Shown here: piece by piece, positions 1-64,000 of the stretch
Layout of the letters: every line of letters begins with the position of its first letter
Numbering within the stretch: position 1 is the stretch's first letter
Assembly: GCF_036373705.1 (NCBI RefSeq)
Contig: NW_027102721.1
Span: 62,001 to 126,000 of the forward strand
DNA length: 64,000 bases
DNA from: Amia ocellicauda
Taxonomy: Eukaryota > Chordata > Actinopteri > Amiiformes > Amiidae
Direction of reading: 5' to 3'
The notes under the pieces: model-generated
What the model saw: the letters and a program-made list of their open reading frames with translations, nothing else
The model's database searches: none
What the model was told of the DNA's origin: nothing
Program-made: the position numbers and the translations under genes

Positions 1-462
1 TTCAGGTGAGAGAGAGCGAGAAAGACTGCCCGCTGTTCCTTATAGTCTGTCAGATCAAGAGGTGATTGGTTCTTGAGTTTTTGAGATTGGATTTCGGTTT
101 CAGCCCCCAGTGTCCTATTGGAGGGGGGCTTGATTTATGACTGATGTCAATCCATGCCATCTTTTGGAAATGCCGGTTGGCCTGGGTTCGTAGCTCTATG
201 TCGGGATTTCAGCTCTCGTCCACTTCAATGAGTTTTTATCACCTACAGGCCCCTTTCTCCAGACATCTCATAGCAGAATTCCAAACTATTTGGCCTCTTC
301 TTGGTGCCATCCTCCCCAAAACTGTCACTTTGATGCAAACCAGTTCCAAGCTGATGAGCTAAGGGAATCTGATAACTTTCGGGGGGAGAGGTTTTCTTTA
401 GATCAGTGCTTCAGCTCAGAGCCCAGATACTCTTATCCAAATACACCCAACATAACGCTACA
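1..462. mobile_element. LTR-like insertion, partial copy at window edge
   Basis: This is the right-hand part of the element seen whole at 2157-3986; it ends in ACGCTACA at 462 and is followed by the duplicated ATGC of the tRNA-Ala anticodon loop. The rest lies outside the window. Confidence 0.8.
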
Positions 463-500
463 ATGCTAAGCGAGCGCTCTACCACGTGAGCTAATCCTCA
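463..500 (-). pseudogene. tRNA-Ala(AGC) 5' half, split gene
   Basis: Read on the minus strand, this covers the acceptor 5' strand, D arm and the start of the anticodon arm of tRNA-Ala(AGC), stopping inside the anticodon loop where the LTR-like element begins. The matching 3' half for this copy lies beyond the left edge. Confidence 0.75.
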
Positions 501-824
501 GGGCTCTCGGTGAGGCCGACCCCCACTTCTTCAGTCTTTAAGTGGCACGTCGCGAGTAAGTCCTTTCCTGCGCTTCAGGCAAGCTTGCAGCCAACTGCGG
601 ACGACTTTCCTTCATCGGTGGCAGCCATCGTGCCGCAATAGAAAAGGATTGTCATGAGCAAAACTTTCAAAGTGACCGAAAAGATGACTGCCCGTCGTGT
701 GATGTGATTTACATGAGTTACCAGAAACGTTCATGGACATATGTATATAGGTAAGGATTTAATCACAGATAGAGAGAGAGAAAATGCACCATACAGGTCC
801 TAGGGGAAGAGCAACAGATCCACC
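501..824. other. Unit spacer between tRNA-Ala 5' half and tRNA-Glu
   Basis: I see no gene here. The stretch carries short ORFs only and ends in a (GA)n tract around 770-783. The Polintons of units C, E and G are inserted near its right-hand end, at the point equivalent to position 796/797. Equivalent spacers are 4025-4348, 7549-7844, 27623-27946, 31149-31444, 50176-50498 and 53727-54023. Confidence 0.6.
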
Positions 825-896
825 TTCCCTGACCGGGAATCGAACCTGGGCCGCGGCGGTGAGAGCGTCGAATCCTGACCACTAGACCACCAGGGA
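825..896 (-). tRNA. tRNA-Glu(CTC), decaying copy, unit A
   Basis: The minus strand gives a 72-nt tRNA-Glu with a 7-bp acceptor stem, anticodon loop CTCTCAC (anticodon CTC) and an internal B box of GGTTCGATTCC type. This copy has one mismatch in the anticodon stem and one in the T stem compared with the copies at 27947 and 47177, so it may be inactive. No run of four T follows closely on the coding strand; the first is about 40 nt downstream. Confidence 0.88.
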
Positions 897-1031
897 CAGC
901 TCCGGAAGTGACCCGCCACACGCAGCACTCTGGGCGCAACTTGGCTCACTCTGGACTTGGCCGTGCGACAGAGCGAGACGTGTGCGTAGAACACAAACCT
1001 TCATCACGGGCAAGAGGTGGGCAGTGGGCTT

Positions 1032-1103
1032 GGTTCCATGGTGTAATGGTTAGCACTCTGGACTCTGAATCCAGCGATCCGAGTTCAAGTCTCGGTGGGA
1101 CCT
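1032..1103 (+). tRNA. tRNA-Gln(CTG), unit A
   Basis: A 72-nt tRNA with acceptor stem GGTTCCA/TGGGACC, anticodon loop CTCTGAA (anticodon CTG) and intact D and T arms. It appears identical to the common vertebrate tRNA-Gln(CTG). The internal A and B boxes are present. No T-run terminator follows within about 100 bp, so transcription, if any, would end far downstream. It diverges from tRNA-Glu, 135 bp away on the other strand. Confidence 0.95.
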
Positions 1104-1259
1104 GGGGCCCTTGGCAGGGGCAGCAGCGGTGACCCGGTGGTCTCCCTGCCTGAGGGCCTGTGTCTGCGAATAAGGCCTGTTTATGTTCCCTCTTGGGAGG
1201 CTTGGAGACGAATTGGTGAAAACTCCGGGTCGGCCTGGTGCGTTCATCTTCCTGGTGGT
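1104..1259. other. Spacer between tRNA-Gln and tRNA-Arg 5' half
   Basis: GC-rich spacer in which I recognise no gene. Short frames across it have no conserved start and look like chance. Confidence 0.5.
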
Positions 1260-1913
1260 GACCGCGTGGCTTAACGGAGAAGAAGGTGCCTGTGTTGACA
1301 GATTACAGATAGATTATTTCCCTTCTTGGAAATCATCGTTAAAGCGAAAAGGAACTTTGTAAACCAGCTAGCTTGGAAGCAACCACGTCAGGGCATTCTT
1401 TCAGTGAGACCTCGGTTTTTTACAAGCACGAGTGAAGCTTTAAAAGAAAATGACATAGAATGTTTGCGGCCGTTCATCCAATCAAAAGGTGCAAGCCCGA
1501 GTCCGATTGCGGTCTGTCTTCCCTGGGGGCGGGGGGGATTGTGTTTTGTGAGATCCGGGGGAGAGGTGGGGTGGCTTTCTTTGGTGTATGCCAGAGGTCC
1601 GGTGAGAGGTTGTCTTTTACAACTGTCCCTCAGTCAATACCAAAAACAGTCCCTGCCAATCTGGGAAAGCCATTAAGTCCACAAACAGAGTTTTGACAAA
1701 CATCCTGCGGGCTTTTTCTCCACCGTTTGATCCTTTTATCGTTGACAGGAATGTCTACAGGGTACGTCCCGAACAGGTGCCTCAATGGCTGTTTGCTAGC
1801 TCGATAAATCTAACTTGCTCGGTCTGCATACTATCTTTAATCTAAAACATCATACAGTCTCTTCGGTCTGACTTCGGATCGGAAGATTGAGGGTTGGAGT
1901 GCCTTTGCGGTCG
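1260..1913 (+). pseudogene. Split tRNA-Arg(TCG), unit A (halves 1260-1278 and 1865-1913)
   Basis: The first 19 nt carry the acceptor 5' strand (GACCGCG) and most of the D arm of tRNA-Arg(TCG). The last 49 nt carry the anticodon arm (loop CTTCGGA), variable loop, T arm and acceptor 3' strand. The two acceptor strands still form seven pairs, which shows that they belonged to one gene. About 586 bp separate the halves, between the D arm and the anticodon arm; this is not the usual intron position one base 3' of the anticodon. The T loop also has an unusual TTGG in place of TTCG. Confidence 0.75.
1279..1864. other. 586-bp interruption of tRNA-Arg, origin unknown
   Basis: This sequence sits between the two tRNA-Arg halves in every unit. 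Its ends show a weak inverted likeness (GAAGA near the left, TCTTC at the right, each near a CTGT/ACAG), which could be a decayed terminal inverted repeat. I see no clear target duplication. The open frame near 1326-1676 starts at TTG and varies in length between units, so I do not call it a gene. Equivalent segments: 4803-5388, 24886-25462, 28401-28986, 47631-48216 and 50953-51538. Confidence 0.45.
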
Positions 1914-2117
1914 TTCCTGGGGTTACGACGTCGAAGCGGCATCTCGGTCGTTTTTGGGGAACTTCGGAAGGGCCAGCCGGCGTGCTAATGCTGCAGCCGT
2001 CGCCGGCGCGTTGTGTCTGATAACCTTACGGCAAACAGGCAATGCCTTGCGCCTGTGTCTGCGGCAAGAAAAGTGAGCGACTCTCCCCCGAAACCGGGGC
2101 ACGAGCGCCTGAGGCCT
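1914..2117. other. GC-rich spacer between tRNA-Arg and tRNA-Ala 3' half
   Basis: No gene recognised. The spacer contains TTTTT about 37 nt after the tRNA-Arg 3' end, a possible Pol III terminator for that gene before it was split. Confidence 0.45.
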
Positions 2118-4024
2118 TGGAGAATGCGGGCATCGATCCCGCTGCCTCTCGCATGCTGTAGCGTAAGGTACACTTATACATTTCAATTAAAGAAGTGAAT
2201 TTATAGTATCACCTTATCACGAATCCTGGAATCTTGTAGAACTCAATTTCTGTAATAATTGGACGCAGACACCAATTCCAAAGATATAAATTGTCAAATG
2301 TATTCAAAACAAAGACTAAATGTAGCACTACACTAATTATACAAAAGGGAAAAACTAATTACAATTCAACTCTAGATCAACAAATCGAAGACAAATCACT
2401 TCCGTGACCAAATCAAAGACCATGGGATCACATATGATAACACAAATCGTTAAATAAAAAAGGTTATAAACACATTGACTACAATACCGGTTAGTAAGAC
2501 GAAGGTGAGTCTCTCGTTAGTATTATTAGTCAGACATTAAATAACTACGCAGGTTAGTATTTATGTCAGGTAACTTCTCGTTATATATATATCAGTCTCA
2601 TTCACGTTTAGGTGCCGAGAAAGATCCTATCATTACTTGTTACCACAATTTCCCTTAACTGATTATTATTCAATGATTAAGGATAGGCAGGGCCACCAAT
2701 AATCTAATGTCTATTAACTTGTGTCAATTTCAGACTAAACAGTTAAACAGGAATGAGAAGATATTTCTCGGCGTTGACAGATTTTATTTCTAAAATTATC
2801 AACAAAACAGTTTAATGCAACACACATTTATATTTAAGAAAACTAAATGATATTACACATTCTAGAGTTATGAATCACAGATTAACATTTCTAATTGATT
2901 TCTCAAATGTCATGAATCATGAACTCCAAACTGTTAAACTTATCTGAACTTCGTCGCAGAGAGGCCTCTCTGGCTTCGGGCTCAGATAACAGCACACGGC
3001 ACGAGGTCCGTGTGGTTTGGAACAAAGGCAGTCCGGTTCGGCTTTGTCCAAGAACTTCCACTCAGTCGATACACCTGGAAGTTGGGGTTTCGCGAAAGTA
3101 GAGTCGTTTCCAAACAGATTTTCCACTGGTTTGAAGGCTCCAAGGTTGTGCACAAAATCTTCTTGGCAAGCAGGGTCTCTCACCGTACTTATTTGAAGAC
3201 AAAGTCTTTGAGGAAAGCAGGGCCATGTTTGTTCCAAGGGTCAAGTTTCTTAAGACTCAAATAGCTATTTAAATGACTGACACTTTCGTATACAGTCGAC
3301 TTAGTCAATTGTCCAGCTGTAAAACTCCACTGATCAGGTGGGCACAGGCGGGCAGCGCAGTCTGTAAAGTTCTTTATTTAATAAAGTCCTTTAAAAGAAT
3401 TCTTCGTACGGCTCAATCTCCTTCTCCAAGTTTAACTCTTCTGTTGCCGGAAAAGACTTAGTTGGTTTCTGGTTCCGGTTCTGGCAACAGAGCTACAGGT
3501 TGAGCTGTGGCAGCGAGTTACTGGTTCAGGTGAGAGAGAGCGAGAAAGACTGCCCGCTGTTCCTTATAGTCTGTCAGATCAAGAGGTGATTGGTTCTTGA
3601 GTTTTTGAGATTGGATTTCGGTTTCAGCCCCCAGTGTCCTATTGGAGGGGGGCTTGATTTATGACTGATGTCAATCCATGCCATCTTTTGGAAATGCCGG
3701 TTGGCCTGGGTTCGTAGCTCTATGTCGGGATTTCAGCTCTCGTCCACTTCAATGAGTTTTTATCACCTACAGGCCCCTTTCTCCAGACATCTCATAGCAG
3801 AATTCCAAACTATTTGGCCTCTTCTTGGTGCCATCCTCCCCAAAACTGTCACTTTGATGCAAACCAGTTCCAAGCTGATGAGCTAAGGGAATCTGATAAC
3901 TTTCGGGGGGAGAGGTTTTCTTTAGATCAGTGCTTCAGCTCAGAGCCCAGATACTCTTATCCAAATACACCCAACACAACGCTACAATGCTAAGCGAGCG
4001 CTCTACCACGTGAGCTAATCCTCA
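2118..4024 (-). pseudogene. Split tRNA-Ala(AGC), interrupted by LTR-like element (halves 3987-4024 and 2118-2156)
   Basis: On the minus strand the 5' half (3987-4024) runs from the acceptor stem through the D arm into the anticodon loop, and the 3' half (2118-2156) holds the rest of the anticodon arm, the T arm and the acceptor 3' strand. Removing the insertion and one copy of ATGC leaves a 73-nt tRNA-Ala(AGC) with six of seven acceptor pairs. The insertion point lies within the anticodon loop, so no functional tRNA is expected. Confidence 0.85.
2157..3986. mobile_element. Solo-LTR-like insertion in tRNA-Ala, 1,830 bp
   Basis: The element starts TGTAGCGT and ends ACGCTACA, an 8-bp terminal inverted repeat with the TG...CA ends typical of LTRs. 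It is flanked on both sides by ATGC (2153-2156 and 3987-3990), a 4-bp target duplication. No retroviral or retrotransposon gene is visible, so a solo LTR is the simplest reading. It is AT-rich in its left half and contains AATAAA signals on both strands near 3375-3385, so I cannot fix its orientation. Short frames in it have no family likeness. It is fixed in all units, so the insertion is older than the array's present copies. Confidence 0.72.
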
Positions 4025-4348
4025 GGGCTCTCGGTGAGGCCGACCCCCACTTCTTCAGTCTTTAAGTGGCACGTCGCGAGTAAGTCCTTTCCTGCGCTTC
4101 AGGCAAGCTTGCAGCCAACTGCGGACGACTTTCCTTCATCGGTGGCAGCCATCGTGCCGCAATAGAAAAGGATTGTCATGAGCAAAACTTTCAAAGTGAC
4201 CGAAAAGATGACTGCCCGTCGTGTGATGTGATTTACATGAGTTACCAGAAACGTTCATGGACATATGTATATAGGTAAGGATTTAATCACAGATAGAGAG
4301 AGAGAAAATGCACCATACAGGTCCTAGGGGAAGAGCAACAGATCCACC

Positions 4349-4420
4349 TTCCCTGACCGGGAATCGAACCCGGGCCACGGCGGTGAGAGCGTCGAATCCT
4401 GACCACTAGACCACCAGGGA
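4349..4420 (-). tRNA. tRNA-Glu(CTC), unit B
   Basis: Same gene as at 825, without the T-stem mismatch but with the same anticodon-stem mismatch. Anticodon CTC. Confidence 0.9.
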
Positions 4421-4555
4421 CAGCTCCGGAAGTGACCCGCCACACGCAGCACTCTGGGCGCAACTTGGCTCACTCTGGACTTGGCCGTGCGACAGAGCGA
4501 GACGTGTGCGTAGAACACAAACCTTCATCACGGGCAAGAGGTGGGCAGTGGGCTT

Positions 4556-4627
4556 GGTTCCATGGTGTAATGGTTAGCACTCTGGACTCTGAATCCAGCG
4601 ATCCGAGTTCAAGTCTCGGTGGGACCT
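4556..4627 (+). tRNA. tRNA-Gln(CTG), unit B
   Basis: Identical to the copy at 1032, with intact acceptor, D, anticodon and T arms and no nearby T-run. Confidence 0.95.
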
Positions 4628-4783
4628 GGGGCCCTTGGCAGGGGCAGCAGCGGTGACCCGGTGGTCTCCCTGCCTGAGGGCCTGTGTCTGCGAATAAGGC
4701 CTGTTTATGTTCCCTCTTGGGAGGCTTGGAGACGAATTGGTGAAAACTCCGGGTCGGCCTGGTGCGTTCATCTTCCTGGTGGT

Positions 4784-5437
4784 GACCGCGTGGCTTAACG
4801 GAGAAGAAGGTGCCTGTGTTGACAGATTACAGATAGATTATTTCCCTTCTTGGAAATCATCGTTAAAGCGAAAAGGAACTTTGTAAACCAGCTAGCTTGG
4901 AAGCAACCACGTCAGGGCATTCTTTCAGTGAGACCTCGGTTTTTTACAAGCACGAGTGAAGCTTTAAAAGAAAATGACATAGAATGTTTGCGGCCGTTCA
5001 TCCAATCAAAAGGTGCAAGCCCGAGTCCGATTGCGGTCTGTCTTCCCTGGGGGCGGGGGGGATTGTGTTTTGTGAGATCCGGGGGAGAGGTGGGGTGGCT
5101 TTCTTTGGTGTATGCCAGAGGTCCGGTGAGAGGTTGTCTTTTACAACTGTCCCTCAGTCAATACCAAAAACAGTCCCTGCCAATCTGGGAAAGCCATTCA
5201 GTCCACAAACAGAGTTTTGACAAACATCCTGCGGGCTTTTTCTCCACCGTTTGATCCTTTTATCGTTGACAGGAATGTCTACAGGGTACGTCCCGAACAG
5301 GTGCCTCAATGGCTGTTTGCTAGCTCGATAAATCTAACTTGCTCGGTCTGCATACTATCTTTAATCTAAAACATCATACAGTCTCTTCGGTCTGACTTCG
5401 GATCGGAAGATTGAGGGTTGGAGTGCCTTTGCGGTCG
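4784..5437 (+). pseudogene. Split tRNA-Arg(TCG), unit B (4784-4802 and 5389-5437)
   Basis: Same arrangement as at 1260, with the halves separated by 586 bp and acceptor strands that still pair. Confidence 0.75.
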
Positions 5438-5641
5438 TTCCTGGGGTTACGACGTCGAAGCGGCATCTCGGTCGTTTTTGGGGAACTTCGGAAGGGCCAG
5501 CCGGCGTGCTAATGCTGCAGCCGTCGCCGGCGCGTTGTGTCTGATAACCTTACGGCAAACAGGCAATGCCTTGCGCCTGTGTCTGCGGCAAGAAAAGTGA
5601 GCGACTCTCCCCCGAAACCGGGGCACGAGCGCCTGAGGCCT

Positions 5642-7548
5642 TGGAGAATGCGGGCATCGATCCCGCTGCCTCTCGCATGCTGTAGCGTAAGGTACACTTA
5701 TACATTTCAATTAAAGAAGTGAATTTATAGTATCACCTTATCACGAATCCTGGAATCTTGTAGAACTCAATTTCTGTAATAATTGGACGCAGACACCAAT
5801 TCCAAAGATATAAATTGTCAAATGTATTCAAAACAAAGACTAAATGTAGCACTACACTAATTATACAAAAGGGAAAAACTAATTACAATTCAACTCTAGA
5901 TCAACAAATCGAAGACAAATCACTTCCGTGACCAAATCAAAGACCATGGGATCACATATGATAACACAAATCGTTAAATAAAAAAGGTTATAAACACATT
6001 GACTACAATACCGGTTAGTAAGACGAAGGTGAGTCTCTCGTTAGTATTATTAGTCAGACATTAAATAACTACGCAGGTTAGTATTTATGTCAGGTAACTT
6101 CTCGTTATATATATATCAGTCTCATTCACGTTTAGGTGCCGAGAAAGATCCTATCATTACTTGTTACCACAATTTCCCTTAACTGATTATTATTCAATGA
6201 TTAAGGATAGGCAGGGCCACCAATAATCTAATGTCTATTAACTTGTGTCAATTTCAGACTAAACAGTTAAACAGGAATGAGAAGATATTTCTCGGCGTTG
6301 ACAGATTTTATTTCTAAAATTATCAACAAAACAGTTTAATGCAACACACATTTATATTTAAGAAAACTAAATGATATTACACATTCTAGAGTTATGAATC
6401 ACAGATTAACATTTCTAATTGATTTCTCAAATGTCATGAATCATGAACTCCAAACTGTTAAACTTATCTGAACTTCGTCGCAGAGAGGCCTCTCTGGCTT
6501 CGGGCTCAGATAACAGCACACGGCACGAGGTCCGTGTGGTTTGGAACAAAGGCAGTCCGGTTCGGCTTTGTCCAAGAACTTCCACTCAGTCGATACACCT
6601 GGAAGTTGGGGTTTCGCGAAAGTAGAGTCGTTTCCAAACAGATTTTCCACTGGTTTGAAGGCTCCAAGGTTGTGCACAAAATCTTCTTGGCAAGCAGGGT
6701 CTCTCACCGTACTTATTTGAAGACAAAGTCTTTGAGGAAAGCAGGGCTGTGTTTGTTCCAAGGGTCAAGTTTCTTAAGACTCAAATAGCTATTTAAATGA
6801 CTGACACTTTCGTATACAGTCGACTTAGTCAATTGTCCAGCTGTAAAACTCCACTGATCAGGTGGGCACAGGCGGGCAGCGCAGTCTGTAAAGTTCTTTA
6901 TTTAATAAAGTCCTTTAAAAGAATTCTTCGTACGGCTCAATCTCCTTCTCCCAGTTTAACTCTTCTGTTGCCGGCAAAGACTTAGTTGGTTTCTGGTTCC
7001 GGTTCTGGCAACAGAGCTACAGGTTGAGCTGTGGCAGCGAGTTACTGGTTCAGGTGAGAGAGAGCGATAAAGACTGTCCGCTGTTCCTTATAGTCTGTCA
7101 GATCAAGAGGTGATTGGTTCTTGAGTTTTTGAGATTGGATTTCGGTTTCAGCCCCCAGTGTCCTATTGGAGGGGGGCTTGATTTATGACTGATGTCAATC
7201 CATGCCATCTTTTGGAAATGCCGGTTGGCCTGGGTTCGTAGCTCTATGTCGGGATTTCGGCTCTCGTCCACTTCAAAGAGTTTTTATCACCTACAGGCCC
7301 CTTTCTCCAGACATCTCATAGCAGAATTCCAAACTATTTGGCCTCTTCTTGGTGCCATCCTCCCCAAAACTGTCACTTTGATGCAAACCAGTTCCAAGCT
7401 GATGAGCTAAGGGAATCTGATAACTTTGGGGGGGAGAGGTTTTCTTTAGATCAGTGCTTCAGCTCAGAGCCCAAATGCTCTTATCCAAATACACCCAATA
7501 TAACGCTACAATGCTAAGCGAGCGCTCTACCACGTGAGCTAATCCTCA
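5642..7548 (-). pseudogene. Split tRNA-Ala(AGC), unit B/C junction (7511-7548 and 5642-5680)
   Basis: Same split as at 2118-4024, with the ATGC duplication at 5677-5680 and 7511-7514. Confidence 0.83.
5681..7510. mobile_element. LTR-like insertion, 1,830 bp, unit B
   Basis: Starts TGTAGCGT and ends ACGCTACA, flanked by ATGC. Near-identical to the copy at 2157, with a few substitutions. Confidence 0.72.
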
Positions 7549-7844
7549 GGGCTCTCGGTGAGGCCGACCCCCACTTCTTCAGTCTTTAAGTGGCACGTCG
7601 CGAGTAAGTCCTTTCCTGCGCTTCAGGCAAGCTTGCAGCCAACTGCGGACGACTTTCCTTCCTCGGTGGCAGCCATCGTGCCGCAATAGAAAAGGATTGT
7701 CATGAGCAAAACTTTCAAAGTGACCGAAAAGATCACGGCCCGTCGTGTGATGTGATGTACATGAGCTCCAGAAACGTTCATGGACATATGTATATAAGTA
7801 AGGATTTAATCACAGATAGAGAGAGAGAAAATGCACCACACAGG

Positions 7845-8025
7845 AGTAGATAGTAGGGTTTTTTGGGCGCGGCCTATTTTGTTATGACGTATGCCCTAAG
7901 CTTATTAATATTCCTACGTCATTATTGGGGGGCGTGATTTTAGAGTTATTTCCTTAATTATTCCTACGTCATATCCGTCAGAAAGTGTACACCCCTAAAA
8001 CCCTGAACAACAAGGCCACCCATAA
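7845..8025 (+). repeat. Polinton 1 left terminal inverted repeat, 181 bp
   Basis: Matches the inverted right end from AGTAGATAG to the point where both arms read CCACCCATAA. It contains three near-palindromic TGACGTA/TACGTCA motifs resembling CRE/ATF sites, which could serve as enhancer or replication-origin sites. Confidence 0.93.
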
Positions 8026-8529
8026 TCGGTTGTTCTTGTTGTTCTTGTTGGTCAACTGTAGAGTGTGAATGGGTCGGGTCTTCCTGTAGTGGTTGGGGGT
8101 CTTTTTTAAATATACATGTAAGGGGCCCAGGTCTTAACAATGCCATTTTGAATAGTGCGTTTATCATATTCACACTGTCTCTGTCTCTGTCTCTCTCGCC
8201 CAAGCATTTTATAAGATCAACAAGTTCTGTTGTCTGTAATGGTCCCAGGTCTTAACAATGCCATTTTGAATAGTGCGTTTATCATATTCACACTGGCTCT
8301 GTCTCTGTCTGTCTCTATATCTCTCTCTCTCGCCCAATCATTTTATAAGATCAACAAGTTCTGTTGTCTGTAATGGTCACAGGTCCTAACAATTCCTGTT
8401 TTGCATAGGGTACTTATGTTAACCCCAATGTATATGGCTCTGTCTCTCCCCTCAAATTTAATTAAAAATAAAATTTAAAAAAAGAGAGTGTGTGTGTGTG
8501 TGGGTGTTTGTCGGTATAGTTTAATTGTT

Positions 8530-8560
<31 letters not shown>

Positions 8561-9377
8561 GCTGTGGTTATATTTTATCTCACACATAATGTGTTCATTC
8601 GTTTTACTTAAATACATTCTAGGGTCTTAAAGCTCATAAGAGTTAGACTTAAGATAAGGATATGTTTTTAAGGTATTTTAGCAGGCTCAATCCCTGATGA
8701 TAAGGAATCATTTAAAAAATAAAAACAACTGATCACTCAATGCTAAATAGATCACAACACTCAAGGCTAAATCACTCACACCACGGGGGACGGGGGTGGG
8801 CTCAGACAAACGTAGGCATGGCGTGTGGTCTCAAAACATTCAGAATACTTTTAAACTATATAATTTATAAGCTTTGTAAAATAAACCCAAATATCTCTTT
8901 TGTGGGGATAAACGCTGTTCTGAGTAGTTTGTGACTTGTTTAATACCAAACAAAGCATCGCTATTAAAAAAAAAAAAAAATCACTGTAAAAGCGCTACTT
9001 ATTTTAGATCTTTATAGTTATTTTCTTGGCTCAGGTTGTTTTTTAGCGCGTATAAAGGCCTGAAATATTCTTAGTGTTTATTGACTATAGGTCTTGATGC
9101 TTAAAAATGTTTTTTTGAGAGACCAAAAGGTTCTAATAAAAGTTTAGAGTAGAGAGGAGAGAGATCGTCGCCATCTTGGTTTCTATTTGAAATTGATGCA
9201 GGGTCATTTTATTGGTTGGTTTTGATATGTTAATTGGTAACAGGACGGCACAAAGGCCAGCCCAGAACAATGCCTTACAAGCAGATCCGGCATCCGGCCA
9301 TCAGTATAAGTATGAAGGTCTGGTCTTCAGCTCGACAGACTCATACTGACCTTTCGATTTAAGCCTAAAGATCAACA
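8026..9377. promoter_or_regulatory. Polinton 1 left non-coding region with tandem repeats and promoter elements
   Basis: No gene is visible. An imperfect tandem repeat of about 118-134 bp occurs at 8126-8243 and 8244-8377, with a degraded third copy at about 8378-8450; each copy has a CT-rich microsatellite. A poly(A) tract follows at about 8537-8560 and another near 8966-8980. TATAAAGG lies at 9051-9058, and TATAAG at 9304-9309 is about 70 bp before the first start codon at 9378, a likely core promoter for the spliced gene. Confidence 0.6.
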
Positions 9378-11413
9378 ATGTCCGGAAACAACATCAACGA
9401 CTTCGATTTAAACGAGTTTTTAGGTAAGTCTTCAGATTATTTTCATTGACTCAGAGCGGGTTGTGGGCATGTATTGTAAATAAGGTTATAACATCTGTTT
9501 TAAGTTCTGTAAAATTATTTTTCAGCCAGTCAACAGGAGTTAATTCCCAACGCTGAGGAGATCATCTGGAACAACGACGGTACGATTTTTGTGTTTGCGC
9601 TCAAGGGTTCTTAAGTATGGGTGTGTGGTTGTGTTTTGAAGCGGCTCATTAGAGTTATGAAAACGTTTTAATATATATTAATGGCGGTCTCTTTAATTAC
9701 ACAGAAACTATCGAAAGGCCTGTGATTAATGTCTCCGAGGATCAACCAAGAGAAGTGGTTGTCCCTAGACAGGCTGTCTGCCGACCGGGTAAGAACTAAA
9801 CCCCTGTTTGTTTGTATAACGTTTCTGTAAGATGTTTGAGGCCCGTCTTGTTAATTTAAAAAAATATCCTTTCTAACAGTATTAAGAAACGTGGTTCGAG
9901 ACAACGAAAGGCCTTCCACAGCGAGGGCTTGTTTAGTTTTACCTTCGAGAACCGTAACCTTTCAAGAATCTGAAAGGCCGTCAGCCCCTGTATCTGATAG
10001 CGGTGAGTATATATCTGCCGCTTGTAAGAGGTTAAAGCTTTTTATAAAGCGGGGTGGTTAAAGGTTAAACATGTCTCTTACCTTCACAGAAGTGCAAAAA
10101 GCTAAACCAGCTGAAAAACATAAGAAACGAATATTCTTTGGAGGTAAGTAAGATCTTTCAAACTTTAATGTTTTTAAAAGGGTTTTGTTTGCCCGTTGAG
10201 GGCTAATATTTAAGCGAGGGGTGCCCATTTCCTGTAGGTCTTGGGGGTTCTGGGAAAGATCTTTAGAAGTCCGGACAGGTCTAGGCTTGTTTCTGGGGCA
10301 TGTGTTTAGAAATGACCGATTGCCCGACCGTCTGGTTAGGAAGTAAAGCTGTCCGAAAGGTTTTAGTAAGTTGTTTGGCTTATCTCCCGCAATTATACTT
10401 CTGTTTTAAAGTGGCTGTAGGAAAAGGCTTGAAGGTGTTCATTGTATTTAATATTTAAACAGATCGTGAAAACGTTTGTGAAACAGGAAGTCCCGGGATC
10501 AGGAAGCGTTTACACTTGGAAGGTTCGTTTAAAAATGAAATGTGGTGTGTGTGTGTATAAAAAGTGTTTTATTAACAATATTACATTTAAGAAACAGTTT
10601 ATTTACAGAGGCTTCTCTGTTTTACATTTATTATCAAGTCCTAATAAATATATTGTCTGTAAATAATAAGGCGTTGTAGTGAATGTCTAAGCCTATTTTC
10701 AAAGGTCTAAAAAAGCTAAAGGTTTTGAAGGTCCTGGACATGTTGTTTTAAGTTTGATTTCTGTCGCCGTTTAAAGATGTAAATGTAATGTATATTTTTA
10801 TTCTTCCCAAGACTCTTGGGATAGTCATTCTGTGGATGAGCTATTGAGGACAATTACCCCGTCTAAGTGGGATCAAACATCTTCCCCGGAGAGATCACCG
10901 AGAGGATCCTCCACGGTGGTCTTGGAGATCCCCCAACATCTACTCAGGCCACAGCCTTCTGGGGGTAATTCAACAATCCAGATTCAGCCCGCCGCATTGT
11001 CGGGCGGAACAAATACAGGCAACCAACAACCTCAGGGGTCGCCGTCAGTCAGGGTTGACACACCACCCAACGACGGACTGGTTTCAACATCGTCCCCCCA
11101 GCCCCGTTTCTTGGCTACAGAAACGCTGAACAGTACACCGCGATTGGCCAGGGTGTCACCGCAAAGGCCTTCTTGGTCTCCGTCCGTGAGTATACGCTCG
11201 CTCCCTGCCTCCTTCGACCGAGATTTACCGGAGCGACCATCCTTTGCAGCTGAGCCAGGACACCATCCCCCGGAGCTACTTCCTGAAGGTCGGCATGAGT
11301 TGCTACATACCTTGTTACTAAATCAAAGACTTGTGTTAGTGGGGCAAAACCTTGTGATAGAGAGCCAAAACACCCTTATTAATACCCTTACTAACGAATT
11401 GTACCGTATTTAA
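9378..11413 (+). CDS. Polinton 1 spliced gene of unknown function
   Basis: The first ATG follows a TATA-like box by about 70 bp. A series of short coding-like segments is bounded by consensus splice sites: 9378-9423, 9526-9579, 9705-9788, 9880-10002 and 10090-10143, each ending before GTAAG/GTGAG/GTACG and starting after CAG. A terminal segment, 10812-11413, lies after CCCAAG and ends in TAA. The inner segments are multiples of three in length and the phases agree. The terminal part is rich in Pro, Ser and Arg, then ends in a Leu/Gln/Asn-rich, probably helical tail. I recognise no domain. The same layout holds in all three Polintons, which argues that the gene is real. Exon choice is inferred; further exons in the 10144-10811 gap are possible. 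Confidence 0.6.
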
Positions 11414-11476
11414 TGTTTTAATAGATACAAAACGCCTTACTATTGTGGGTTGTTGGAAAAATAAAAAATAAAAAAA

Positions 11477-11680
11477 ATGTCCGGACTTGGTAAAAGAACT
11501 CACAAACTAAAGGATTATGAACAAGTTAGGGCCCCAAAAAGACCTTCCCGAGAGAACACCCTCGGCCCTGTTGTGAACTCCTCTGATGTCCCAATGAACC
11601 AGGAACTATTACAAATGATAAATGATTTAAATAACCCCCAATCACCACCGATAGAATGTGAATTACCAGACTTACCGTGA
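11477..11680 (+). CDS. Polinton 1 small ORF, 67 aa
   Basis: Starts at an ATG after an A-rich leader and ends overlapping the open frame of PolB by 4 bases. The N-terminal half is basic (KRTHKLKDYEQ, APKRPSR). The C-terminal half carries NQELLQMINDLNN, closely resembling two segments at the start of the PolB frame (NPDLLQMVNDLNN and HPDLFEMVEALE). Identical in length in all three Polintons. Function unknown; it may be a regulatory or partner peptide related to the PolB N-terminus. Confidence 0.5.
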   Translation: MSGLGKRTHKLKDYEQVRAPKRPSRENTLGPVVNSSDVPMNQELLQMINDLNNPQSPPIECELPDLP

Positions 11681-11697
11681 ACCCCGACCTGTTACAG

Positions 11698-14600
11698 ATG
11701 GTCAATGATCTAAATAACCACCTCCCAACGGTAGCGCTTATAGAGGTTCAACCCCGAGTTCACCCCGATTTGTTTGAAATGGTGGAGGCTTTGGAGACGC
11801 TACCCCGACCAAATTCTGCCCCTATTATAAATGATTTGAGACAATTAGAACACAGTACGGCGGCAGAAGCAGCCGTCACTATAGAGGAGGGTCTTGACAT
11901 TAACCGGGTGGATATCTTTGAAGGACTTTTACAGGCTTTAAATGAGCCTCCTCAAAAAGGGGGTTTTGTAGATGTCAGCGGTGGGGGTGTTCGGAATGTG
12001 GAGGGTTCTGAGACTGATAAGGCTGTGGATAACATGCTCTGTGAGAATGTAGGGGTTGAAGGCTTTGTTCAAAATGATGATGTGTCCAAAAGTACCAGTG
12101 ATCCCGTGATTATAGATAGACCGGCCTATAACAATTTTGAAATGATTCAGCGTTTTAATTTTGCAGAACTTTTAAATTGTGACAATTATGCAGAAATATT
12201 TGTCAACATACACGAGGCCTTGCAAAACATGCTTGAACAGGTTGCTGAAAGGGTCAGACCTCGAGATGTTGTACAGTTAGAACTCAGAGGGGATGATTTG
12301 TTTAGCAACCTATCTGTAATGCTGAGTGGAGATAATTTAGATGTTGATGAATTTCTGGCTAAAATCGAAGCGTTATTGCAAAGTAACGCATCCATCTTAG
12401 CTGATGAAAGTCTGTCTCTGGTAATGAATGTGGTTCCTAACCCTGAGGGTGGGGCGCTTAGAAGACTGTCGAAATGCTTGAAGAACGACATAATTAGGAA
12501 CAAGCTCAGGCAATTAGTGGTGAGTTCCAATGGGGACAATAAGCTCTGTTTTGCTTACAGTTTAATAAAACTACTCACCCCCGACATGCCTGAACCCCAA
12601 GCTATGCAAGAGGCTTTAATGCTTCATCAGAGGGCCGGCTTAAACTCTCAACAGATGGTTGCCTTTTCAGACATTGCCATGTTTGAGGAGTTGTTGTCTT
12701 TAAAAATTGTTGTGTGGTACCGTTGTGAGGTAAAGGAAGTATTTGTGAAATTTCAGACACATCCTGAAACCCATACACAGACACTGTTTCTCTTCCTAAG
12801 TGATAGTCATTACTTTGGAATAAAGAGTTTGACGGCTTTTTTGGGTTGTTCGTATGTTTGTCATTGGTGTTATAAGGCCTTCAATGATAAGCTTAAGCAC
12901 CGCTGTGACGGTTACTGTAACGTCTGTTTCAATCCGCAATGTCGTAAGGGTTTGGCCCCTACCATCCGATGTAAAGATTGCTTAAGGATTTGTCTCTCCG
13001 CATTCTGTTTTTCCGAACATAAGGTGCAGAGGGCCGCTGCTGAGGGGGTTAAAAAACGGAGTTATTGTGATCAAACTAAATATTGCCCGCAGTGTTGCCT
13101 CCAGTACCGTTTTCATGAGGTTAAACCACACAAATGTCTGGAACCGAGATGTAGGATCTGTAATGCGGATTTAACCCCGGGGTCTGAACACCAGTGCTTT
13201 ATTCAGCCGGTTAAAAAGGAGCCGCCGCACAACCGGTATGTCTTTTTTGATTTTGAATGCCGGCAAGAAAACGGGGTCCATGTTGCTAATTATATACACT
13301 GTATTGACATGTTGGATTGTGAGTGGTCAGCTAGCGGTGAGAGTTGTGTCAGGGATTTCTTTACGCGGTATCGCGGTCCAAAATACCTCAATTACACATT
13401 TATTGCCCACAATGCTAAGGGTTATGATTCTTACATATTGATGAAGTATCTGGTGGAAAATGGGGTGACCCCAAAAATAATAGCTCAGGGTAGCAAGATC
13501 ATGTGTTTCACCAACGAGGCTTTCAACCAACGTTACATAGACTCGTTAAATTTCCTCCCCATGAAATTGAGCGCTTTGCCTAAAGCTCTGGGTTTTGAGG
13601 CTCAGAAGAAAGGTTGGTTCTGCCATTTTTTTAATACTAAGGACACTCAAAATTATCGAGGGTCCTACCCGCCCGCCTCTTATTATGGGGTTGATACTAT
13701 GATGTCTCATGAGAGGGAGGAATTCTTTAAATGGTACAATACGGTTAAGGGGGGTGTTTTTGATTTCCGAGAAGAGATGGCCGCTTATTGTAAAAATGAT
13801 GTGGAGATCCTTAAAGAAGCCTGTTTGCGTTTCCGCACCGAGGTTATCAACACGTCGGGTCTCGACCCTTTGCAAAGTGTGACCATAGCGTCTCTCTGCA
13901 TGAAAATGTATCGATCCAATTTCTTGCAGAAAAACACTATAGCGGACACCACTTCTGACAACTATCGTGCTAGACAAAAGAACTTTTCGACTGTCTCCAT
14001 ACAGTGGCTGGAATATCTGAGTGCCCGGGATAACATCTTCATCAGACATGCTTTAAATCAAGGGGAAGTCAAAATGGGTCCTTACTACTTAGACGGTTTT
14101 AGCGACGTGTCCGGGCGGCGTACCGCTTATGAGTTTGCTGGTTGTATTTACCATGGCTGTCCTCAGTGCTTCGACCCAAACACCTTTAACCCCGTAACAC
14201 AAAAACTCTGCGGTGATATGTACTATGATTTCCAGGAACGAATTGAAACTTTAAAAAACACCTATGGTTTGAATGTACTGGTGATTTGGGAACACGCGTG
14301 GACGACCCTGAAGCAACAGGATGTGGAGGTACAACGGTTTATGGAAACCTTGGACTTTCCTGAACGTCTAGAGCCCAGGGATGCGTTATTTGGGGGTCGT
14401 ACCAACGCCCTCTGTTTACATTATGAGGTAAAGGAGGGTGAGAGAGTAGATTACTATGATTTCACCAGTCTGTACCCTTATGTCAACAAGACCAAAATGT
14501 ACCCGGTGGGGCATCCAACCATTGTTTATCGTGACTTTCTCGAAATCGGACAGTACTTTGGTTTGATCAAAGTCACCATGTACCCTCCTCGTGAGCTGTT

Positions 14601-15714
14601 CCTACCCGTGTTGCCTTACAGGTGTTCGGGAAAATTGATGTTCCCTCTGTGTAGAACGTGTGTGGAAACTGAAAATCAAAATACCTCTTGTCTGCACAGT
14701 GATGACGAGAGAGCGCTGACGGGTGTCTGGTGTAGCATTGAGCTTGACAAGGCGGTGGAGAAAGGTTACAGAGTCGGTAAGGTGTATGAGGTTTGGCATT
14801 TTTCTGAAAAATCTGATACTCTTCTTGCTGAGTACATTATGACCCATCTGAAAGGGAAACAGGAGGCATCGGGCTATCCCTCATGGTGTGTTGACTCCGC
14901 TGCCAAAGAGCGGTACGTTCAGCAATATTTTGAAAAGGAAGGGATCCGTCTAGAGCCGGGGAACATAACTGTAAACCCCGCCAAGAGACAAATGTCCAAA
15001 CTGATTTTAAACAGTCTGTGGCGTAAGTTTGGGGAAAGAAATAACCGTCTAAACACAACCTTGATTAAAACCCCTGAACAGTTTATAGAATTTATCTTTT
15101 CCAAACAACATGCAGTATCACACTTTCAATTCTTAAATGACCACGTGGCACAGGTCCAGTGGAGGGCCCCTAAAGATTTCCCCACCAAACAGGGAAACGT
15201 TAATGTTTTCATAGCGGTTTTTACCACGGCTTACGCCCGGCTTGAACTGTACAACTTAATGGATCAGCTGCAGGAACGCACGCTCTATCATGATACTGCC
15301 TCTGTAATCTTTGTCACCAGGCCAGGGGATTGGGTCCCTCCCCTCGGGGACTACCTTGGGGAGTTAACGAGCGAGCTAGATCCTCAGGACCACATAGTGG
15401 AGTTTGTTTCAGGGGGTCCTAAGACTTACGCATACAGAACGGCTGCGGGTAAGACCTGTATGAAAGTTAAGGGTTTCACTCTGAACCATTGTAACAACAA
15501 GCTCATTAACATCAAGTCTCTGACGACCCTGGTACAAAGTTTTGTAACCGAGAAAGACGCGCCTCCTCGCGAGATTATTACAGCCGGAAATCAGATCTAT
15601 CACAATAAAAAGGGGTACACATTGGAAAATAGATCACTAAACAAACGGTTCAGGGTGGTGTACAATAAAAGAGTGTTGAAGACTGATTATACCACTCTGC
15701 CTTATGGATATTAG
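11698..15714 (+). CDS. Polinton 1 protein-primed DNA polymerase B
   Basis: Family B polymerase of the Polinton/adenovirus protein-primed type, which replicates the linear element. The open frame runs from 11677 but its first ATG is at 11698. Counting from 11677, residues 1-500 form an N-terminal extension with DLLQM-type repeats, a segment around NKLCFAYSLIKLL and a Cys/His-rich, probably zinc-binding region (about 390-505). The 3'-5' exonuclease motifs follow: FFDFE near 525, IAHNAKGYD near 577 and YCKND near 705. Polymerase motif A (DFTSLYP) is near 928, motif B (KLILNS) near 1108 and motif C near 1203. At over 1,300 codons it is long for the family because of the N-terminal extension. It overlaps the ATPase start by 11 bases. 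The three copies differ by a handful of substitutions. Confidence 0.95.
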   Translation: MVNDLNNHLPTVALIEVQPRVHPDLFEMVEALETLPRPNSAPIINDLRQLEHSTAAEAAVTIEEGLDINRVDIFEGLLQALNEPPQKGGFVDVSGGGVRNVEGSETDKAVDNMLCENVGVEGFVQNDDVSKSTSDPVIIDRPAYNNFEMIQRFNFAELLNCDNYAEIFVNIHEALQNMLEQVAERVRPRDVVQLELRGDDLFSNLSVMLSGDNLDVDEFLAKIEALLQSNASILADESLSLVMNVVPNPEGGALRRLSKCLKNDIIRNKLRQLVVSSNGDNKLCFAYSLIKLLTPDMPEPQAMQEALMLHQRAGLNSQQMVAFSDIAMFEELLSLKIVVWYRCEVKEVFVKFQTHPETHTQTLFLFLSDSHYFGIKSLTAFLGCSYVCHWCYKAFNDKLKHRCDGYCNVCFNPQCRKGLAPTIRCKDCLRICLSAFCFSEHKVQRAAAEGVKKRSYCDQTKYCPQCCLQYRFHEVKPHKCLEPRCRICNADLTPGSEHQCFIQPVKKEPPHNRYVFFDFECRQENGVHVANYIHCIDMLDCEWSASGESCVRDFFTRYRGPKYLNYTFIAHNAKGYDSYILMKYLVENGVTPKIIAQGSKIMCFTNEAFNQRYIDSLNFLPMKLSALPKALGFEAQKKGWFCHFFNTKDTQNYRGSYPPASYYGVDTMMSHEREEFFKWYNTVKGGVFDFREEMAAYCKNDVEILKEACLRFRTEVINTSGLDPLQSVTIASLCMKMYRSNFLQKNTIADTTSDNYRARQKNFSTVSIQWLEYLSARDNIFIRHALNQGEVKMGPYYLDGFSDVSGRRTAYEFAGCIYHGCPQCFDPNTFNPVTQKLCGDMYYDFQERIETLKNTYGLNVLVIWEHAWTTLKQQDVEVQRFMETLDFPERLEPRDALFGGRTNALCLHYEVKEGERVDYYDFTSLYPYVNKTKMYPVGHPTIVYRDFLEIGQYFGLIKVTMYPPRELFLPVLPYRCSGKLMFPLCRTCVETENQNTSCLHSDDERALTGVWCSIELDKAVEKGYRVGKVYEVWHFSEKSDTLLAEYIMTHLKGKQEASGYPSWCVDSAAKERYVQQYFEKEGIRLEPGNITVNPAKRQMSKLILNSLWRKFGERNNRLNTTLIKTPEQFIEFIFSKQHAVSHFQFLNDHVAQVQWRAPKDFPTKQGNVNVFIAVFTTAYARLELYNLMDQLQERTLYHDTASVIFVTRPGDWVPPLGDYLGELTSELDPQDHIVEFVSGGPKTYAYRTAAGKTCMKVKGFTLNHCNNKLINIKSLTTLVQSFVTEKDAPPREIITAGNQIYHNKKGYTLENRSLNKRFRVVYNKRVLKTDYTTLPYGY

Positions 15715-16375
15715 CAGTGGTTTTGATAACAGACTTCAACACCCTTTCTCCTGTATTATAGCCGGTCCCTCCAATTCGGGTAAGAGCTATCTTATAAAGA
15801 ACATCATAGAAGATGTGGACGCAACCGTGTCCCAAGCTCTTGACAACATAGTGTGGTGTTACTCTTGCTGGCAACCTCTCTACGATGATTTGGCATCAAA
15901 AAAAAATAATCTGAAATTTGTGCAAGGTCTCCCCGCCTCGTTGTGTGACGTTGACCTGTTCCCGCCCGGACAAACTAATCTAGTGATCCTTGATGACCTG
16001 ATGGAGCAGGCCGGTGACAACAGTGAAGTGGAAAAAGCTTTCACAAAGTACACTCATCATAGGAATTTAAGTATTATTTATTTAGTTCAAAATCTATTTT
16101 TTCAAGGTAAAAAAAGCCGCACTATTAATTTAAATGCCAATTATATAATTATTTTTAAAAACCCCAGAGATAAACTACAGGTCACCGTCTTGGCTCGTCA
16201 AATGTACCCTAACCAGACCAAATTCTTTTTGGAGGCATTTGAGGATGCCACCAAAAAACTCTACGGGTACTTGATTGTGGACTTAAAAGCACAAACCCCA
16301 GAAGACTTTCGCCTCAGAACAGGTTTGTGCCCGCCCGATTGGCCGGCAGTGTATGTGCTAAAGAAAAGGAAATAA
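15704..16375 (+). CDS. Polinton 1 packaging ATPase (FtsK/HerA type)
   Basis: 223-aa ATPase thought to pump element DNA into the capsid. The Walker A loop GPSNSGKS lies at residues 21-28 and the Walker B strand LVILDD at about 93-98; the rest fits the short A32-like ATPases of Polintons and nucleocytoplasmic viruses. Its ATG lies inside the last codons of PolB in another frame, a compact arrangement typical of these elements. Confidence 0.92.
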   Translation: MDISSGFDNRLQHPFSCIIAGPSNSGKSYLIKNIIEDVDATVSQALDNIVWCYSCWQPLYDDLASKKNNLKFVQGLPASLCDVDLFPPGQTNLVILDDLMEQAGDNSEVEKAFTKYTHHRNLSIIYLVQNLFFQGKKSRTINLNANYIIIFKNPRDKLQVTVLARQMYPNQTKFFLEAFEDATKKLYGYLIVDLKAQTPEDFRLRTGLCPPDWPAVYVLKKRK

Positions 16376-16381
16376 ATAAGA

Positions 16382-16717
16382 ATGTCTGTTCGGATTAAAA
16401 GAAATCTGCCGCTTTTGCAAATGTTATTTGAGGGGAGCCCGCGCCATAGGAAAGCTGTGCTGGCAGGGGCCCCCTCGGATTTGATCGAGACCCTGTGTGA
16501 AATAGCTTTTAACATCTTACGCGGTAATATACCCCTAACCCCTTCTCAACATTCTAAACTCAAAAAACAAAAAGCGGTTATCAAGATCATCGCTAATAAG
16601 AAGTATTCTATTAAAAGAAAAAGAAAGAAGATTAATCAAACCGGAGGTTTTATAGGACCGCTGTTGAGCATAGCCGTGCCTTTCCTAACCAGTCTTCTAG
16701 CTTCCAGAGTGGGTTAA
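16382..16717 (+). CDS. Polinton 1 small basic protein with hydrophobic tail (PX-like)
   Basis: 111 aa. The N-terminal half is leucine-rich with NIPLTPSQ, a sequence often seen in this small Polinton protein. The middle is strongly basic (KKYSIKRKRKK). The C-terminal end is a hydrophobic, glycine-containing segment (GGFIGPLLSIAVPFLTSLL), which suggests membrane or capsid-interior contact. It lies 6 bp after the ATPase and 2 bp before the next gene. Function unproven; probably a minor virion protein. Confidence 0.75.
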   Translation: MSVRIKRNLPLLQMLFEGSPRHRKAVLAGAPSDLIETLCEIAFNILRGNIPLTPSQHSKLKKQKAVIKIIANKKYSIKRKRKKINQTGGFIGPLLSIAVPFLTSLLASRVG

Positions 16718-16719
16718 TA

Positions 16720-17463
16720 ATGGAATATGCTCAGAAAATGTTTTTGATCCCTCAGGAGCAGCTTGAGAAACTGAGAAAAAATGTTGTCGGGCCAGAGCCC
16801 ATTAGACAAACGGCCGAAAACAACCTGGACTCTGAAATGAAAGCTATACTGGCCAGGGCCGATTTAAATCAGTATTCCAAAGCCCAGATGTATAGCAACA
16901 CGTTACAGCGCTACCTCCGTCTGGTTAGACAGGGTGAAAAAGATCAAAACATTTTAACTTTAACCATGGCCTCTCAAGAAAATGGTTCTGGGACTGATGC
17001 GGGGGGTACGGTTGATAAAGATGTTGCGGTGCCCGAACCTGTTGAGAGTTCAGAGGGAGATGTTGTAACGGATGTTTTGAGAAACATGCCGGCCAGAAGC
17101 AAAAGACATGCAGAATATATTCTGCACAAAATGGTTCAGAAACCGCGGGTAACGACTTGGAATGAACAGGGTGAATTTGTTTTTAAAGGACAACTGATCA
17201 AAGGTTCACACATGTTTGATTTGTTGAAGAGTGTCACTAGCACTAATAAGGTACCCGATAGTCGCCGACCTGTAGGCTGGAATGCTTTCCTACAGGCGAT
17301 GGCCTGTCTGAACATGCCCCAATCAACAGTCCCTAACCAGGAAACGCGACAAAAAATCCGTCTGTGTAAAGAGGTGGTGACTGATCTGACGCCGATATCT
17401 CATTACTCTGACCGTGTTGAGCAACCCTCCTCAGGATCTATCCATCGTTGGGAAGCTTATTAA
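16720..17463 (+). CDS. Polinton 1 conserved structural-type protein, 247 aa
   Basis: Opens MEYAQKMFLIPQEQLEKLR, a start seen in many animal Polinton proteins that sit beside the PX-like gene. The first third is helical. An acidic, low-complexity linker follows (about 85-120). The C-terminal part has WNEQGEFVFKGQLIKGSH, an apparent folded segment. No enzyme motif. It is the last plus-strand gene before the convergent polyadenylation region; likely a virion or assembly protein, by context only. Confidence 0.7.
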   Translation: MEYAQKMFLIPQEQLEKLRKNVVGPEPIRQTAENNLDSEMKAILARADLNQYSKAQMYSNTLQRYLRLVRQGEKDQNILTLTMASQENGSGTDAGGTVDKDVAVPEPVESSEGDVVTDVLRNMPARSKRHAEYILHKMVQKPRVTTWNEQGEFVFKGQLIKGSHMFDLLKSVTSTNKVPDSRRPVGWNAFLQAMACLNMPQSTVPNQETRQKIRLCKEVVTDLTPISHYSDRVEQPSSGSIHRWEAY

Positions 17464-17641
17464 TCTCATGTTTTTATTTGTCTCCCCTGTAAATAAGGAA
17501 CCGACAAACAATTTTTTTATTTTTTATTTTTATTTTCAAATGTTGTACATTTATTTATAACATAACCCTGCTTTGTATAAGATTTGTGTTGAATAAAAAC
17601 AAAACTAATGATTCAAAGGCTGTTTTCATTATTTTTTCACT
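17464..17641. terminator. Polinton 1 convergent polyadenylation region
   Basis: Plus- and minus-strand gene sets meet here. AATAAA for the plus strand is at 17592-17597; TTTATT (AATAAA on the minus strand) is at 17550-17555, and further A/T-rich signals lie near 17514-17535. The two signal sets cross, so the two transcripts probably overlap at their 3' ends. Confidence 0.7.
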
Positions 17642-18199
17642 TTAACACGCATGACATCTTTTAAAATCCTCACAAGAACACCCCATCTGTATACATGGCT
17701 GGCTAGGGTCGTAAGTAATTGTGTTATAAGGGGGGGTCCACAGTGTCCTGACAAACTCTGCCACTTTTTTATCATTTTGGCCTAAATCCTCACTGTACAA
17801 GGACATAATATTGGGGTATGACCTTCCTTTAGATCTATGATATAAGAAAAACACACAGTGTTGACCACAAGTGAAGGTCTGAAGACTTTGTACTTGATGA
17901 CCGCTGTAAATGGTTTCTTGACAGTTGTTGAGCAGAAAGTTATTGATCTTCCGAGGGAAAGGTCTGAAATCCGGGGGGTTTCCATAGGAATCAAAAAATT
18001 CCCCACGGCGGTCCTCCCTTAGATAAATAGCCAGCCAATGTTCTCCGGGCATATTTTTAGGGTGTGTGTTGATTATGTACATTGCAGGTAAATTCTTGAT
18101 CTTAAATTTAGGCAGCTGGTCGCAGGCGTAGACTCCTTGAAACACTTTCCGTGAGCCGTCCAGGGCATTCATGATGTGGTTGAGCTCTCTGGTGTTCAT
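17642..18199 (-). CDS. Polinton 1 adenain-like cysteine protease
   Basis: Maturation protease of the adenovirus/Ulp1 type, expected to process capsid precursors. Counting from the upstream ATG at 18214, the motifs are GEHWLAIY with His59, FFDSYG with Asp75, and TCGQHCVFFLYHR with Gln118 and the likely nucleophile Cys120, in the family order His-Asp-Cys. The start at 18199 lies just after the capsid gene's stop; the frame also has an ATG at 18214 that would overlap it. Length is close to the usual 180-200 residues. It is the last gene of the minus-strand structural set. Confidence 0.92.
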   Translation of the reverse strand: MNTRELNHIMNALDGSRKVFQGVYACDQLPKFKIKNLPAMYIINTHPKNMPGEHWLAIYLREDRRGEFFDSYGNPPDFRPFPRKINNFLLNNCQETIYSGHQVQSLQTFTCGQHCVFFLYHRSKGRSYPNIMSLYSEDLGQNDKKVAEFVRTLWTPPYNTITYDPSQPCIQMGCSCEDFKRCHAC

Positions 18200-18200
18200 T

Positions 18201-19508
18201 TTAATAATAATCATACAGAACGTTTCTCCTCTGATTCACCTCAATAATGTTGTCAAACACAGCATACACGACCATATTTACAGTGCGTGGTAGAGGCTGC
18301 TTGAAACGCATCTCCAAACGCATATTGCCCGTCTTCATCAGTGAAAAATGTTGTCCACACTCTTCGTCAGGGGTCAGGTTGAAACCGTACAGGGTGTAAA
18401 CGCTGCAGTATTCCCGGCGATCGATCAGCAGAGGTTGATCCTTGAGATGGCGACCCGTAGCCAGTACTAGACTGTAATATTCACGAACCGCGTTGCCGTT
18501 TTCAAAGTCAGGTTGAAAAGGTCTGGATGGAACCTGCACACCATCGACGTACAGTGCTATAAATTCCGCGTTATAATGTTTAAAGTTAAAGGGGTTCTTG
18601 TTGTAAACCCCGGTAAATGCATCATTATCCACGAGACCTATAATAACCTGTTTTGGGAGCTGGCCTAGAAACAGATTTTCCTGGTTCATCACCCGTGTCC
18701 CTGCGGGGATACTGTGGACTTTCATATAGACTCTTTCGATCGGGTACTTGGCGTTTGCCGTCATTAAAGCCTGCGCATGTCCTAGTTTAACCGCCGGGGA
18801 GACGGATACTTTTTTCACAAACAGCGAGGCCGATAATATGGTCAGTTTATATTTTTCAGTATCAGGGGTCATCAGACAAAAAGCACTTTTACTACGGATC
18901 ATTTTATTTTTAATGTCTACCCCGTTGAGCATGAGTTTTTCTTGGAAAAATATGTCTGCATGAATATGTCCCATTAGCTCAAAGGTCCTCCCTTCTGTTG
19001 AAAAGGCCGTTCTTTTTTGCAAACCCTTATTGAGTCCCTCTGGATCCTGGTCGTCCATAGCTTCTGGGGTGTCTTTGAAGAAAAGGCCGGGGCTGAACTG
19101 TTTGCTTAGGGTCTCCTCACTATAATTAAGGATACACTCCATCATGGCCCTATAGGGGTAAGTATTGCTGCTTTGACTAATGAGCCGATCTCCCAGGGTC
19201 ACATCCACCTGTGAAAACATGGTGGCCACCGGGTAATTGATGACCCCAGCGTTGGCCGTCTTCTCGATTGCATCGCCATCCTCATCAGTCACTTTACAGT
19301 TCATTAAAATAAATGTGTTATTCAAATCAATATAATCCTCGCCATTGCCAGCAATAAAAAACTCCAGAGGGGCCGTATCTGAAATTGCGGAAAGAGGGGG
19401 TATCTCTACATATATGCTCTTATCTATACTCGTTTGAGTGTATGGAACTGTAAACAGATCCAGTTCTGATTTGACGCATTCTTCCGATAGACTGTGGACA
19501 AAAGACAT
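18201..19508 (-). CDS. Polinton 1 major capsid protein (double jelly-roll)
   Basis: 435 aa. The N-terminal segment SAISDTAPLEFFIAGNGEDY followed by IDLNNTFILMNCKV is the conserved opening of Polinton major capsid proteins, which form hexon-like trimers. The remainder is beta-rich without enzyme motifs. The start codon follows an A/T-rich TTTTAAAA context, and the gene lies between the core-like protein and the protease, the usual capsid-module order. Confidence 0.88.
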   Translation of the reverse strand: MSFVHSLSEECVKSELDLFTVPYTQTSIDKSIYVEIPPLSAISDTAPLEFFIAGNGEDYIDLNNTFILMNCKVTDEDGDAIEKTANAGVINYPVATMFSQVDVTLGDRLISQSSNTYPYRAMMECILNYSEETLSKQFSPGLFFKDTPEAMDDQDPEGLNKGLQKRTAFSTEGRTFELMGHIHADIFFQEKLMLNGVDIKNKMIRSKSAFCLMTPDTEKYKLTILSASLFVKKVSVSPAVKLGHAQALMTANAKYPIERVYMKVHSIPAGTRVMNQENLFLGQLPKQVIIGLVDNDAFTGVYNKNPFNFKHYNAEFIALYVDGVQVPSRPFQPDFENGNAVREYYSLVLATGRHLKDQPLLIDRREYCSVYTLYGFNLTPDEECGQHFSLMKTGNMRLEMRFKQPLPRTVNMVVYAVFDNIIEVNQRRNVLYDYY

Positions 19509-19510
19509 TT

Positions 19511-19999
19511 TTAAAAGATGTATCCTGAGGCTCTATTTGTCTTTCTTTGAGACTTTCTTTTTGCAGGTTTTTTCTTGTGCTGCTTCCTTCTCCGAGTGTT
19601 TCCACGATATGTTGGAGAATGAGAGCTTCTTCGTTTTTTGTTAGCCACGGATCTTCGTCGCCCTGGTGGACACATACTGTTTCTTCTTTTACCCCCCCTC
19701 CTCGCCATTACCATGAGACCCGAACCCTCCTGCTGCTCATGGCTAGCTGCCCGGTTCATAACATTGGTGAACACGTCACTAACAATATTTTTAGCCGCTG
19801 ATTTCAAGTGGGGTCTGGCTATAGCAGAGCCTCTCTTAAGCAGGGGTACGGCCATTCTAAAGAGACCACGAAAGAGTCCTCCTAGACCGGCTCCATACAT
19901 TGTGGGGGCTCCTACAAAACCGGGCAAGCCGTTCACGGCTTGCATCTTGTAATAATCCACATAGGCGCTAGGATCTACATAACCCCTCGAGGTAGCCAT
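19511..19999 (-). CDS. Polinton 1 basic core-like virion protein
   Basis: About 162 aa. The first half carries GLGGLFRGLFRMAVPLLKRG, an amphipathic glycine/hydrophobic segment common to the Polinton protein encoded next to the capsid gene. The second half is extremely basic (RRGGKRR, GRRRS, NKKRRSS, RKQHKKK), as in DNA-condensing core proteins. The start at 19999 directly follows the penton stop; an ATG at 20014 in the same frame would overlap it. Role inferred: DNA condensation or minor capsid. Confidence 0.75.
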   Translation of the reverse strand: MATSRGYVDPSAYVDYYKMQAVNGLPGFVGAPTMYGAGLGGLFRGLFRMAVPLLKRGSAIARPHLKSAAKNIVSDVFTNVMNRAASHEQQEGSGLMVMARRGGKRRNSMCPPGRRRSVANKKRRSSHSPTYRGNTRRRKQHKKKPAKRKSQRKTNRASGYIF

Positions 20000-20000
20000 T

Positions 20001-20756
20001 TTAATAATGTACACACTGTTTCAGGGGTCGAAAATGTAGTTTGACAATAACTTTACCGAAGCGGAAGGGTACGTTGATATTCTGATCCGATTTTACTTCG
20101 ATCGTGATGTTGTCAAAGTGGGTCTTTGAGACTGGTACGTAGTGTGGCTTGTCATAAGTAATTGTGACCATGTCATTGCTTTTACCTTTAATAAGTACAT
20201 TTCTCAAAAGGGGGACATAGCTATCCCCGACCCTCTGGTGTGTTATGATATCCGTATACACATAAAGAGTGTAAAAGCCGCCACTGATGTCAGCCGGGAA
20301 GGGTGCCACCACTTCTGAGAACCTGCTCTCTGTGTCAGAATAGAACCCTAATATACGCCCCAGTTGTCCTTTGGTTTGAATGCTAATACCAGGTTTTGAC
20401 ACCTTGTACACTCTGTTTTTAATAGGGTTGTAATATAGCTTGATGTTGGGGGTGCCTTCTGAGAACTGTTTATGCATCTCATCTAATATTGTATCCACAT
20501 TGTCATAATAACCTCCTTGCATCGTGAATGTCCATTGACTCTTTTTAACATCGTCAAAAATGGCGAAGGTGGCATCCTTATCTTGTAAAACAGCCCAAGT
20601 GTAAGGATACTGTATTTCCGCCAACCCCACTTCCCACGACCCCCTTAGATCTATAGATTTTCCAAATTGTACCGTGTAACTGGATATTTCATTTTTAGGG
20701 TATATATCGAGAGAGGCGTTACTGGGTAGAGTCACGTAGAAGCCTCCTGATTCCAT
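20001..20756 (-). CDS. Polinton 1 minor capsid (penton-type) protein
   Basis: The frame is open from 20870, but that part overlaps the integrase. The ATG at 20756 gives MESGGFYVTLPSNASLDIYP, the typical start of the Polinton single jelly-roll penton protein, and is preferred. About 251 aa. Conserved features include SYTVQFGKSIDLRGSWEVGL and EIQYPYTW. Expected to form capsid vertices together with the major capsid protein encoded two genes downstream. Confidence 0.87.
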   Translation of the reverse strand: MESGGFYVTLPSNASLDIYPKNEISSYTVQFGKSIDLRGSWEVGLAEIQYPYTWAVLQDKDATFAIFDDVKKSQWTFTMQGGYYDNVDTILDEMHKQFSEGTPNIKLYYNPIKNRVYKVSKPGISIQTKGQLGRILGFYSDTESRFSEVVAPFPADISGGFYTLYVYTDIITHQRVGDSYVPLLRNVLIKGKSNDMVTITYDKPHYVPVSKTHFDNITIEVKSDQNINVPFRFGKVIVKLHFRPLKQCVHY

Positions 20757-20802
20757 CTTGAGTATCGAAAGTAATGACCCCATCACACCAGCGGGCATGT
20801 TG

Positions 20803-21912
20803 TTATAAGGCTTGAATATCACAAACCTGTTGTTCCGGGACCCAACTATTGAACTTTTCAGGCCATCCAAGCCATTTCACCAACACATATTTTTTCCGGT
20901 TCTGGGTTTTCTCAGCTAATATCTTTTCAACTCTGTATACAATGTCTTTACCCACAATAATTTTTTGTATCTCGGCTTCATAAAACGTTCCTTCTATATC
21001 CTCCCCGTCATAGTCTTTTAACCGGTACACGGGGGGGTCTCTAGCCACCTGTTCGGTAACTGTAAAATATTCGTCAGAAAATGTTTGTTCATAACCTTTG
21101 GCAAAAGTACTCCTTAGCTTTGAAACGCGAACCACATCACCGATGTTGAACTTATAAGTAGTTTTCCCCTTCTTAATAAATGGGCCGTATAATTTTTTAT
21201 AGACCTTAAAAGAATTACTTTGATCAACATCTATAGGCTTCATTTTAATACTGGCGTGATACCCTTGGTTGTAAGCATCGATAAAATCCTGAACTTTATC
21301 AAAATACTTGAACGTGTTGACCGCTGTAAAATATCTCCACATTTTGGTCTTTATGGTGCGGTTAAACCTCTCCACCACCGATGCCTTAAGCTCATTACCG
21401 GTGGTGAAATGATGTATTTTGTGTCTCTTCAGTAGATTCTGAAATTCTCTGTTGAGAAACTCTTTTCCTTTATCAGTCTGCAGTTTTTTAGGACATCGTC
21501 CCTGGGACAATATATCCTCAAAGGCCCTTGTCACCGCCCGACCTGTTTTATTATGTAGAATGCGAGCCCAGGCATATTTTGATAACACATCGATACACAT
21601 CAACATAAATTTGTGACCATTGTTATGTTTTGATAAATTTGACATATCGACTAGATCCATTTGCCATTGTGAGTCTATGTCAGTTGCATATACACGGTTT
21701 CTTTTAAAGTTAATCCTGAGAGGTTTATGTAAGGTATAGGCGTCTTGTTCCCGTAACCATTCTGAAACAACCACATCATTAACCTTCACGCCGGCCTCAG
21801 CGAGTCCTCTTTGAAAACCCTTCTTACCCGCCAAACCCCCAATCTTGGCTGGGTTGTAGTATAGTTCATGCATTTGGGGAGCTTGCCGAGTCATTCTGCC
21901 AAATAAACACAC
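20803..21912 (-). CDS. Polinton 1 retroviral-type integrase with chromodomain
   Basis: 369 aa DDE integrase that inserts the element and makes the 6-bp target duplication. An N-terminal segment ELYYNPAKIGGLAG is typical of Polinton integrases. The rve core shows Asp86 (WQMDLVDM), Asp147 (LQTDKGKEF) and Glu181 (SVVERFNRT). An SH3-like region follows, and the C-terminal 50 residues (YRVEKILAEK...KYVLVKWLGW) form a chromodomain, which in other integrases binds marked histone tails and guides target choice. The insertion site beside a tRNA gene makes this domain notable. Confidence 0.95.
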   Translation of the reverse strand: MCLFGRMTRQAPQMHELYYNPAKIGGLAGKKGFQRGLAEAGVKVNDVVVSEWLREQDAYTLHKPLRINFKRNRVYATDIDSQWQMDLVDMSNLSKHNNGHKFMLMCIDVLSKYAWARILHNKTGRAVTRAFEDILSQGRCPKKLQTDKGKEFLNREFQNLLKRHKIHHFTTGNELKASVVERFNRTIKTKMWRYFTAVNTFKYFDKVQDFIDAYNQGYHASIKMKPIDVDQSNSFKVYKKLYGPFIKKGKTTYKFNIGDVVRVSKLRSTFAKGYEQTFSDEYFTVTEQVARDPPVYRLKDYDGEDIEGTFYEAEIQKIIVGKDIVYRVEKILAEKTQNRKKYVLVKWLGWPEKFNSWVPEQQVCDIQAL

Positions 21913-21950
21913 AGACCCACACTATGCGCAAAGTTTTTATACAAGGTTTT

Positions 21951-22463
21951 TTATTCAACTTCAGGAGAGCAGATACCCCTTTTTAGACATTTGAGAAAAG
22001 TATAACATACACAACAATTTTTTCTACGGTCCAGACAAAAAGAAATCAGATGATTGGTTACTTGATCTATATCAACAAATACCTGTTTCTTTATCTTGTA
22101 GGCACACACCTCAGTTACATATGTAAATAAAACAACAATATGACCTATTTTAAAAGTAAACAGAGGGGTATTAAACATGCTCAGTAAAAGGTCATACAGA
22201 TGTTGATGAAATGGCCTAATATCATTCTTGGCCCCCTTGAGCGCTTCATCCCAGTGTTCGTACCCCCCGGTCTTTGTTACAGCAACCATTAACTTTTCCA
22301 GGTTTGAAAGTTGATCCTCATCGATGGTTAAATCTGTAGAGAAAAGGCTCGCGTTGGCTACTTTTCTGTCAAGCACATGGTGTAATAGCGCTCTCAGGTT
22401 AGCTGCAGAGTGTTGATGACAGAACCAGTTGCAGCAGCAGTCCAGAACATTCCCCATGTTCAA
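21951..22463 (-). CDS. Polinton 1 accessory protein, possible Bcl-2-like fold
   Basis: 170 aa, Cys-rich at both ends and mostly helical. Residues about 101-126 (LFTFKIGHIVVLFTYVTEV and on) resemble the BH1/central helix region of Bcl-2 family proteins, where G-R-I/V-V-A-L-F is usual. BH2 and a clear tail anchor are not obvious, so the match is weak. If right, it would be an inhibitor of host cell death. The stop codon lies within an AATAAA signal (minus strand, 21950-21955), so the transcript probably ends at once. Lies 6 bp after the next upstream gene. Confidence 0.4.
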   Translation of the reverse strand: MNMGNVLDCCCNWFCHQHSAANLRALLHHVLDRKVANASLFSTDLTIDEDQLSNLEKLMVAVTKTGGYEHWDEALKGAKNDIRPFHQHLYDLLLSMFNTPLFTFKIGHIVVLFTYVTEVCAYKIKKQVFVDIDQVTNHLISFCLDRRKNCCVCYTFLKCLKRGICSPEVE

Positions 22464-22469
22464 AGTCCC

Positions 22470-23318
22470 TTAGTTCAGGTCAGAGTCTGAATCAGTGGCG
22501 TAGATGTCGAATTCTTCGTCGCTGCCCCCAGCTTTAACTTCTTTACGGAAGAAATAAGCTTTTAGCTTGCCAGCGGTTTTTCTACTTGGCTCATCCAGGT
22601 CATTGAGCAGCTGCCCAAGTTTCTCTATTATAAACGGCTCCTTTTTCAGCTCCAGCAAAATCTCATCTATGATTTTCTGGACTTGTCCAGCAGTGACATG
22701 TATGTGGGAGTAAGACAGAGCCTTGATTAGTGCCGGTTTCAGCCACGGTTTGTTCAGTCTTCTGTAAAACACGTTGAAATAGAACAGGAAATAGTAACGG
22801 TCTGGTTCAAACAAACAACTGTGTCTCAACTGACTGGGGTGATTCACTTCACACCCCCGACAGACTTCTTTCAGAGCTCGGTCGATGAGAGCACTCAGAA
22901 TATACACCAGGGTGCTTTTAACCACTCTGCTTACTTGGACACCTACCCCGGGCATAAATCCTGCGTCTTCATCACGCCCCCGAGACCGTCCGATGCTCAT
23001 TGGGTCGCCTGGTGGTTTGTGGGGTGTTTCTACATCCATTGGACTGACCCCCTCCTGAGACGCACAGACGGTAGACAGTTCGGCAAAATCGAGGCCCTCC
23101 ATGAGCTCCAGAGGCTGGGGATCCCCGAGACTCATTTGGACATCCATCGCTCCGCATGTTGTTTCGTCCTGAGGGACCGGGGTCTGAGGTCTTGGAGGGT
23201 AACCGCAGTCAGAGGGTTCCGGAGTGTATACAAAATCTGGGGAATAGAACCAGGGGTGATCCCGGGTTTGAAGAGGCCTGTAGAGCCTGTCGACGTCCGC
23301 AGCTTTCGGGTAAGACAT
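22470..23318 (-). CDS. Polinton 1 accessory protein with Cys/His cluster (CxxC...HPSQ...HxC)
   Basis: 282 aa. The N-terminal 120 residues are Pro-, Asp- and Glu-rich and look disordered. The folded part begins near 125 and contains C153-x2-C156, H160-P-S-Q and H166-x-C168, a probable zinc site. I believe I have seen similar GC...HPSQ...H.CL signatures in other animal Polintons, but I cannot name the family. The C-terminal tail is acidic (SDEEFDIYATDSDSDLN). It has its own promoter-like region upstream and may be an early regulatory or host-interaction protein. Confidence 0.65.
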   Translation of the reverse strand: MSYPKAADVDRLYRPLQTRDHPWFYSPDFVYTPEPSDCGYPPRPQTPVPQDETTCGAMDVQMSLGDPQPLELMEGLDFAELSTVCASQEGVSPMDVETPHKPPGDPMSIGRSRGRDEDAGFMPGVGVQVSRVVKSTLVYILSALIDRALKEVCRGCEVNHPSQLRHSCLFEPDRYYFLFYFNVFYRRLNKPWLKPALIKALSYSHIHVTAGQVQKIIDEILLELKKEPFIIEKLGQLLNDLDEPSRKTAGKLKAYFFRKEVKAGGSDEEFDIYATDSDSDLN

Positions 23319-23353
23319 TCTCTTTAATTTTAAACCATGAATGAATTGTTGCG

Positions 23354-23381
23354 CCTTTTATCCTATCTCTTCACTACGTCA
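23354..23381 (-). promoter_or_regulatory. CRE-like site and TATA-like box upstream of the Cys/His-cluster gene
   Basis: On the minus strand TGACGTAG (23374-23381) is followed by GGATAAAAGG (23354-23363), about 40 bp before the start codon at 23318. The TGACGTA core repeats motifs in the terminal repeats, so the same factor may act on both. Confidence 0.5.
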
Positions 23382-23396
23382 CGACACACCGCCCTC

Positions 23397-24107
23397 TTAG
23401 AAGAGAGTAGACCCTGAGCCGTCAGACCCCCCTCCAACCCCCCACAGGTCGTCTGTTTTATCATCGTCGTCGTCATTCAAGGGGGATATATAATCCATAA
23501 TCCAGCATATTCTCCTTCTAACAGAATCCAGTTGTGAACATTTGGTCAAGATGTCAAAACCATCATTTATACAGTTTATGACCTCTTTCAAGAACGGCCA
23601 GTCCATGGCGTCAAACATAATTTCAGTAACCTGTTTTTCTGGATCCTCCACAACCCCTTCAATAGGGTTTGTAATCAGGGTACTGCTAAACAAAACCTTA
23701 CGATCAGTAGTTAGAGATAGACTCTTCACCACTGTACCGTAGTTCTGCAAGCTTTCCCATTCACACCTTTCAAAACTCTGAGTCGGAGACTCCGTTTCGC
23801 CTTCTCTTGGACCCTCTTGCAAGCCTTCTAGAGTCTTATCCACAAGCCCCAGGTCTCTCCATGCCATCACCTTCAACCAGTCCTCAAAAGAGTATTCAAT
23901 CACCGTCTCAAAAGGTTCCAACGTACCCTCCTTCTCTCCCAAAGCAAAAAGCTCCACTCCAACATAGCTGGGATCCCTTTTAAAGCGGTAACCCCGTCGA
24001 CTCCCCCAGAACAACACCCAGGAGCGTTCAATCTTCAAATTGGTGAGTACAGGAACCCTTGCCCGGGATTGTTTCTTGCGGGGTTTCATGTTGATGTCGC
24101 TAGACAT
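23397..24107 (-). CDS. Polinton 1 accessory protein, 236 aa, unknown
   Basis: Basic N-terminus (KPRKKQSRARV), then an aromatic-rich segment (RSWVLFWGSRRGYRFKRDPSY), a mainly helical middle and a strongly acidic end (NDDDDDKTDD). I recognise no family. It is the outermost minus-strand gene, close to the right terminal repeat, preceded by a TATA-like TATTTAAG (minus strand, 24174-24181). Position suggests an early gene. Conserved in Polinton 2 with a few substitutions. Confidence 0.6.
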   Translation of the reverse strand: MSSDINMKPRKKQSRARVPVLTNLKIERSWVLFWGSRRGYRFKRDPSYVGVELFALGEKEGTLEPFETVIEYSFEDWLKVMAWRDLGLVDKTLEGLQEGPREGETESPTQSFERCEWESLQNYGTVVKSLSLTTDRKVLFSSTLITNPIEGVVEDPEKQVTEIMFDAMDWPFLKEVINCINDGFDILTKCSQLDSVRRRICWIMDYISPLNDDDDDKTDDLWGVGGGSDGSGSTLF

Positions 24108-24229
24108 GTTGAAGAAGCGGGATGTTTCAGATGCTGAGAATTAAAGAGGTATTGCCTAAAAGCAGCGCGGGGTCTTAAATAGAGAGGAGACTTTCGGGGC
24201 GTTGCCTTCAGGGGGGGGGGGGGGGTCTT

Positions 24230-24398
24230 TATGGGTGGCCTTGTTGTTCAGGGTTTTAGGGGTGTACACTTTCTGACGGATATGACGTAGGAATAATTAA
24301 GGAAAAAACTCTAAAATCACGCCCCCCAATTATGACGTAAGCTTAGGGCATACGTCATAACAAAATAGGCCGCGCCCCAAAAAACCCTACTATCTACT
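24230..24398 (-). repeat. Polinton 1 right terminal inverted repeat, about 169 bp
   Basis: Inverted copy of 7845-8025, slightly shorter than the left arm. It is preceded by a G run (about 24211-24225) and ends CTATCTACT next to the duplicated CACAGG. Confidence 0.92.
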
Positions 24399-24431
24399 CA
24401 CAGGTCCTAGGGGAAGAGCAACAGATCCACC

Positions 24432-24503
24432 TTCCCTGACCGGGAATCGAACCCGGGCCGCAGCGGTGAGAGCACCGAATCCTGACCACTAGACCACCAG
24501 GGA
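24432..24503 (-). tRNA. tRNA-Glu(CTC), unit C, beside Polinton 1
   Basis: The tRNA 3' end is 33 nt from the Polinton right end. The anticodon stem has G-T wobble pairs in place of two Watson-Crick pairs; anticodon CTC is kept. The insertion has replaced the natural 3' flank beyond this point with Polinton sequence. Confidence 0.9.
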
Positions 24504-24638
24504 CGGCTCCTGAAGTGACCCGCCACACGCAGCACTCTGGGCGCAACTTGGCTCACTCTGGACTTGGCCGTGCGACAGAGCGAGACGTGTGCGTAGAGCA
24601 GAAACCTTCGTCACGGGCAAGAGGTGGGCAGCGGGCTT

Positions 24639-24710
24639 GGTTCCAAGGTGTAATGGTTAGCACTCTGGACTCTGAATCCAGCGATCCGAGTTCAAGTCTC
24701 GGTGGGACCT
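24639..24710 (+). tRNA. tRNA-Gln(CTG), unit C, altered at position 8
   Basis: As at 1032, but the conserved T at tRNA position 8 is A. This base makes a tertiary contact, so the copy may fold poorly. Confidence 0.9.
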
Positions 24711-24866
24711 GGGGCCCTTGGCAGGGGCAGCAGCGGTGACCCGGTGGTCTCCCTGCGTGAGGGCCTGTGTCTGCGAATAAGGCCTGTTTATGTTCCCTCT
24801 TGGGAGGCTTGGAGACGAATTGGCGAAAACTCCGGGTCAGCCTGGTGCGTTCATCTTCCTGGTGGT

Positions 24867-25511
24867 GACCGCGTGGCTTAACGGAGAAGAAGGTGCCTGT
24901 GTTGACAGATTACAGATAGATTATTTCCCTTCTTGGAAATCATCGTTAAAGCGAAAAGGAACTTTGTAAACCAGCTAGCTTGGAAGCAACCACGTCAGGG
25001 CATTCTTTCAGTGAGACCTCGGTTTTTTACAAGCACGAGTGAAGCTTTAAAAGAAAATGACATAGAATGTTTGCGGCCGTTCATCCAATCAAGCCCGAGT
25101 CCGATTGCGGTCTGTCTTCCCTGGGGGCGGGGGGGATTGTGTTTCGTGAGATCCGGGGGAGAGGTGAGGTGGCTTTCTTTGGTGTATGCCAGAGGTCCGG
25201 TGAGAGGTTGTCTTTTACAACTGTCCCTCAGTCAATACCAAAAACAGTCCCTGCCAATCTGGGAAAGCCATTCAGTCCACAAACAGAGTTTTGACAAACA
25301 TCCTGCGGGCTTTTTCTCCACCGTTTGATCCTTTTATCGTTGACAGGAATTTCTACAGGGTACGTCCCGAACAGGTGCCTCAATGGCTGTTTGCTAGCTC
25401 GATAAATCTAACTTGCTCGGTCTGCATACTATCTTTAATCTAAAACATCATACAGTCTCTTCGGTCTGACTTCGGATCGGAAGATTGAGGGTTGGAGTGC
25501 CTTTGCGGTCG
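24867..25511 (+). pseudogene. Split tRNA-Arg(TCG), unit C (24867-24885 and 25463-25511)
   Basis: As at 1260. The interruption is 9 bp shorter in this unit. Confidence 0.75.
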
Positions 25512-25715
25512 TTCCTGGGGTTACGACGTCGAAGCGGCATCTCGGTCGTTTTTGGGGAACTTCGGAAGGGCCAGCCGGCGTGCTAAAGCTGCAGCCGTCG
25601 CCGGCGCGTTGTGTCTGATAACCTTACGGCAAACAGGCAATGCCTTGCGCCTGTGTCTGCGGCAAGAAAAGTGAGCGACTCTCCCCCGAAACCGGGGCAC
25701 GAGCGCCTGAGGCCT

Positions 25716-27622
25716 TGGAGAATGCAGGCATCGATCCCGCTGCCTCTCGCATGCTGTAGCGTAAGGTACACTTATACATTTCAATTAAAGAAGTGAATTT
25801 ATAGTATCACCTTATCACGAATCCTGGAATCTTGTAGAACTCAATTTCTGTAATAATTGGACGCAGACACCAATTCCAAAGATATAAATTGTCAAATGTA
25901 TTCAAAACAAAGACTAAATGTAGCACTACACTAATTATACAAAAGGGAAAAACGAATTACAATTCAACTCTAGATCAACAAATCGAAGACAAATCACTTC
26001 CGTGACCAAATCAAAGACCATGGGATCACATATGATAACACAAATCGTTAAACAAAAAAGGTTATAAACACATTGACTACAATACCGGTTAAAAAGACGA
26101 AGGTGAGTCTCTCGTTAGTATTATTAGTCAGACATTAAATAACTACGCAGGTTAGTATTTATGTCAGGTAACTTCTCGTTATATATATATCAGTCTCATT
26201 CACGTTTAGGTGCCGAGAAAGATCCTATCATTACTTGTTACCACAATTTCTCTTAACTGATTATTATTCAATGATTAAGGATAGGCAGAGCCACCAATAA
26301 TCTAATGTCTATTAACTTGTGTCAATTTCAGACTAAACAGTTAAACAGGAATGAGAAGATATTTCTCGGCGTTGACAGATTTTATTTCTAAAATTATCAA
26401 CAAAACAGTTTAATGCAACACACATTTATATTTAAGAAAACTAAATGATATTACACATTCTAGAGTTATGAATCACAGATTAACATTTCTAATTGATTTC
26501 TCAAATGTCATGAATCATGAACTCCAAACTGTTAAACTTATCTGAACTTCGTCGCAGAGAGGCCTCTCTGGCTTCGGGCTCAGATAACAGCACACGGCAC
26601 GAGGTCCGTGTGGTTTGGAACAAAGGCAGTCCGGTTCGGCTTTGTCCAAGAACTTCCACTCAGTCGATACACCTGGAAGTTGGGGTTTCGCGAAAGTAGA
26701 GTCGTTTCCAAACAGATTTTCCACTGGTTTGAAGGCTCCAAGGTTGTGCACAAAATCTTCTTGGCAAGCAGGGTCTCTCACCGTACTTATTTGAAGACAA
26801 AGTCTTTGAGGAAAGCAGGGCCGTGTTTGTTCCAAGGGTCAAGTTTCTTAAGACTCAAATAGCTATTTAAATGACTGACACTTTCGTATACAGTCGACTT
26901 AGTCAATTGTCCAGCTGTAAAACTCCACTGATCAGGTGGGCACAGGCGGGCAGCGCAGTCTGTAAAGTTCTTTATTTAATAAAGTCCTTTAAAAGAATTC
27001 TTCGTACGGCTCAATCTCCTTCTCCCAGTTTAACTCTTCTGTTGCCGGCAAAGACTTAGTTGGTTTCTGGTTCCGGTTCTGGCAACAGAGCTACAGGTTG
27101 AGCTGTGGCAGCGAGTTACTGGTTCAGGTGAGAGAGAGCGAGAAAGACTGTCCGCTGTTCCTTATAGTCTGTCAGATCAAGAGGTGATTTGTTCTTGAGT
27201 TTTTGAGATTGGATTTCGGTTTCAGCCCCCAGTGTCCTATTGGAGGGGGGCTTGATTTATGACTGATGTCAATCCATGCCATCTTTTGGAAATGCCGGTT
27301 GGCCTGGGTTCGTAGCTCTATGTCGGGATTTCGGCTCTCGTCCACTTCAAAGAGTTTTTATCACCTACAGGCCCCTTTCTCCAGACATCTCATAGCAGAA
27401 TTCCAAACTATTTGGCCTCTTCTTGGTGCCATCCTCCCCAAAACTGTCACTTTGATGCAAACCACTTCCAAGCTGATGAGCTAAGGGAATCTGATAACTT
27501 TGGGGGGGAGAGGTTTTCTTTAGATCAGTGCTTCAGCTCAGAGCCCAAATGCTCTTATCCAAATACACCCAACATAACGCTATAATGCTAAGCGAGCGCT
27601 CTACCACGTGAGCTAATCCTCA
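25716..27622 (-). pseudogene. Split tRNA-Ala(AGC), unit C/D junction (27585-27622 and 25716-25754)
   Basis: Same split as in other units. The 3' half has one further T-stem change. Confidence 0.82.
25755..27584. mobile_element. LTR-like insertion, 1,830 bp, unit C
   Basis: Starts TGTAGCGT. Its right end reads ACGCTATA, one base away from the usual ACGCTACA. ATGC flanks both sides. Confidence 0.7.
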
Positions 27623-27946
27623 GGGCTCTCGGTGAGGCCGACCCCCACTTCTTCAGTCTTTAAGTGGCACGTCGCGAGTAAGTCCTTTCCTGCGCTTCAG
27701 GCAAGCTTGCAGGCAACTGCGGACGACTTTCCTTCCTCGGTGGCAGCCATCGTGCCGCAATAGAAAAGGATTGTCATGAGCAAAACTATCAAAGTGACCG
27801 AAAAGATCACGGCCCGTCGTGTGATGTGATGTACAATGAGCTCCAGAAACGTTCATGGACATATGTATATAAGTAAGGATTTAATCACAGATAGAGAGAG
27901 AGAAAATGCACCACACAGGTCCTAGGGGAAGAGCAACAAATCCACC

Positions 27947-28018
27947 TTCCCTGACCGGGAATCGAACCCGGGCCGCGGCGGTGAGAGCGCCGAATCCTGA
28001 CCACTAGACCACCAGGGA
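27947..28018 (-). tRNA. tRNA-Glu(CTC), unit D
   Basis: Best-preserved Glu copy together with that at 47177: acceptor, anticodon (CGGCG/CGCCG) and T stems all pair. This is an empty Polinton site: CACAGG runs straight into the tRNA 3' flank at about 27914-27919. Confidence 0.93.
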
Positions 28019-28153
28019 CGGCTCCGGAAGTGACCCGCCACACGCAGCACTCTGGGCGCAACTTGGCTCACTCTGGACTTGGCCGTGCGACAGAGCGAGA
28101 CGTGTGCGTAGAGCAGAAACTTTCGTCACGGGCAAGAGGTGGGCAGCGGGCTT

Positions 28154-28225
28154 GGTTCCATGGTGTAATGGTTAGCACTCTGGACTCTGAATCCAGCGAT
28201 CCGAGTTCAAGTCTCGGTGGGACCT
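28154..28225 (+). tRNA. tRNA-Gln(CTG), unit D
   Basis: Identical to the copy at 1032. Confidence 0.95.
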
Positions 28226-28381
28226 GGGGCCCTTGGCAGGGGCAGCGGCGGTGAAGCGGTGGTCTACCTGCGTGAGGGCCTGTGTCTGCGAATAAGGCCT
28301 GTTTATGTTCCCTCTTGGGAGGCTTGGAGACGAATTGGCGAAAACTCCGGGTCAGCCTGGTGCGTTCATCTTCCTGGTGGT

Positions 28382-29035
28382 GACCGCGTGGCTTAACGGA
28401 GAAGAAGGTGCCTGTGTTGACAGATTACAGATAGATTATTTCCCTTCTTGGAAATCATCGTTAAAGCGAAAAGGAACTTTGTAAACCAGCTAGCTTGGAA
28501 GCAACCACGTCAGGGCATTCTTTCAGTGAGACCTCGGTTTTTTACAAGCACGAGTGAAGCTTTAAAAGAAAATGACATAGAATGTTTGCGGCCGTTCATC
28601 CAATCAAAAGTTGCAAGCCCGAGTCCGATTGCGGTCTGTCTTCCCTCGGGGCGGGGGGGATTGTGTTTTGTGAGATCCGGGGGAGAGGTGAGGTGGCTTT
28701 CTTTGGTGTATGCCAGAGGTCCGGTGAGAGGTTGTCTTTTACAACTGTCCCTCAGTCAATACCAAAAACAGTCCCTGCCAATCTGGGAAAGCCATTCAGT
28801 CCACAAACAGAGTTTTGACAAACATCCTGCGGGCTTTGTCTCCACCGTTTGATCCTTTTATCGTTGACAGGAATTTCTACAGGGTACGTCCCGAACAGGT
28901 GCCTCAATGGCTGTTTGCTAGCTCGATAAATCTAACTTGCTCGGTCTGCATACTATCTTTAATCTAAAACATCATACAGTCTCTTCGGTCTGACTTCGGA
29001 TCGGAAGATTGAGGGTTGGAGTGCCTTTGCGGTCG
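28382..29035 (+). pseudogene. Split tRNA-Arg(TCG), unit D (28382-28400 and 28987-29035)
   Basis: Same arrangement as at 1260. Confidence 0.75.
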
Positions 29036-29239
29036 TTCCTGGGGTTACGACGTCGAAGCGGCATCTCGGTCGTTTTTGGGGAACTTCGGAAGGGCCAGCC
29101 GGCGTGCTAATGCTGCAGCCGTCGCCGGCGCGTTGTGTCTGATAACCTTACGGCAAACAGGCAATGCCTTGCGCCTGTGTCTGCGGCAAGAAAAGTGAGC
29201 GACTCTCCCCCGAAACCGGGGCACGAGCGCCTGAGGCCT

Positions 29240-31148
29240 TGGAGAATGCGGGCATCGATCCCGCTGCCTCTCGCATGCTGTAGCGTAAGGTACACTTATA
29301 CATTTCAATTAAAGAAGTGAATTTAGAGTATCACCTTATCACGAATCCTGGAATCTTGTAGAACTCAATTTCTGTAATAATTGGACGCAGACACCAATTC
29401 CAAAGATATAAATTGTCAAATGTATTCAAAACAAAGACTAAATGTAGCACTACACTAATTATACAAAAGGGAAAAACTAATTACAATTCAACTCTAGATC
29501 AACAAATCGAAGACAAATCACTTCCGTGACCAAATTAAAGACCATGGGATCACATATGATAACACAAATCGTTAAACAAAAAAGGTTATAAACACATTGA
29601 CTACAATACCGGTTAGTAAGACGAAGGTGAGTCTCTCGTTAGTATTATTAGTCAGACATTAAATAACTACGCAGGTTAGTATTTATGTCAGGTAACTTCA
29701 CGTTATATATATATATCAGTCTCATTCACGTTTAGGTGCCGAGAAAGATCCTATCATTACTTGTTACCACAATTTCCCTTAACTGATTATTATTCAATGA
29801 TTAAGGATAGGCAGAGCCACCAATAATCTAATGTCTATTAACTTGTGTCAATTTCAGACTAAACAGTTAAACAGGAATGAGAAGATATTTCTCGGCATTG
29901 ACAGATTTTATTTCTAAAATTATCAACAAAACAGTTTAATGCAACACACATTTATATTTAAGAAAACTAAATGATATTACACATTCTAGAGTTATGAATA
30001 ACAGATTAACATTTCTAATTGATTTCTCAAATGTCATGAATCATGAACTCCAAACTGTTAAACTTATCTGAACTTCGTCGCAGAGAGGCCTCTCTGGCTT
30101 CGGGCTCAGATAACAGCACACGGCACGAGGTCCGTGTGGTTTGGAACAAAGGCAGTCCGGTTCGGCTTTGTCCAAGAACTTCCACTCAGTCGATACACCT
30201 GGAAGTTGGGGTTTCGCGAAAGTAGAGTCGTTTCCAAACAGATTTTCCACTGGTTTGAAGGCTCCAAGGTTGTGCACAAAATCTTCTTGGCAAGCAGGGT
30301 CTCTCACCGTACTTATTTGAAGACAAAGTCTTTGAGGAAAGCAGGGCCGTGTTTGTTCCAAGGGTCAAGTTTCTTAAGACTCAAATAGCTATTTAAATGA
30401 CTGACACTTTCGTATACAGTCGACTTAGTCAATTGTCCAGCTGTAAAACTCCACTGATCAGGTGGGCACAGGCGGGCAGCGCAGTCTGTAAAGTTCTTTA
30501 TTTAATAAAGTCCTTTAAAAGAATTCTTCGTACGGCTCAATCTCCTTCTCCCAGTTTAACTCTTCTGTTGCCGGCAAAGACTTAGTTGGTTTCTGGTTCC
30601 GGTTCTGGCAACAGAGCTACAGGTTGAGCTGTGGCAGCGAGTTACTGGTTCAGGTGAGAGAGAGCGAGAAAGACTGTCCGCTGTTCCTTATAGTCTGTCA
30701 GATCAAGAGGTGATTGGTTCTTGAGTTTTTGAGATTGGATTTCGGTTTCAGCCCCCAGTGTCCTATTGGAGGGGGGCTTGATTTATGACTGATGTCAATC
30801 CATGCCATCTTTTGGAAATGCCGGTTGGCCTGGGTTCGTAGCTCTATGTCGGGATTTCGGCTCTCGTCCACTTCAAAGAGTTTTTATCACCTACAGGCCC
30901 CTTTCTCCAGACATCTCATAGCAGAATTCCAAACTATTTGGCCTCTTCTTGGTGCCATCCTCCCCAAAACTGTCACTTTGATGCAAACCAGTTCCAAGCT
31001 GATGAGCTAAGGGAATCTGATAACTTTGGGGGGGAGAGGTTTTCTTTAGATCAGTGCTTCAGCTCAGAGCCCAAATGCTCTTATCCAAATACACCCAACA
31101 TAACGCTACAATGCTAAGCGAGCGCTCTACCACGTGAGCTAATCCTCA
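29240..31148 (-). pseudogene. Split tRNA-Ala(AGC), unit D/E junction (31111-31148 and 29240-29278)
   Basis: Same split, flanked by ATGC on both sides of the insertion. Confidence 0.83.
29279..31110. mobile_element. LTR-like insertion, 1,832 bp, unit D
   Basis: Starts TGTAGCGT and ends ACGCTACA. Two bases longer than other copies through a longer TA repeat near 29704. Confidence 0.72.
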
Positions 31149-31444
31149 GGGCTCTCGGTGAGGCCGACCCCCACTTCTTCAGTCTTTAAGTGGCACGTCG
31201 CGAGTAAGTCCTTTCCTGCGCTTCAGGCAAGCTTGCAGCCAACTGCGGACGACTTTCCTTCCTCGGTGGCAGCCATCGTGCCGCAATAGAAAAGGATTGT
31301 CATGAGCAAAACTTTCAAAGTGACCGAAAAGAACACGGCCCGTCGTGTGATGTGATTTACATGAGCTCCAGAAACGTTCATGGACATATGTATATAAGTA
31401 AGGATTTAATCACAGATAGAGAGAGAGAAAATGCACCACACAGG

Positions 31445-31625
31445 AGTAGATAGTAGGGTTTTTTGGGCGCGGCCTATTTTGTTATGACGTATGCCCTAAG
31501 CTTATTAATATTCCTACGTCATAATTGGGGGGCGTGATTTTAGAGTTATTTCCTTAATTATTCCTACGTCATATCCGTCAGAAAGTGTACACCCCTAAAA
31601 CCCTGAACAACAAGGCCACCCATAA
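31445..31625 (+). repeat. Polinton 2 left terminal inverted repeat, 181 bp
   Basis: Pairs with 46963-47143 over the full 181 bp. Contains the same TGACGTA/TACGTCA motifs as Polinton 1. Confidence 0.93.
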
Positions 31626-32999
31626 CCGGTTGTTCTTGTTGTTCTTGTTGGTCAACTGTAGAGTGTGAATGGGTCGGCTCTTCCTGTAGTGGTTGGGGGT
31701 CTTTTTTAAATATACATGTAAGGGGCCCAGGTCTTAACAATGCCATTTTGAATAGTGCGTTTATCATATTCACACTGTCTCTGTCTCTGTCTCTGTCTGT
31801 CTCTCTCTCTCTGTCTCTCTCGCCCAAGCATTTTATAAGATCAACAAGTTCTGTTGTCTGTAATGGTCCCAGGTCTTAACAATGCCATTTTGAATAGTGC
31901 GTTTATCATATTCACACTGGCTCTGTCTCTGTCTGTCTCTATATCTCTCTCTCTCGCCCAATCATTTTATAAGATCAACAAGTTCTGTTGTCTGTAATGG
32001 TCACAGGTCCTAACAATTCCTGTTTTGCATAGGGTACTTATGTTAACCCCAATGTATATGGCTCTGTCTCTCCCCTCAAATTTAATTAAAAATAAAATTT
32101 AAAAAAAGAGGGTGTGTGTGTGTGTGGGTGTTTGTCGGTATAGGTTAATTGTTTTTGTAAAAAAAAAAAAAAAAAAAAAAAAGCTGTGGTTATATTTTAT
32201 CTCACACATAATGTGTTCATTCGTTTTACTTAAATACATTCTAGGGTCTTAAAGCTCATAAGAGTTAGACTTAAGATAAGGATATGTTTTTAAGGTATTT
32301 TAGCAGGCTCAATCCCTGATGATAAGGAATCATTTAAAAAATAAAAACAACTGATCACTCAATGCTAAATAGATCACAACACTCAAGGCTAAATCACTCA
32401 CACCACGGGGGACGGGGGTGGGCTCAGACAAACGTAGGCATGGCGTGTGGTCTCAAAACATTCAGAATACTTTTAAACTATATAATTTATAAGCTTTGTA
32501 AAATAAACCCAAATATCTCTTTTGTGGGGATAAACGCTGTTCTGAGTAGTTTGTGACTTGTTTAATACCAAAGAAAGCATCGCTATTAAAAAAAAATAAA
32601 AAATCACTGTAAAAGCGCTACTTATTTTAGATCTTTATAGTTATTTTCTTGGCTCAGGTTGTTTTTTAGCGCGTATAAAGGCCTGAAATATTCTTAGTGT
32701 TTATTGACTATAGGTCTTGATGCTTAAAAATGTTTTTTTGAGAGACCAAAAGGTTCTAATAAAAGTTTAGAGTAGAGAGGAGAGAGATCGTCGCCATCTG
32801 GTTTCTATTTGAAATTGATGCAGGGTCATTTTATTGGTTGGTTTTGATATGTTAATTGGTAACAGGACGGCACAAAGGCCAGCCCAGAACAATGCCTTAC
32901 AAGCAGATCCGGCATCCGGCCATCAGTATAAGTATGAAGGTCTGGTCTTCAGCTCGACAGACTCATACTGACCTTTCGATTTAAGCCTAAAGGTCAACA
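31626..32999. promoter_or_regulatory. Polinton 2 left non-coding region
   Basis: Same layout as 8026-9377: two-and-a-half CT-rich tandem repeats, a poly(A) tract and TATA-like boxes. The CT microsatellite in the first repeat is longer than in Polinton 1. Confidence 0.55.
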
Positions 33000-35037
33000 A
33001 TGTCCGGAAACAACATCAACGACTTCGATTTAAACGAGTTTTTAGGTAAGTCTTCAGATTATTTTCATTGACTCAGAGCGGGTTGTGGGCATGTATTGTA
33101 AATAAGGTTATAACATCTGTTTTAAGTTCTGTAAAATTATTTTTCAGCCAGTCAACAGGAGTTAATTCCCAACGCTGAGGAGATCATCTGGAACAACGAC
33201 GGTAAGATTTTTGTGTTTGCGCTCAAGGGTTCTTATGTATGGGTGTGTGGTTGTGTTTTGAAGCGGCTCATTAGAGTTATGAAAACGTTTTAATATATAT
33301 TAATGGCGGTCTCTTTAATTACACAGAAACTATCGAAAGGCCTGTGATTAATGTCTCCGAGGATCAACCAAGAGAAGTGGTTGTCCCTAGACAGGCTGTC
33401 TGCCGACCGGGTAAAAACTAAACCCCTGTTTGTTTGTATAACGTTTCTGTAAGATGTTTGAGGCCCGTTTTGTTAATTTTAAAAAATATCCTTTCTAACA
33501 GTATTAAGAAACGTGGTTCGAGACAACGAAAGGCCTTCCACATCGAGGGCTTGTTTAGTTTTACCTTCGAGAACCGTAACCTTTCAAGAATCTGAAAGGC
33601 CGTCAGCCCCTGTATCTGATAGCGGTGAGTATATATCTGCCGCTTGTAAGAGGTTAAAGCTTTTTATAAAGCGGGGTGGTTAAAGGTTAAACATGTCTCT
33701 TACCTTCACAGAAGTGCAAAAAGCTAAACCAGCTGAAAAACATAAGAAACGATTATTCTTTGGAGGTAAGTAAGATCTTTCAAACTTTAATGTTTTTAAA
33801 AGGGTTTTGTTTGCCCGTTGAGGGCTAATATTTAAGCGAGGGGTGCCCATTTCCTGTAGGTCTTGGGGGTTCTGGGAAAGATCATTAGAAGTCCGGACAG
33901 GTCTAGGCTTGTTTCTGGGGCATGTGTTTAGAAATGACCGATTGCCCGACCGTCTGGTTAGGAAGTAAAGCTGTCCGAAAGGTTTTAGTAAGTTGTTTGG
34001 CTTATCTCCCGCAATTATACTTCTGTTTTAAAGTGGCTGTAGGAAAAGGCTTGAAGGTGTTCATTGTATTTAATATTTAAACAGATCGTGAAAACGTTTG
34101 TGAAACAGGAAGTCCCGGGATCAGGAAGCGTTTACACTTGGAAGGTTCGTTTAAAAATGAAATGTGGTGTGTGTGTGTGTATAAAAAGTGTTTTATTAAC
34201 AATATTACATTTAAGAAACAGTTTATTTACAGAGGCTTCTCTGTTTTACATTTATTATCAAGTCCTAATAAATATATTGTCTGTAAATAATAAGGCGTTG
34301 TAGTGAATGTCTAAGCCTATTTTCAAAGGTCTAAAAAAGCTAAAGGTTTTGAAGGTCCTGGGCATGTTGTTTTAAGTTTGATTTCTGTCGCCGTTTAAAG
34401 ATGTAAATGTAATGTATATTTTTATTCTTCCCAAGACTCTTGGGATAGTCATTCTGTGGATGAGCTATTGAGGACAATTACCCCGTCTAAGTGGGATCAA
34501 ACATCTTCCCCGGAGAGATCACCGAGAGGATCCCCCACGGTGGTCTTGGAGACCCCCCAACATCTACTCAGGCCACAGCCTTCTGGGGGTAATTCAACAA
34601 TCCAGATTCAGCCCGCCGCATTGTCGGGCGGAACAAATACAGGCAACCAACAACCTCAGGGGTCGCCGTCAGTCAGGGTTGACACACCACCCAACGACGG
34701 ACTGGTTTCAACATCGTCCCCCCAGCCCCGTTTCTTGGCTACAGAAACGCTGAACAGTACACCGCGATTGGCCAGGGTGTCACCGCAAAGGCCTTCTTGG
34801 TCTCCGTCCGTGAGTATACGCTCGCTCCCTGCCTCCTTCGACCGAGATTTACCGGAGCGACCATCCTTTGCAGCTGAGCCAGGATACCATCCCCCGGAGC
34901 TACTTCCTGAAGGTCGGCATGAGTTGCTACATACCTTGTTACTAAATCAAAGACTTGTGTTAGTGGGGCAAAACCTTGTGATAGAGAGCCAAAACACCCT
35001 TATTAATACCCTTACTAACGAATTGTACCGTATTTAA
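33000..35037 (+). CDS. Polinton 2 spliced gene of unknown function
   Basis: Counterpart of 9378-11413, with the same start, splice-site layout and terminal segment. Confidence 0.55.
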
Positions 35038-35100
35038 TGTTTTAATAGATACAAAACGCCTTACTATTGTGGGTTGTTGGAAAAATAAAAAATAAAAAAA

Positions 35101-35304
35101 ATGTCCGGACTTGGTAAAAGAACTCACAAACTAAAGGATTATGAACAAGTTAGGGCCCCAAAAAGACCTTCCCGAGAGAACACCCTCGGCCCTGTTGTGA
35201 ACTCCTCTGATGTCCCAATGAACCAGGAACTATTACAAATGATAAATGATTTAAATAACCCCCAATCACCACCGATAGAATGTGAATTACCAGACTTACC
35301 GTGA
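35101..35304 (+). CDS. Polinton 2 small ORF, 67 aa
   Basis: Identical in protein sequence to the ORF at 11477 and in the same position before PolB. Confidence 0.5.
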   Translation: MSGLGKRTHKLKDYEQVRAPKRPSRENTLGPVVNSSDVPMNQELLQMINDLNNPQSPPIECELPDLP

Positions 35305-35321
35305 ACCCCGACCTGTTACAA

Positions 35322-38300
35322 ATGGTCAATGATCTAAATAACCACCTCCCAACGGTAGCGCTTATAGAGGTTCAACCCCTAGTTCACCCCAATTTGTTTG
35401 AAATGGTGGAGGCTTTGGAGACGCTACCCCGACCAAATTCTGCCCCTATTATAAATGATTTGAGACAATTAGAACACAGTACGGCGGCAGAAGCAGCCGT
35501 CACTATAGAGGAGGGTCTTGACATTAACCGGGTGGATATCTTTGAAGGACTTTTACAGGCTTTAAATGAGCCTCCTCAAAAAGGGGGTTTTGTAGATGTC
35601 AGCGGTGGGGGTGTTCGGAATGTGGAGGGTTCTGAGACTGATAAGGCTGTGGATGACATGCTCTGTGAGAATGTAGGGGTTGAAGGCTTTGTTCAAAATG
35701 ATGATGTGTCCAAAAGTACCAGTGATCCCGTGATTATAGATAGACCGGCCTATAACAATTTTGAAATGATTCAGCGTTTTAATTTTGCAGATCTTTTAAA
35801 TTGTGACAATTATGCAGAAATATTTGTCAACATACACGAGGCCTTGCAAAACATGCTTGAACAGGTTGCTGAAAGGGTCAGACCTCGAGATGTTGTACAG
35901 TTAGAACTCAGAGGGGATGATTTGTTTAGCAACCTATCTGTAATGCTGAGTGGAGATAATTTAGATGTTGATGAATTTCTGGCTAAAATCGAAGCGTTAT
36001 TGCAAAGTAACGCATCCATCTTAGCTGATGAAAGTCTGTCTCTGGTAATGAATGTGGTTCCTAACCCTGAGGGTAGGGCGCTTAGAAGACTGTCGAAATG
36101 CTTGAAGAACGACATAATTAGGAACAAGCTCAGGCAATTAGTGGTGAGTTCCAATGGGGACAATAAGCTCTGTTTTGCTTACAGTTTAATAAAACTACTC
36201 ACCCCCGACATGCCTGAACCCCAAGCTATGCAAGAGGCTTTAATGCTTCATCAGAGGGCCGGCTTAAACTCTCAACAGATGGTTGCCTTTTCAGACATTG
36301 CCATGTTTGAGGAGTTGTTGTCTTTAAAAATTGTTGTGTGGTACCGTTGTGAGGTAAAGGAAGTATTTGTGAAATTTCAGACACATCCTGAAACCCATAC
36401 ACAGACACTGTTTCTCTTCCTAAGTGATAGTCATTACTTTGGAATAAAGAGTTTGACGGCTTTTTTGGGTTGTTCGTATGTTTGTCATTGGTGTTATAAG
36501 GCCTTCAATGATAAGCTTAAGCACCGCTGTGACGGTTACTGTAACGTCTGTTTCAATCCGCAATGTCGTAAGGGTTTGGCCCCTACCATCCGATGTAAAG
36601 ATTGCTTAAGGATTTGTCTCTCCGCATTCTGTTTTTCCGAACATAAGGTGCAGAGGGCCGCTGCTGAGGGGGTTAAAAAACGGAGTTATTGTGATCAAAC
36701 TAAATATTGCCCGCAGTGTTGCCTCCAGTACCGTTTTCATGAGGTTAAACCACACAAATGTCTGGAACCGAGATGTAGGATCTGTAATGCGGATTTAACC
36801 CCGGGGTCTGAACACCAGTGCTTTATTCAGCCGGTTAAAAAGGAGCCGCCGCACAACCGGTATGTCTTTTTTGATTTTGAATGCCGGCAAGAAAACGGGG
36901 TCCATGTTGCTAATTATATACACTGTATTGACATGTTGGATTGTGAGTGGTCAGCTAGCGGTGAGAGTTGTGTCAGGGATTTCTTTACGCGGTATCGCGG
37001 TCCAAAATACCTCAATTACACATTTATTGCCCACAATGCTAAGGGTTATGATTCTTACATATTGATGAAGTATCTGGTGGAAAATGGGGTGACCCCAAAA
37101 ATAATAGCTCAGGGTAGCAAGATCATGTGTTTCACCGACGAGGCTTTCAACCAACGTTACATAGACTCGTTAAATTTCCTCCCCATGAAATTGAGCGCTT
37201 TGCCTAAAGCTCTGGGTTTTGAGGCTCAGAAGAAAGGTTGGTTCTGCCATTTTTTTAATACTAAGGACACTCAAAATTATCGAGGGTCCTACCCGCCCGC
37301 CTCTTATTATGGGGTTGATACTATGATGTCTCATGAGAGGGAGGAATTCTTTAAATGGTACAATACGGTTAAGGGGGGTGTTTTTGATTTCCGAGAAGAG
37401 ATGGCCGCTTATTGTAAAAATGATGTGGTGATCCTTAAAGAAGCCTGTTTGCGTTTCCGCACCGAGGTTATCAACACGTCGGGTCTCGACCCTTTGCAAA
37501 GTGTGACCATAGCGTCTCTCTGCATGAAAATGTATCGATCCAATTTCTTGCAGAAAAACACTATAGCGGACACCACTTCTGACAACTATCGTGCTAGACA
37601 AAAGAACTTTTCGACTGTCTCCATACAGTGGCTGGAATATCTGAGTGCCCGGGATAACATCTTCATCAGACATGCTTTAAATCAAGAGGAAGTCAAAATG
37701 GGTCCTTACTACTTAGACGGTTTTAGCGACGTGTCCGGGCGGCGTACCGCTTATGAGTTTGCTGGTTGTATTTACCATGGCTGTCCTCAGTGCTTCGACC
37801 CAAACACCTTTAACCCCGTAACACAAAAACTCTGCGGTGATATGTACTATGATTTCCAGGAACGAATTGAAACTTTAAAAAACACCTATGGTTTGAATGT
37901 ACTGGTGATTTGGGAACACGCGTGGACGACCCTGAAGCAACAGGATGTGGGGGTGCAACGGCTTATGGAAACCTTGGACTTTCCTGAACGTCTAGAGCCC
38001 AGGGATGCGTTATTTGGGGGTCGTACCAACGCCCTCTGTTTACATTATGAGGTAAAGGAGGGTGAGAGAGTAGATTACTATGATTTCACCAGTCTGTACC
38101 CTTATGTCAACAAGACCAAAATGTACCCGGTGGGGCATCCAACCATTGTTTATCGTGACTTTCTCGAAATCGGACAGTACTTTGGTTTGATCAAAGTCAC
38201 CATGTACCCTCCTCGTGAGCTGTTCCTACCCGTGTTGCCTTACAGGTGTTCGGGAAAATTGATGTTCCCTCTGTGTAGAACGTGTGTGGAAACTGAAAAT

Positions 38301-39338
38301 CAAAATACCTCTTGTCTGCACAGTGATGACGAGAGAGCGCTGACGGGTGTCTGGTGTAGCATTGAGCTTGACAAGGCGGTGGAGAAAGGTTACAGAGTCG
38401 GTAAGGTGTATGAGGTTTGGCATTTTTCTGAAAAATCTGATACTCTTTTTGCTGAGTACATTATGACCCATCTGAAAGGGAAACAGGAGGCATCGGGCTA
38501 TCCCTCATGGTGTGTTGACTCCGCTGCCAAAGAGCGGTACGTTCAGCAATATTTTGAAAAGGAAGGGATCCGTCTAGAGCCGGGGAACATAACTGTAAAC
38601 CCCGCCAAGAGACAAATGTCCAAACTGATTTTAAACAGTCTGTGGCGTAAGTTTGGGGAAAGAAATAACCGTCTAAACACAACCTTGATTAAAACCCCTG
38701 AACAGTTTATAGAATTTATCTTTTCCAAACAACATGCAGTATCACACTTTCAATTCTTAAATGACCACGTGGCACAGGTCCAGTGGAGGGCCCCTAAAGA
38801 TTTCCCCACCAAACAGGGAAACGTTAATGTTTTCATAGCGGTTTTTACCACGGCTTACGCCCGGCTTGATCTGTACAACTTAATGGATCAGCTGCAGGAA
38901 CGCACGCTCTATCATGATACTGACTCTGTAATCTTTGTCACCAGGCCAGGGGATTGGGTCCCTCCCCTCGGGGACTACCTTGGGGAGTTAACGAGCGAGC
39001 TAGATCCTCAGGACCACATAGTGGAGTTTGTTTCAGGGGGTCCTAAGACTTACGCATACAGAACGGCTGCGGGTAAGACCTGTATGAAAGTTAAGGGTTT
39101 CACTCTGAACCATTGTAACAACAAGCTCATTAACATCAAGTCTCTGACGACCCTGGTACAAAGTTTTGTAACCGAGAAAGACGCGCCTCCTCGCGAGATT
39201 ATTACAGCCGGAAATCAGATCTATCACAATAAAAAGGGGTACACATTGGAAAATAGATCACTAAACAAACGGTTCAGGGTGGTGTACAATAAAAGAGTGT
39301 TGAAGACTGATTATACCACTCTGCCTTATGGATATTAG
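35322..39338 (+). CDS. Polinton 2 DNA polymerase B
   Basis: Counterpart of 11698-15714, full length and with the same domain order; differs by about a dozen residues. Confidence 0.93.
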   Translation: MVNDLNNHLPTVALIEVQPLVHPNLFEMVEALETLPRPNSAPIINDLRQLEHSTAAEAAVTIEEGLDINRVDIFEGLLQALNEPPQKGGFVDVSGGGVRNVEGSETDKAVDDMLCENVGVEGFVQNDDVSKSTSDPVIIDRPAYNNFEMIQRFNFADLLNCDNYAEIFVNIHEALQNMLEQVAERVRPRDVVQLELRGDDLFSNLSVMLSGDNLDVDEFLAKIEALLQSNASILADESLSLVMNVVPNPEGRALRRLSKCLKNDIIRNKLRQLVVSSNGDNKLCFAYSLIKLLTPDMPEPQAMQEALMLHQRAGLNSQQMVAFSDIAMFEELLSLKIVVWYRCEVKEVFVKFQTHPETHTQTLFLFLSDSHYFGIKSLTAFLGCSYVCHWCYKAFNDKLKHRCDGYCNVCFNPQCRKGLAPTIRCKDCLRICLSAFCFSEHKVQRAAAEGVKKRSYCDQTKYCPQCCLQYRFHEVKPHKCLEPRCRICNADLTPGSEHQCFIQPVKKEPPHNRYVFFDFECRQENGVHVANYIHCIDMLDCEWSASGESCVRDFFTRYRGPKYLNYTFIAHNAKGYDSYILMKYLVENGVTPKIIAQGSKIMCFTDEAFNQRYIDSLNFLPMKLSALPKALGFEAQKKGWFCHFFNTKDTQNYRGSYPPASYYGVDTMMSHEREEFFKWYNTVKGGVFDFREEMAAYCKNDVVILKEACLRFRTEVINTSGLDPLQSVTIASLCMKMYRSNFLQKNTIADTTSDNYRARQKNFSTVSIQWLEYLSARDNIFIRHALNQEEVKMGPYYLDGFSDVSGRRTAYEFAGCIYHGCPQCFDPNTFNPVTQKLCGDMYYDFQERIETLKNTYGLNVLVIWEHAWTTLKQQDVGVQRLMETLDFPERLEPRDALFGGRTNALCLHYEVKEGERVDYYDFTSLYPYVNKTKMYPVGHPTIVYRDFLEIGQYFGLIKVTMYPPRELFLPVLPYRCSGKLMFPLCRTCVETENQNTSCLHSDDERALTGVWCSIELDKAVEKGYRVGKVYEVWHFSEKSDTLFAEYIMTHLKGKQEASGYPSWCVDSAAKERYVQQYFEKEGIRLEPGNITVNPAKRQMSKLILNSLWRKFGERNNRLNTTLIKTPEQFIEFIFSKQHAVSHFQFLNDHVAQVQWRAPKDFPTKQGNVNVFIAVFTTAYARLDLYNLMDQLQERTLYHDTDSVIFVTRPGDWVPPLGDYLGELTSELDPQDHIVEFVSGGPKTYAYRTAAGKTCMKVKGFTLNHCNNKLINIKSLTTLVQSFVTEKDAPPREIITAGNQIYHNKKGYTLENRSLNKRFRVVYNKRVLKTDYTTLPYGY

Positions 39339-39999
39339 CAGTGGTTTTGATAACAGACTTCAACACCCTTTCTCCTGTATTATAGCCGGTCCCTCCAATT
39401 CGAGTAAGAGCTATCTTATAAAGAACATCATAGAAGATGTGGACGCAACCGTGTCCCAAGCTCTTGACAACATAGTGTGGTGTTACTCTTGCTGGCAACC
39501 TCTCTACGATGATTTGGCATCAAAAAAAAATAATCTGAAATTTGTGCAAGGTCTCCCCGCCTCGTTGTGTGACGATGACCTGTTCCCGCCCGGACAAACT
39601 AATCTAGTGATCCTTGATGACCTGATGGAGCAGGCCGGTGACAACAGTGAAGTGGAAAAAGCTTTCACAAAGTACACTCATCATAGGAATTTAAGTATTA
39701 TTTATTTAGTTCAAAATCTATTTTTTCAAGGTAAAAAAAGCCGCACTATTAATTTAAATGCCAATTATATAATTCTTTTTAAAAACCCCAGAGATAAACT
39801 ACAGGTCACCGTCTTGGCTCGTCAAATGTACCCTAACCAGACCAAATTCTTTTTGGAGGCATTTGAGGATGCCACCAAAAAACCCTACGGGTACTTGATT
39901 GTGGACTTAAAAGCACAAACCCCAGAAGACTTTCGCCTCAGAACAGGTTTGTGCCCGCCCGATTGGCCGGCAGTGTATGTGCTAAAGAAAAGGAAATAA
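39328..39999 (+). CDS. Polinton 2 packaging ATPase
   Basis: Counterpart of 15704-16375, 223 aa and overlapping PolB by 11 bases. Differs by a few residues. Confidence 0.88.
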   Translation: MDISSGFDNRLQHPFSCIIAGPSNSSKSYLIKNIIEDVDATVSQALDNIVWCYSCWQPLYDDLASKKNNLKFVQGLPASLCDDDLFPPGQTNLVILDDLMEQAGDNSEVEKAFTKYTHHRNLSIIYLVQNLFFQGKKSRTINLNANYIILFKNPRDKLQVTVLARQMYPNQTKFFLEAFEDATKKPYGYLIVDLKAQTPEDFRLRTGLCPPDWPAVYVLKKRK

Positions 40000-40005
40000 A
40001 TAAGA

Positions 40006-40341
40006 ATGTCTGTTCGGATTAAAAGAAATCTGCCGCTTTTGCAAATGTTATTTGAGGGGAGCCCGCGCCATAGGAAAGCTGTGCTGGCAGGGGCCCCCTC
40101 GGATTTGATCGAGACCCTGTGTGAAATAGCTTTTAACATCTTACGCGGTAATATACCCCTAACCCCTTCTCAACATTCTAAACTCAAAAAACAAAAAGCG
40201 GTTATCAAGATCATCGCTAATAAGAAGTATTCTATTAAAAGAAAAAGAAAGAAGATTAATCAAACCGGAGGTTTTATAGGACCGCTGTTGAGCATAGCCG
40301 TGCCTTTCCTAACCAGTCTTCTAGCTTCTAGAGTGGGTTAA
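40006..40341 (+). CDS. Polinton 2 PX-like basic protein
   Basis: Same protein sequence as the copy at 16382. Confidence 0.75.
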   Translation: MSVRIKRNLPLLQMLFEGSPRHRKAVLAGAPSDLIETLCEIAFNILRGNIPLTPSQHSKLKKQKAVIKIIANKKYSIKRKRKKINQTGGFIGPLLSIAVPFLTSLLASRVG

Positions 40342-40343
40342 TA

Positions 40344-41087
40344 ATGGAATATGCTCAGAAAATGTTTTTGATCCCTCAGGAGCAGCTTGAGAAACTGAGA
40401 AAAAATGTTGTCGGGCCAGAGCCCATTAGACAAATGGCCGAAAACAACCTGGACTCTGAAATGAAAGCTATACTGGCCAGGGCCGATTTAAATCAGTATT
40501 CCAAAGCCCAGATGTATAGCAACACGTTACAGCGCTACCTCCGTCTGGTTAGACAGGGTGAAAAAGATCAAAACATTTTAACTTTAACCATGGCCTCTCA
40601 AGAAAATGGTTCTGGGACTGATGCGGGGGGTACGGTTGATAAAGATGTTGCGGTGCCCGAACCTGTTGAGAGTTCAGAGGGAGATGTTGTAATGGATGTT
40701 TTGAGAAACATGCCGGCCAGAAGCAAAAGACATGCAGAATATATTCTGCACAAAATGGTTCAGAAACCGCGGGTAACGACTTGGAATGAACAGGGTGAAT
40801 TTGTTTTTAAAGGACAACTGATCAAAGGTTCACACATGTTTGATTTGTTGAAGAGTGTCACTAGCACTAATAAGGTACCCGATAGTCGCCGACCTGTAGG
40901 CTGGAATGCTTTCCTACAGGCGATGGCCTGTCTGAACATGCCCCAATCAACAGTCCCTAACCAGGAAACGCGACAAAAAATCCGTCTGTGTAAAGAGGTG
41001 GTGACTGATCTGACGCCGATATCTCATTACTCTGACCGTGTTGAGCAACCCTCCTCAGGATCTATCCATCGTTGGGAAGCTTATTAA
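40344..41087 (+). CDS. Polinton 2 conserved structural-type protein, 247 aa
   Basis: Counterpart of 16720-17463 with two visible residue differences. Confidence 0.7.
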   Translation: MEYAQKMFLIPQEQLEKLRKNVVGPEPIRQMAENNLDSEMKAILARADLNQYSKAQMYSNTLQRYLRLVRQGEKDQNILTLTMASQENGSGTDAGGTVDKDVAVPEPVESSEGDVVMDVLRNMPARSKRHAEYILHKMVQKPRVTTWNEQGEFVFKGQLIKGSHMFDLLKSVTSTNKVPDSRRPVGWNAFLQAMACLNMPQSTVPNQETRQKIRLCKEVVTDLTPISHYSDRVEQPSSGSIHRWEAY

Positions 41088-41265
41088 TCTCATGTTTTTA
41101 TTTGTCTCCCCTGTAAATAAGGAACCGACAAACAATTTTTTTATTTTTTATTTTTATTTTCAAATGTTGTACATTTATTTATAACATAACCCTGCTTTGT
41201 ATAAGATTTGTGTTGAATAAAAACAAAACTAATGATTCAAAGGCTGTTTTCATTATTTTTTCACT

Positions 41266-41823
41266 TTAACACGCATGACATCTTTTAAAATCCTCACAAG
41301 AACACCCCATCTGTATACATGGCTGGCTAGGGTCGTAAGTAATTGTGTTATAAGGGGGGGTCCACAGTGTCCTGACAAACTCTGCCACTTTTTTATCATT
41401 TTGGCCTAAATCCTCACTGTACAAGGACATAATATCGGGGTATGACCTTCCTTTAGATCTATGATATAAGAAAAACACACAGTGTTGACCACAAGTGAAG
41501 GTCTGAAGACTTTGTACTTGACGACCGCTGTAAATGGTTTCTTGACAGTTGTTGAGCAGAAAGTTATTGATCTTCCGAGGGAAAGGTCTGAAATCCGGGG
41601 GGTTTCCATAGGAATCAAAAAATTCCCCACGGCGGTCCTCCCTTAGATAAATAGCCAGCCAATGTTCTCCGGGCATATTTTTAGGGTGTGTGTTGATTAT
41701 GTACATTGCAGGTAAATTCTTGATCTTAAATTTAGGCAGCTGGTCGCAGGCGTAGACTCCTTGAAACACTTTCCGTGAGCCGTCCAGGGCATTCATGATG
41801 TGGTTGAGCTCTCTGGTGTTCAT
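41266..41823 (-). CDS. Polinton 2 adenain-like protease
   Basis: Counterpart of 17642-18199. The His, Asp and Cys motifs are present. It follows the same convergent polyadenylation region (41088-41265). Confidence 0.9.
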   Translation of the reverse strand: MNTRELNHIMNALDGSRKVFQGVYACDQLPKFKIKNLPAMYIINTHPKNMPGEHWLAIYLREDRRGEFFDSYGNPPDFRPFPRKINNFLLNNCQETIYSGRQVQSLQTFTCGQHCVFFLYHRSKGRSYPDIMSLYSEDLGQNDKKVAEFVRTLWTPPYNTITYDPSQPCIQMGCSCEDFKRCHAC

Positions 41824-41824
41824 T

Positions 41825-43490
41825 TTAATAATAATCATACAGAACGTTTCTCCTCTGATTCACCTCAATAATGTTGTCAAACACAGCATACACGACCATA
41901 TTTACAGTGCGTGGTAGAGGCTGCTTGAAACGCATCTCCAAACGCATATTGCCCGTCTTCATCAGTGAAAAATGTTGTCCACACTCTTCGTCAGGGGTCA
42001 GGTTGAAACCGTACAGGGTGTAACCGCTGCAGTATTCCCGGCGATCGATCAGCAGAGGTTGATCCTTGAGATGGCGACCCGTAGCCAGTACTAGACTGTA
42101 ATATTCACGAACCGCGTTGCCGTTTTCAAAGTCAGGTTGAAAAGGTCTGGATGGAACCTGCACACCATCGACGTACAGTGCTATAAATTCCGCGTTATAA
42201 TGTTTAAAGTTAAAGGGGTTCTTGTTGTAAACCCCGGTAAATGCATCATTATCCACGAGACCTATAATAACCTGTTTTGGGAGCTGGCCTAGAAACAGAT
42301 TTTCCTGGTTCATCACCCGTGTCCCTGCGGGGATACTGTGGACTTTCATATAGACTCTTTCGATCGGGTACTTGGCGTTTGCCGTCATTAAAGCCTGCGC
42401 ATGTCCTAGTTTAACCGCCGGGGAGACGGATACTTTTTTCACAAACAGCGAGGCCGATAATATGGTCAGTTTATATTTTTCAGTATCAGGGGTCATCAGA
42501 CAAAAAGCACTTTTACTACGGATCATTTTAATTTTAATGTCTACCCCGTTGAGCATGAGTTTTTCTTGGAAAAATATGTCTGCATGAATATGTCCCATTA
42601 GCTCAAAGGTCCTCCCTTCTGTTGAAAAGGCCGTTCTTTTTTGCAAACCCTTATTGAGTCCCTCTGGATCCTGGTCGTCCATAGCTTCCGGGGTGTCTTT
42701 GAAGAAAAGGCCGGGGCTGAACTGTTTGCTTAGGGTCTCCTCACTATAATTAAGGATACACTCCATCATGGCCCTATAGGGGTAAGTATTGCTGCTTTGA
42801 CTAATGAGCCGATCTCCCAGGGTCACATCCACCTGTGAAAACATGGTCAAAGTGGGTCTTTGAGACTGGTACGTAGTGTGGCTTGTCATAAGTAATTGTG
42901 ACCATGTCATTGCTTTTACCTTTAATAAGTACATTTCTCAAAAGGGGGACATAGCTATCCCCGACCCTCTGGTGTGTTATGATATCCGTATACACATAAA
43001 GAGTGTAAAAGCCGCCACTGATGTCAGCCGGGAAGGGTGCCACCACTTCTGAGAACCTGCTCTCTGTGTCAGAATAGAACCCTAATATACGCCCCAGTTG
43101 TCCTTTGGTTTGAATGCTAATACCAGGTTTTGACACCTTGTACACTCTGTTTTTAATAGGGTTGTAATATAGCTTGATGTTGGGGGTGCCTTCTGAGAAC
43201 TGTTTATGCATCTCATCTAATATTGTATCCACATTGTCATAATAACCTCCTTGCATCGTGAATGTCCATTGACTCTTTTTAACATCGTCAAAAATGGCGA
43301 AGGTGGCATCCTTATCTTGTAAAACAGCCCAAGTGTAAGGATACTGTATTTCCGCCAACCCCACTTCCCACGACCCCCTTAGATCTATAGATTTTCCAAA
43401 TTGTACCGTGTAACTGGATATTTCATTTTTAGGGTATATATCGAGAGAGGCGTTACTGGGTAGAGTCACGTAGAAGCCTCCTGATTCCAT
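41825..43490 (-). pseudogene. Polinton 2 capsid-module remnant (major capsid and penton parts)
   Basis: Sequence matching the major capsid gene and the penton gene of Polinton 1 is present but incomplete, and the core-like gene between them is absent. Treated as a broken fossil region. Confidence 0.88.
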
Positions 43491-43536
43491 CTTGAGTATC
43501 GAAAGTAATGACCCCATCACACCAGCGGGCATGTTG

Positions 43537-44646
43537 TTATAAGGCTTGAATATCACAAACCTGTTGTTCCGGGACCCAACTATTGAACTTTTCAGGCCAT
43601 CCAAGCCATTTCACCAACACATATTTTTTCCGGTTCTGGGTTTTCTCAGCTTATATCTTTTCAACTCTGTATACAATGTCTTTACCCACAATAATTTTTT
43701 GTATCTCGGCTTCATAAAACGTTCCTTCTATATCCTCCCCGTCATAGTCTTTTAACCGGTACACGGGGGGGTCTCTAGCCACCTGTTCGGTAACTGTAAA
43801 ATATTCGTCAGAAAATGTTTGTTCATAACCTTTGGCAAAAGTACTCCTTAGCTTTGAAACGCGAACCACATCACCGATGTTGAACTTATAAGTAGTTTTC
43901 CCCTTCTTAATAAATGGGCCGTATAATTTTTTATAGACCTTAAAAGAATTACTTTGATCAACATCTATAGGCTTCATTTTAATACTGGCGTGATACCCTT
44001 GGTTGTAAGCATCGATAAAATCCTGAACTTTATCAAAATACTTGAACGTGTTGACCGCTGTAAAATATCTCCACATTTTGGTCTTTATGGTGCGGTTAAA
44101 CCTCTCCACCACCGATGCCTTAAGCTCATTACCGGTGGTGAAATGATGTATTTTGTGTCTCTTCAGTAGATTCTGAAATTCTCTGTTGAGAAACTCTTTT
44201 CCTTTATCAGTCTGCAGTTTTTTAGGACATCGTCCCTGGGACAATATATCCTCAAAGGCCCTTGTCACCGCCCGACCTGTTTTATTATGTAGAATGCGAG
44301 CCCAGGCATATTTTGATAACACATCGATACACATCAACATAAATTTGTGACCATTGTTATGTTTTGATAAATTTGACATATCGACTAGATCCATTTGCCA
44401 TTGTGAGTCTATGTCAGTTGCATATACACGGTTTCTTTTAAAGTTAATCCTGAGAGGTTTATGTAAGGTATAGGCGTCTTGTTCCCGTAACCAATCTGAA
44501 ACAACCACATCATTAACCTTCATGCCGGCCTCAGCGAGTCCTCTTTGAAAACCCTTCTTACCCGCCAAACCCCCAATCTTGGCTGGGTTGTAGTATAGTT
44601 CATGCATTTGGGGAGCTTGCCGAGTCATTCTGCCAAATAAACACAC
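43537..44646 (-). pseudogene. Polinton 2 integrase gene, broken
   Basis: Matches the integrase of Polinton 1, including the rve core, but the open frame is not full length. The element has probably lost its own integration function. Confidence 0.85.
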
Positions 44647-44684
44647 AGACCCACACTATGCGCAAAGTTTTTATGCAAGGTTTT

Positions 44685-45197
44685 TTATTCAACTTCAGGA
44701 GAGCAGATACCCCTTTTTAGACATTTGAGAAAAGTATAACATACACAACAATTTTTTCTACGGTCCAGACAAAAAGAAATCAGATGATTGGTTACTTGAT
44801 CTATATCAACAAATACCTGTTTCTTTATCTTGTAGGCACACACCTCAGTTACATATGTAAATAAAACAACAATATGACCTATTTTAAAAGTAAACAGAGG
44901 GGTATTAAACATGCTCAGTAAAAGGTCATACAGATGTTGATGAAATGGCCTAATATCATTCTTGGCCCCCTTGAGCGCTTCATCCCAGTGTTCGTACCCC
45001 CCGGTCTTTGTTACAGCAACCATTAACTTTTCCAGGTTTGAAAGTTGATCCTCATCGATGGTTAAATCTGTAGAGAAAAGGCTCGCGTTGGCTACTTTTC
45101 TGTCAAGCACATGGTGTAATAGCGCTCTCAGGTTAGCTGCAGAGTGTTGATGACAGAACCAGTTGCAGCAGCAGTCCAGAACATTCCCCATGTTCAA
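44685..45197 (-). CDS. Polinton 2 accessory protein, possible Bcl-2-like
   Basis: Protein sequence identical to the copy at 21951. Its stop lies within an AATAAA signal here too. Confidence 0.4.
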   Translation of the reverse strand: MNMGNVLDCCCNWFCHQHSAANLRALLHHVLDRKVANASLFSTDLTIDEDQLSNLEKLMVAVTKTGGYEHWDEALKGAKNDIRPFHQHLYDLLLSMFNTPLFTFKIGHIVVLFTYVTEVCAYKIKKQVFVDIDQVTNHLISFCLDRRKNCCVCYTFLKCLKRGICSPEVE

Positions 45198-45203
45198 AGT
45201 CCC

Positions 45204-46052
45204 TTAGTTCAGGTCAGAGTCTGAATCAGTGGCGTAGATGTCGAATTCTTCGTCGCTGCCCCCAGCTTTAACTTCTTTACGGAAGAAATAAGCTTTTAGC
45301 TTGCCAGCGGTTTTTCTACTTGGCTCATCCAGGTCATTGAGCAGCTGCCCAAGTTTCTCTATTATAAACGGCTCCTTTTTCAGCTCCAGCAAAATCTCAT
45401 CTATGATTTTCTGGACTTGTCCAGCAGTGACATGTATGTGGGAGTAAGACAGAGCCTTGATTAGTGCCGGTTTCAGCCACGGTTTGTTCAGTCTTCTGTA
45501 AAACACGTTGAAATAGAACAGGAAATAGTAACGGTCTGGTTCAAACAAACAACTGTGTCTCAACTGACTGGGGTGATTCACTTCACACCCCCGACAGACT
45601 TCTTTCAGAGCTCGGTCGATGAGAGCACTCAGAATATACACCAGGGTGCTTTTAACCACTCTGCTTACTTGGACACCTACCCCGGGCATAAATCCTGCGT
45701 CTTCATCACGCCCCCGAGACCGTCCGATGCTCATTGGGTCGCCTGGTGGTTTGTGGGGTGTTTCTACATCCATTGGACTGACCCCCTCCTGAGACGCACA
45801 GACGGTAGACAGTTCGGCAAAATCGAGGCCCTCCATGAGCTCCAGAGGCTGGGGATCCCCGAGACTCATTTGGACATCCATCGCTCCGCATGTTGTTTCG
45901 TCCTGAGGGACCGGGGTCTGAGGTCTTGGAGGGTAACCGCAGTCAGAGGGTTCCGGAGTGTATACAAAATCTGGGGAATAGAACCAGGGGTGATCCCGGG
46001 TTTGAAGAGGCCTGTAGAGCCTGTCGACGTCCGCAGCTTTCGGGTAAGACAT
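45204..46052 (-). CDS. Polinton 2 accessory protein with Cys/His cluster
   Basis: Protein sequence identical to the copy at 22470, with the same CRE-like and TATA-like sites upstream (about 46088-46115). Confidence 0.65.
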   Translation of the reverse strand: MSYPKAADVDRLYRPLQTRDHPWFYSPDFVYTPEPSDCGYPPRPQTPVPQDETTCGAMDVQMSLGDPQPLELMEGLDFAELSTVCASQEGVSPMDVETPHKPPGDPMSIGRSRGRDEDAGFMPGVGVQVSRVVKSTLVYILSALIDRALKEVCRGCEVNHPSQLRHSCLFEPDRYYFLFYFNVFYRRLNKPWLKPALIKALSYSHIHVTAGQVQKIIDEILLELKKEPFIIEKLGQLLNDLDEPSRKTAGKLKAYFFRKEVKAGGSDEEFDIYATDSDSDLN

Positions 46053-46130
46053 TCTCTTTAATTTTAAACCATGAATGAATTGTTGCGCCTTTTATCCTAT
46101 CTCTTCACTACGTCACGACACACCGCCCTC

Positions 46131-46841
46131 TTAGAAGAGAGTAGACCCTGAGCCGTCAGACCCCCCTCCAACCCCCCACAGGTCGTCTGTTTTATCATCG
46201 TCGTCGTCATTCAAGGGGGATATATAATCCATAATCCAGCATATTCTCCTTCTAACAGAATCCAGTTGTGAACATTTGGTCAAGATGTCAAAACCATCAT
46301 TTATACAGTTTATGACCTCTTTCAAGAACGGCCAGTCCACGGCGTCAAACATAATTTCAGTAACCTGTTTTTCTGGATCCTCCACAACCCCTTCAATAGG
46401 GTTTGTAATCAGGGTACTGCTAAACAAAACCTTACGATCAGTAGTTAGAGATAGACTCTTCACCACTGTACCGTAGTTCTGCAAGCTTTCCCATTCACAC
46501 CTTTCAAAACTCTGAGTCGGAGACTCCATTTCGCCTTCTCTTGGACCCTCTTGCAAGCCTTCTAGAGTCTTATCCACAAGCCCCAGGTCTCTCCATGCCA
46601 TCACCTTCAACCAGTCCTCAAAAGAGTATTCAATCACCGTCTCAAAAGGTTCCAACGTATCCTCCTTCTCTCCCAAAGCAAAAAGCTCCACTCCAACATA
46701 GCTGGGATCCCTTTTAAAGCGGTAACCCCGTCGACCCCCCCAGAACAACACCCAGGAGCGTTCAATCTTCAAATTGGTGAGTACAGGAACCCTTGCCCGG
46801 GATTGTTTCTTGCGGGGTTTCATGTTGATGTCGCTGGACAT
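46131..46841 (-). CDS. Polinton 2 accessory protein, 236 aa, unknown
   Basis: Counterpart of 23397-24107 with four residue differences. No family recognised. Confidence 0.6.
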   Translation of the reverse strand: MSSDINMKPRKKQSRARVPVLTNLKIERSWVLFWGGRRGYRFKRDPSYVGVELFALGEKEDTLEPFETVIEYSFEDWLKVMAWRDLGLVDKTLEGLQEGPREGEMESPTQSFERCEWESLQNYGTVVKSLSLTTDRKVLFSSTLITNPIEGVVEDPEKQVTEIMFDAVDWPFLKEVINCINDGFDILTKCSQLDSVRRRICWIMDYISPLNDDDDDKTDDLWGVGGGSDGSGSTLF

Positions 46842-46962
46842 GTTGAAGAAGCGGGATGTTTCAGATGCTGAGAATTAAAGAGGTATTGCCTAAAAGCAGC
46901 GCGGGGTCTTAAATAGAGAGGAGAGTTTCGGGGCGTTGCCTTCAGGGGGGGGGGGGGGGTCT

Positions 46963-47143
46963 TTATGGGTGGCCTTGTTGTTCAGGGTTTTAGGGGTGTA
47001 CACTTTCTGACGGATATGACGTAGGAATAATTAAGGAAATAACTCTAAAATCACGCCCCCCAATTATGACGTAGGAATATTAATAAGCTTAGGGCATACG
47101 TCATAACAAAATAGGCCGCGCCCAAAAAACCCTACTATCTACT
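46963..47143 (-). repeat. Polinton 2 right terminal inverted repeat, 181 bp
   Basis: Full inverted match to 31445-31625, ending CTATCTACT before CACAGG. Confidence 0.93.
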
Positions 47144-47176
47144 CACAGGTCCTAGGGGAAGAGCAACAGATCCACC

Positions 47177-47248
47177 TTCCCTGACCGGGAATCGAACCCG
47201 GGCCGCGGCGGTGAGAGCGCCGAATCCTGACCACTAGACCACCAGGGA
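47177..47248 (-). tRNA. tRNA-Glu(CTC), unit E, beside Polinton 2
   Basis: All stems pair and the anticodon is CTC. It lies 33 nt from the Polinton right end, exactly as at Polinton 1. Confidence 0.93.
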
Positions 47249-47383
47249 CGGCTCCGGAAGTGACCCGCCACACGCAGCACTCTGGGCGCAACTTGGCTCA
47301 CTCTGGACTTGGCCGTGCGACAGAGCGAGACGTGTGCGTAGAGCAGAAACCTTCGTCACGGGCAAGAGGTGGGCAGCCGGCTT

Positions 47384-47455
47384 GGTTCCATGGTGTAATG
47401 GTTAGCACTCTGGACTCTGAATCCAGCGATCTGAGTTCAAGTCTCGGTGGGACCT
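47384..47455 (+). tRNA. tRNA-Gln(CTG), unit E
   Basis: As at 1032, with one T-stem change (C to T) that gives a wobble pair. Confidence 0.93.
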
Positions 47456-47611
47456 GGGGCCCTTGGCAGGGGCAGCGGCGGTGAAGCGGTGGTCTCCCTG
47501 CGTGAGGGCCTGTGTCTGCGAATAAGGCCTGTTTATGTTCCCTCTTGGGAGGCTTGGAGACGAATTGGCAAAAACTCCGGGTCGGCCTGGTGCGTTCATC
47601 TTCCTGGTGGT

Positions 47612-48263
47612 GACCGCGTGGCTTAACGGAGAAGAAGGTGCCTGTGTTGACAGATTACAGATAGATTATTTCCCTTCTTGGAAATCATCGTTAAAGCGAA
47701 AAGGAACTTTGTAAACCAGCTAGCTTGGAAGCAACCACGTCAGGGCATTCTTTCAGTGAGACCTCGGTTTTTTACAAGCACGAGTGAAGCTTTAAAAGAA
47801 AATGACATAGAATGTTTGCGGCCGTTCATCCAATCAAAAGTTGCAAGCCCGAGTCCGATTGCGGTCTGTCTTCCCTGGGGGCGGGGGGGATTGTGTTTTG
47901 TGAGATTCGGGGGAGAGGTGAGGTGGCTTTCTTTGGTGTATGCCAGAGGTCCGGTGAGAGGTTGTCTTTTACAACTGTCCCTCAGTCAATACCAAAAACA
48001 GTCCCTGCCAATCTGGGAAAGCCATTCAGTCCACAAACAGAGTTTTGACAAACATCCTGCGGGCTTTTTCTCCACCGTTTGATCCTTTTATCGTTGACAG
48101 GAATTTCTACAGGGTACGTCCCGAACAGGTGCCTCAATGGCTGTTTGCTAGCTCGATAAATCTAACTTGCTCGGTCTGCATACTATCTTTAATCTAAAAC
48201 ATCATACAGTCTCTTCGGTCTGACTTCGGATCGGAAGATTGAGGGTTGGAGTGCCTTTGCGGT
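47612..48263 (+). pseudogene. Split tRNA-Arg(TCG), unit E, cut at its 3' end (47612-47630 and 48217-48263)
   Basis: Same split as in other units. The last two bases of the 3' half are lost in a rearrangement that joins this point to the tRNA-Ala 3' half. Confidence 0.75.
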
Positions 48264-48284
48264 GATGGCCTGCGTGAGGGCCAG
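48264..48284. other. Deletion junction with filler DNA in unit E
   Basis: About 222 bp present in other units (1912-2133 in unit A) are missing and 21 bp of new sequence stand in their place. The filler shares CCTGCGTGAGGGCC with the spacer near 47497-47511, about 770 bp away, so it looks copied. Confidence 0.75.
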
Positions 48285-50175
48285 CGATCCCGCTGCCTCT
48301 CGCATGCTGTAGCGTAAGGTACACTTATACATTTCAATTAAAGAAGTGAATTTAAAGTATCACCTTATCACGAATCCTGGAATCTTGTAGAACTCAATTT
48401 CTGTAATAATTGGACGCAGACACCAATTCCAAAGATATAAATTGTCAAATGTATTCAAAACAAAGACTAAATGTAGCACTACACTAATTATACAAAAGGG
48501 AAAAACTAATTACAATTCAACTCTAGATCAACAAATCGAAGACAAATCACTTCCGTGACCAAATCAAAGACCATGGGATCACATATGATAACACAAATCG
48601 TTAAACAAAAAAGGTTATAAACACATTGACTACAATACCGGTTAGTAAGACGAAGGTGAGTCTCTCGTTAGTATTATTAGTCAGACATTAAATAACTACG
48701 CAGGTTAGTATTTATGTCAGGTAACTTCTCGTTATATATATATCAGTCTCATTCACGTTTAGGTGCCGAGAAAGATCCTATCATTACTTGTTACCACAAT
48801 TTCCCTTAACTGATTATTATTCAATGATTAAGGATAGGCAGGGCCACCAATAATCTAATGTCAATTAACTTGTGTCAATTTCAGACTAAACAGTTAAACA
48901 GGAATGAGACGATATTTCTCGGCGTTGACAGATTTTATTTCTAAAATGATCAACAAAACAGTTTAATGCAACACACATTTATATTTAAGAAAACTAAATG
49001 ATATTACACATTCTAAAATTATGAATCACAGATTAACATTTCTAATTGATTTCTCAAATGTCATGAATCATGAACTCCAAACTGTTAAACTTATCTGAAC
49101 TTCGTCGCAGAGAGGCCTCTCTGGCTTCGGGCTCAGATAACAGCACACGGCACGAGGTCCGTGTGGTTTGGAACAAAGGCAGTCTGGTTCGGCTTTGTCC
49201 AAGAACTTCCACTCAGTCGATACACCTGGAAGTTGGGGTTTCGCGAAAGTAGAGTCGTTTCCAAACAGATTTTCCACTGGTTTGAAGGCTCCAAGGTTGT
49301 GCACAAAATCTTCTTGGCAAGCAGGGTCTCTCACCGTACTTATTTGAAGACAAAGTCTTTGAGGAAAGCAGGGCCGTGTTTGTTCCAAGGGTCAAGTTTC
49401 TTAAGACTCAAATAGCTATTTAAATGACTGACACTTTCGTATACAGTCGACTTAGTCAATTGTCCAGCTGTAAAACTCCACTGATCAGGTGGGCACAGGC
49501 GGGCAGCGCAGTTTGTAAAGTTCTTTATTTAATAAAGTCCTTTAAAAGAATTCTTCGTACGGCTCAATCTCCTTCTCCCAGTTTAACTCTTCTGTTGCCG
49601 GCAAAGACTTAGTTGGTTTCTGGTTCCGGTTCTGGCAACAGAGCTACAGGTTGAGCTGTGGCAGCGAGTTACTGGTTCAGGTGAGAGAGAGCGAGAAAGA
49701 CTGTCCGCTCTTCCTTATAGTCTGTCAGATCAAGAGGTGATTGGTTCTTGAGTTTTTGAGATTGGATTTCGGTTTCAGCCCCCAGTGTCCTATTGGATGG
49801 GGGCTTGATTTATGACTGATGTCAATCCATGCCATCTTTTGGAAATGCCGGTTGGCCTTGGTTCGTAGCTCTATGTCGGGATTTCGGCTCTCGTCCACTT
49901 CAAAGAGTTTTTATCACCTACAGGCCCCTTTCTCCAGACATCTCATAGCAGAATTCCAAACTATTTGGCCTCTTCTTGGTGCCATCCTCCCCAAAACTGT
50001 CACTTTGATGCAAACCAGTTCCAAGCTGATGAGCTAAGGGAATCTGATAACTTTGGGGGGGAGAGGTTTTCTTTAGATCAGTGCTTCAGCTCAGAGTCCA
50101 AATGCTCTTATCCAAATACACCCAACATAACGCTACAATGCTAAGCAAGCGCTCTACCACGTGAGCTAATCCTCA
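48285..50175 (-). pseudogene. Split and truncated tRNA-Ala(AGC), unit E/F junction (50138-50175 and 48285-48307)
   Basis: The 5' half is as elsewhere but has one change in the anticodon stem. The 3' half has lost its acceptor strand and part of the T arm to the neighbouring deletion. Confidence 0.8.
48308..50137. mobile_element. LTR-like insertion, 1,830 bp, unit E
   Basis: Starts TGTAGCGT and ends ACGCTACA with ATGC on both sides; somewhat more substitutions than its neighbours. Confidence 0.72.
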
Positions 50176-50498
50176 GGGCTCTCGGTGAGGCCGACCCCCA
50201 CTTCTTCAGTCTTTAAGTGGCACGTCGCGAGTAAGTCCTTTCCTGCGCTTCAGGCAAGCTTGCAGCCAACTGCGGACGACTTTACATCCTCGGTGGCAGC
50301 CATCGCCCCGCAATAGAAAAGGATTGTCATGAGCAAAACTTTCAAAGTGACCGAAAAGATCACGGCCCGTCGTGTGATGTGATTTACATGAGCTGCAGAA
50401 ACGTTCATGGAAATATGTATATAAGTAAGGATTTAATCACAGATAGAGAGAGAGAAAACGCACCATACAGGTCCTAGGGGAAGAGCAACAGATCCACC

Positions 50499-50570
50499 TT
50501 CCCTGACCGGGAATCGAACCCGGGCCGCGGCGGTGAGAGCGCCGAATCCTGAACACTAGACCACCAGGGA
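50499..50570 (-). tRNA. tRNA-Glu(CTC), unit F
   Basis: As at 27947 except for one D-arm change. Empty Polinton site; the flank reads TACAGG instead of CACAGG. Confidence 0.9.
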
Positions 50571-50705
50571 CGGCTCCGAAAGTGACCCGCCACATGCAGC
50601 ACTCTGGGCGCAACTTGGCTCACTCTGGACTTGGCCGTGCGACAGAGCGAGACGTGTGCGTAGAGCAGAAACCTTCATCATGGGCAAGAGGTGTGCAGCG
50701 GGCTT

Positions 50706-50777
50706 GGTTCCATGGAGTAATGGTTAGCACTCTGGACTCTGAATCCAGCGATCTGAGTTCAAGTCTCGGTGGGACCT
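50706..50777 (+). tRNA. tRNA-Gln(CTG), unit F
   Basis: As at 1032 with one D-stem change (T to A) and the wobble-pair T-stem change seen at 47384. Confidence 0.9.
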
Positions 50778-50933
50778 GGGGCCCTTGGCAGGGGCAGCTG
50801 CGGTGAAGCGGTTGTCTCCCTGCGTGAGGGCCTGTGTCTGCGAATAAGGCCTGTTTATGTTCCCTCTTGGGAGGCTTGGAGACGAATTGGCGAAAACTCC
50901 GGGTCGGCCTGGTGCGTTCATCTTCCTGGTGGT

Positions 50934-51587
50934 GACCGCGTGGCTTAACGGAGAAGAAGGTGCCTGTGTTGACAGATTACAGATAGATTATTTCCCTTCT
51001 TGGAAATCATCGTTAAAGCGAAAAGGAACTTTGTAAACCAGCTAGCTTGGAAGCAACCACGTCAGGGCATTCTTTCAGTGAGACCTCGGTTTTTTACAAG
51101 CACGAGTGAAGCTTTAAAAGAAAATTACATAGAATGTTTGCGGCCGTTCATCCAATCAAAAGGTGCAAGCCCGAGTCCGATTGCGGTCTGTCTTCCCTGG
51201 GGGCGGGGGGGATTGTGTTTTGTGAGATCCGGGGGAGAGGTGAGGTGGCTTTCTTTGGTGTATGCCAGAGGTCCGGTGAGAGGTTGTCTTTTACAACTGT
51301 CCCTCAGTCAATACCAAAAACAGTCCCTGCCAATCTGGGAAAGCCATTCAGTCCACAAACAGAGTTTTGACAAACATCCTGCGGGCTTTTTCTCCACCGT
51401 TTGATCCTTTTATCGTTGACAGGAATTTCTACAGGGTACGTCCCGAACAGGTGCCTCAATGGCTGTTTGCTAGCTCGATAAATCTAACTTGCTCGGTCTG
51501 CATACTATCTTTAATCTAAAACATCATACAGTCTCTTCGGTCTGACTTCGGATCGGAAGATTGAGGGTTGGAGTGCCTTTGCGGTCG
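50934..51587 (+). pseudogene. Split tRNA-Arg(TCG), unit F (50934-50952 and 51539-51587)
   Basis: Same arrangement as at 1260, with all acceptor pairs kept. Confidence 0.75.
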
Positions 51588-51791
51588 TTCCTGGGGTTAC
51601 GACGTCGAAGCGGCATCTCGGTCGTTTTTGGGGAACTTCGGAAGGGCCAGCCGGCGTGCTAATGCTGCAGCCGTCGCCGGCGCGTTGTGTCTGATAACCT
51701 TACGGCAAACAGGCAATGCCTTGCGCCTGTGTCTGCGGCAAGAAAAGTGAGCGACTCTCCCCCGAAACCGGGGCACGAGCACCTGAGGCCT

Positions 51792-53726
51792 TGGAGAATG
51801 CGGGCATCGATCCCGCCGCCTCTCGCATGCTGTAGCGTAAGGTACACTTATACATTTCAATTAAAGAAGTGAATTTATAGTATCACCTTATCACGAATCC
51901 TGGAATCTTGTAGAACTCAATTTCTGTAATAATTGGACGCAGACACCAATTCCAAAGATATAAATTGTCAAATGTATTCAAAACAAAGACTAAATGTAGC
52001 ACTACACTAATTATACAAAAGGGAAAAACTAATTACAATTAAACTCTAGATCAACAAATCGAAGACAAATCACTTCCGTGACCAAATCGAAGACAAATCA
52101 CTTCCGTGACCAAATCAAAGACCGTGGGATCACATATGATAACACAAATCGTTAAACAAAAAAGGTTATAAACACATTGACTACAATACCGGTTAGTAAG
52201 ACGAAGGTGAGTCTCTCGTTAGTATTATTAGTCAGACATTAAATAACTACGCAGGTTAGTATTTATGTCAGGTAACTTCTCGTTATATATATATCAGTCT
52301 CATTCACGTTTAGGTGCCGAGAAAGATCCTATCATTACTTGTTACCACAATTTCCCTTAACTGATTATTATTCAATGGTTAAGGATAGGCAGGGCCACCA
52401 ATAATCTAATGTCTATTAACTTGTGTCAATTTCAGACTAAACAGTTAAACAGGAATGAGAAGATATTTCTCGGCGTTGACAGATTTTATTTCTAAAATTA
52501 TCAACAAAACAGTTTAATGCAACACACATTTATATTTCAGAAAACTAAATGATATTACACATTCTAGAGTTATGAATCACAGATTAACATTTCTAATTGA
52601 TTTCTCAAATGTCATGAATCATGAACTCCAAACTGTTAAACTTATCTGAACTTCGTCGCAGAGAGGCCTCTCTGGCTTCGGGCTCAGATAACAGCACACG
52701 GCATGAGGTCCGTGTGGTTTGGAACAAAGGCAGTCCGGTTCGGCTTTGTCCAAGAACTTCCACTCAGTCGATACACCTGGAAGTTGGGGTTTCGCGAAAG
52801 TAGAGTCGTTTCCAAACAGATTTTCCACTGGTTTGAAGGCTCCAAGGTTGTGCACAAAATCTTCTTGGCAAGCAGGGTCTCTCACCGTACTTATTTGAAG
52901 ACAAAGTCTTTGAGGAAAGCAGGGCCGTGTTTGTTCCAAGGGTCAAGTTTCTTAAGACTCAAATAGCTATTTAAATGACTGACACTTTCGTATACAGTCG
53001 ACTTAGTCAATTGTCCAGCTGTAAAACTCCACTGATCAGGTGGGCACAGGTGGGCAGCGCAGTCTGTAAAGTTCTTTATTTAATAAAGTCCTTTAAAAGA
53101 ATTCTTCGTACGGCTCAATCTCCTTCTCCCAGTTTAACTCTTCTGTTGCCGGCAAAGACTTAGTTGGTTTCTGGTTCCGGTTCTGGCAACAGAGCTACAG
53201 GTTGAGCTGTGGCAGCGAGTTACTGGTTCAGGTGAGAGAGAGCGAGAAAGACTGTCCGCTGTTCCTTATAGTCTGTCAGATCAAGAGGTGATTGGTTCTT
53301 GAGTTTTTGAGATTGGATTTCGGTTTCAGCCCCCAGTGTCCTATTGGAGGGGGGCTTGATTTATGACTGATGTCAATCCATGCCATCTTTTGGAAATGCC
53401 GGTTGGCCTGGGTTCGTAGCTCTATGTCGGGATTTCGGCTCTCGTCCACTTCAAAGAGTTTTTATCACCTACAGGCCCCTTTCTCCAGACATCTCATAGC
53501 AGAATTCCAAACTATTTGGCCTCTTCTTGGTGCCATCCTCCCCAAAACTGTCACTTTGATGCAAACCACTTCCAAGCTGATGAGCTTAGGGAATCTGATA
53601 ACTTTCGGGGGGAGAGGTTTTCTTTAGATCAGTGCTTCAGCTCAGAGCCCAAATACTCTTATCCAAATACACCCAACATAACGCTACAATGCTAAGCGAG
53701 CGCTCTACCACGTGAGCTAATCCTCA
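51792..53726 (-). pseudogene. Split tRNA-Ala(AGC), unit F/G junction (53689-53726 and 51792-51830)
   Basis: Same split as elsewhere, with the ATGC duplication at 51827-51830 and 53689-53692. Confidence 0.82.
51831..53688. mobile_element. LTR-like insertion, 1,858 bp, unit F
   Basis: As the other copies but 28 bp longer through a local tandem duplication (52061-52088 repeated at 52089-52116). Confidence 0.72.
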
Positions 53727-54023
53727 GGGCTCTCGGTGAGGCCGACCCCCACTTCTTCAGTCTTTAAGTGGCACGTCGCGAGTAAGTCCTTTCCTGCGCT
53801 TCAGGCAAGCTTGCAGCCAACTGCGGACGACTTTCCTTCATCGGTGGCAGCCATCGTGCCGCAATAGAAAAGGATTGTCATGAGCAAAACTTTCAAAGTG
53901 ACCGAAAAGATCACTGCCCGTCGTGTGATGTGATTTACATGAGTTACCAGAAACGTTCATGGACATATGTATATAAGTAAGGATTTAATCACAGATAGAG
54001 AGAGAGAAAATGCACCATACAGG

Positions 54024-54204
54024 AGTAGATAGTAGGGTTTTTTGGGCGCGGCCTATTTTGTTATGACGTATGCCCTAAGCTTATTAATATTCCTACGTCA
54101 TAATTGGGGGGCGTGATTTTAGAGTTATTTCCTTAATTATTCCTACGTCATATCCGTCAGAAAGTGTACACCCCTAAAACCCTGAACAACAAGGCCACCC
54201 ATAA
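54024..54204 (+). repeat. Polinton 3 left terminal inverted repeat
   Basis: 181 bp matching the left repeats of Polintons 1 and 2; its partner is beyond the edge. Confidence 0.9.
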
Positions 54205-55578
54205 CCGGTTGTTCTTGTTGTTCTTGTTGGTCAACTGTAGAGTGTGAATGGGTCGGCTCTTCCTGTAGTGGTTGGGGGTCTTTTTTAAATATACATGTAA
54301 GGGGCCCAGGTCTTAACAATGCCATTTTGAATAGTGCGTTTATCATATTCACACTGTCTCTGTCTCTGTCTCTGTCTGTCTCTCTCTCTCTGTCTCTCTC
54401 GCCCAAGCATTTTATAAGATCAACAAGTTCTGTTGTCTGTAATGGTCCCAGGTCTTAACAATGCCATTTTGAATAGTGCGTTTATCATATTCACACTGGC
54501 TCTGTCTCTGTCTGTCTCTATATCTCTCTCTCTCGCCCAATCATTTTATAAGATCAACAAGTTCTGTTGTCTGTAATGGTCACAGGTCCTAACAATTCCT
54601 GTTTTGCATAGGGTACTTATGTTAACCCCAATGTATATGGCTCTGTCTCTCCCCTCAAATTTAATTAAAAATAAAATTTAAAAAAAGAGAGTGTGTGTGT
54701 GTGTGGGTGTTTGTCGGTATAGGTTAATTGTTTTTGTAAAAAAAAAAAAAAAAAAAAAAAAGCTGTGGTTATATTTTATCTCACACATAATGTGTTCATT
54801 CGTTTTACTTAAATACATTCTAGGGTCTTAAAGCTCATAAGAGTTAGACTTAAGATAAGGATATGTTTTTAAGGTATTTTAGCAGGCTCAATCCCTGATG
54901 ATAAGGAATCATTTAAAAAATAAAAACAACTGATCACTCAATGCTAAATAGATCACAACACTCAAGGCTAAATCACTCACACCACGGGGGACGGGGGTGG
55001 GCTCAGACAAACGTAGGCATGGCGTGTGGTCTCAAAACATTCAGAATACTTTTAAACTATATAATTTATAAGCTTTGTAAAATAAACCCAAATATCTCTT
55101 TTGTGGGGATAAACGCTGTTCTGAGTAGTTTGTGACTTGTTTAATACCAAACAAAGCATCGCTATTAAAAAAAAAAAAAAATCACTGGAAAAGCGCTACT
55201 TATTTTAGATCTTTATAGTTATTTTCTTGGCTCAGGTTGTTTTTTAGCGCGTATAAAGGCCTGAAATATTCTTAGTGTTTATTGACTATAGGTCTTGATG
55301 CTTAAAAATGTTTTTTTGAGAGACCAAAAGGTTCTAATAAAAGTTTAGAGTAGAGAGGAGAGAGATCGTCGCCATCTTGGTTTCTATTTGAAATTGATGC
55401 AGGGTCATTTTATTGGTTGGTTTTGATATGTTAATTGGTAACAGGACGGCACAAAGGCCAGCCCAGAACAATGCCTTACAAGCAGATCCGGCATCCGGCC
55501 ATCAGTATAAGTATGAAGGTCTGGTCTTCAGCTCGACAGACTCATACTGACCTTTCGATTTAAGCCTAAAGATCAACA
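54205..55578. promoter_or_regulatory. Polinton 3 left non-coding region
   Basis: Same repeat, poly(A) and TATA layout as 8026-9377; the CT microsatellite length matches Polinton 2 more than Polinton 1. Confidence 0.55.
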
Positions 55579-57614
55579 ATGTCCGGAAACAACATCAACG
55601 ACTTCGATTTAAACGAGTTTTTAGGTAAGTCTTCAGATTATTTTCATTGACTCAGAGCGGGTTGTGGGCATGTATTGTAAATAAGGTTATAACATCTGTT
55701 TTAAGTTCTGTAAAATTATTTTTCAGCCAGTCAACAGGAGTTAATTCCCAACGCTGAGGAGATCATCTGGAACAACGACGGTAAGATTTTTGTGTTTGCG
55801 CTCAAGGGTTCTTATGTATGGGTGTGTGGTTGTGTTTTGAAGCGGCTCATTAGAGTTATGAAAACGTTTTAATATATATTAATGGCGGTCTCTTTAATTA
55901 CACAGAAACTATCGAAAGGCCTGTGATTAATGTCTCCGAGGATCAACCAAGAGAAGTGGTTGTCCCTAGACAGGCTGTCTGCCGACCGGGTAAGAACTAA
56001 ACCCCTGTTTGTTTGTATAACGTTTCTGTAAGATGTTTGAGGCCCGTCTTGTTAATTTAAAAAAATATCCTTTCTAACAGTATTAAGAAACGTGGTTCGA
56101 GACAACGAAAGGCCTTCCACAGCGAGGGCTTGTTTAGTTTTACCTTCGAGAACCGTAACCTTTCAAGAATCTGAAAGGCCGTCAGCCCCTGTATCTGATA
56201 GCGGTGAGTATATATCTGCCGCTTGTAAGAGGTTAAAGCTTTTTATAAAGCGGGGTGGTTAAAGGTTAAACATGTCTCTTACCTTCACAGAAGTGCAAAA
56301 AGCTAAACCAGCTGAAAAACATAAGAAACGATTATTCTTTGGAGGTAAGTAAGATCTTTCAAACTTTAATGTTTTTAAAAGGGTTTTGTTTGCCCGTTGA
56401 GGGCTAATATTTAAGCGAGGGGTGCCCATTTCCTGTAGGTCTTGGGGGTTCTGGGAAAGATCTTTAGAAGTCCGGACAGGTCTAGGCTTGTTTCTGGGGC
56501 ATGTGTTTAGAAATGACCGATTGCCCGACCGTCTGGTTAGGAAGTAAAGCTGTCCGAAAGGTTTTAGTAAGTTGTTTGGCTTATCTCCCGCAATTATACT
56601 TCTGTTTTAAAGTGGCTGTAGGAAAAGGCTTGAAGGTGTTCATTGTATTTAATATTTAAACAGATCGTGAAAACGTTTGTGAAACAGGAAGTCCCGGGAT
56701 CAGGAAGCGTTTACACTTGGAAGGTTCATTTAAAAATGAAATGTGGTGTGTGTGTGTATAAAAAGTGTTTTATTAACAATATTACATTTAAGAAACAGTT
56801 TATTTACAGAGGCTTCTCTGTTTTACATTTATTATCAAGTCCTAATAAATATATTGTCTGTAAATAATAAGGCGTTGTAGTGAATGTCTAAGCCTATTTT
56901 CAAAGGTCTAAAAAAGCTAAAGGTTTTGAAGGTCCTGGACATGTTGTTTTAAGTTTGATTTCTGTCGCCGTTTAAAGATGTAAATGTAATGTATATTTTT
57001 ATTCTTCCCAAGACTCTTGGGATAGTCATTCTGTGGATGAGCTATTGAGGACAATTACCCCGTCTAAGTGGGATCAAACATCTTCCCCGGAGAGATCACC
57101 GAGAGGATCCCCCACGGTGGTCTTGGAGACCCCCCAACATCTACTCAGGCCACAGCCTTCTGGGGGTAATTCAACAATCCAGATTCAGCCCGCCGCATTG
57201 TCGGGCGGAACAAATACAGGCAACCAACAACCTCAGGGGTCGCCGTCAGTCAGGGTTGACACACCACCCAACGACGGACTGGTTTCAACATCGTCCCCCC
57301 AGCCCCGTTTCTTGGCTACAGAAACGCTGAACAGTACACCGCGATTGGCCAGGGTGTCACCGCAAAGGCCTTCTTGGTCTCCGTCCATGAGTATACGCTC
57401 GCTCCCTGCCTCCTTCGACCGAGATTTACCGGAGCGACCATCCTTTGCAGCTGAGCCAGGACACCATCCCCCGGAGCTACTTCCTGAAGGTCGGCATGAG
57501 TTGCTACATACCTTGTTACTAAATCAAAGACTTGTGTTAGTGGGGCAAAACCTTGTGATAGAGAGCCAAAACACCCTTATTAATACCCTTACTAACGAAT
57601 TGTACCGTATTTAA
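55579..57614 (+). CDS. Polinton 3 spliced gene of unknown function
   Basis: Counterpart of 9378-11413 with the same splice-site layout. Confidence 0.58.
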
Positions 57615-57677
57615 TGTTTTAATAGATACAAAACGCCTTACTATTGTGGGTTGTTGGAAAAATAAAAAATAAAAAAA

Positions 57678-57881
57678 ATGTCCGGACTTGGTAAAAGAAC
57701 TCACAAACTAAAGGATTATGAACAAGTTAGGGCCCCAAAAAGACCTTCCCGAGAGAACACCCTCGGCCCTGTTGTGAACTCCTCTGATGTCCCAATGAAC
57801 CAGGAACTATTACAAATGATAAATGATTTAAATAACCCCCAATCACCACCGATAGAATGTGAATTACCAGACTTACCGTGA
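57678..57881 (+). CDS. Polinton 3 small ORF, 67 aa
   Basis: Identical in protein sequence to the ORF at 11477. Confidence 0.5.
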   Translation: MSGLGKRTHKLKDYEQVRAPKRPSRENTLGPVVNSSDVPMNQELLQMINDLNNPQSPPIECELPDLP

Positions 57882-57898
57882 ACCCCGACCTTTTACAG

Positions 57899-60800
57899 AT
57901 GGTCAATGATCTAAATAACCACCTCCCAACGGTAGCGCTTATAGAGGTTCAACCCCTAGTTCACCCCGATTTGTTTGAAATGGTGGAGGCTTTGGAGACG
58001 CTACCCCGACCAAATTCTGCCCCTATTATAAATTTGAGACAATTAGAACACAGTACGGCGGCAGAAGCAGCCGTCACTATAGAGGAGGGTCTTGACATTA
58101 ACCGGGTGGATATCTTTGAAGGACTTTTACAGGCTTTAAATGAGCCTCCTCAAAAAGGGGGTTTTGTAGATGTCAGCGGTGGGGGTGTTCGGAATGTGGA
58201 GGGTTCTGAGACTGATAAGGCTGTGGATAACATGCTCTGTGAGAATGTAGGGGTTGAAGGCTTTGTTCAAAATGATGATGTGTCCAAAAGTACCAGTGAT
58301 CCCGTGATTATAGATAGACCGGCCTATAACAATTTTGAAATGATTCAGCGTTTTAATTTTGCAGAACTTTTAAATTGTGACAATTATGCAGAAATATTTG
58401 TCAACATACACGAGGCCTTGCAAAACATGCTTGAACAGGTTGCTGAAAGGGTCAGACCTCGAGATGTTGTACAGTTAGAACTCAGAGGGGATGATTTGTT
58501 TAGCAACCTATCTGTAATGCTGAGTGGAGATAATTTAGATGTTGATGAATTTCTGGCTAAAATCGAAGCGTTATTGCAAAGTAACGCATCCATCTTAGCT
58601 GATGAAAGTCTGTCTCTGGTAATGAATGTGGTTCCTAACCCTGAGGGTGGGGCGCTTAGAAGACTGTCGAAATGCTTGAAGAACGACATAATTAGGAACA
58701 AGCTCAGGCAATTAGTGGTGAGTTCCAATGGGGACAATAAGCTCTGTTTTGCTTACAGTTTAATAAAACTACTCACCCCCGACATGCCTGAACCCCAAGC
58801 TATGCAAGAGGCTTTAATGCTTCATCAGAGGGCCGGCTTAAACTCTCAACAGATGGTTGCCTTTTCAGACATTGCCATGTTTGAGGAGTTGTTGTCTTTA
58901 AAAATTGTTGTGTGGTACCGTTGTGAGGTAAAGGAAGTATTTGTGAAATTTCAGACACATCCTGAAACCCATACACAGACACTGTTTCTCTTCCTAAGTG
59001 ATAGTCATTACTTTGGAATAAAGAGTTTGACGGCTTTTTTGGGTTGTTCGTATGTTTGTCATTGGTGTTATAAGGCCTTCAATGATAAGCTTAAGCACCG
59101 CTGTGACGGTTACTGTAACGTCTGTTTCAATCCGCAATGTCGTAAGGGTTTGGCCCCTACCATCCGATGTAAAGATTGCTTAAGGATTTGTCTCTCCGCG
59201 TTCTGTTTTTCCGAACATAAGGTGCAGAGGGCCGCTGCTGAGGGGGTTAAAAAACGGAGTTATTGTGATCAAACTAAATATTGCCCGCAGTGTTGCCTCC
59301 AGTACCGTTTTCATGAGGTTAAACCACACAAATGTCTGGAACCGAGATGTAGGATCTGTAATGCGGATTTAACCCCGGGGTCTGAACACCAGTGCTTTAT
59401 TCAGCCGGTTAAAAAGGAGCCGCCGCACAACCGGTATGTCTTTTTTGATTTTGAATGCCGGCAAGAAAACGGGGTCCATGTTGCTAATTATATACACTGT
59501 ATTGACATGTTGGATTGTGAGTGGTCAGCTAGCGGTGAGAGTTGTGTCAGGGATTTCTTTACGCGGTATCGCGGTCCAAAATACCTCAATTACACATTTA
59601 TTGCCCACAATGCTAAGGGTTATGATTCTTACATATTGATGAAGTATCTGGTGGAAAATGGGGTGACCCCAAAAATAATAGCTCAGGGTAGCAAGATCAT
59701 GTGTTTCACCAACGAGGCTTTCAACCAACGTTACATAGACTCGTTAAATTTCCTCCCCATGAAATTGAGCGCTTTGCCTAAAGCTCTGGGTTTTGAGGCT
59801 CAGAAGAAAGGTTGGTTCTGCCATTTTTTTAATACTAAGGACACTCAAAATTATCGAGGGTCCTACCCGCCCGCCTCTTATTATGGGGTTGATACTATGA
59901 TGTCTCATGAGAGGGAGGAATTCTTTAAATGGTACAATACGGTTAAGGGGGGTGTTTTTGATTTCCGAGAAGAGATGGCCGCTTATTGTAAAAATGATGT
60001 GGAGATCCTTAAAGAAGCCTGTTTGCGTTTCCGCACCGAGGTTATCAACACGTCGGGTCTCGACCCTTTGCAAAGTGTGACCATAGCGTCTCTCTGCATG
60101 AAAATGTATCGATCCAATTTCTTGCAGAAAAACACTATAGCGGACACCACTTCTGACAACTATCGTGCTAGACAAAAGAACTTTTCGACTGTCTCCATAC
60201 AGTGGCTGGAATATCTGAGTGCCCGGGATAACATCTTCATCAGACATGCTTTAAATCAAGGGGAAGTCAAAATGGGTCCTTACTACTTAGACGGTTTTAG
60301 CGACGTGTCCGGGCGGCGTACCGCTTATGAGTTTGCTGGTTGTATTTACCATGGCTGTCCTCAGTGCTTCGACCCAAACACCTTTAACCCCGTAACACAA
60401 AAACTCTGCGGTGATATGTACTATGATTTCCAGGAACGAATTGAAACTTTAAAAAACACCTATGGTTTGAATGTACTGGTGATTTGGGAACACGCGTGGA
60501 CGACCCTGAAGCAACAGGATGTGGAGGTACAACGGTTTATGGAAACCTTGGACTTTCCTGAACGTCTAGAGCCCAGGGATGCGTTATTTGGGGGTCGTAC
60601 CAACGCCCTCTGTTTACATTATGAGGTAAAGGAGGGTGAGAGAGTAGATTACTATGATTTCACCAGTCTGTACCCTTATGTCAACAAGACCAAAATGTAC
60701 CCGGTGGGGCATCCAACCATTGTTTATCGTGACTTTCTCGAAATCGGACAGTACTTTGGTTTGATCAAAGTCACCATGTACCCTCCTCGTGAGCTGTTCC

Positions 60801-61912
60801 TACCCGTGTTGCCTTACAGGTGTTCGGGAAAATTGATGTTCCCTCTGTGTAGAACGTGTGTGGAAACTGAAAATCAAAATACCTCTTGTCTGCACAGTGA
60901 TGACGAGAGAGCGCTGACGGGTGTCTGGTGTAGCATTGAGCTTGACAAGGCGGTGGAGAAAGGTTACAGAGTTGGTAAGGTGTATGAGGTTTGGCATTTT
61001 TCTGAAAAATCTGATACTCTTTTTGCTGAGTACATTATGACCCATCTGAAAGGGAAACAGGAGGCATCGGGCTATCCCTCATGGTGTGTTGACTCCGCTG
61101 CCAAAGAGCGGTACGTTCAGCAATATTTTGAAAAGGAAGGGATCCGTCTAGAGCCGGGGAACATAACTGTAAACCCCGCCAAGAGACAAATGTCCAAACT
61201 GATTTTAAACAGTCTGTGGGGTAAGTTTGGGGAAAGAAATAACCGTCTAAACACAACCTTGATTAAAACCCCTGAACAGTTTATAGAATTTATCTTTTCC
61301 AAACAACATGCAGTATCACACTTTCAATTCTTAAATGACCACGTGGCACAGGTCCAGTGGAGGGCCCCTAAAGATTTCCCCACCAAACAGGGAAACGTTA
61401 ATGTTTTCATAGCGGTTTTTACCACGGCTTACGCCCGGCTTGAACTGTACAACTTAATGGATCAGCTGCAGGAACGCACGCTCTATCATGATACTGACTC
61501 TGTAATCTTTGTCACCAGGCCAGGGGATTGGGTCCCTCCCCTCGGGGACTACCTTGGGGAGTTAACGAGCGAGCTAGATCCTCAGGACCACATAGTGGAG
61601 TTTGTTTCAGGGGGTCCTAAGACTTACGCATACAGAACGGCTGCGGGTAAGACCTGTATGAAAGTTAAGGGTTTCACTCTGAACCATTGTAACAACAAGC
61701 TCATTAACATCAAGTCTCTGACGACCCTGGTACAAAGTTTTGTAACCGAGAAAGACGCGCCTCCTCGCGAGATTATTACAGCCGGAAATCAGATCTATCA
61801 CAATAAAAAGGGGTACACATTGGAAAATAGATCACTAAACAAACGGTTAAGGGTGGTGTACAATAAAAGAGTGTTGAAGACTGATTATACCACTCTGCCT
61901 TATGGATATTAG
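57899..61912 (+). CDS. Polinton 3 DNA polymerase B
   Basis: Counterpart of 11698-15714 with the same exonuclease and polymerase motifs in order; near-identical throughout. Confidence 0.94.
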   Translation: MVNDLNNHLPTVALIEVQPLVHPDLFEMVEALETLPRPNSAPIINLRQLEHSTAAEAAVTIEEGLDINRVDIFEGLLQALNEPPQKGGFVDVSGGGVRNVEGSETDKAVDNMLCENVGVEGFVQNDDVSKSTSDPVIIDRPAYNNFEMIQRFNFAELLNCDNYAEIFVNIHEALQNMLEQVAERVRPRDVVQLELRGDDLFSNLSVMLSGDNLDVDEFLAKIEALLQSNASILADESLSLVMNVVPNPEGGALRRLSKCLKNDIIRNKLRQLVVSSNGDNKLCFAYSLIKLLTPDMPEPQAMQEALMLHQRAGLNSQQMVAFSDIAMFEELLSLKIVVWYRCEVKEVFVKFQTHPETHTQTLFLFLSDSHYFGIKSLTAFLGCSYVCHWCYKAFNDKLKHRCDGYCNVCFNPQCRKGLAPTIRCKDCLRICLSAFCFSEHKVQRAAAEGVKKRSYCDQTKYCPQCCLQYRFHEVKPHKCLEPRCRICNADLTPGSEHQCFIQPVKKEPPHNRYVFFDFECRQENGVHVANYIHCIDMLDCEWSASGESCVRDFFTRYRGPKYLNYTFIAHNAKGYDSYILMKYLVENGVTPKIIAQGSKIMCFTNEAFNQRYIDSLNFLPMKLSALPKALGFEAQKKGWFCHFFNTKDTQNYRGSYPPASYYGVDTMMSHEREEFFKWYNTVKGGVFDFREEMAAYCKNDVEILKEACLRFRTEVINTSGLDPLQSVTIASLCMKMYRSNFLQKNTIADTTSDNYRARQKNFSTVSIQWLEYLSARDNIFIRHALNQGEVKMGPYYLDGFSDVSGRRTAYEFAGCIYHGCPQCFDPNTFNPVTQKLCGDMYYDFQERIETLKNTYGLNVLVIWEHAWTTLKQQDVEVQRFMETLDFPERLEPRDALFGGRTNALCLHYEVKEGERVDYYDFTSLYPYVNKTKMYPVGHPTIVYRDFLEIGQYFGLIKVTMYPPRELFLPVLPYRCSGKLMFPLCRTCVETENQNTSCLHSDDERALTGVWCSIELDKAVEKGYRVGKVYEVWHFSEKSDTLFAEYIMTHLKGKQEASGYPSWCVDSAAKERYVQQYFEKEGIRLEPGNITVNPAKRQMSKLILNSLWGKFGERNNRLNTTLIKTPEQFIEFIFSKQHAVSHFQFLNDHVAQVQWRAPKDFPTKQGNVNVFIAVFTTAYARLELYNLMDQLQERTLYHDTDSVIFVTRPGDWVPPLGDYLGELTSELDPQDHIVEFVSGGPKTYAYRTAAGKTCMKVKGFTLNHCNNKLINIKSLTTLVQSFVTEKDAPPREIITAGNQIYHNKKGYTLENRSLNKRLRVVYNKRVLKTDYTTLPYGY

Positions 61913-62573
61913 CAGTGGTTTTGATAACAGACTTCAACACCCTTTCTCCTGTATTATAGCCGGTCCCTCCAATTCGGGTAAGAGCTATCTTATAAAGAAC
62001 ATCATAGAAGATGTGGACGCAACCGTGTCCCAAGCTCTTGACAACATAGTGTGGTGTTACTCTTGCTGGCAACCTCTCTACGATGATTTGGCATCAAAAA
62101 AAAATAATCTGAAATTTGTGCAAGGTCTCCCCGCCTCGTTGTGTGACGATGACCTGTTCCCGCCCGGACAAACTAATCTAGTGATCCTTGATGACCTGAT
62201 GGAGCAGGCCGGTGACAACAGTGAAGTGGAAAAAGCTTTCACAAAGTACACTCATCATAGGAATTTAAGTATTATTTATTTAGTTCAAAATCTATTTTTT
62301 CAAGGTAAAAAAAGCCGCACTATTAATTTAAATGCCAATTATATAATTCTTTTTAAAAACCCCAGAGATAAACTACAGGTCACCGTCTTGGCTCGTCAAA
62401 TGTACCCTAACCAGACCAAATTCTTTTTGGAGGCATTTGAGGATGCCACCAAAAAACCCTACGGGTACTTGATTGTGGACTTAAAAGCACAAACCCCAGA
62501 AGACTTTCGCCTCAGAACAGGTTTGTGCCCGCCCGATTGGCCGGCAGTGTATGTGCTAAAGAAAAGGAAATAA
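61902..62573 (+). CDS. Polinton 3 packaging ATPase
   Basis: Counterpart of 15704-16375 with Walker A GPSNSGKS and Walker B LVILDD. Confidence 0.92.
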   Translation: MDISSGFDNRLQHPFSCIIAGPSNSGKSYLIKNIIEDVDATVSQALDNIVWCYSCWQPLYDDLASKKNNLKFVQGLPASLCDDDLFPPGQTNLVILDDLMEQAGDNSEVEKAFTKYTHHRNLSIIYLVQNLFFQGKKSRTINLNANYIILFKNPRDKLQVTVLARQMYPNQTKFFLEAFEDATKKPYGYLIVDLKAQTPEDFRLRTGLCPPDWPAVYVLKKRK

Positions 62574-62579
62574 ATAAGA

Positions 62580-62915
62580 ATGTCTGTTCGGATTAAAAGA
62601 AATCTGCCGCTTTTGCAAATGTTATTTGAGGGGAGCCCGCGCCATAGGAAAGCTGTGCTGGCAGGGGCCCCCTCGGATTTGATCGAGACCCTGTGTGAAA
62701 TAGCTTTTAACATCTTACGCGGTAATATACCCCTAACCCCTTCTCAACATTCTAAACTCAAAAAACAAAAAGCGGTTATCAAGATCATCGCTAATAAGAA
62801 GTATTCTATTAAAAGAAAAAGAAAGAAGATTAATCAAACCGGAGGTTTTATAGGACCGCTGTTGAGCATAGCCGTGCCTTTCCTAACCAGTCTTCTAGCT
62901 TCCAGAGTGGGTTAA
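62580..62915 (+). CDS. Polinton 3 PX-like basic protein
   Basis: Same protein sequence as the copy at 16382. Confidence 0.75.
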   Translation: MSVRIKRNLPLLQMLFEGSPRHRKAVLAGAPSDLIETLCEIAFNILRGNIPLTPSQHSKLKKQKAVIKIIANKKYSIKRKRKKINQTGGFIGPLLSIAVPFLTSLLASRVG

Positions 62916-62917
62916 TA

Positions 62918-63661
62918 ATGGAATATGCTCAGAAAATGTTTTTGATCCCTCAGGAGCAGCTTGAGAAACTGAGAAAAAATGTTGTCGGGCCAGAGCCCAT
63001 TAGACAAACGGCCGAAAACAACCTGGACTCTGAAATGAAAGCTATACTGGCCAGGGCCGATTTAAATCAGTATTCCAAAGCCCAGATGTATAGCAACACG
63101 TTACAGCGCTACCTCCGTCTGGTTAGACAGGGTGAAAAAGATCAAAACATTTTAACTTTAACCATGGCCTCTCAAGAAAATGGTTCTGGGACTGATGCGG
63201 GGGGTACGGTTGATAAAGATGTTGCGGTGCCCGAACCTGTTGAGAGTTCAGAGGGAGATGTTGTAACGGATGTTTTGAGAAACATGCCGGCCAGAAGCAA
63301 AAGACATGCAGAATATATTCTGCACAAAATGGTTCAGAAACCGCGGGTAACGACTTGGAATGAACAGGGTGAATTTGTTTTTAAAGGACAACTGATCAAA
63401 GGTTCACACATGTTTGATTTGTTGAAGAGTGTCACTAGCACTAATAAGGTACCCGATAGTCGCCGACCTGTAGGCTGGAATGCTTTCCTACAGGCGATGG
63501 CCTGTCTGAACATGCCCCAATCAACAGTCCCTAACCAGGAAACGCGACAAAAAATCCGTCTGTGTAAAGAGGTGGTGACTGATCTGACGCCGATATCTCA
63601 TTACTCTGACCGTGTTGAGCAACCCTCCTCAGGATCTATCCATCGTTGGGAAGCTTATTAA
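62918..63661 (+). CDS. Polinton 3 conserved structural-type protein, 247 aa
   Basis: Same protein sequence as the copy at 16720. Confidence 0.7.
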   Translation: MEYAQKMFLIPQEQLEKLRKNVVGPEPIRQTAENNLDSEMKAILARADLNQYSKAQMYSNTLQRYLRLVRQGEKDQNILTLTMASQENGSGTDAGGTVDKDVAVPEPVESSEGDVVTDVLRNMPARSKRHAEYILHKMVQKPRVTTWNEQGEFVFKGQLIKGSHMFDLLKSVTSTNKVPDSRRPVGWNAFLQAMACLNMPQSTVPNQETRQKIRLCKEVVTDLTPISHYSDRVEQPSSGSIHRWEAY

Positions 63662-63839
63662 TCTCATGTTTTTATTTGTCTCCCCTGTAAATAAGGAACC
63701 GACAAACAATTTTTTTATTTTTTATTTTTATTTTCAAATGTTGTACATTTATTTATAACATAACCCTGCTTTGTATAAGATTTGTGTTGAATAAAAACAA
63801 AACTAATGATTCAAAGGCTGTTTTCATTATTTTTTCACT

Positions 63840-64000
63840 TTAACACGCATGACATCTTTTAAAATCCTCACAAGAACACCCCATCTGTATACATGGCTGG
63901 CTAGGGTCGTAAGTAATTGTGTTATAAGGGGGGGTCCACAGTGTCCTGACAAACTCTGCCACTTTTTTATCATTTTGGCCTAAATCCTCACTGTACAAGG
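63840..64000 (-). CDS. Polinton 3 adenain-like protease, C-terminal end only
   Basis: Matches the end of the protease at 17642; the gene's start lies beyond the window. Confidence 0.85.
   Translation of the reverse strand, partial: LYSEDLGQNDKKVAEFVRTLWTPPYNTITYDPSQPCIQMGCSCEDFKRCHAC

Follow-up and report, generated by a model that had tools for sequence, protein, structure and literature searches.

One Polinton insertion very probably spread through a tRNA array of Amia ocellicauda by unequal exchange rather than by strict alternation

How several copies of a 16-kb virus-like element came to occupy the same nucleotide of a tandemly repeated tRNA unit is the question raised by a stretch of 64,000 nucleotides from Amia ocellicauda (contig NW_027102721.1, positions 62,001 to 126,000), referred to here as the window. 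Units of about 3.52 kb, each with tRNA-Glu and tRNA-Gln, follow one another in tandem throughout the window, and the Polintons of this array lie at one identical base of the unit, in one orientation and with 6-bp target duplications (Table 1; coordinates on C86, the contig carrying the window, are window positions plus 62000). As the original prediction held, Polintons 1, 2 and 3 (P1, P2 and P3) start at one base of the unit, each directly 3' of GCACCA[C/T]ACAGG, and the starts at 7845, 31445 and 54024 yield the announced distances of 23,600 and 22,579 bp. That the same base of a 3.5-kb unit should be hit three times is beyond the coincidence of random insertion. The answer that emerges, and that can be held with high confidence, is that one Polinton insertion was spread by unequal exchange within the tRNA array, and not by strict alternation.

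Table 1. Units, tRNA genes, Polintons and Polinton 1 genes in the window
Feature	Position	Strand	Remarks
S0	1..797	+	Unit end up to empty insertion site
S1	798..4321	+	Full unit, 3524 bp, ends in empty site
tRNA-Glu(CTC)	825..896	-	First of six in window
tRNA-Gln(CTG)	1032..1103	+	First of six in window
S2	4322..7844	+	Full unit, Polinton 1 left flank; left duplicate CACAGG 7839-7844
Polinton 1	7845..24398	+	16,554 bp
ORF (Polinton 1)	10775..11413	+	212 aa, no Pfam match
DNA polymerase B (Polinton 1)	11662..15714	+	Viral/organellar type, 1350 aa, PF03175
ATPase-like gene (Polinton 1)	15680..16375	+	Weak Pox_A32 match below Pfam cut-off
Protease (Polinton 1)	17642..18235	-	Adenovirus type, PF00770
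Capsid-type gene (Polinton 1)	18201..19532	-	Homologues named F54H12.2-like
Integrase (Polinton 1)	20803..21921	-	rve core + chromodomain, 372 aa
S3	24399..27919	+	Unit after Polinton 1, to empty site; right duplicate CACAGG 24399-24404
S4	27920..31444	+	Unit, Polinton 2 left flank; CACAGG 31439-31444
Polinton 2	31445..47143	+	15,699 bp
S5	47144..50471	+	Unit to empty site; CACAGG 47144-47149; loss of about 200 bp near 48263-48275
S6	50472..54023	+	Unit, Polinton 3 left flank; left duplicate TACAGG 54018-54023
Polinton 3	54024..64000	+	First 9,977 bp in window

The expected three Polintons are present as far as their starts are concerned, but only P1 and P2 are complete, P3 being cut by the window end and running to C86:131699 (15,676 bp in total). 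A fourth copy, P4, fills the site directly after P3 (C86:135229). The terminal inverted repeats of P1 and P2 measure about 180 bp, and their comparison among copies revealed no left/right difference common to several of them. P2 bears an internal deletion of 890 bp, located about 11.4 kb into the element from the left, and its integrase frame stops before the chromodomain. P3 has this deletion too, in the portion that lies outside the window. In one example, an insert of 1.83 kb (2158..3986) interrupts a tRNA-Ala gene of the unit.

The elements qualify as Polintons/Mavericks by their DNA polymerase B (PF03175, E 4.9e-43 in P1, found as well in P2 and in the visible part of P3), which is presumably protein-primed, a retroviral-type integrase (rve E 1.3e-12 and Chromo 1.1e-9 in P1; P2 keeps rve with no chromodomain match), an adenovirus-type protease (PF00770, E 3.4e-5 in P1, above the cut-off, and matched in P2 too), and inverted ends with 6-bp duplicates. 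The ATPase-like product of P1, a candidate for the A32-type packaging ATPase, scores 20.3 bits against a Pox_A32 cut-off of 22.8. The product taken as a candidate double jelly-roll major capsid protein has 443 residues and a best homologue that is 72% identical and unnamed; a search of solved structures by sequence returned no relative of it, and its predicted model is rich in strands (pLDDT 56.6). Relatives looked for among viral contigs and genome contigs were not found. DNA polymerase B, an rve integrase with chromodomain, an adenovirus-type protease, inverted ends and 6-bp duplicates likewise characterize the vertebrate Polintons/Mavericks (adintoviruses) as presented by Barreat and Katzourakis (2021, PMC8097293), and the integrases of P1 and of a minnow adintovirus are 54% identical. 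Unlike the Polintons of that report, in whose main text neither of the words 'tRNA' and 'array' occurs, the present copies have multiplied within a tandem tRNA array. Private substitutions of P1, P2 and P3 number 7, 9 and 2 in 2,927 noncoding columns and 8, 17 and 6 in 6,685 ORF-region columns, and the copies differ by indels too. Among single-copy substitutions in the ORFs common to the three, 26 of 31 are nonsynonymous, versus 75% expected under neutrality, which fits decay under every reading.

The comparison was extended to 14 array copies, namely the four on C86 and ten on contig C6, the latter lying between 49.47 and 49.71 Mb (an unpaired element end is found just beyond that stretch, at C6:49.32 Mb). 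The original prediction had named Polintons of this family at random positions in other units as the outcome that would speak against it; none appeared among these 14 copies, all of which share the insertion base, and the orientation relative to the unit is identical in P1-P3 and in the ten C6 copies. CACAGG stands on both sides of P1, P2 and the ten C6 copies, to the right of P3 (outside the window) and to the left of P4. A 50-mer spanning the P2 deletion junction was found in P3 and in two of the ten C6 copies, while the other eight and P4 run through that place; hence, a deleted copy itself got duplicated. Copies 2 and 4 on C6 have in common a size loss of about 2.5 kb in the same interval and end variants that group together (99/96), and their left flanks are identical over 600 bp.

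A second body of evidence comes from the roughly 500 copies of the family in the genome, from which 20 were sampled out of 30 paired non-array copies among 100 places listed. Perfect 6-bp duplicates flank 18 of these 20, with 15 different sequences, and the array hexamer YACAGG occurs at none of the 20. ARAGORN placed tRNA genes in 2 of the 40 flanking kilobases (1 of the 40 being incomplete), about 260 bp off. Among the copies sampled, the family is therefore not site-specific. At two other loci in this sample, Polintons are duplicated together with their flanks. In a tree of right ends, 13 array rows and one dispersed row, L084, form a single clade (support 100/97), with L084 nested inside under weak inner support; the topology test does not reject a clade of array rows alone (p = 0.70). 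Array rows differ from one another by 0.59% on average, 15 dispersed rows by 2.2%, and the two sets from each other by 2.1%; no more than one column is both fixed in the array and missing from the 15 dispersed rows. The one copy grouping with the 13 array ends is satellite-borne. Since all 20 dispersed copies use other target sites, the deletion junction is common to several array copies, and the array ends fall, with one further copy, into a single tight clade, one insertion followed by amplification with the array is indicated, which bears out this part of the original prediction.

The manner of amplification is a different matter. It had been proposed that exactly one empty unit separates neighbours and that a pair of one filled and one empty unit was amplified as a higher-order repeat; taken strictly, this means a monomer of about 23 kb multiplied head to tail. 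One empty unit does lie in each of the two window intervals, giving the order P1-E-P2-E-P3, but this does not extend elsewhere: the C86 sites read E E E E P E P E P P, P3 and P4 occupying adjacent sites and the empty sites before P1 being found at 797 and 4321 in the window and, upstream, at about 55.8 and 59.3 kb of C86, and interval lengths place successive Polintons on C6 about 1-4 units apart. Two-unit intervals amount to four of nine on C6 and two of three on C86, the others spanning 1, 3 or 4 units. The alternation in the window is local, and not an array rule; because it arises in 3 of the 35 ways of filling three of seven sites, it can be chance. Some groupings by phase are cheap, as joining S2 with S4 left of the site costs 1 extra step and joining S4 with S6 or S3 with S5 over the whole unit costs 2 each. 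However, neither of the properties that define a higher-order repeat was found: the 12 intervals, of about 1-4 units, have no constant multi-unit period, and units of the same phase are no more alike than neighbours, being joined by none of the 24 informative columns; grouping S2, S4 and S6 costs 14 extra steps (AU p = 1.1e-5). As an array-wide rule, the strict repeat is contradicted in the C86 and C6 stretches examined, and as an explanation it has become improbable. At the local scale, P2 and P3 have the deletion in common and lie two units apart, and this pair may stem from duplication of a single block comprising a Polinton and two units, as the strict repeat would have it.

The window data by themselves favoured another reading, in which a Polinton targeting a site past tRNA-Glu inserted there several times independently. 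The target hexamer lies at +28 to +33 past the 3' end of that gene, within the 3.6% of the unit located no more than 33 bp outside a tRNA end, and the flanks of filled units in the window differ. The likeness is with Skipper-2, for which a diverged chromodomain and insertion 8-23 bp downstream of tRNA genes are described in the passages on that element (PMC5911963), and with Dada, as portrayed in PMC3706591, in that insertion occurs near or in a tRNA gene; in contrast to both, this family gave no sign of such targeting in the 20 dispersed copies sampled. The absence of the array hexamer from these copies speaks against repeated targeting, as do the scarcity of tRNA genes in their flanks and the deletion that several array copies share, and the right duplicate of P3, predicted to be TACAGG, turned out to be CACAGG. 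Recurrent targeting was consequently rejected and is hardly credible. Scarcely more probable is an assembly artefact, in which Polinton units were falsely duplicated or merged between haplotypes, with C86 as an alternative version of one stretch of the C6 array. Matches to the unit extend on C6 up to 50.66 Mb, reaching to about 17 kb from the contig end, and recur on C55, C78 and C86, a pattern usual for arrays at points where assemblies break; against this, private substitutions and indels distinguish P1, P2 and P3, and S1 to S6 all differ from one another.

Spread by unequal exchange has also to account for the flanks, which diverge more than the Polintons they border (0.94% versus 0.36% for S2-S4, and 1.57% versus 0.36% for S3-S5). 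Part of this excess sits in the approximately 500 bp adjoining the site. Over the bins from 500 to 3000 bp, leaving out P3 rows past the window end and P2 rows within the deletion, the difference between flank and Polinton pair gave p = 0.16 for S2-S4 (0.57%), p = 0.011 for S2-S6, p = 0.013 for S4-S6 and p = 8e-6 for S3-S5 (26 differences, entered over 2,290 positions where the bins add up to 2,260). Left flanks at 13 of the 14 filled sites are one unit variant, which is also present at two of four empty sites, and the filled flanks do not form one clade (AU p = 4.4e-4 in the window, and 7e-8 with the C6 copies), the outlier being the left flank of P3. On this reading, exchange after insertion is required, because the filled flanks are more diverged, do not form one clade and are of a variant found at empty sites as well; the unlike duplicates of P3 (TACAGG and CACAGG) are a further sign of later exchange.

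The sequence of events would then be as follows. A single Polinton would have integrated at the hexamer 28-33 bp past tRNA-Glu, in a unit of the large array that had CACAGG there. Misaligned units would then have undergone unequal exchange, whether by unequal crossing-over, conversion or break-induced copying, multiplying the Polinton and carrying it along with empty units in varying number. Later, this same process would have substituted the flanks of some copies, among them the left flank of P3. Polinton copy number could in this way grow as array cargo, without transposition. A more speculative extension, to which only a low probability is attached, is that the host multigene array acts as an amplifier: tRNA-dosage selection or drift would multiply the units, the Polinton being tolerated through a new tRNA-Glu T-run and maintained as a sizeable reservoir of copies without transposing. 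The Polinton end provides the run TTTTTT at +48, replacing TTTT at +41, and in at least one copy, P1, the recognised genes are open.

The arrangement had been thought to be without a described case, and titles and abstract openings of the literature on Polintons, tRNA targets and arrays indeed disclosed no Polinton in a tRNA array; nevertheless, transposon cargo in tandem arrays is a known kind of arrangement, and mobile DNA can join such arrays. Units amplified and homogenised in tandem are likewise seen in the 5S arrays of pike (PMC5437419), in the relevant passages on which no transposon cargo is described, and in retrotransposon-derived tandem repeats (PMC7004042). Unlike in those accounts, the cargo here is a virus-like element of about 16 kb, and its spacing is irregular. 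Array exchange would constitute a second route of Polinton copy gain, besides transposition and infection, by which estimates of age, activity or bursts from Polinton copy counts would be misled. Since deletion variants serve as markers, the array would preserve, as a record made by nature, the movements of 16-kb inserts through a tandem gene array.

The window consists of tandem units of about 3.52 kb, which are mutually 97–99% alike in a self-comparison of the window and which each carry a tRNA-Glu(CTC) gene on the minus strand and a tRNA-Gln(CTG) gene on the plus strand (six pairs in the window). The 12-mer GCACCAYACAGG occurs seven times: unit sequence continues uninterrupted past it at 797, 4321, 27919 and 50471, and a Polinton follows it directly at 7844, 31444 and 54023, confirming the original prediction that P1, P2 and P3 (the Polintons of the window) start at the same base of the unit. 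CACAGG is a true 6-bp target duplicate, because intact sites have one hexamer only; duplicates of 6 bp are described for Mavericks (PMC8097293). An insert of 1.83 kb breaks the tRNA-Ala gene of the unit at its anticodon (halves at 2118–2157 and 3987–4021 in one example), with TAGCAT and CAGCAT at the joints; TAGCAT is given as the target site of Dada-tA (PMC3706591). Exact 5′ and 3′ halves occur six and four times, respectively, in the window. About 200 bp are missing from unit S5 (the one following P2) near 48263–48275, and no exact 3′ half was found in this unit. The 1.83-kb insert appears to be a mobile repeat, since a 96% copy elsewhere, interrupted by a Polinton (L012), shares its end base 3986; no long reading frame was found in it.

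Polintons of the window
Element	Position	Remark
P1	7845-24398	CACAGG duplicate on either side
P2	31445-47143	CACAGG duplicate on either side
P3		Visible part truncated by the window end

P1 encodes PolB, an integrase with a chromodomain and an adenovirus-type protease, together with a weak match to an A32-type ATPase, and its recognised genes all have open frames. Some of these domains were also looked for in P2 and P3. P2 is damaged: sequence is deleted from its capsid-gene region, an ORF of unknown function contains a stop, and its integrase lacks the chromodomain. The nearest relative of the integrase is 61% identical, and a minnow adintovirus is among the named matches. For the capsid-type gene, 2,314 homologues were found, the named ones among the 120 listed being from fishes, reptiles and amphibians; the homologues point to a vertebrate host. 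The product is a putative capsid protein, with a predicted structure of low confidence.

The original prediction further held that a pair of units, one filled and one empty, had been amplified as a higher-order repeat, in which case the units before the Polintons (S2, S4, S6) should resemble each other, as should those after them (S3, S5). The window does not support this repeat: same-phase units were united by 0/24 informative gap-free columns, and constraining S2+S4+S6 cost 14 steps over the whole unit (AU p = 1.1e-5) and 8 steps when the 790 bp to the left of the site were used (AU p = 4.4e-4). Ten of the 24 columns joined the neighbours S1+S2, five joined S1+S6 and nine supported other splits. 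The S3+S5 constraint cost 2 steps over the whole unit (AU p = 0.175) and 3 within the 445 bp to the right of the site (AU p = 0.045), S2+S4 cost 1 step left of the site and 9 over the whole unit, and S4+S6 cost 2 over the whole unit. Within the window, Polinton copies diverge by 0.23–0.36%, versus 0.94–1.57% for their flanks, and this contrast was smaller across the bins that cover 500–3000 bp (p = 0.16, 0.011, 0.013, 8e-6).

These window-only tests favoured separate targeted insertions, against which the dispersed copies sampled in the same genome (988 Mb) speak. The Polinton end, with ≤3 mismatches, occurs 503 + 511 times, corresponding to about 500 copies on the assumption of two ends per copy. 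The first 100 end places, all on contigs C1–C6, gave 30 paired copies outside the array, of which 20 were sampled with 1 kb per side. Perfect duplicates were present in 18/20; 15 hexamers were represented, and YACAGG occurred in 0/20. tRNA genes lay in 2/40 flanks (one flank read incompletely), both tRNA-Thr about 260 bp off. Given the varied hexamers and these few tRNA genes, the family does not seek the array site. Two dispersed loci are duplicated including their flanks, namely L016/L018 (C1, 22.74 and 22.90 Mb; 99.9/99.2% over 1 kb) and L030/L032 (C2, 59.87 and 59.97 Mb; 99.3/100% over 1 kb), the latter in a satellite of about 146 bp near tRNA-Thr; L028 is a separate insertion, apparently into the same satellite as L030, the two target hexamers being a few bases apart. 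In the array, the target hexamer lies at +28 to +33 past the 3′ end of tRNA-Glu, and the insertion falls between this gene and the first T-run of the unit, TTTT at +41. At P1 and P2 (24399–24503, 47144–47248), the T-run met first is instead TTTTTT at +48, contributed by the Polinton end. Because the family as sampled shows no tRNA specificity, this arrangement is probably a matter of luck that would have left the insertion harmless.

A single insertion, later multiplied, as also originally predicted, is supported by the common site, by deletions that copies share and by the tree of their ends. Unit matches with the best scores are located on C6 (49.47–50.66 Mb), C55, C78 and C86; the window is C86:62001–126000. 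The C6 array copies (n = 10, 49.47–49.71 Mb) have a single orientation and CACAGG at both ends, and 10/10 lie at the same base. An unpaired Polinton end lies at C6:49.32 Mb, about 150 kb before the first of them. The internal deletion of P2 measures 890 bp (888 unmatched bases plus 2 common to both sides of the joint), and the same 50-base junction is present in P3 (L132) as well as in two of the C6 copies (8 and 10); the remaining eight C6 copies and P4, the fourth Polinton on C86, continue across this place. Another pair from C6, copies 2 and 4, is shortened by about 2.5 kb in one common interval, has end variants in common (99/96) and is identical over 600 bp of left flank. It follows that deleted copies were duplicated in place. 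A tree was built from right ends of 900 bases (699 for P3; P4 left out); in it, the 13 array rows formed a clade (100/97) with L084, a copy within a satellite of about 146 bp on C2, against the 14 other dispersed rows. An array-only clade was not rejected (p = 0.70), and just one column was fixed among array rows while not occurring in dispersed ones. Mean differences were 0.59% within the array, 2.2% among dispersed copies and 2.1% between the two.

The expectation of one empty unit between neighbours was borne out within the window and is not the rule beyond it. Along C86, the order of the ten sites between 52.5 and 146.8 kb is E E E E P E P E P P (E, empty; P, filled), and nine successive C6 intervals, calculated from their lengths, span 3, 2, 2, 3, 4, 2, 3, 1 and 1.8 units; the window's spacing is therefore found in 6/12 intervals. 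The duplicates of P3 are unmatched (TACAGG left, CACAGG right), and its left flank alone groups with units S0 and S1, versus 13/14 filled sites with the P1/P2 variant, which is also present at 2/4 empty sites. From this mismatch and grouping, we infer that the left flank of P3 was exchanged after insertion. The examined copies thus occupy one site, share one clade with L084, include duplicated deletions and are irregularly spaced; unequal exchange inside the array would have multiplied the Polinton.

Elements targeting tRNA genes (PMC5911963, PMC3706591) and 5S arrays of higher order (PMC5437419) have been described; cryptophyte Polinton-like viruses are reported to lack tRNA genes nearby (PMC12220804), and virophages to integrate without sequence specificity (PMC8547959). 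No Polinton in a tRNA array was found in the literature searched, which covered few subscription papers. Transposons are known as cargo of tandem gene arrays; a Polinton carried in a tandem tRNA gene array would extend this kind.
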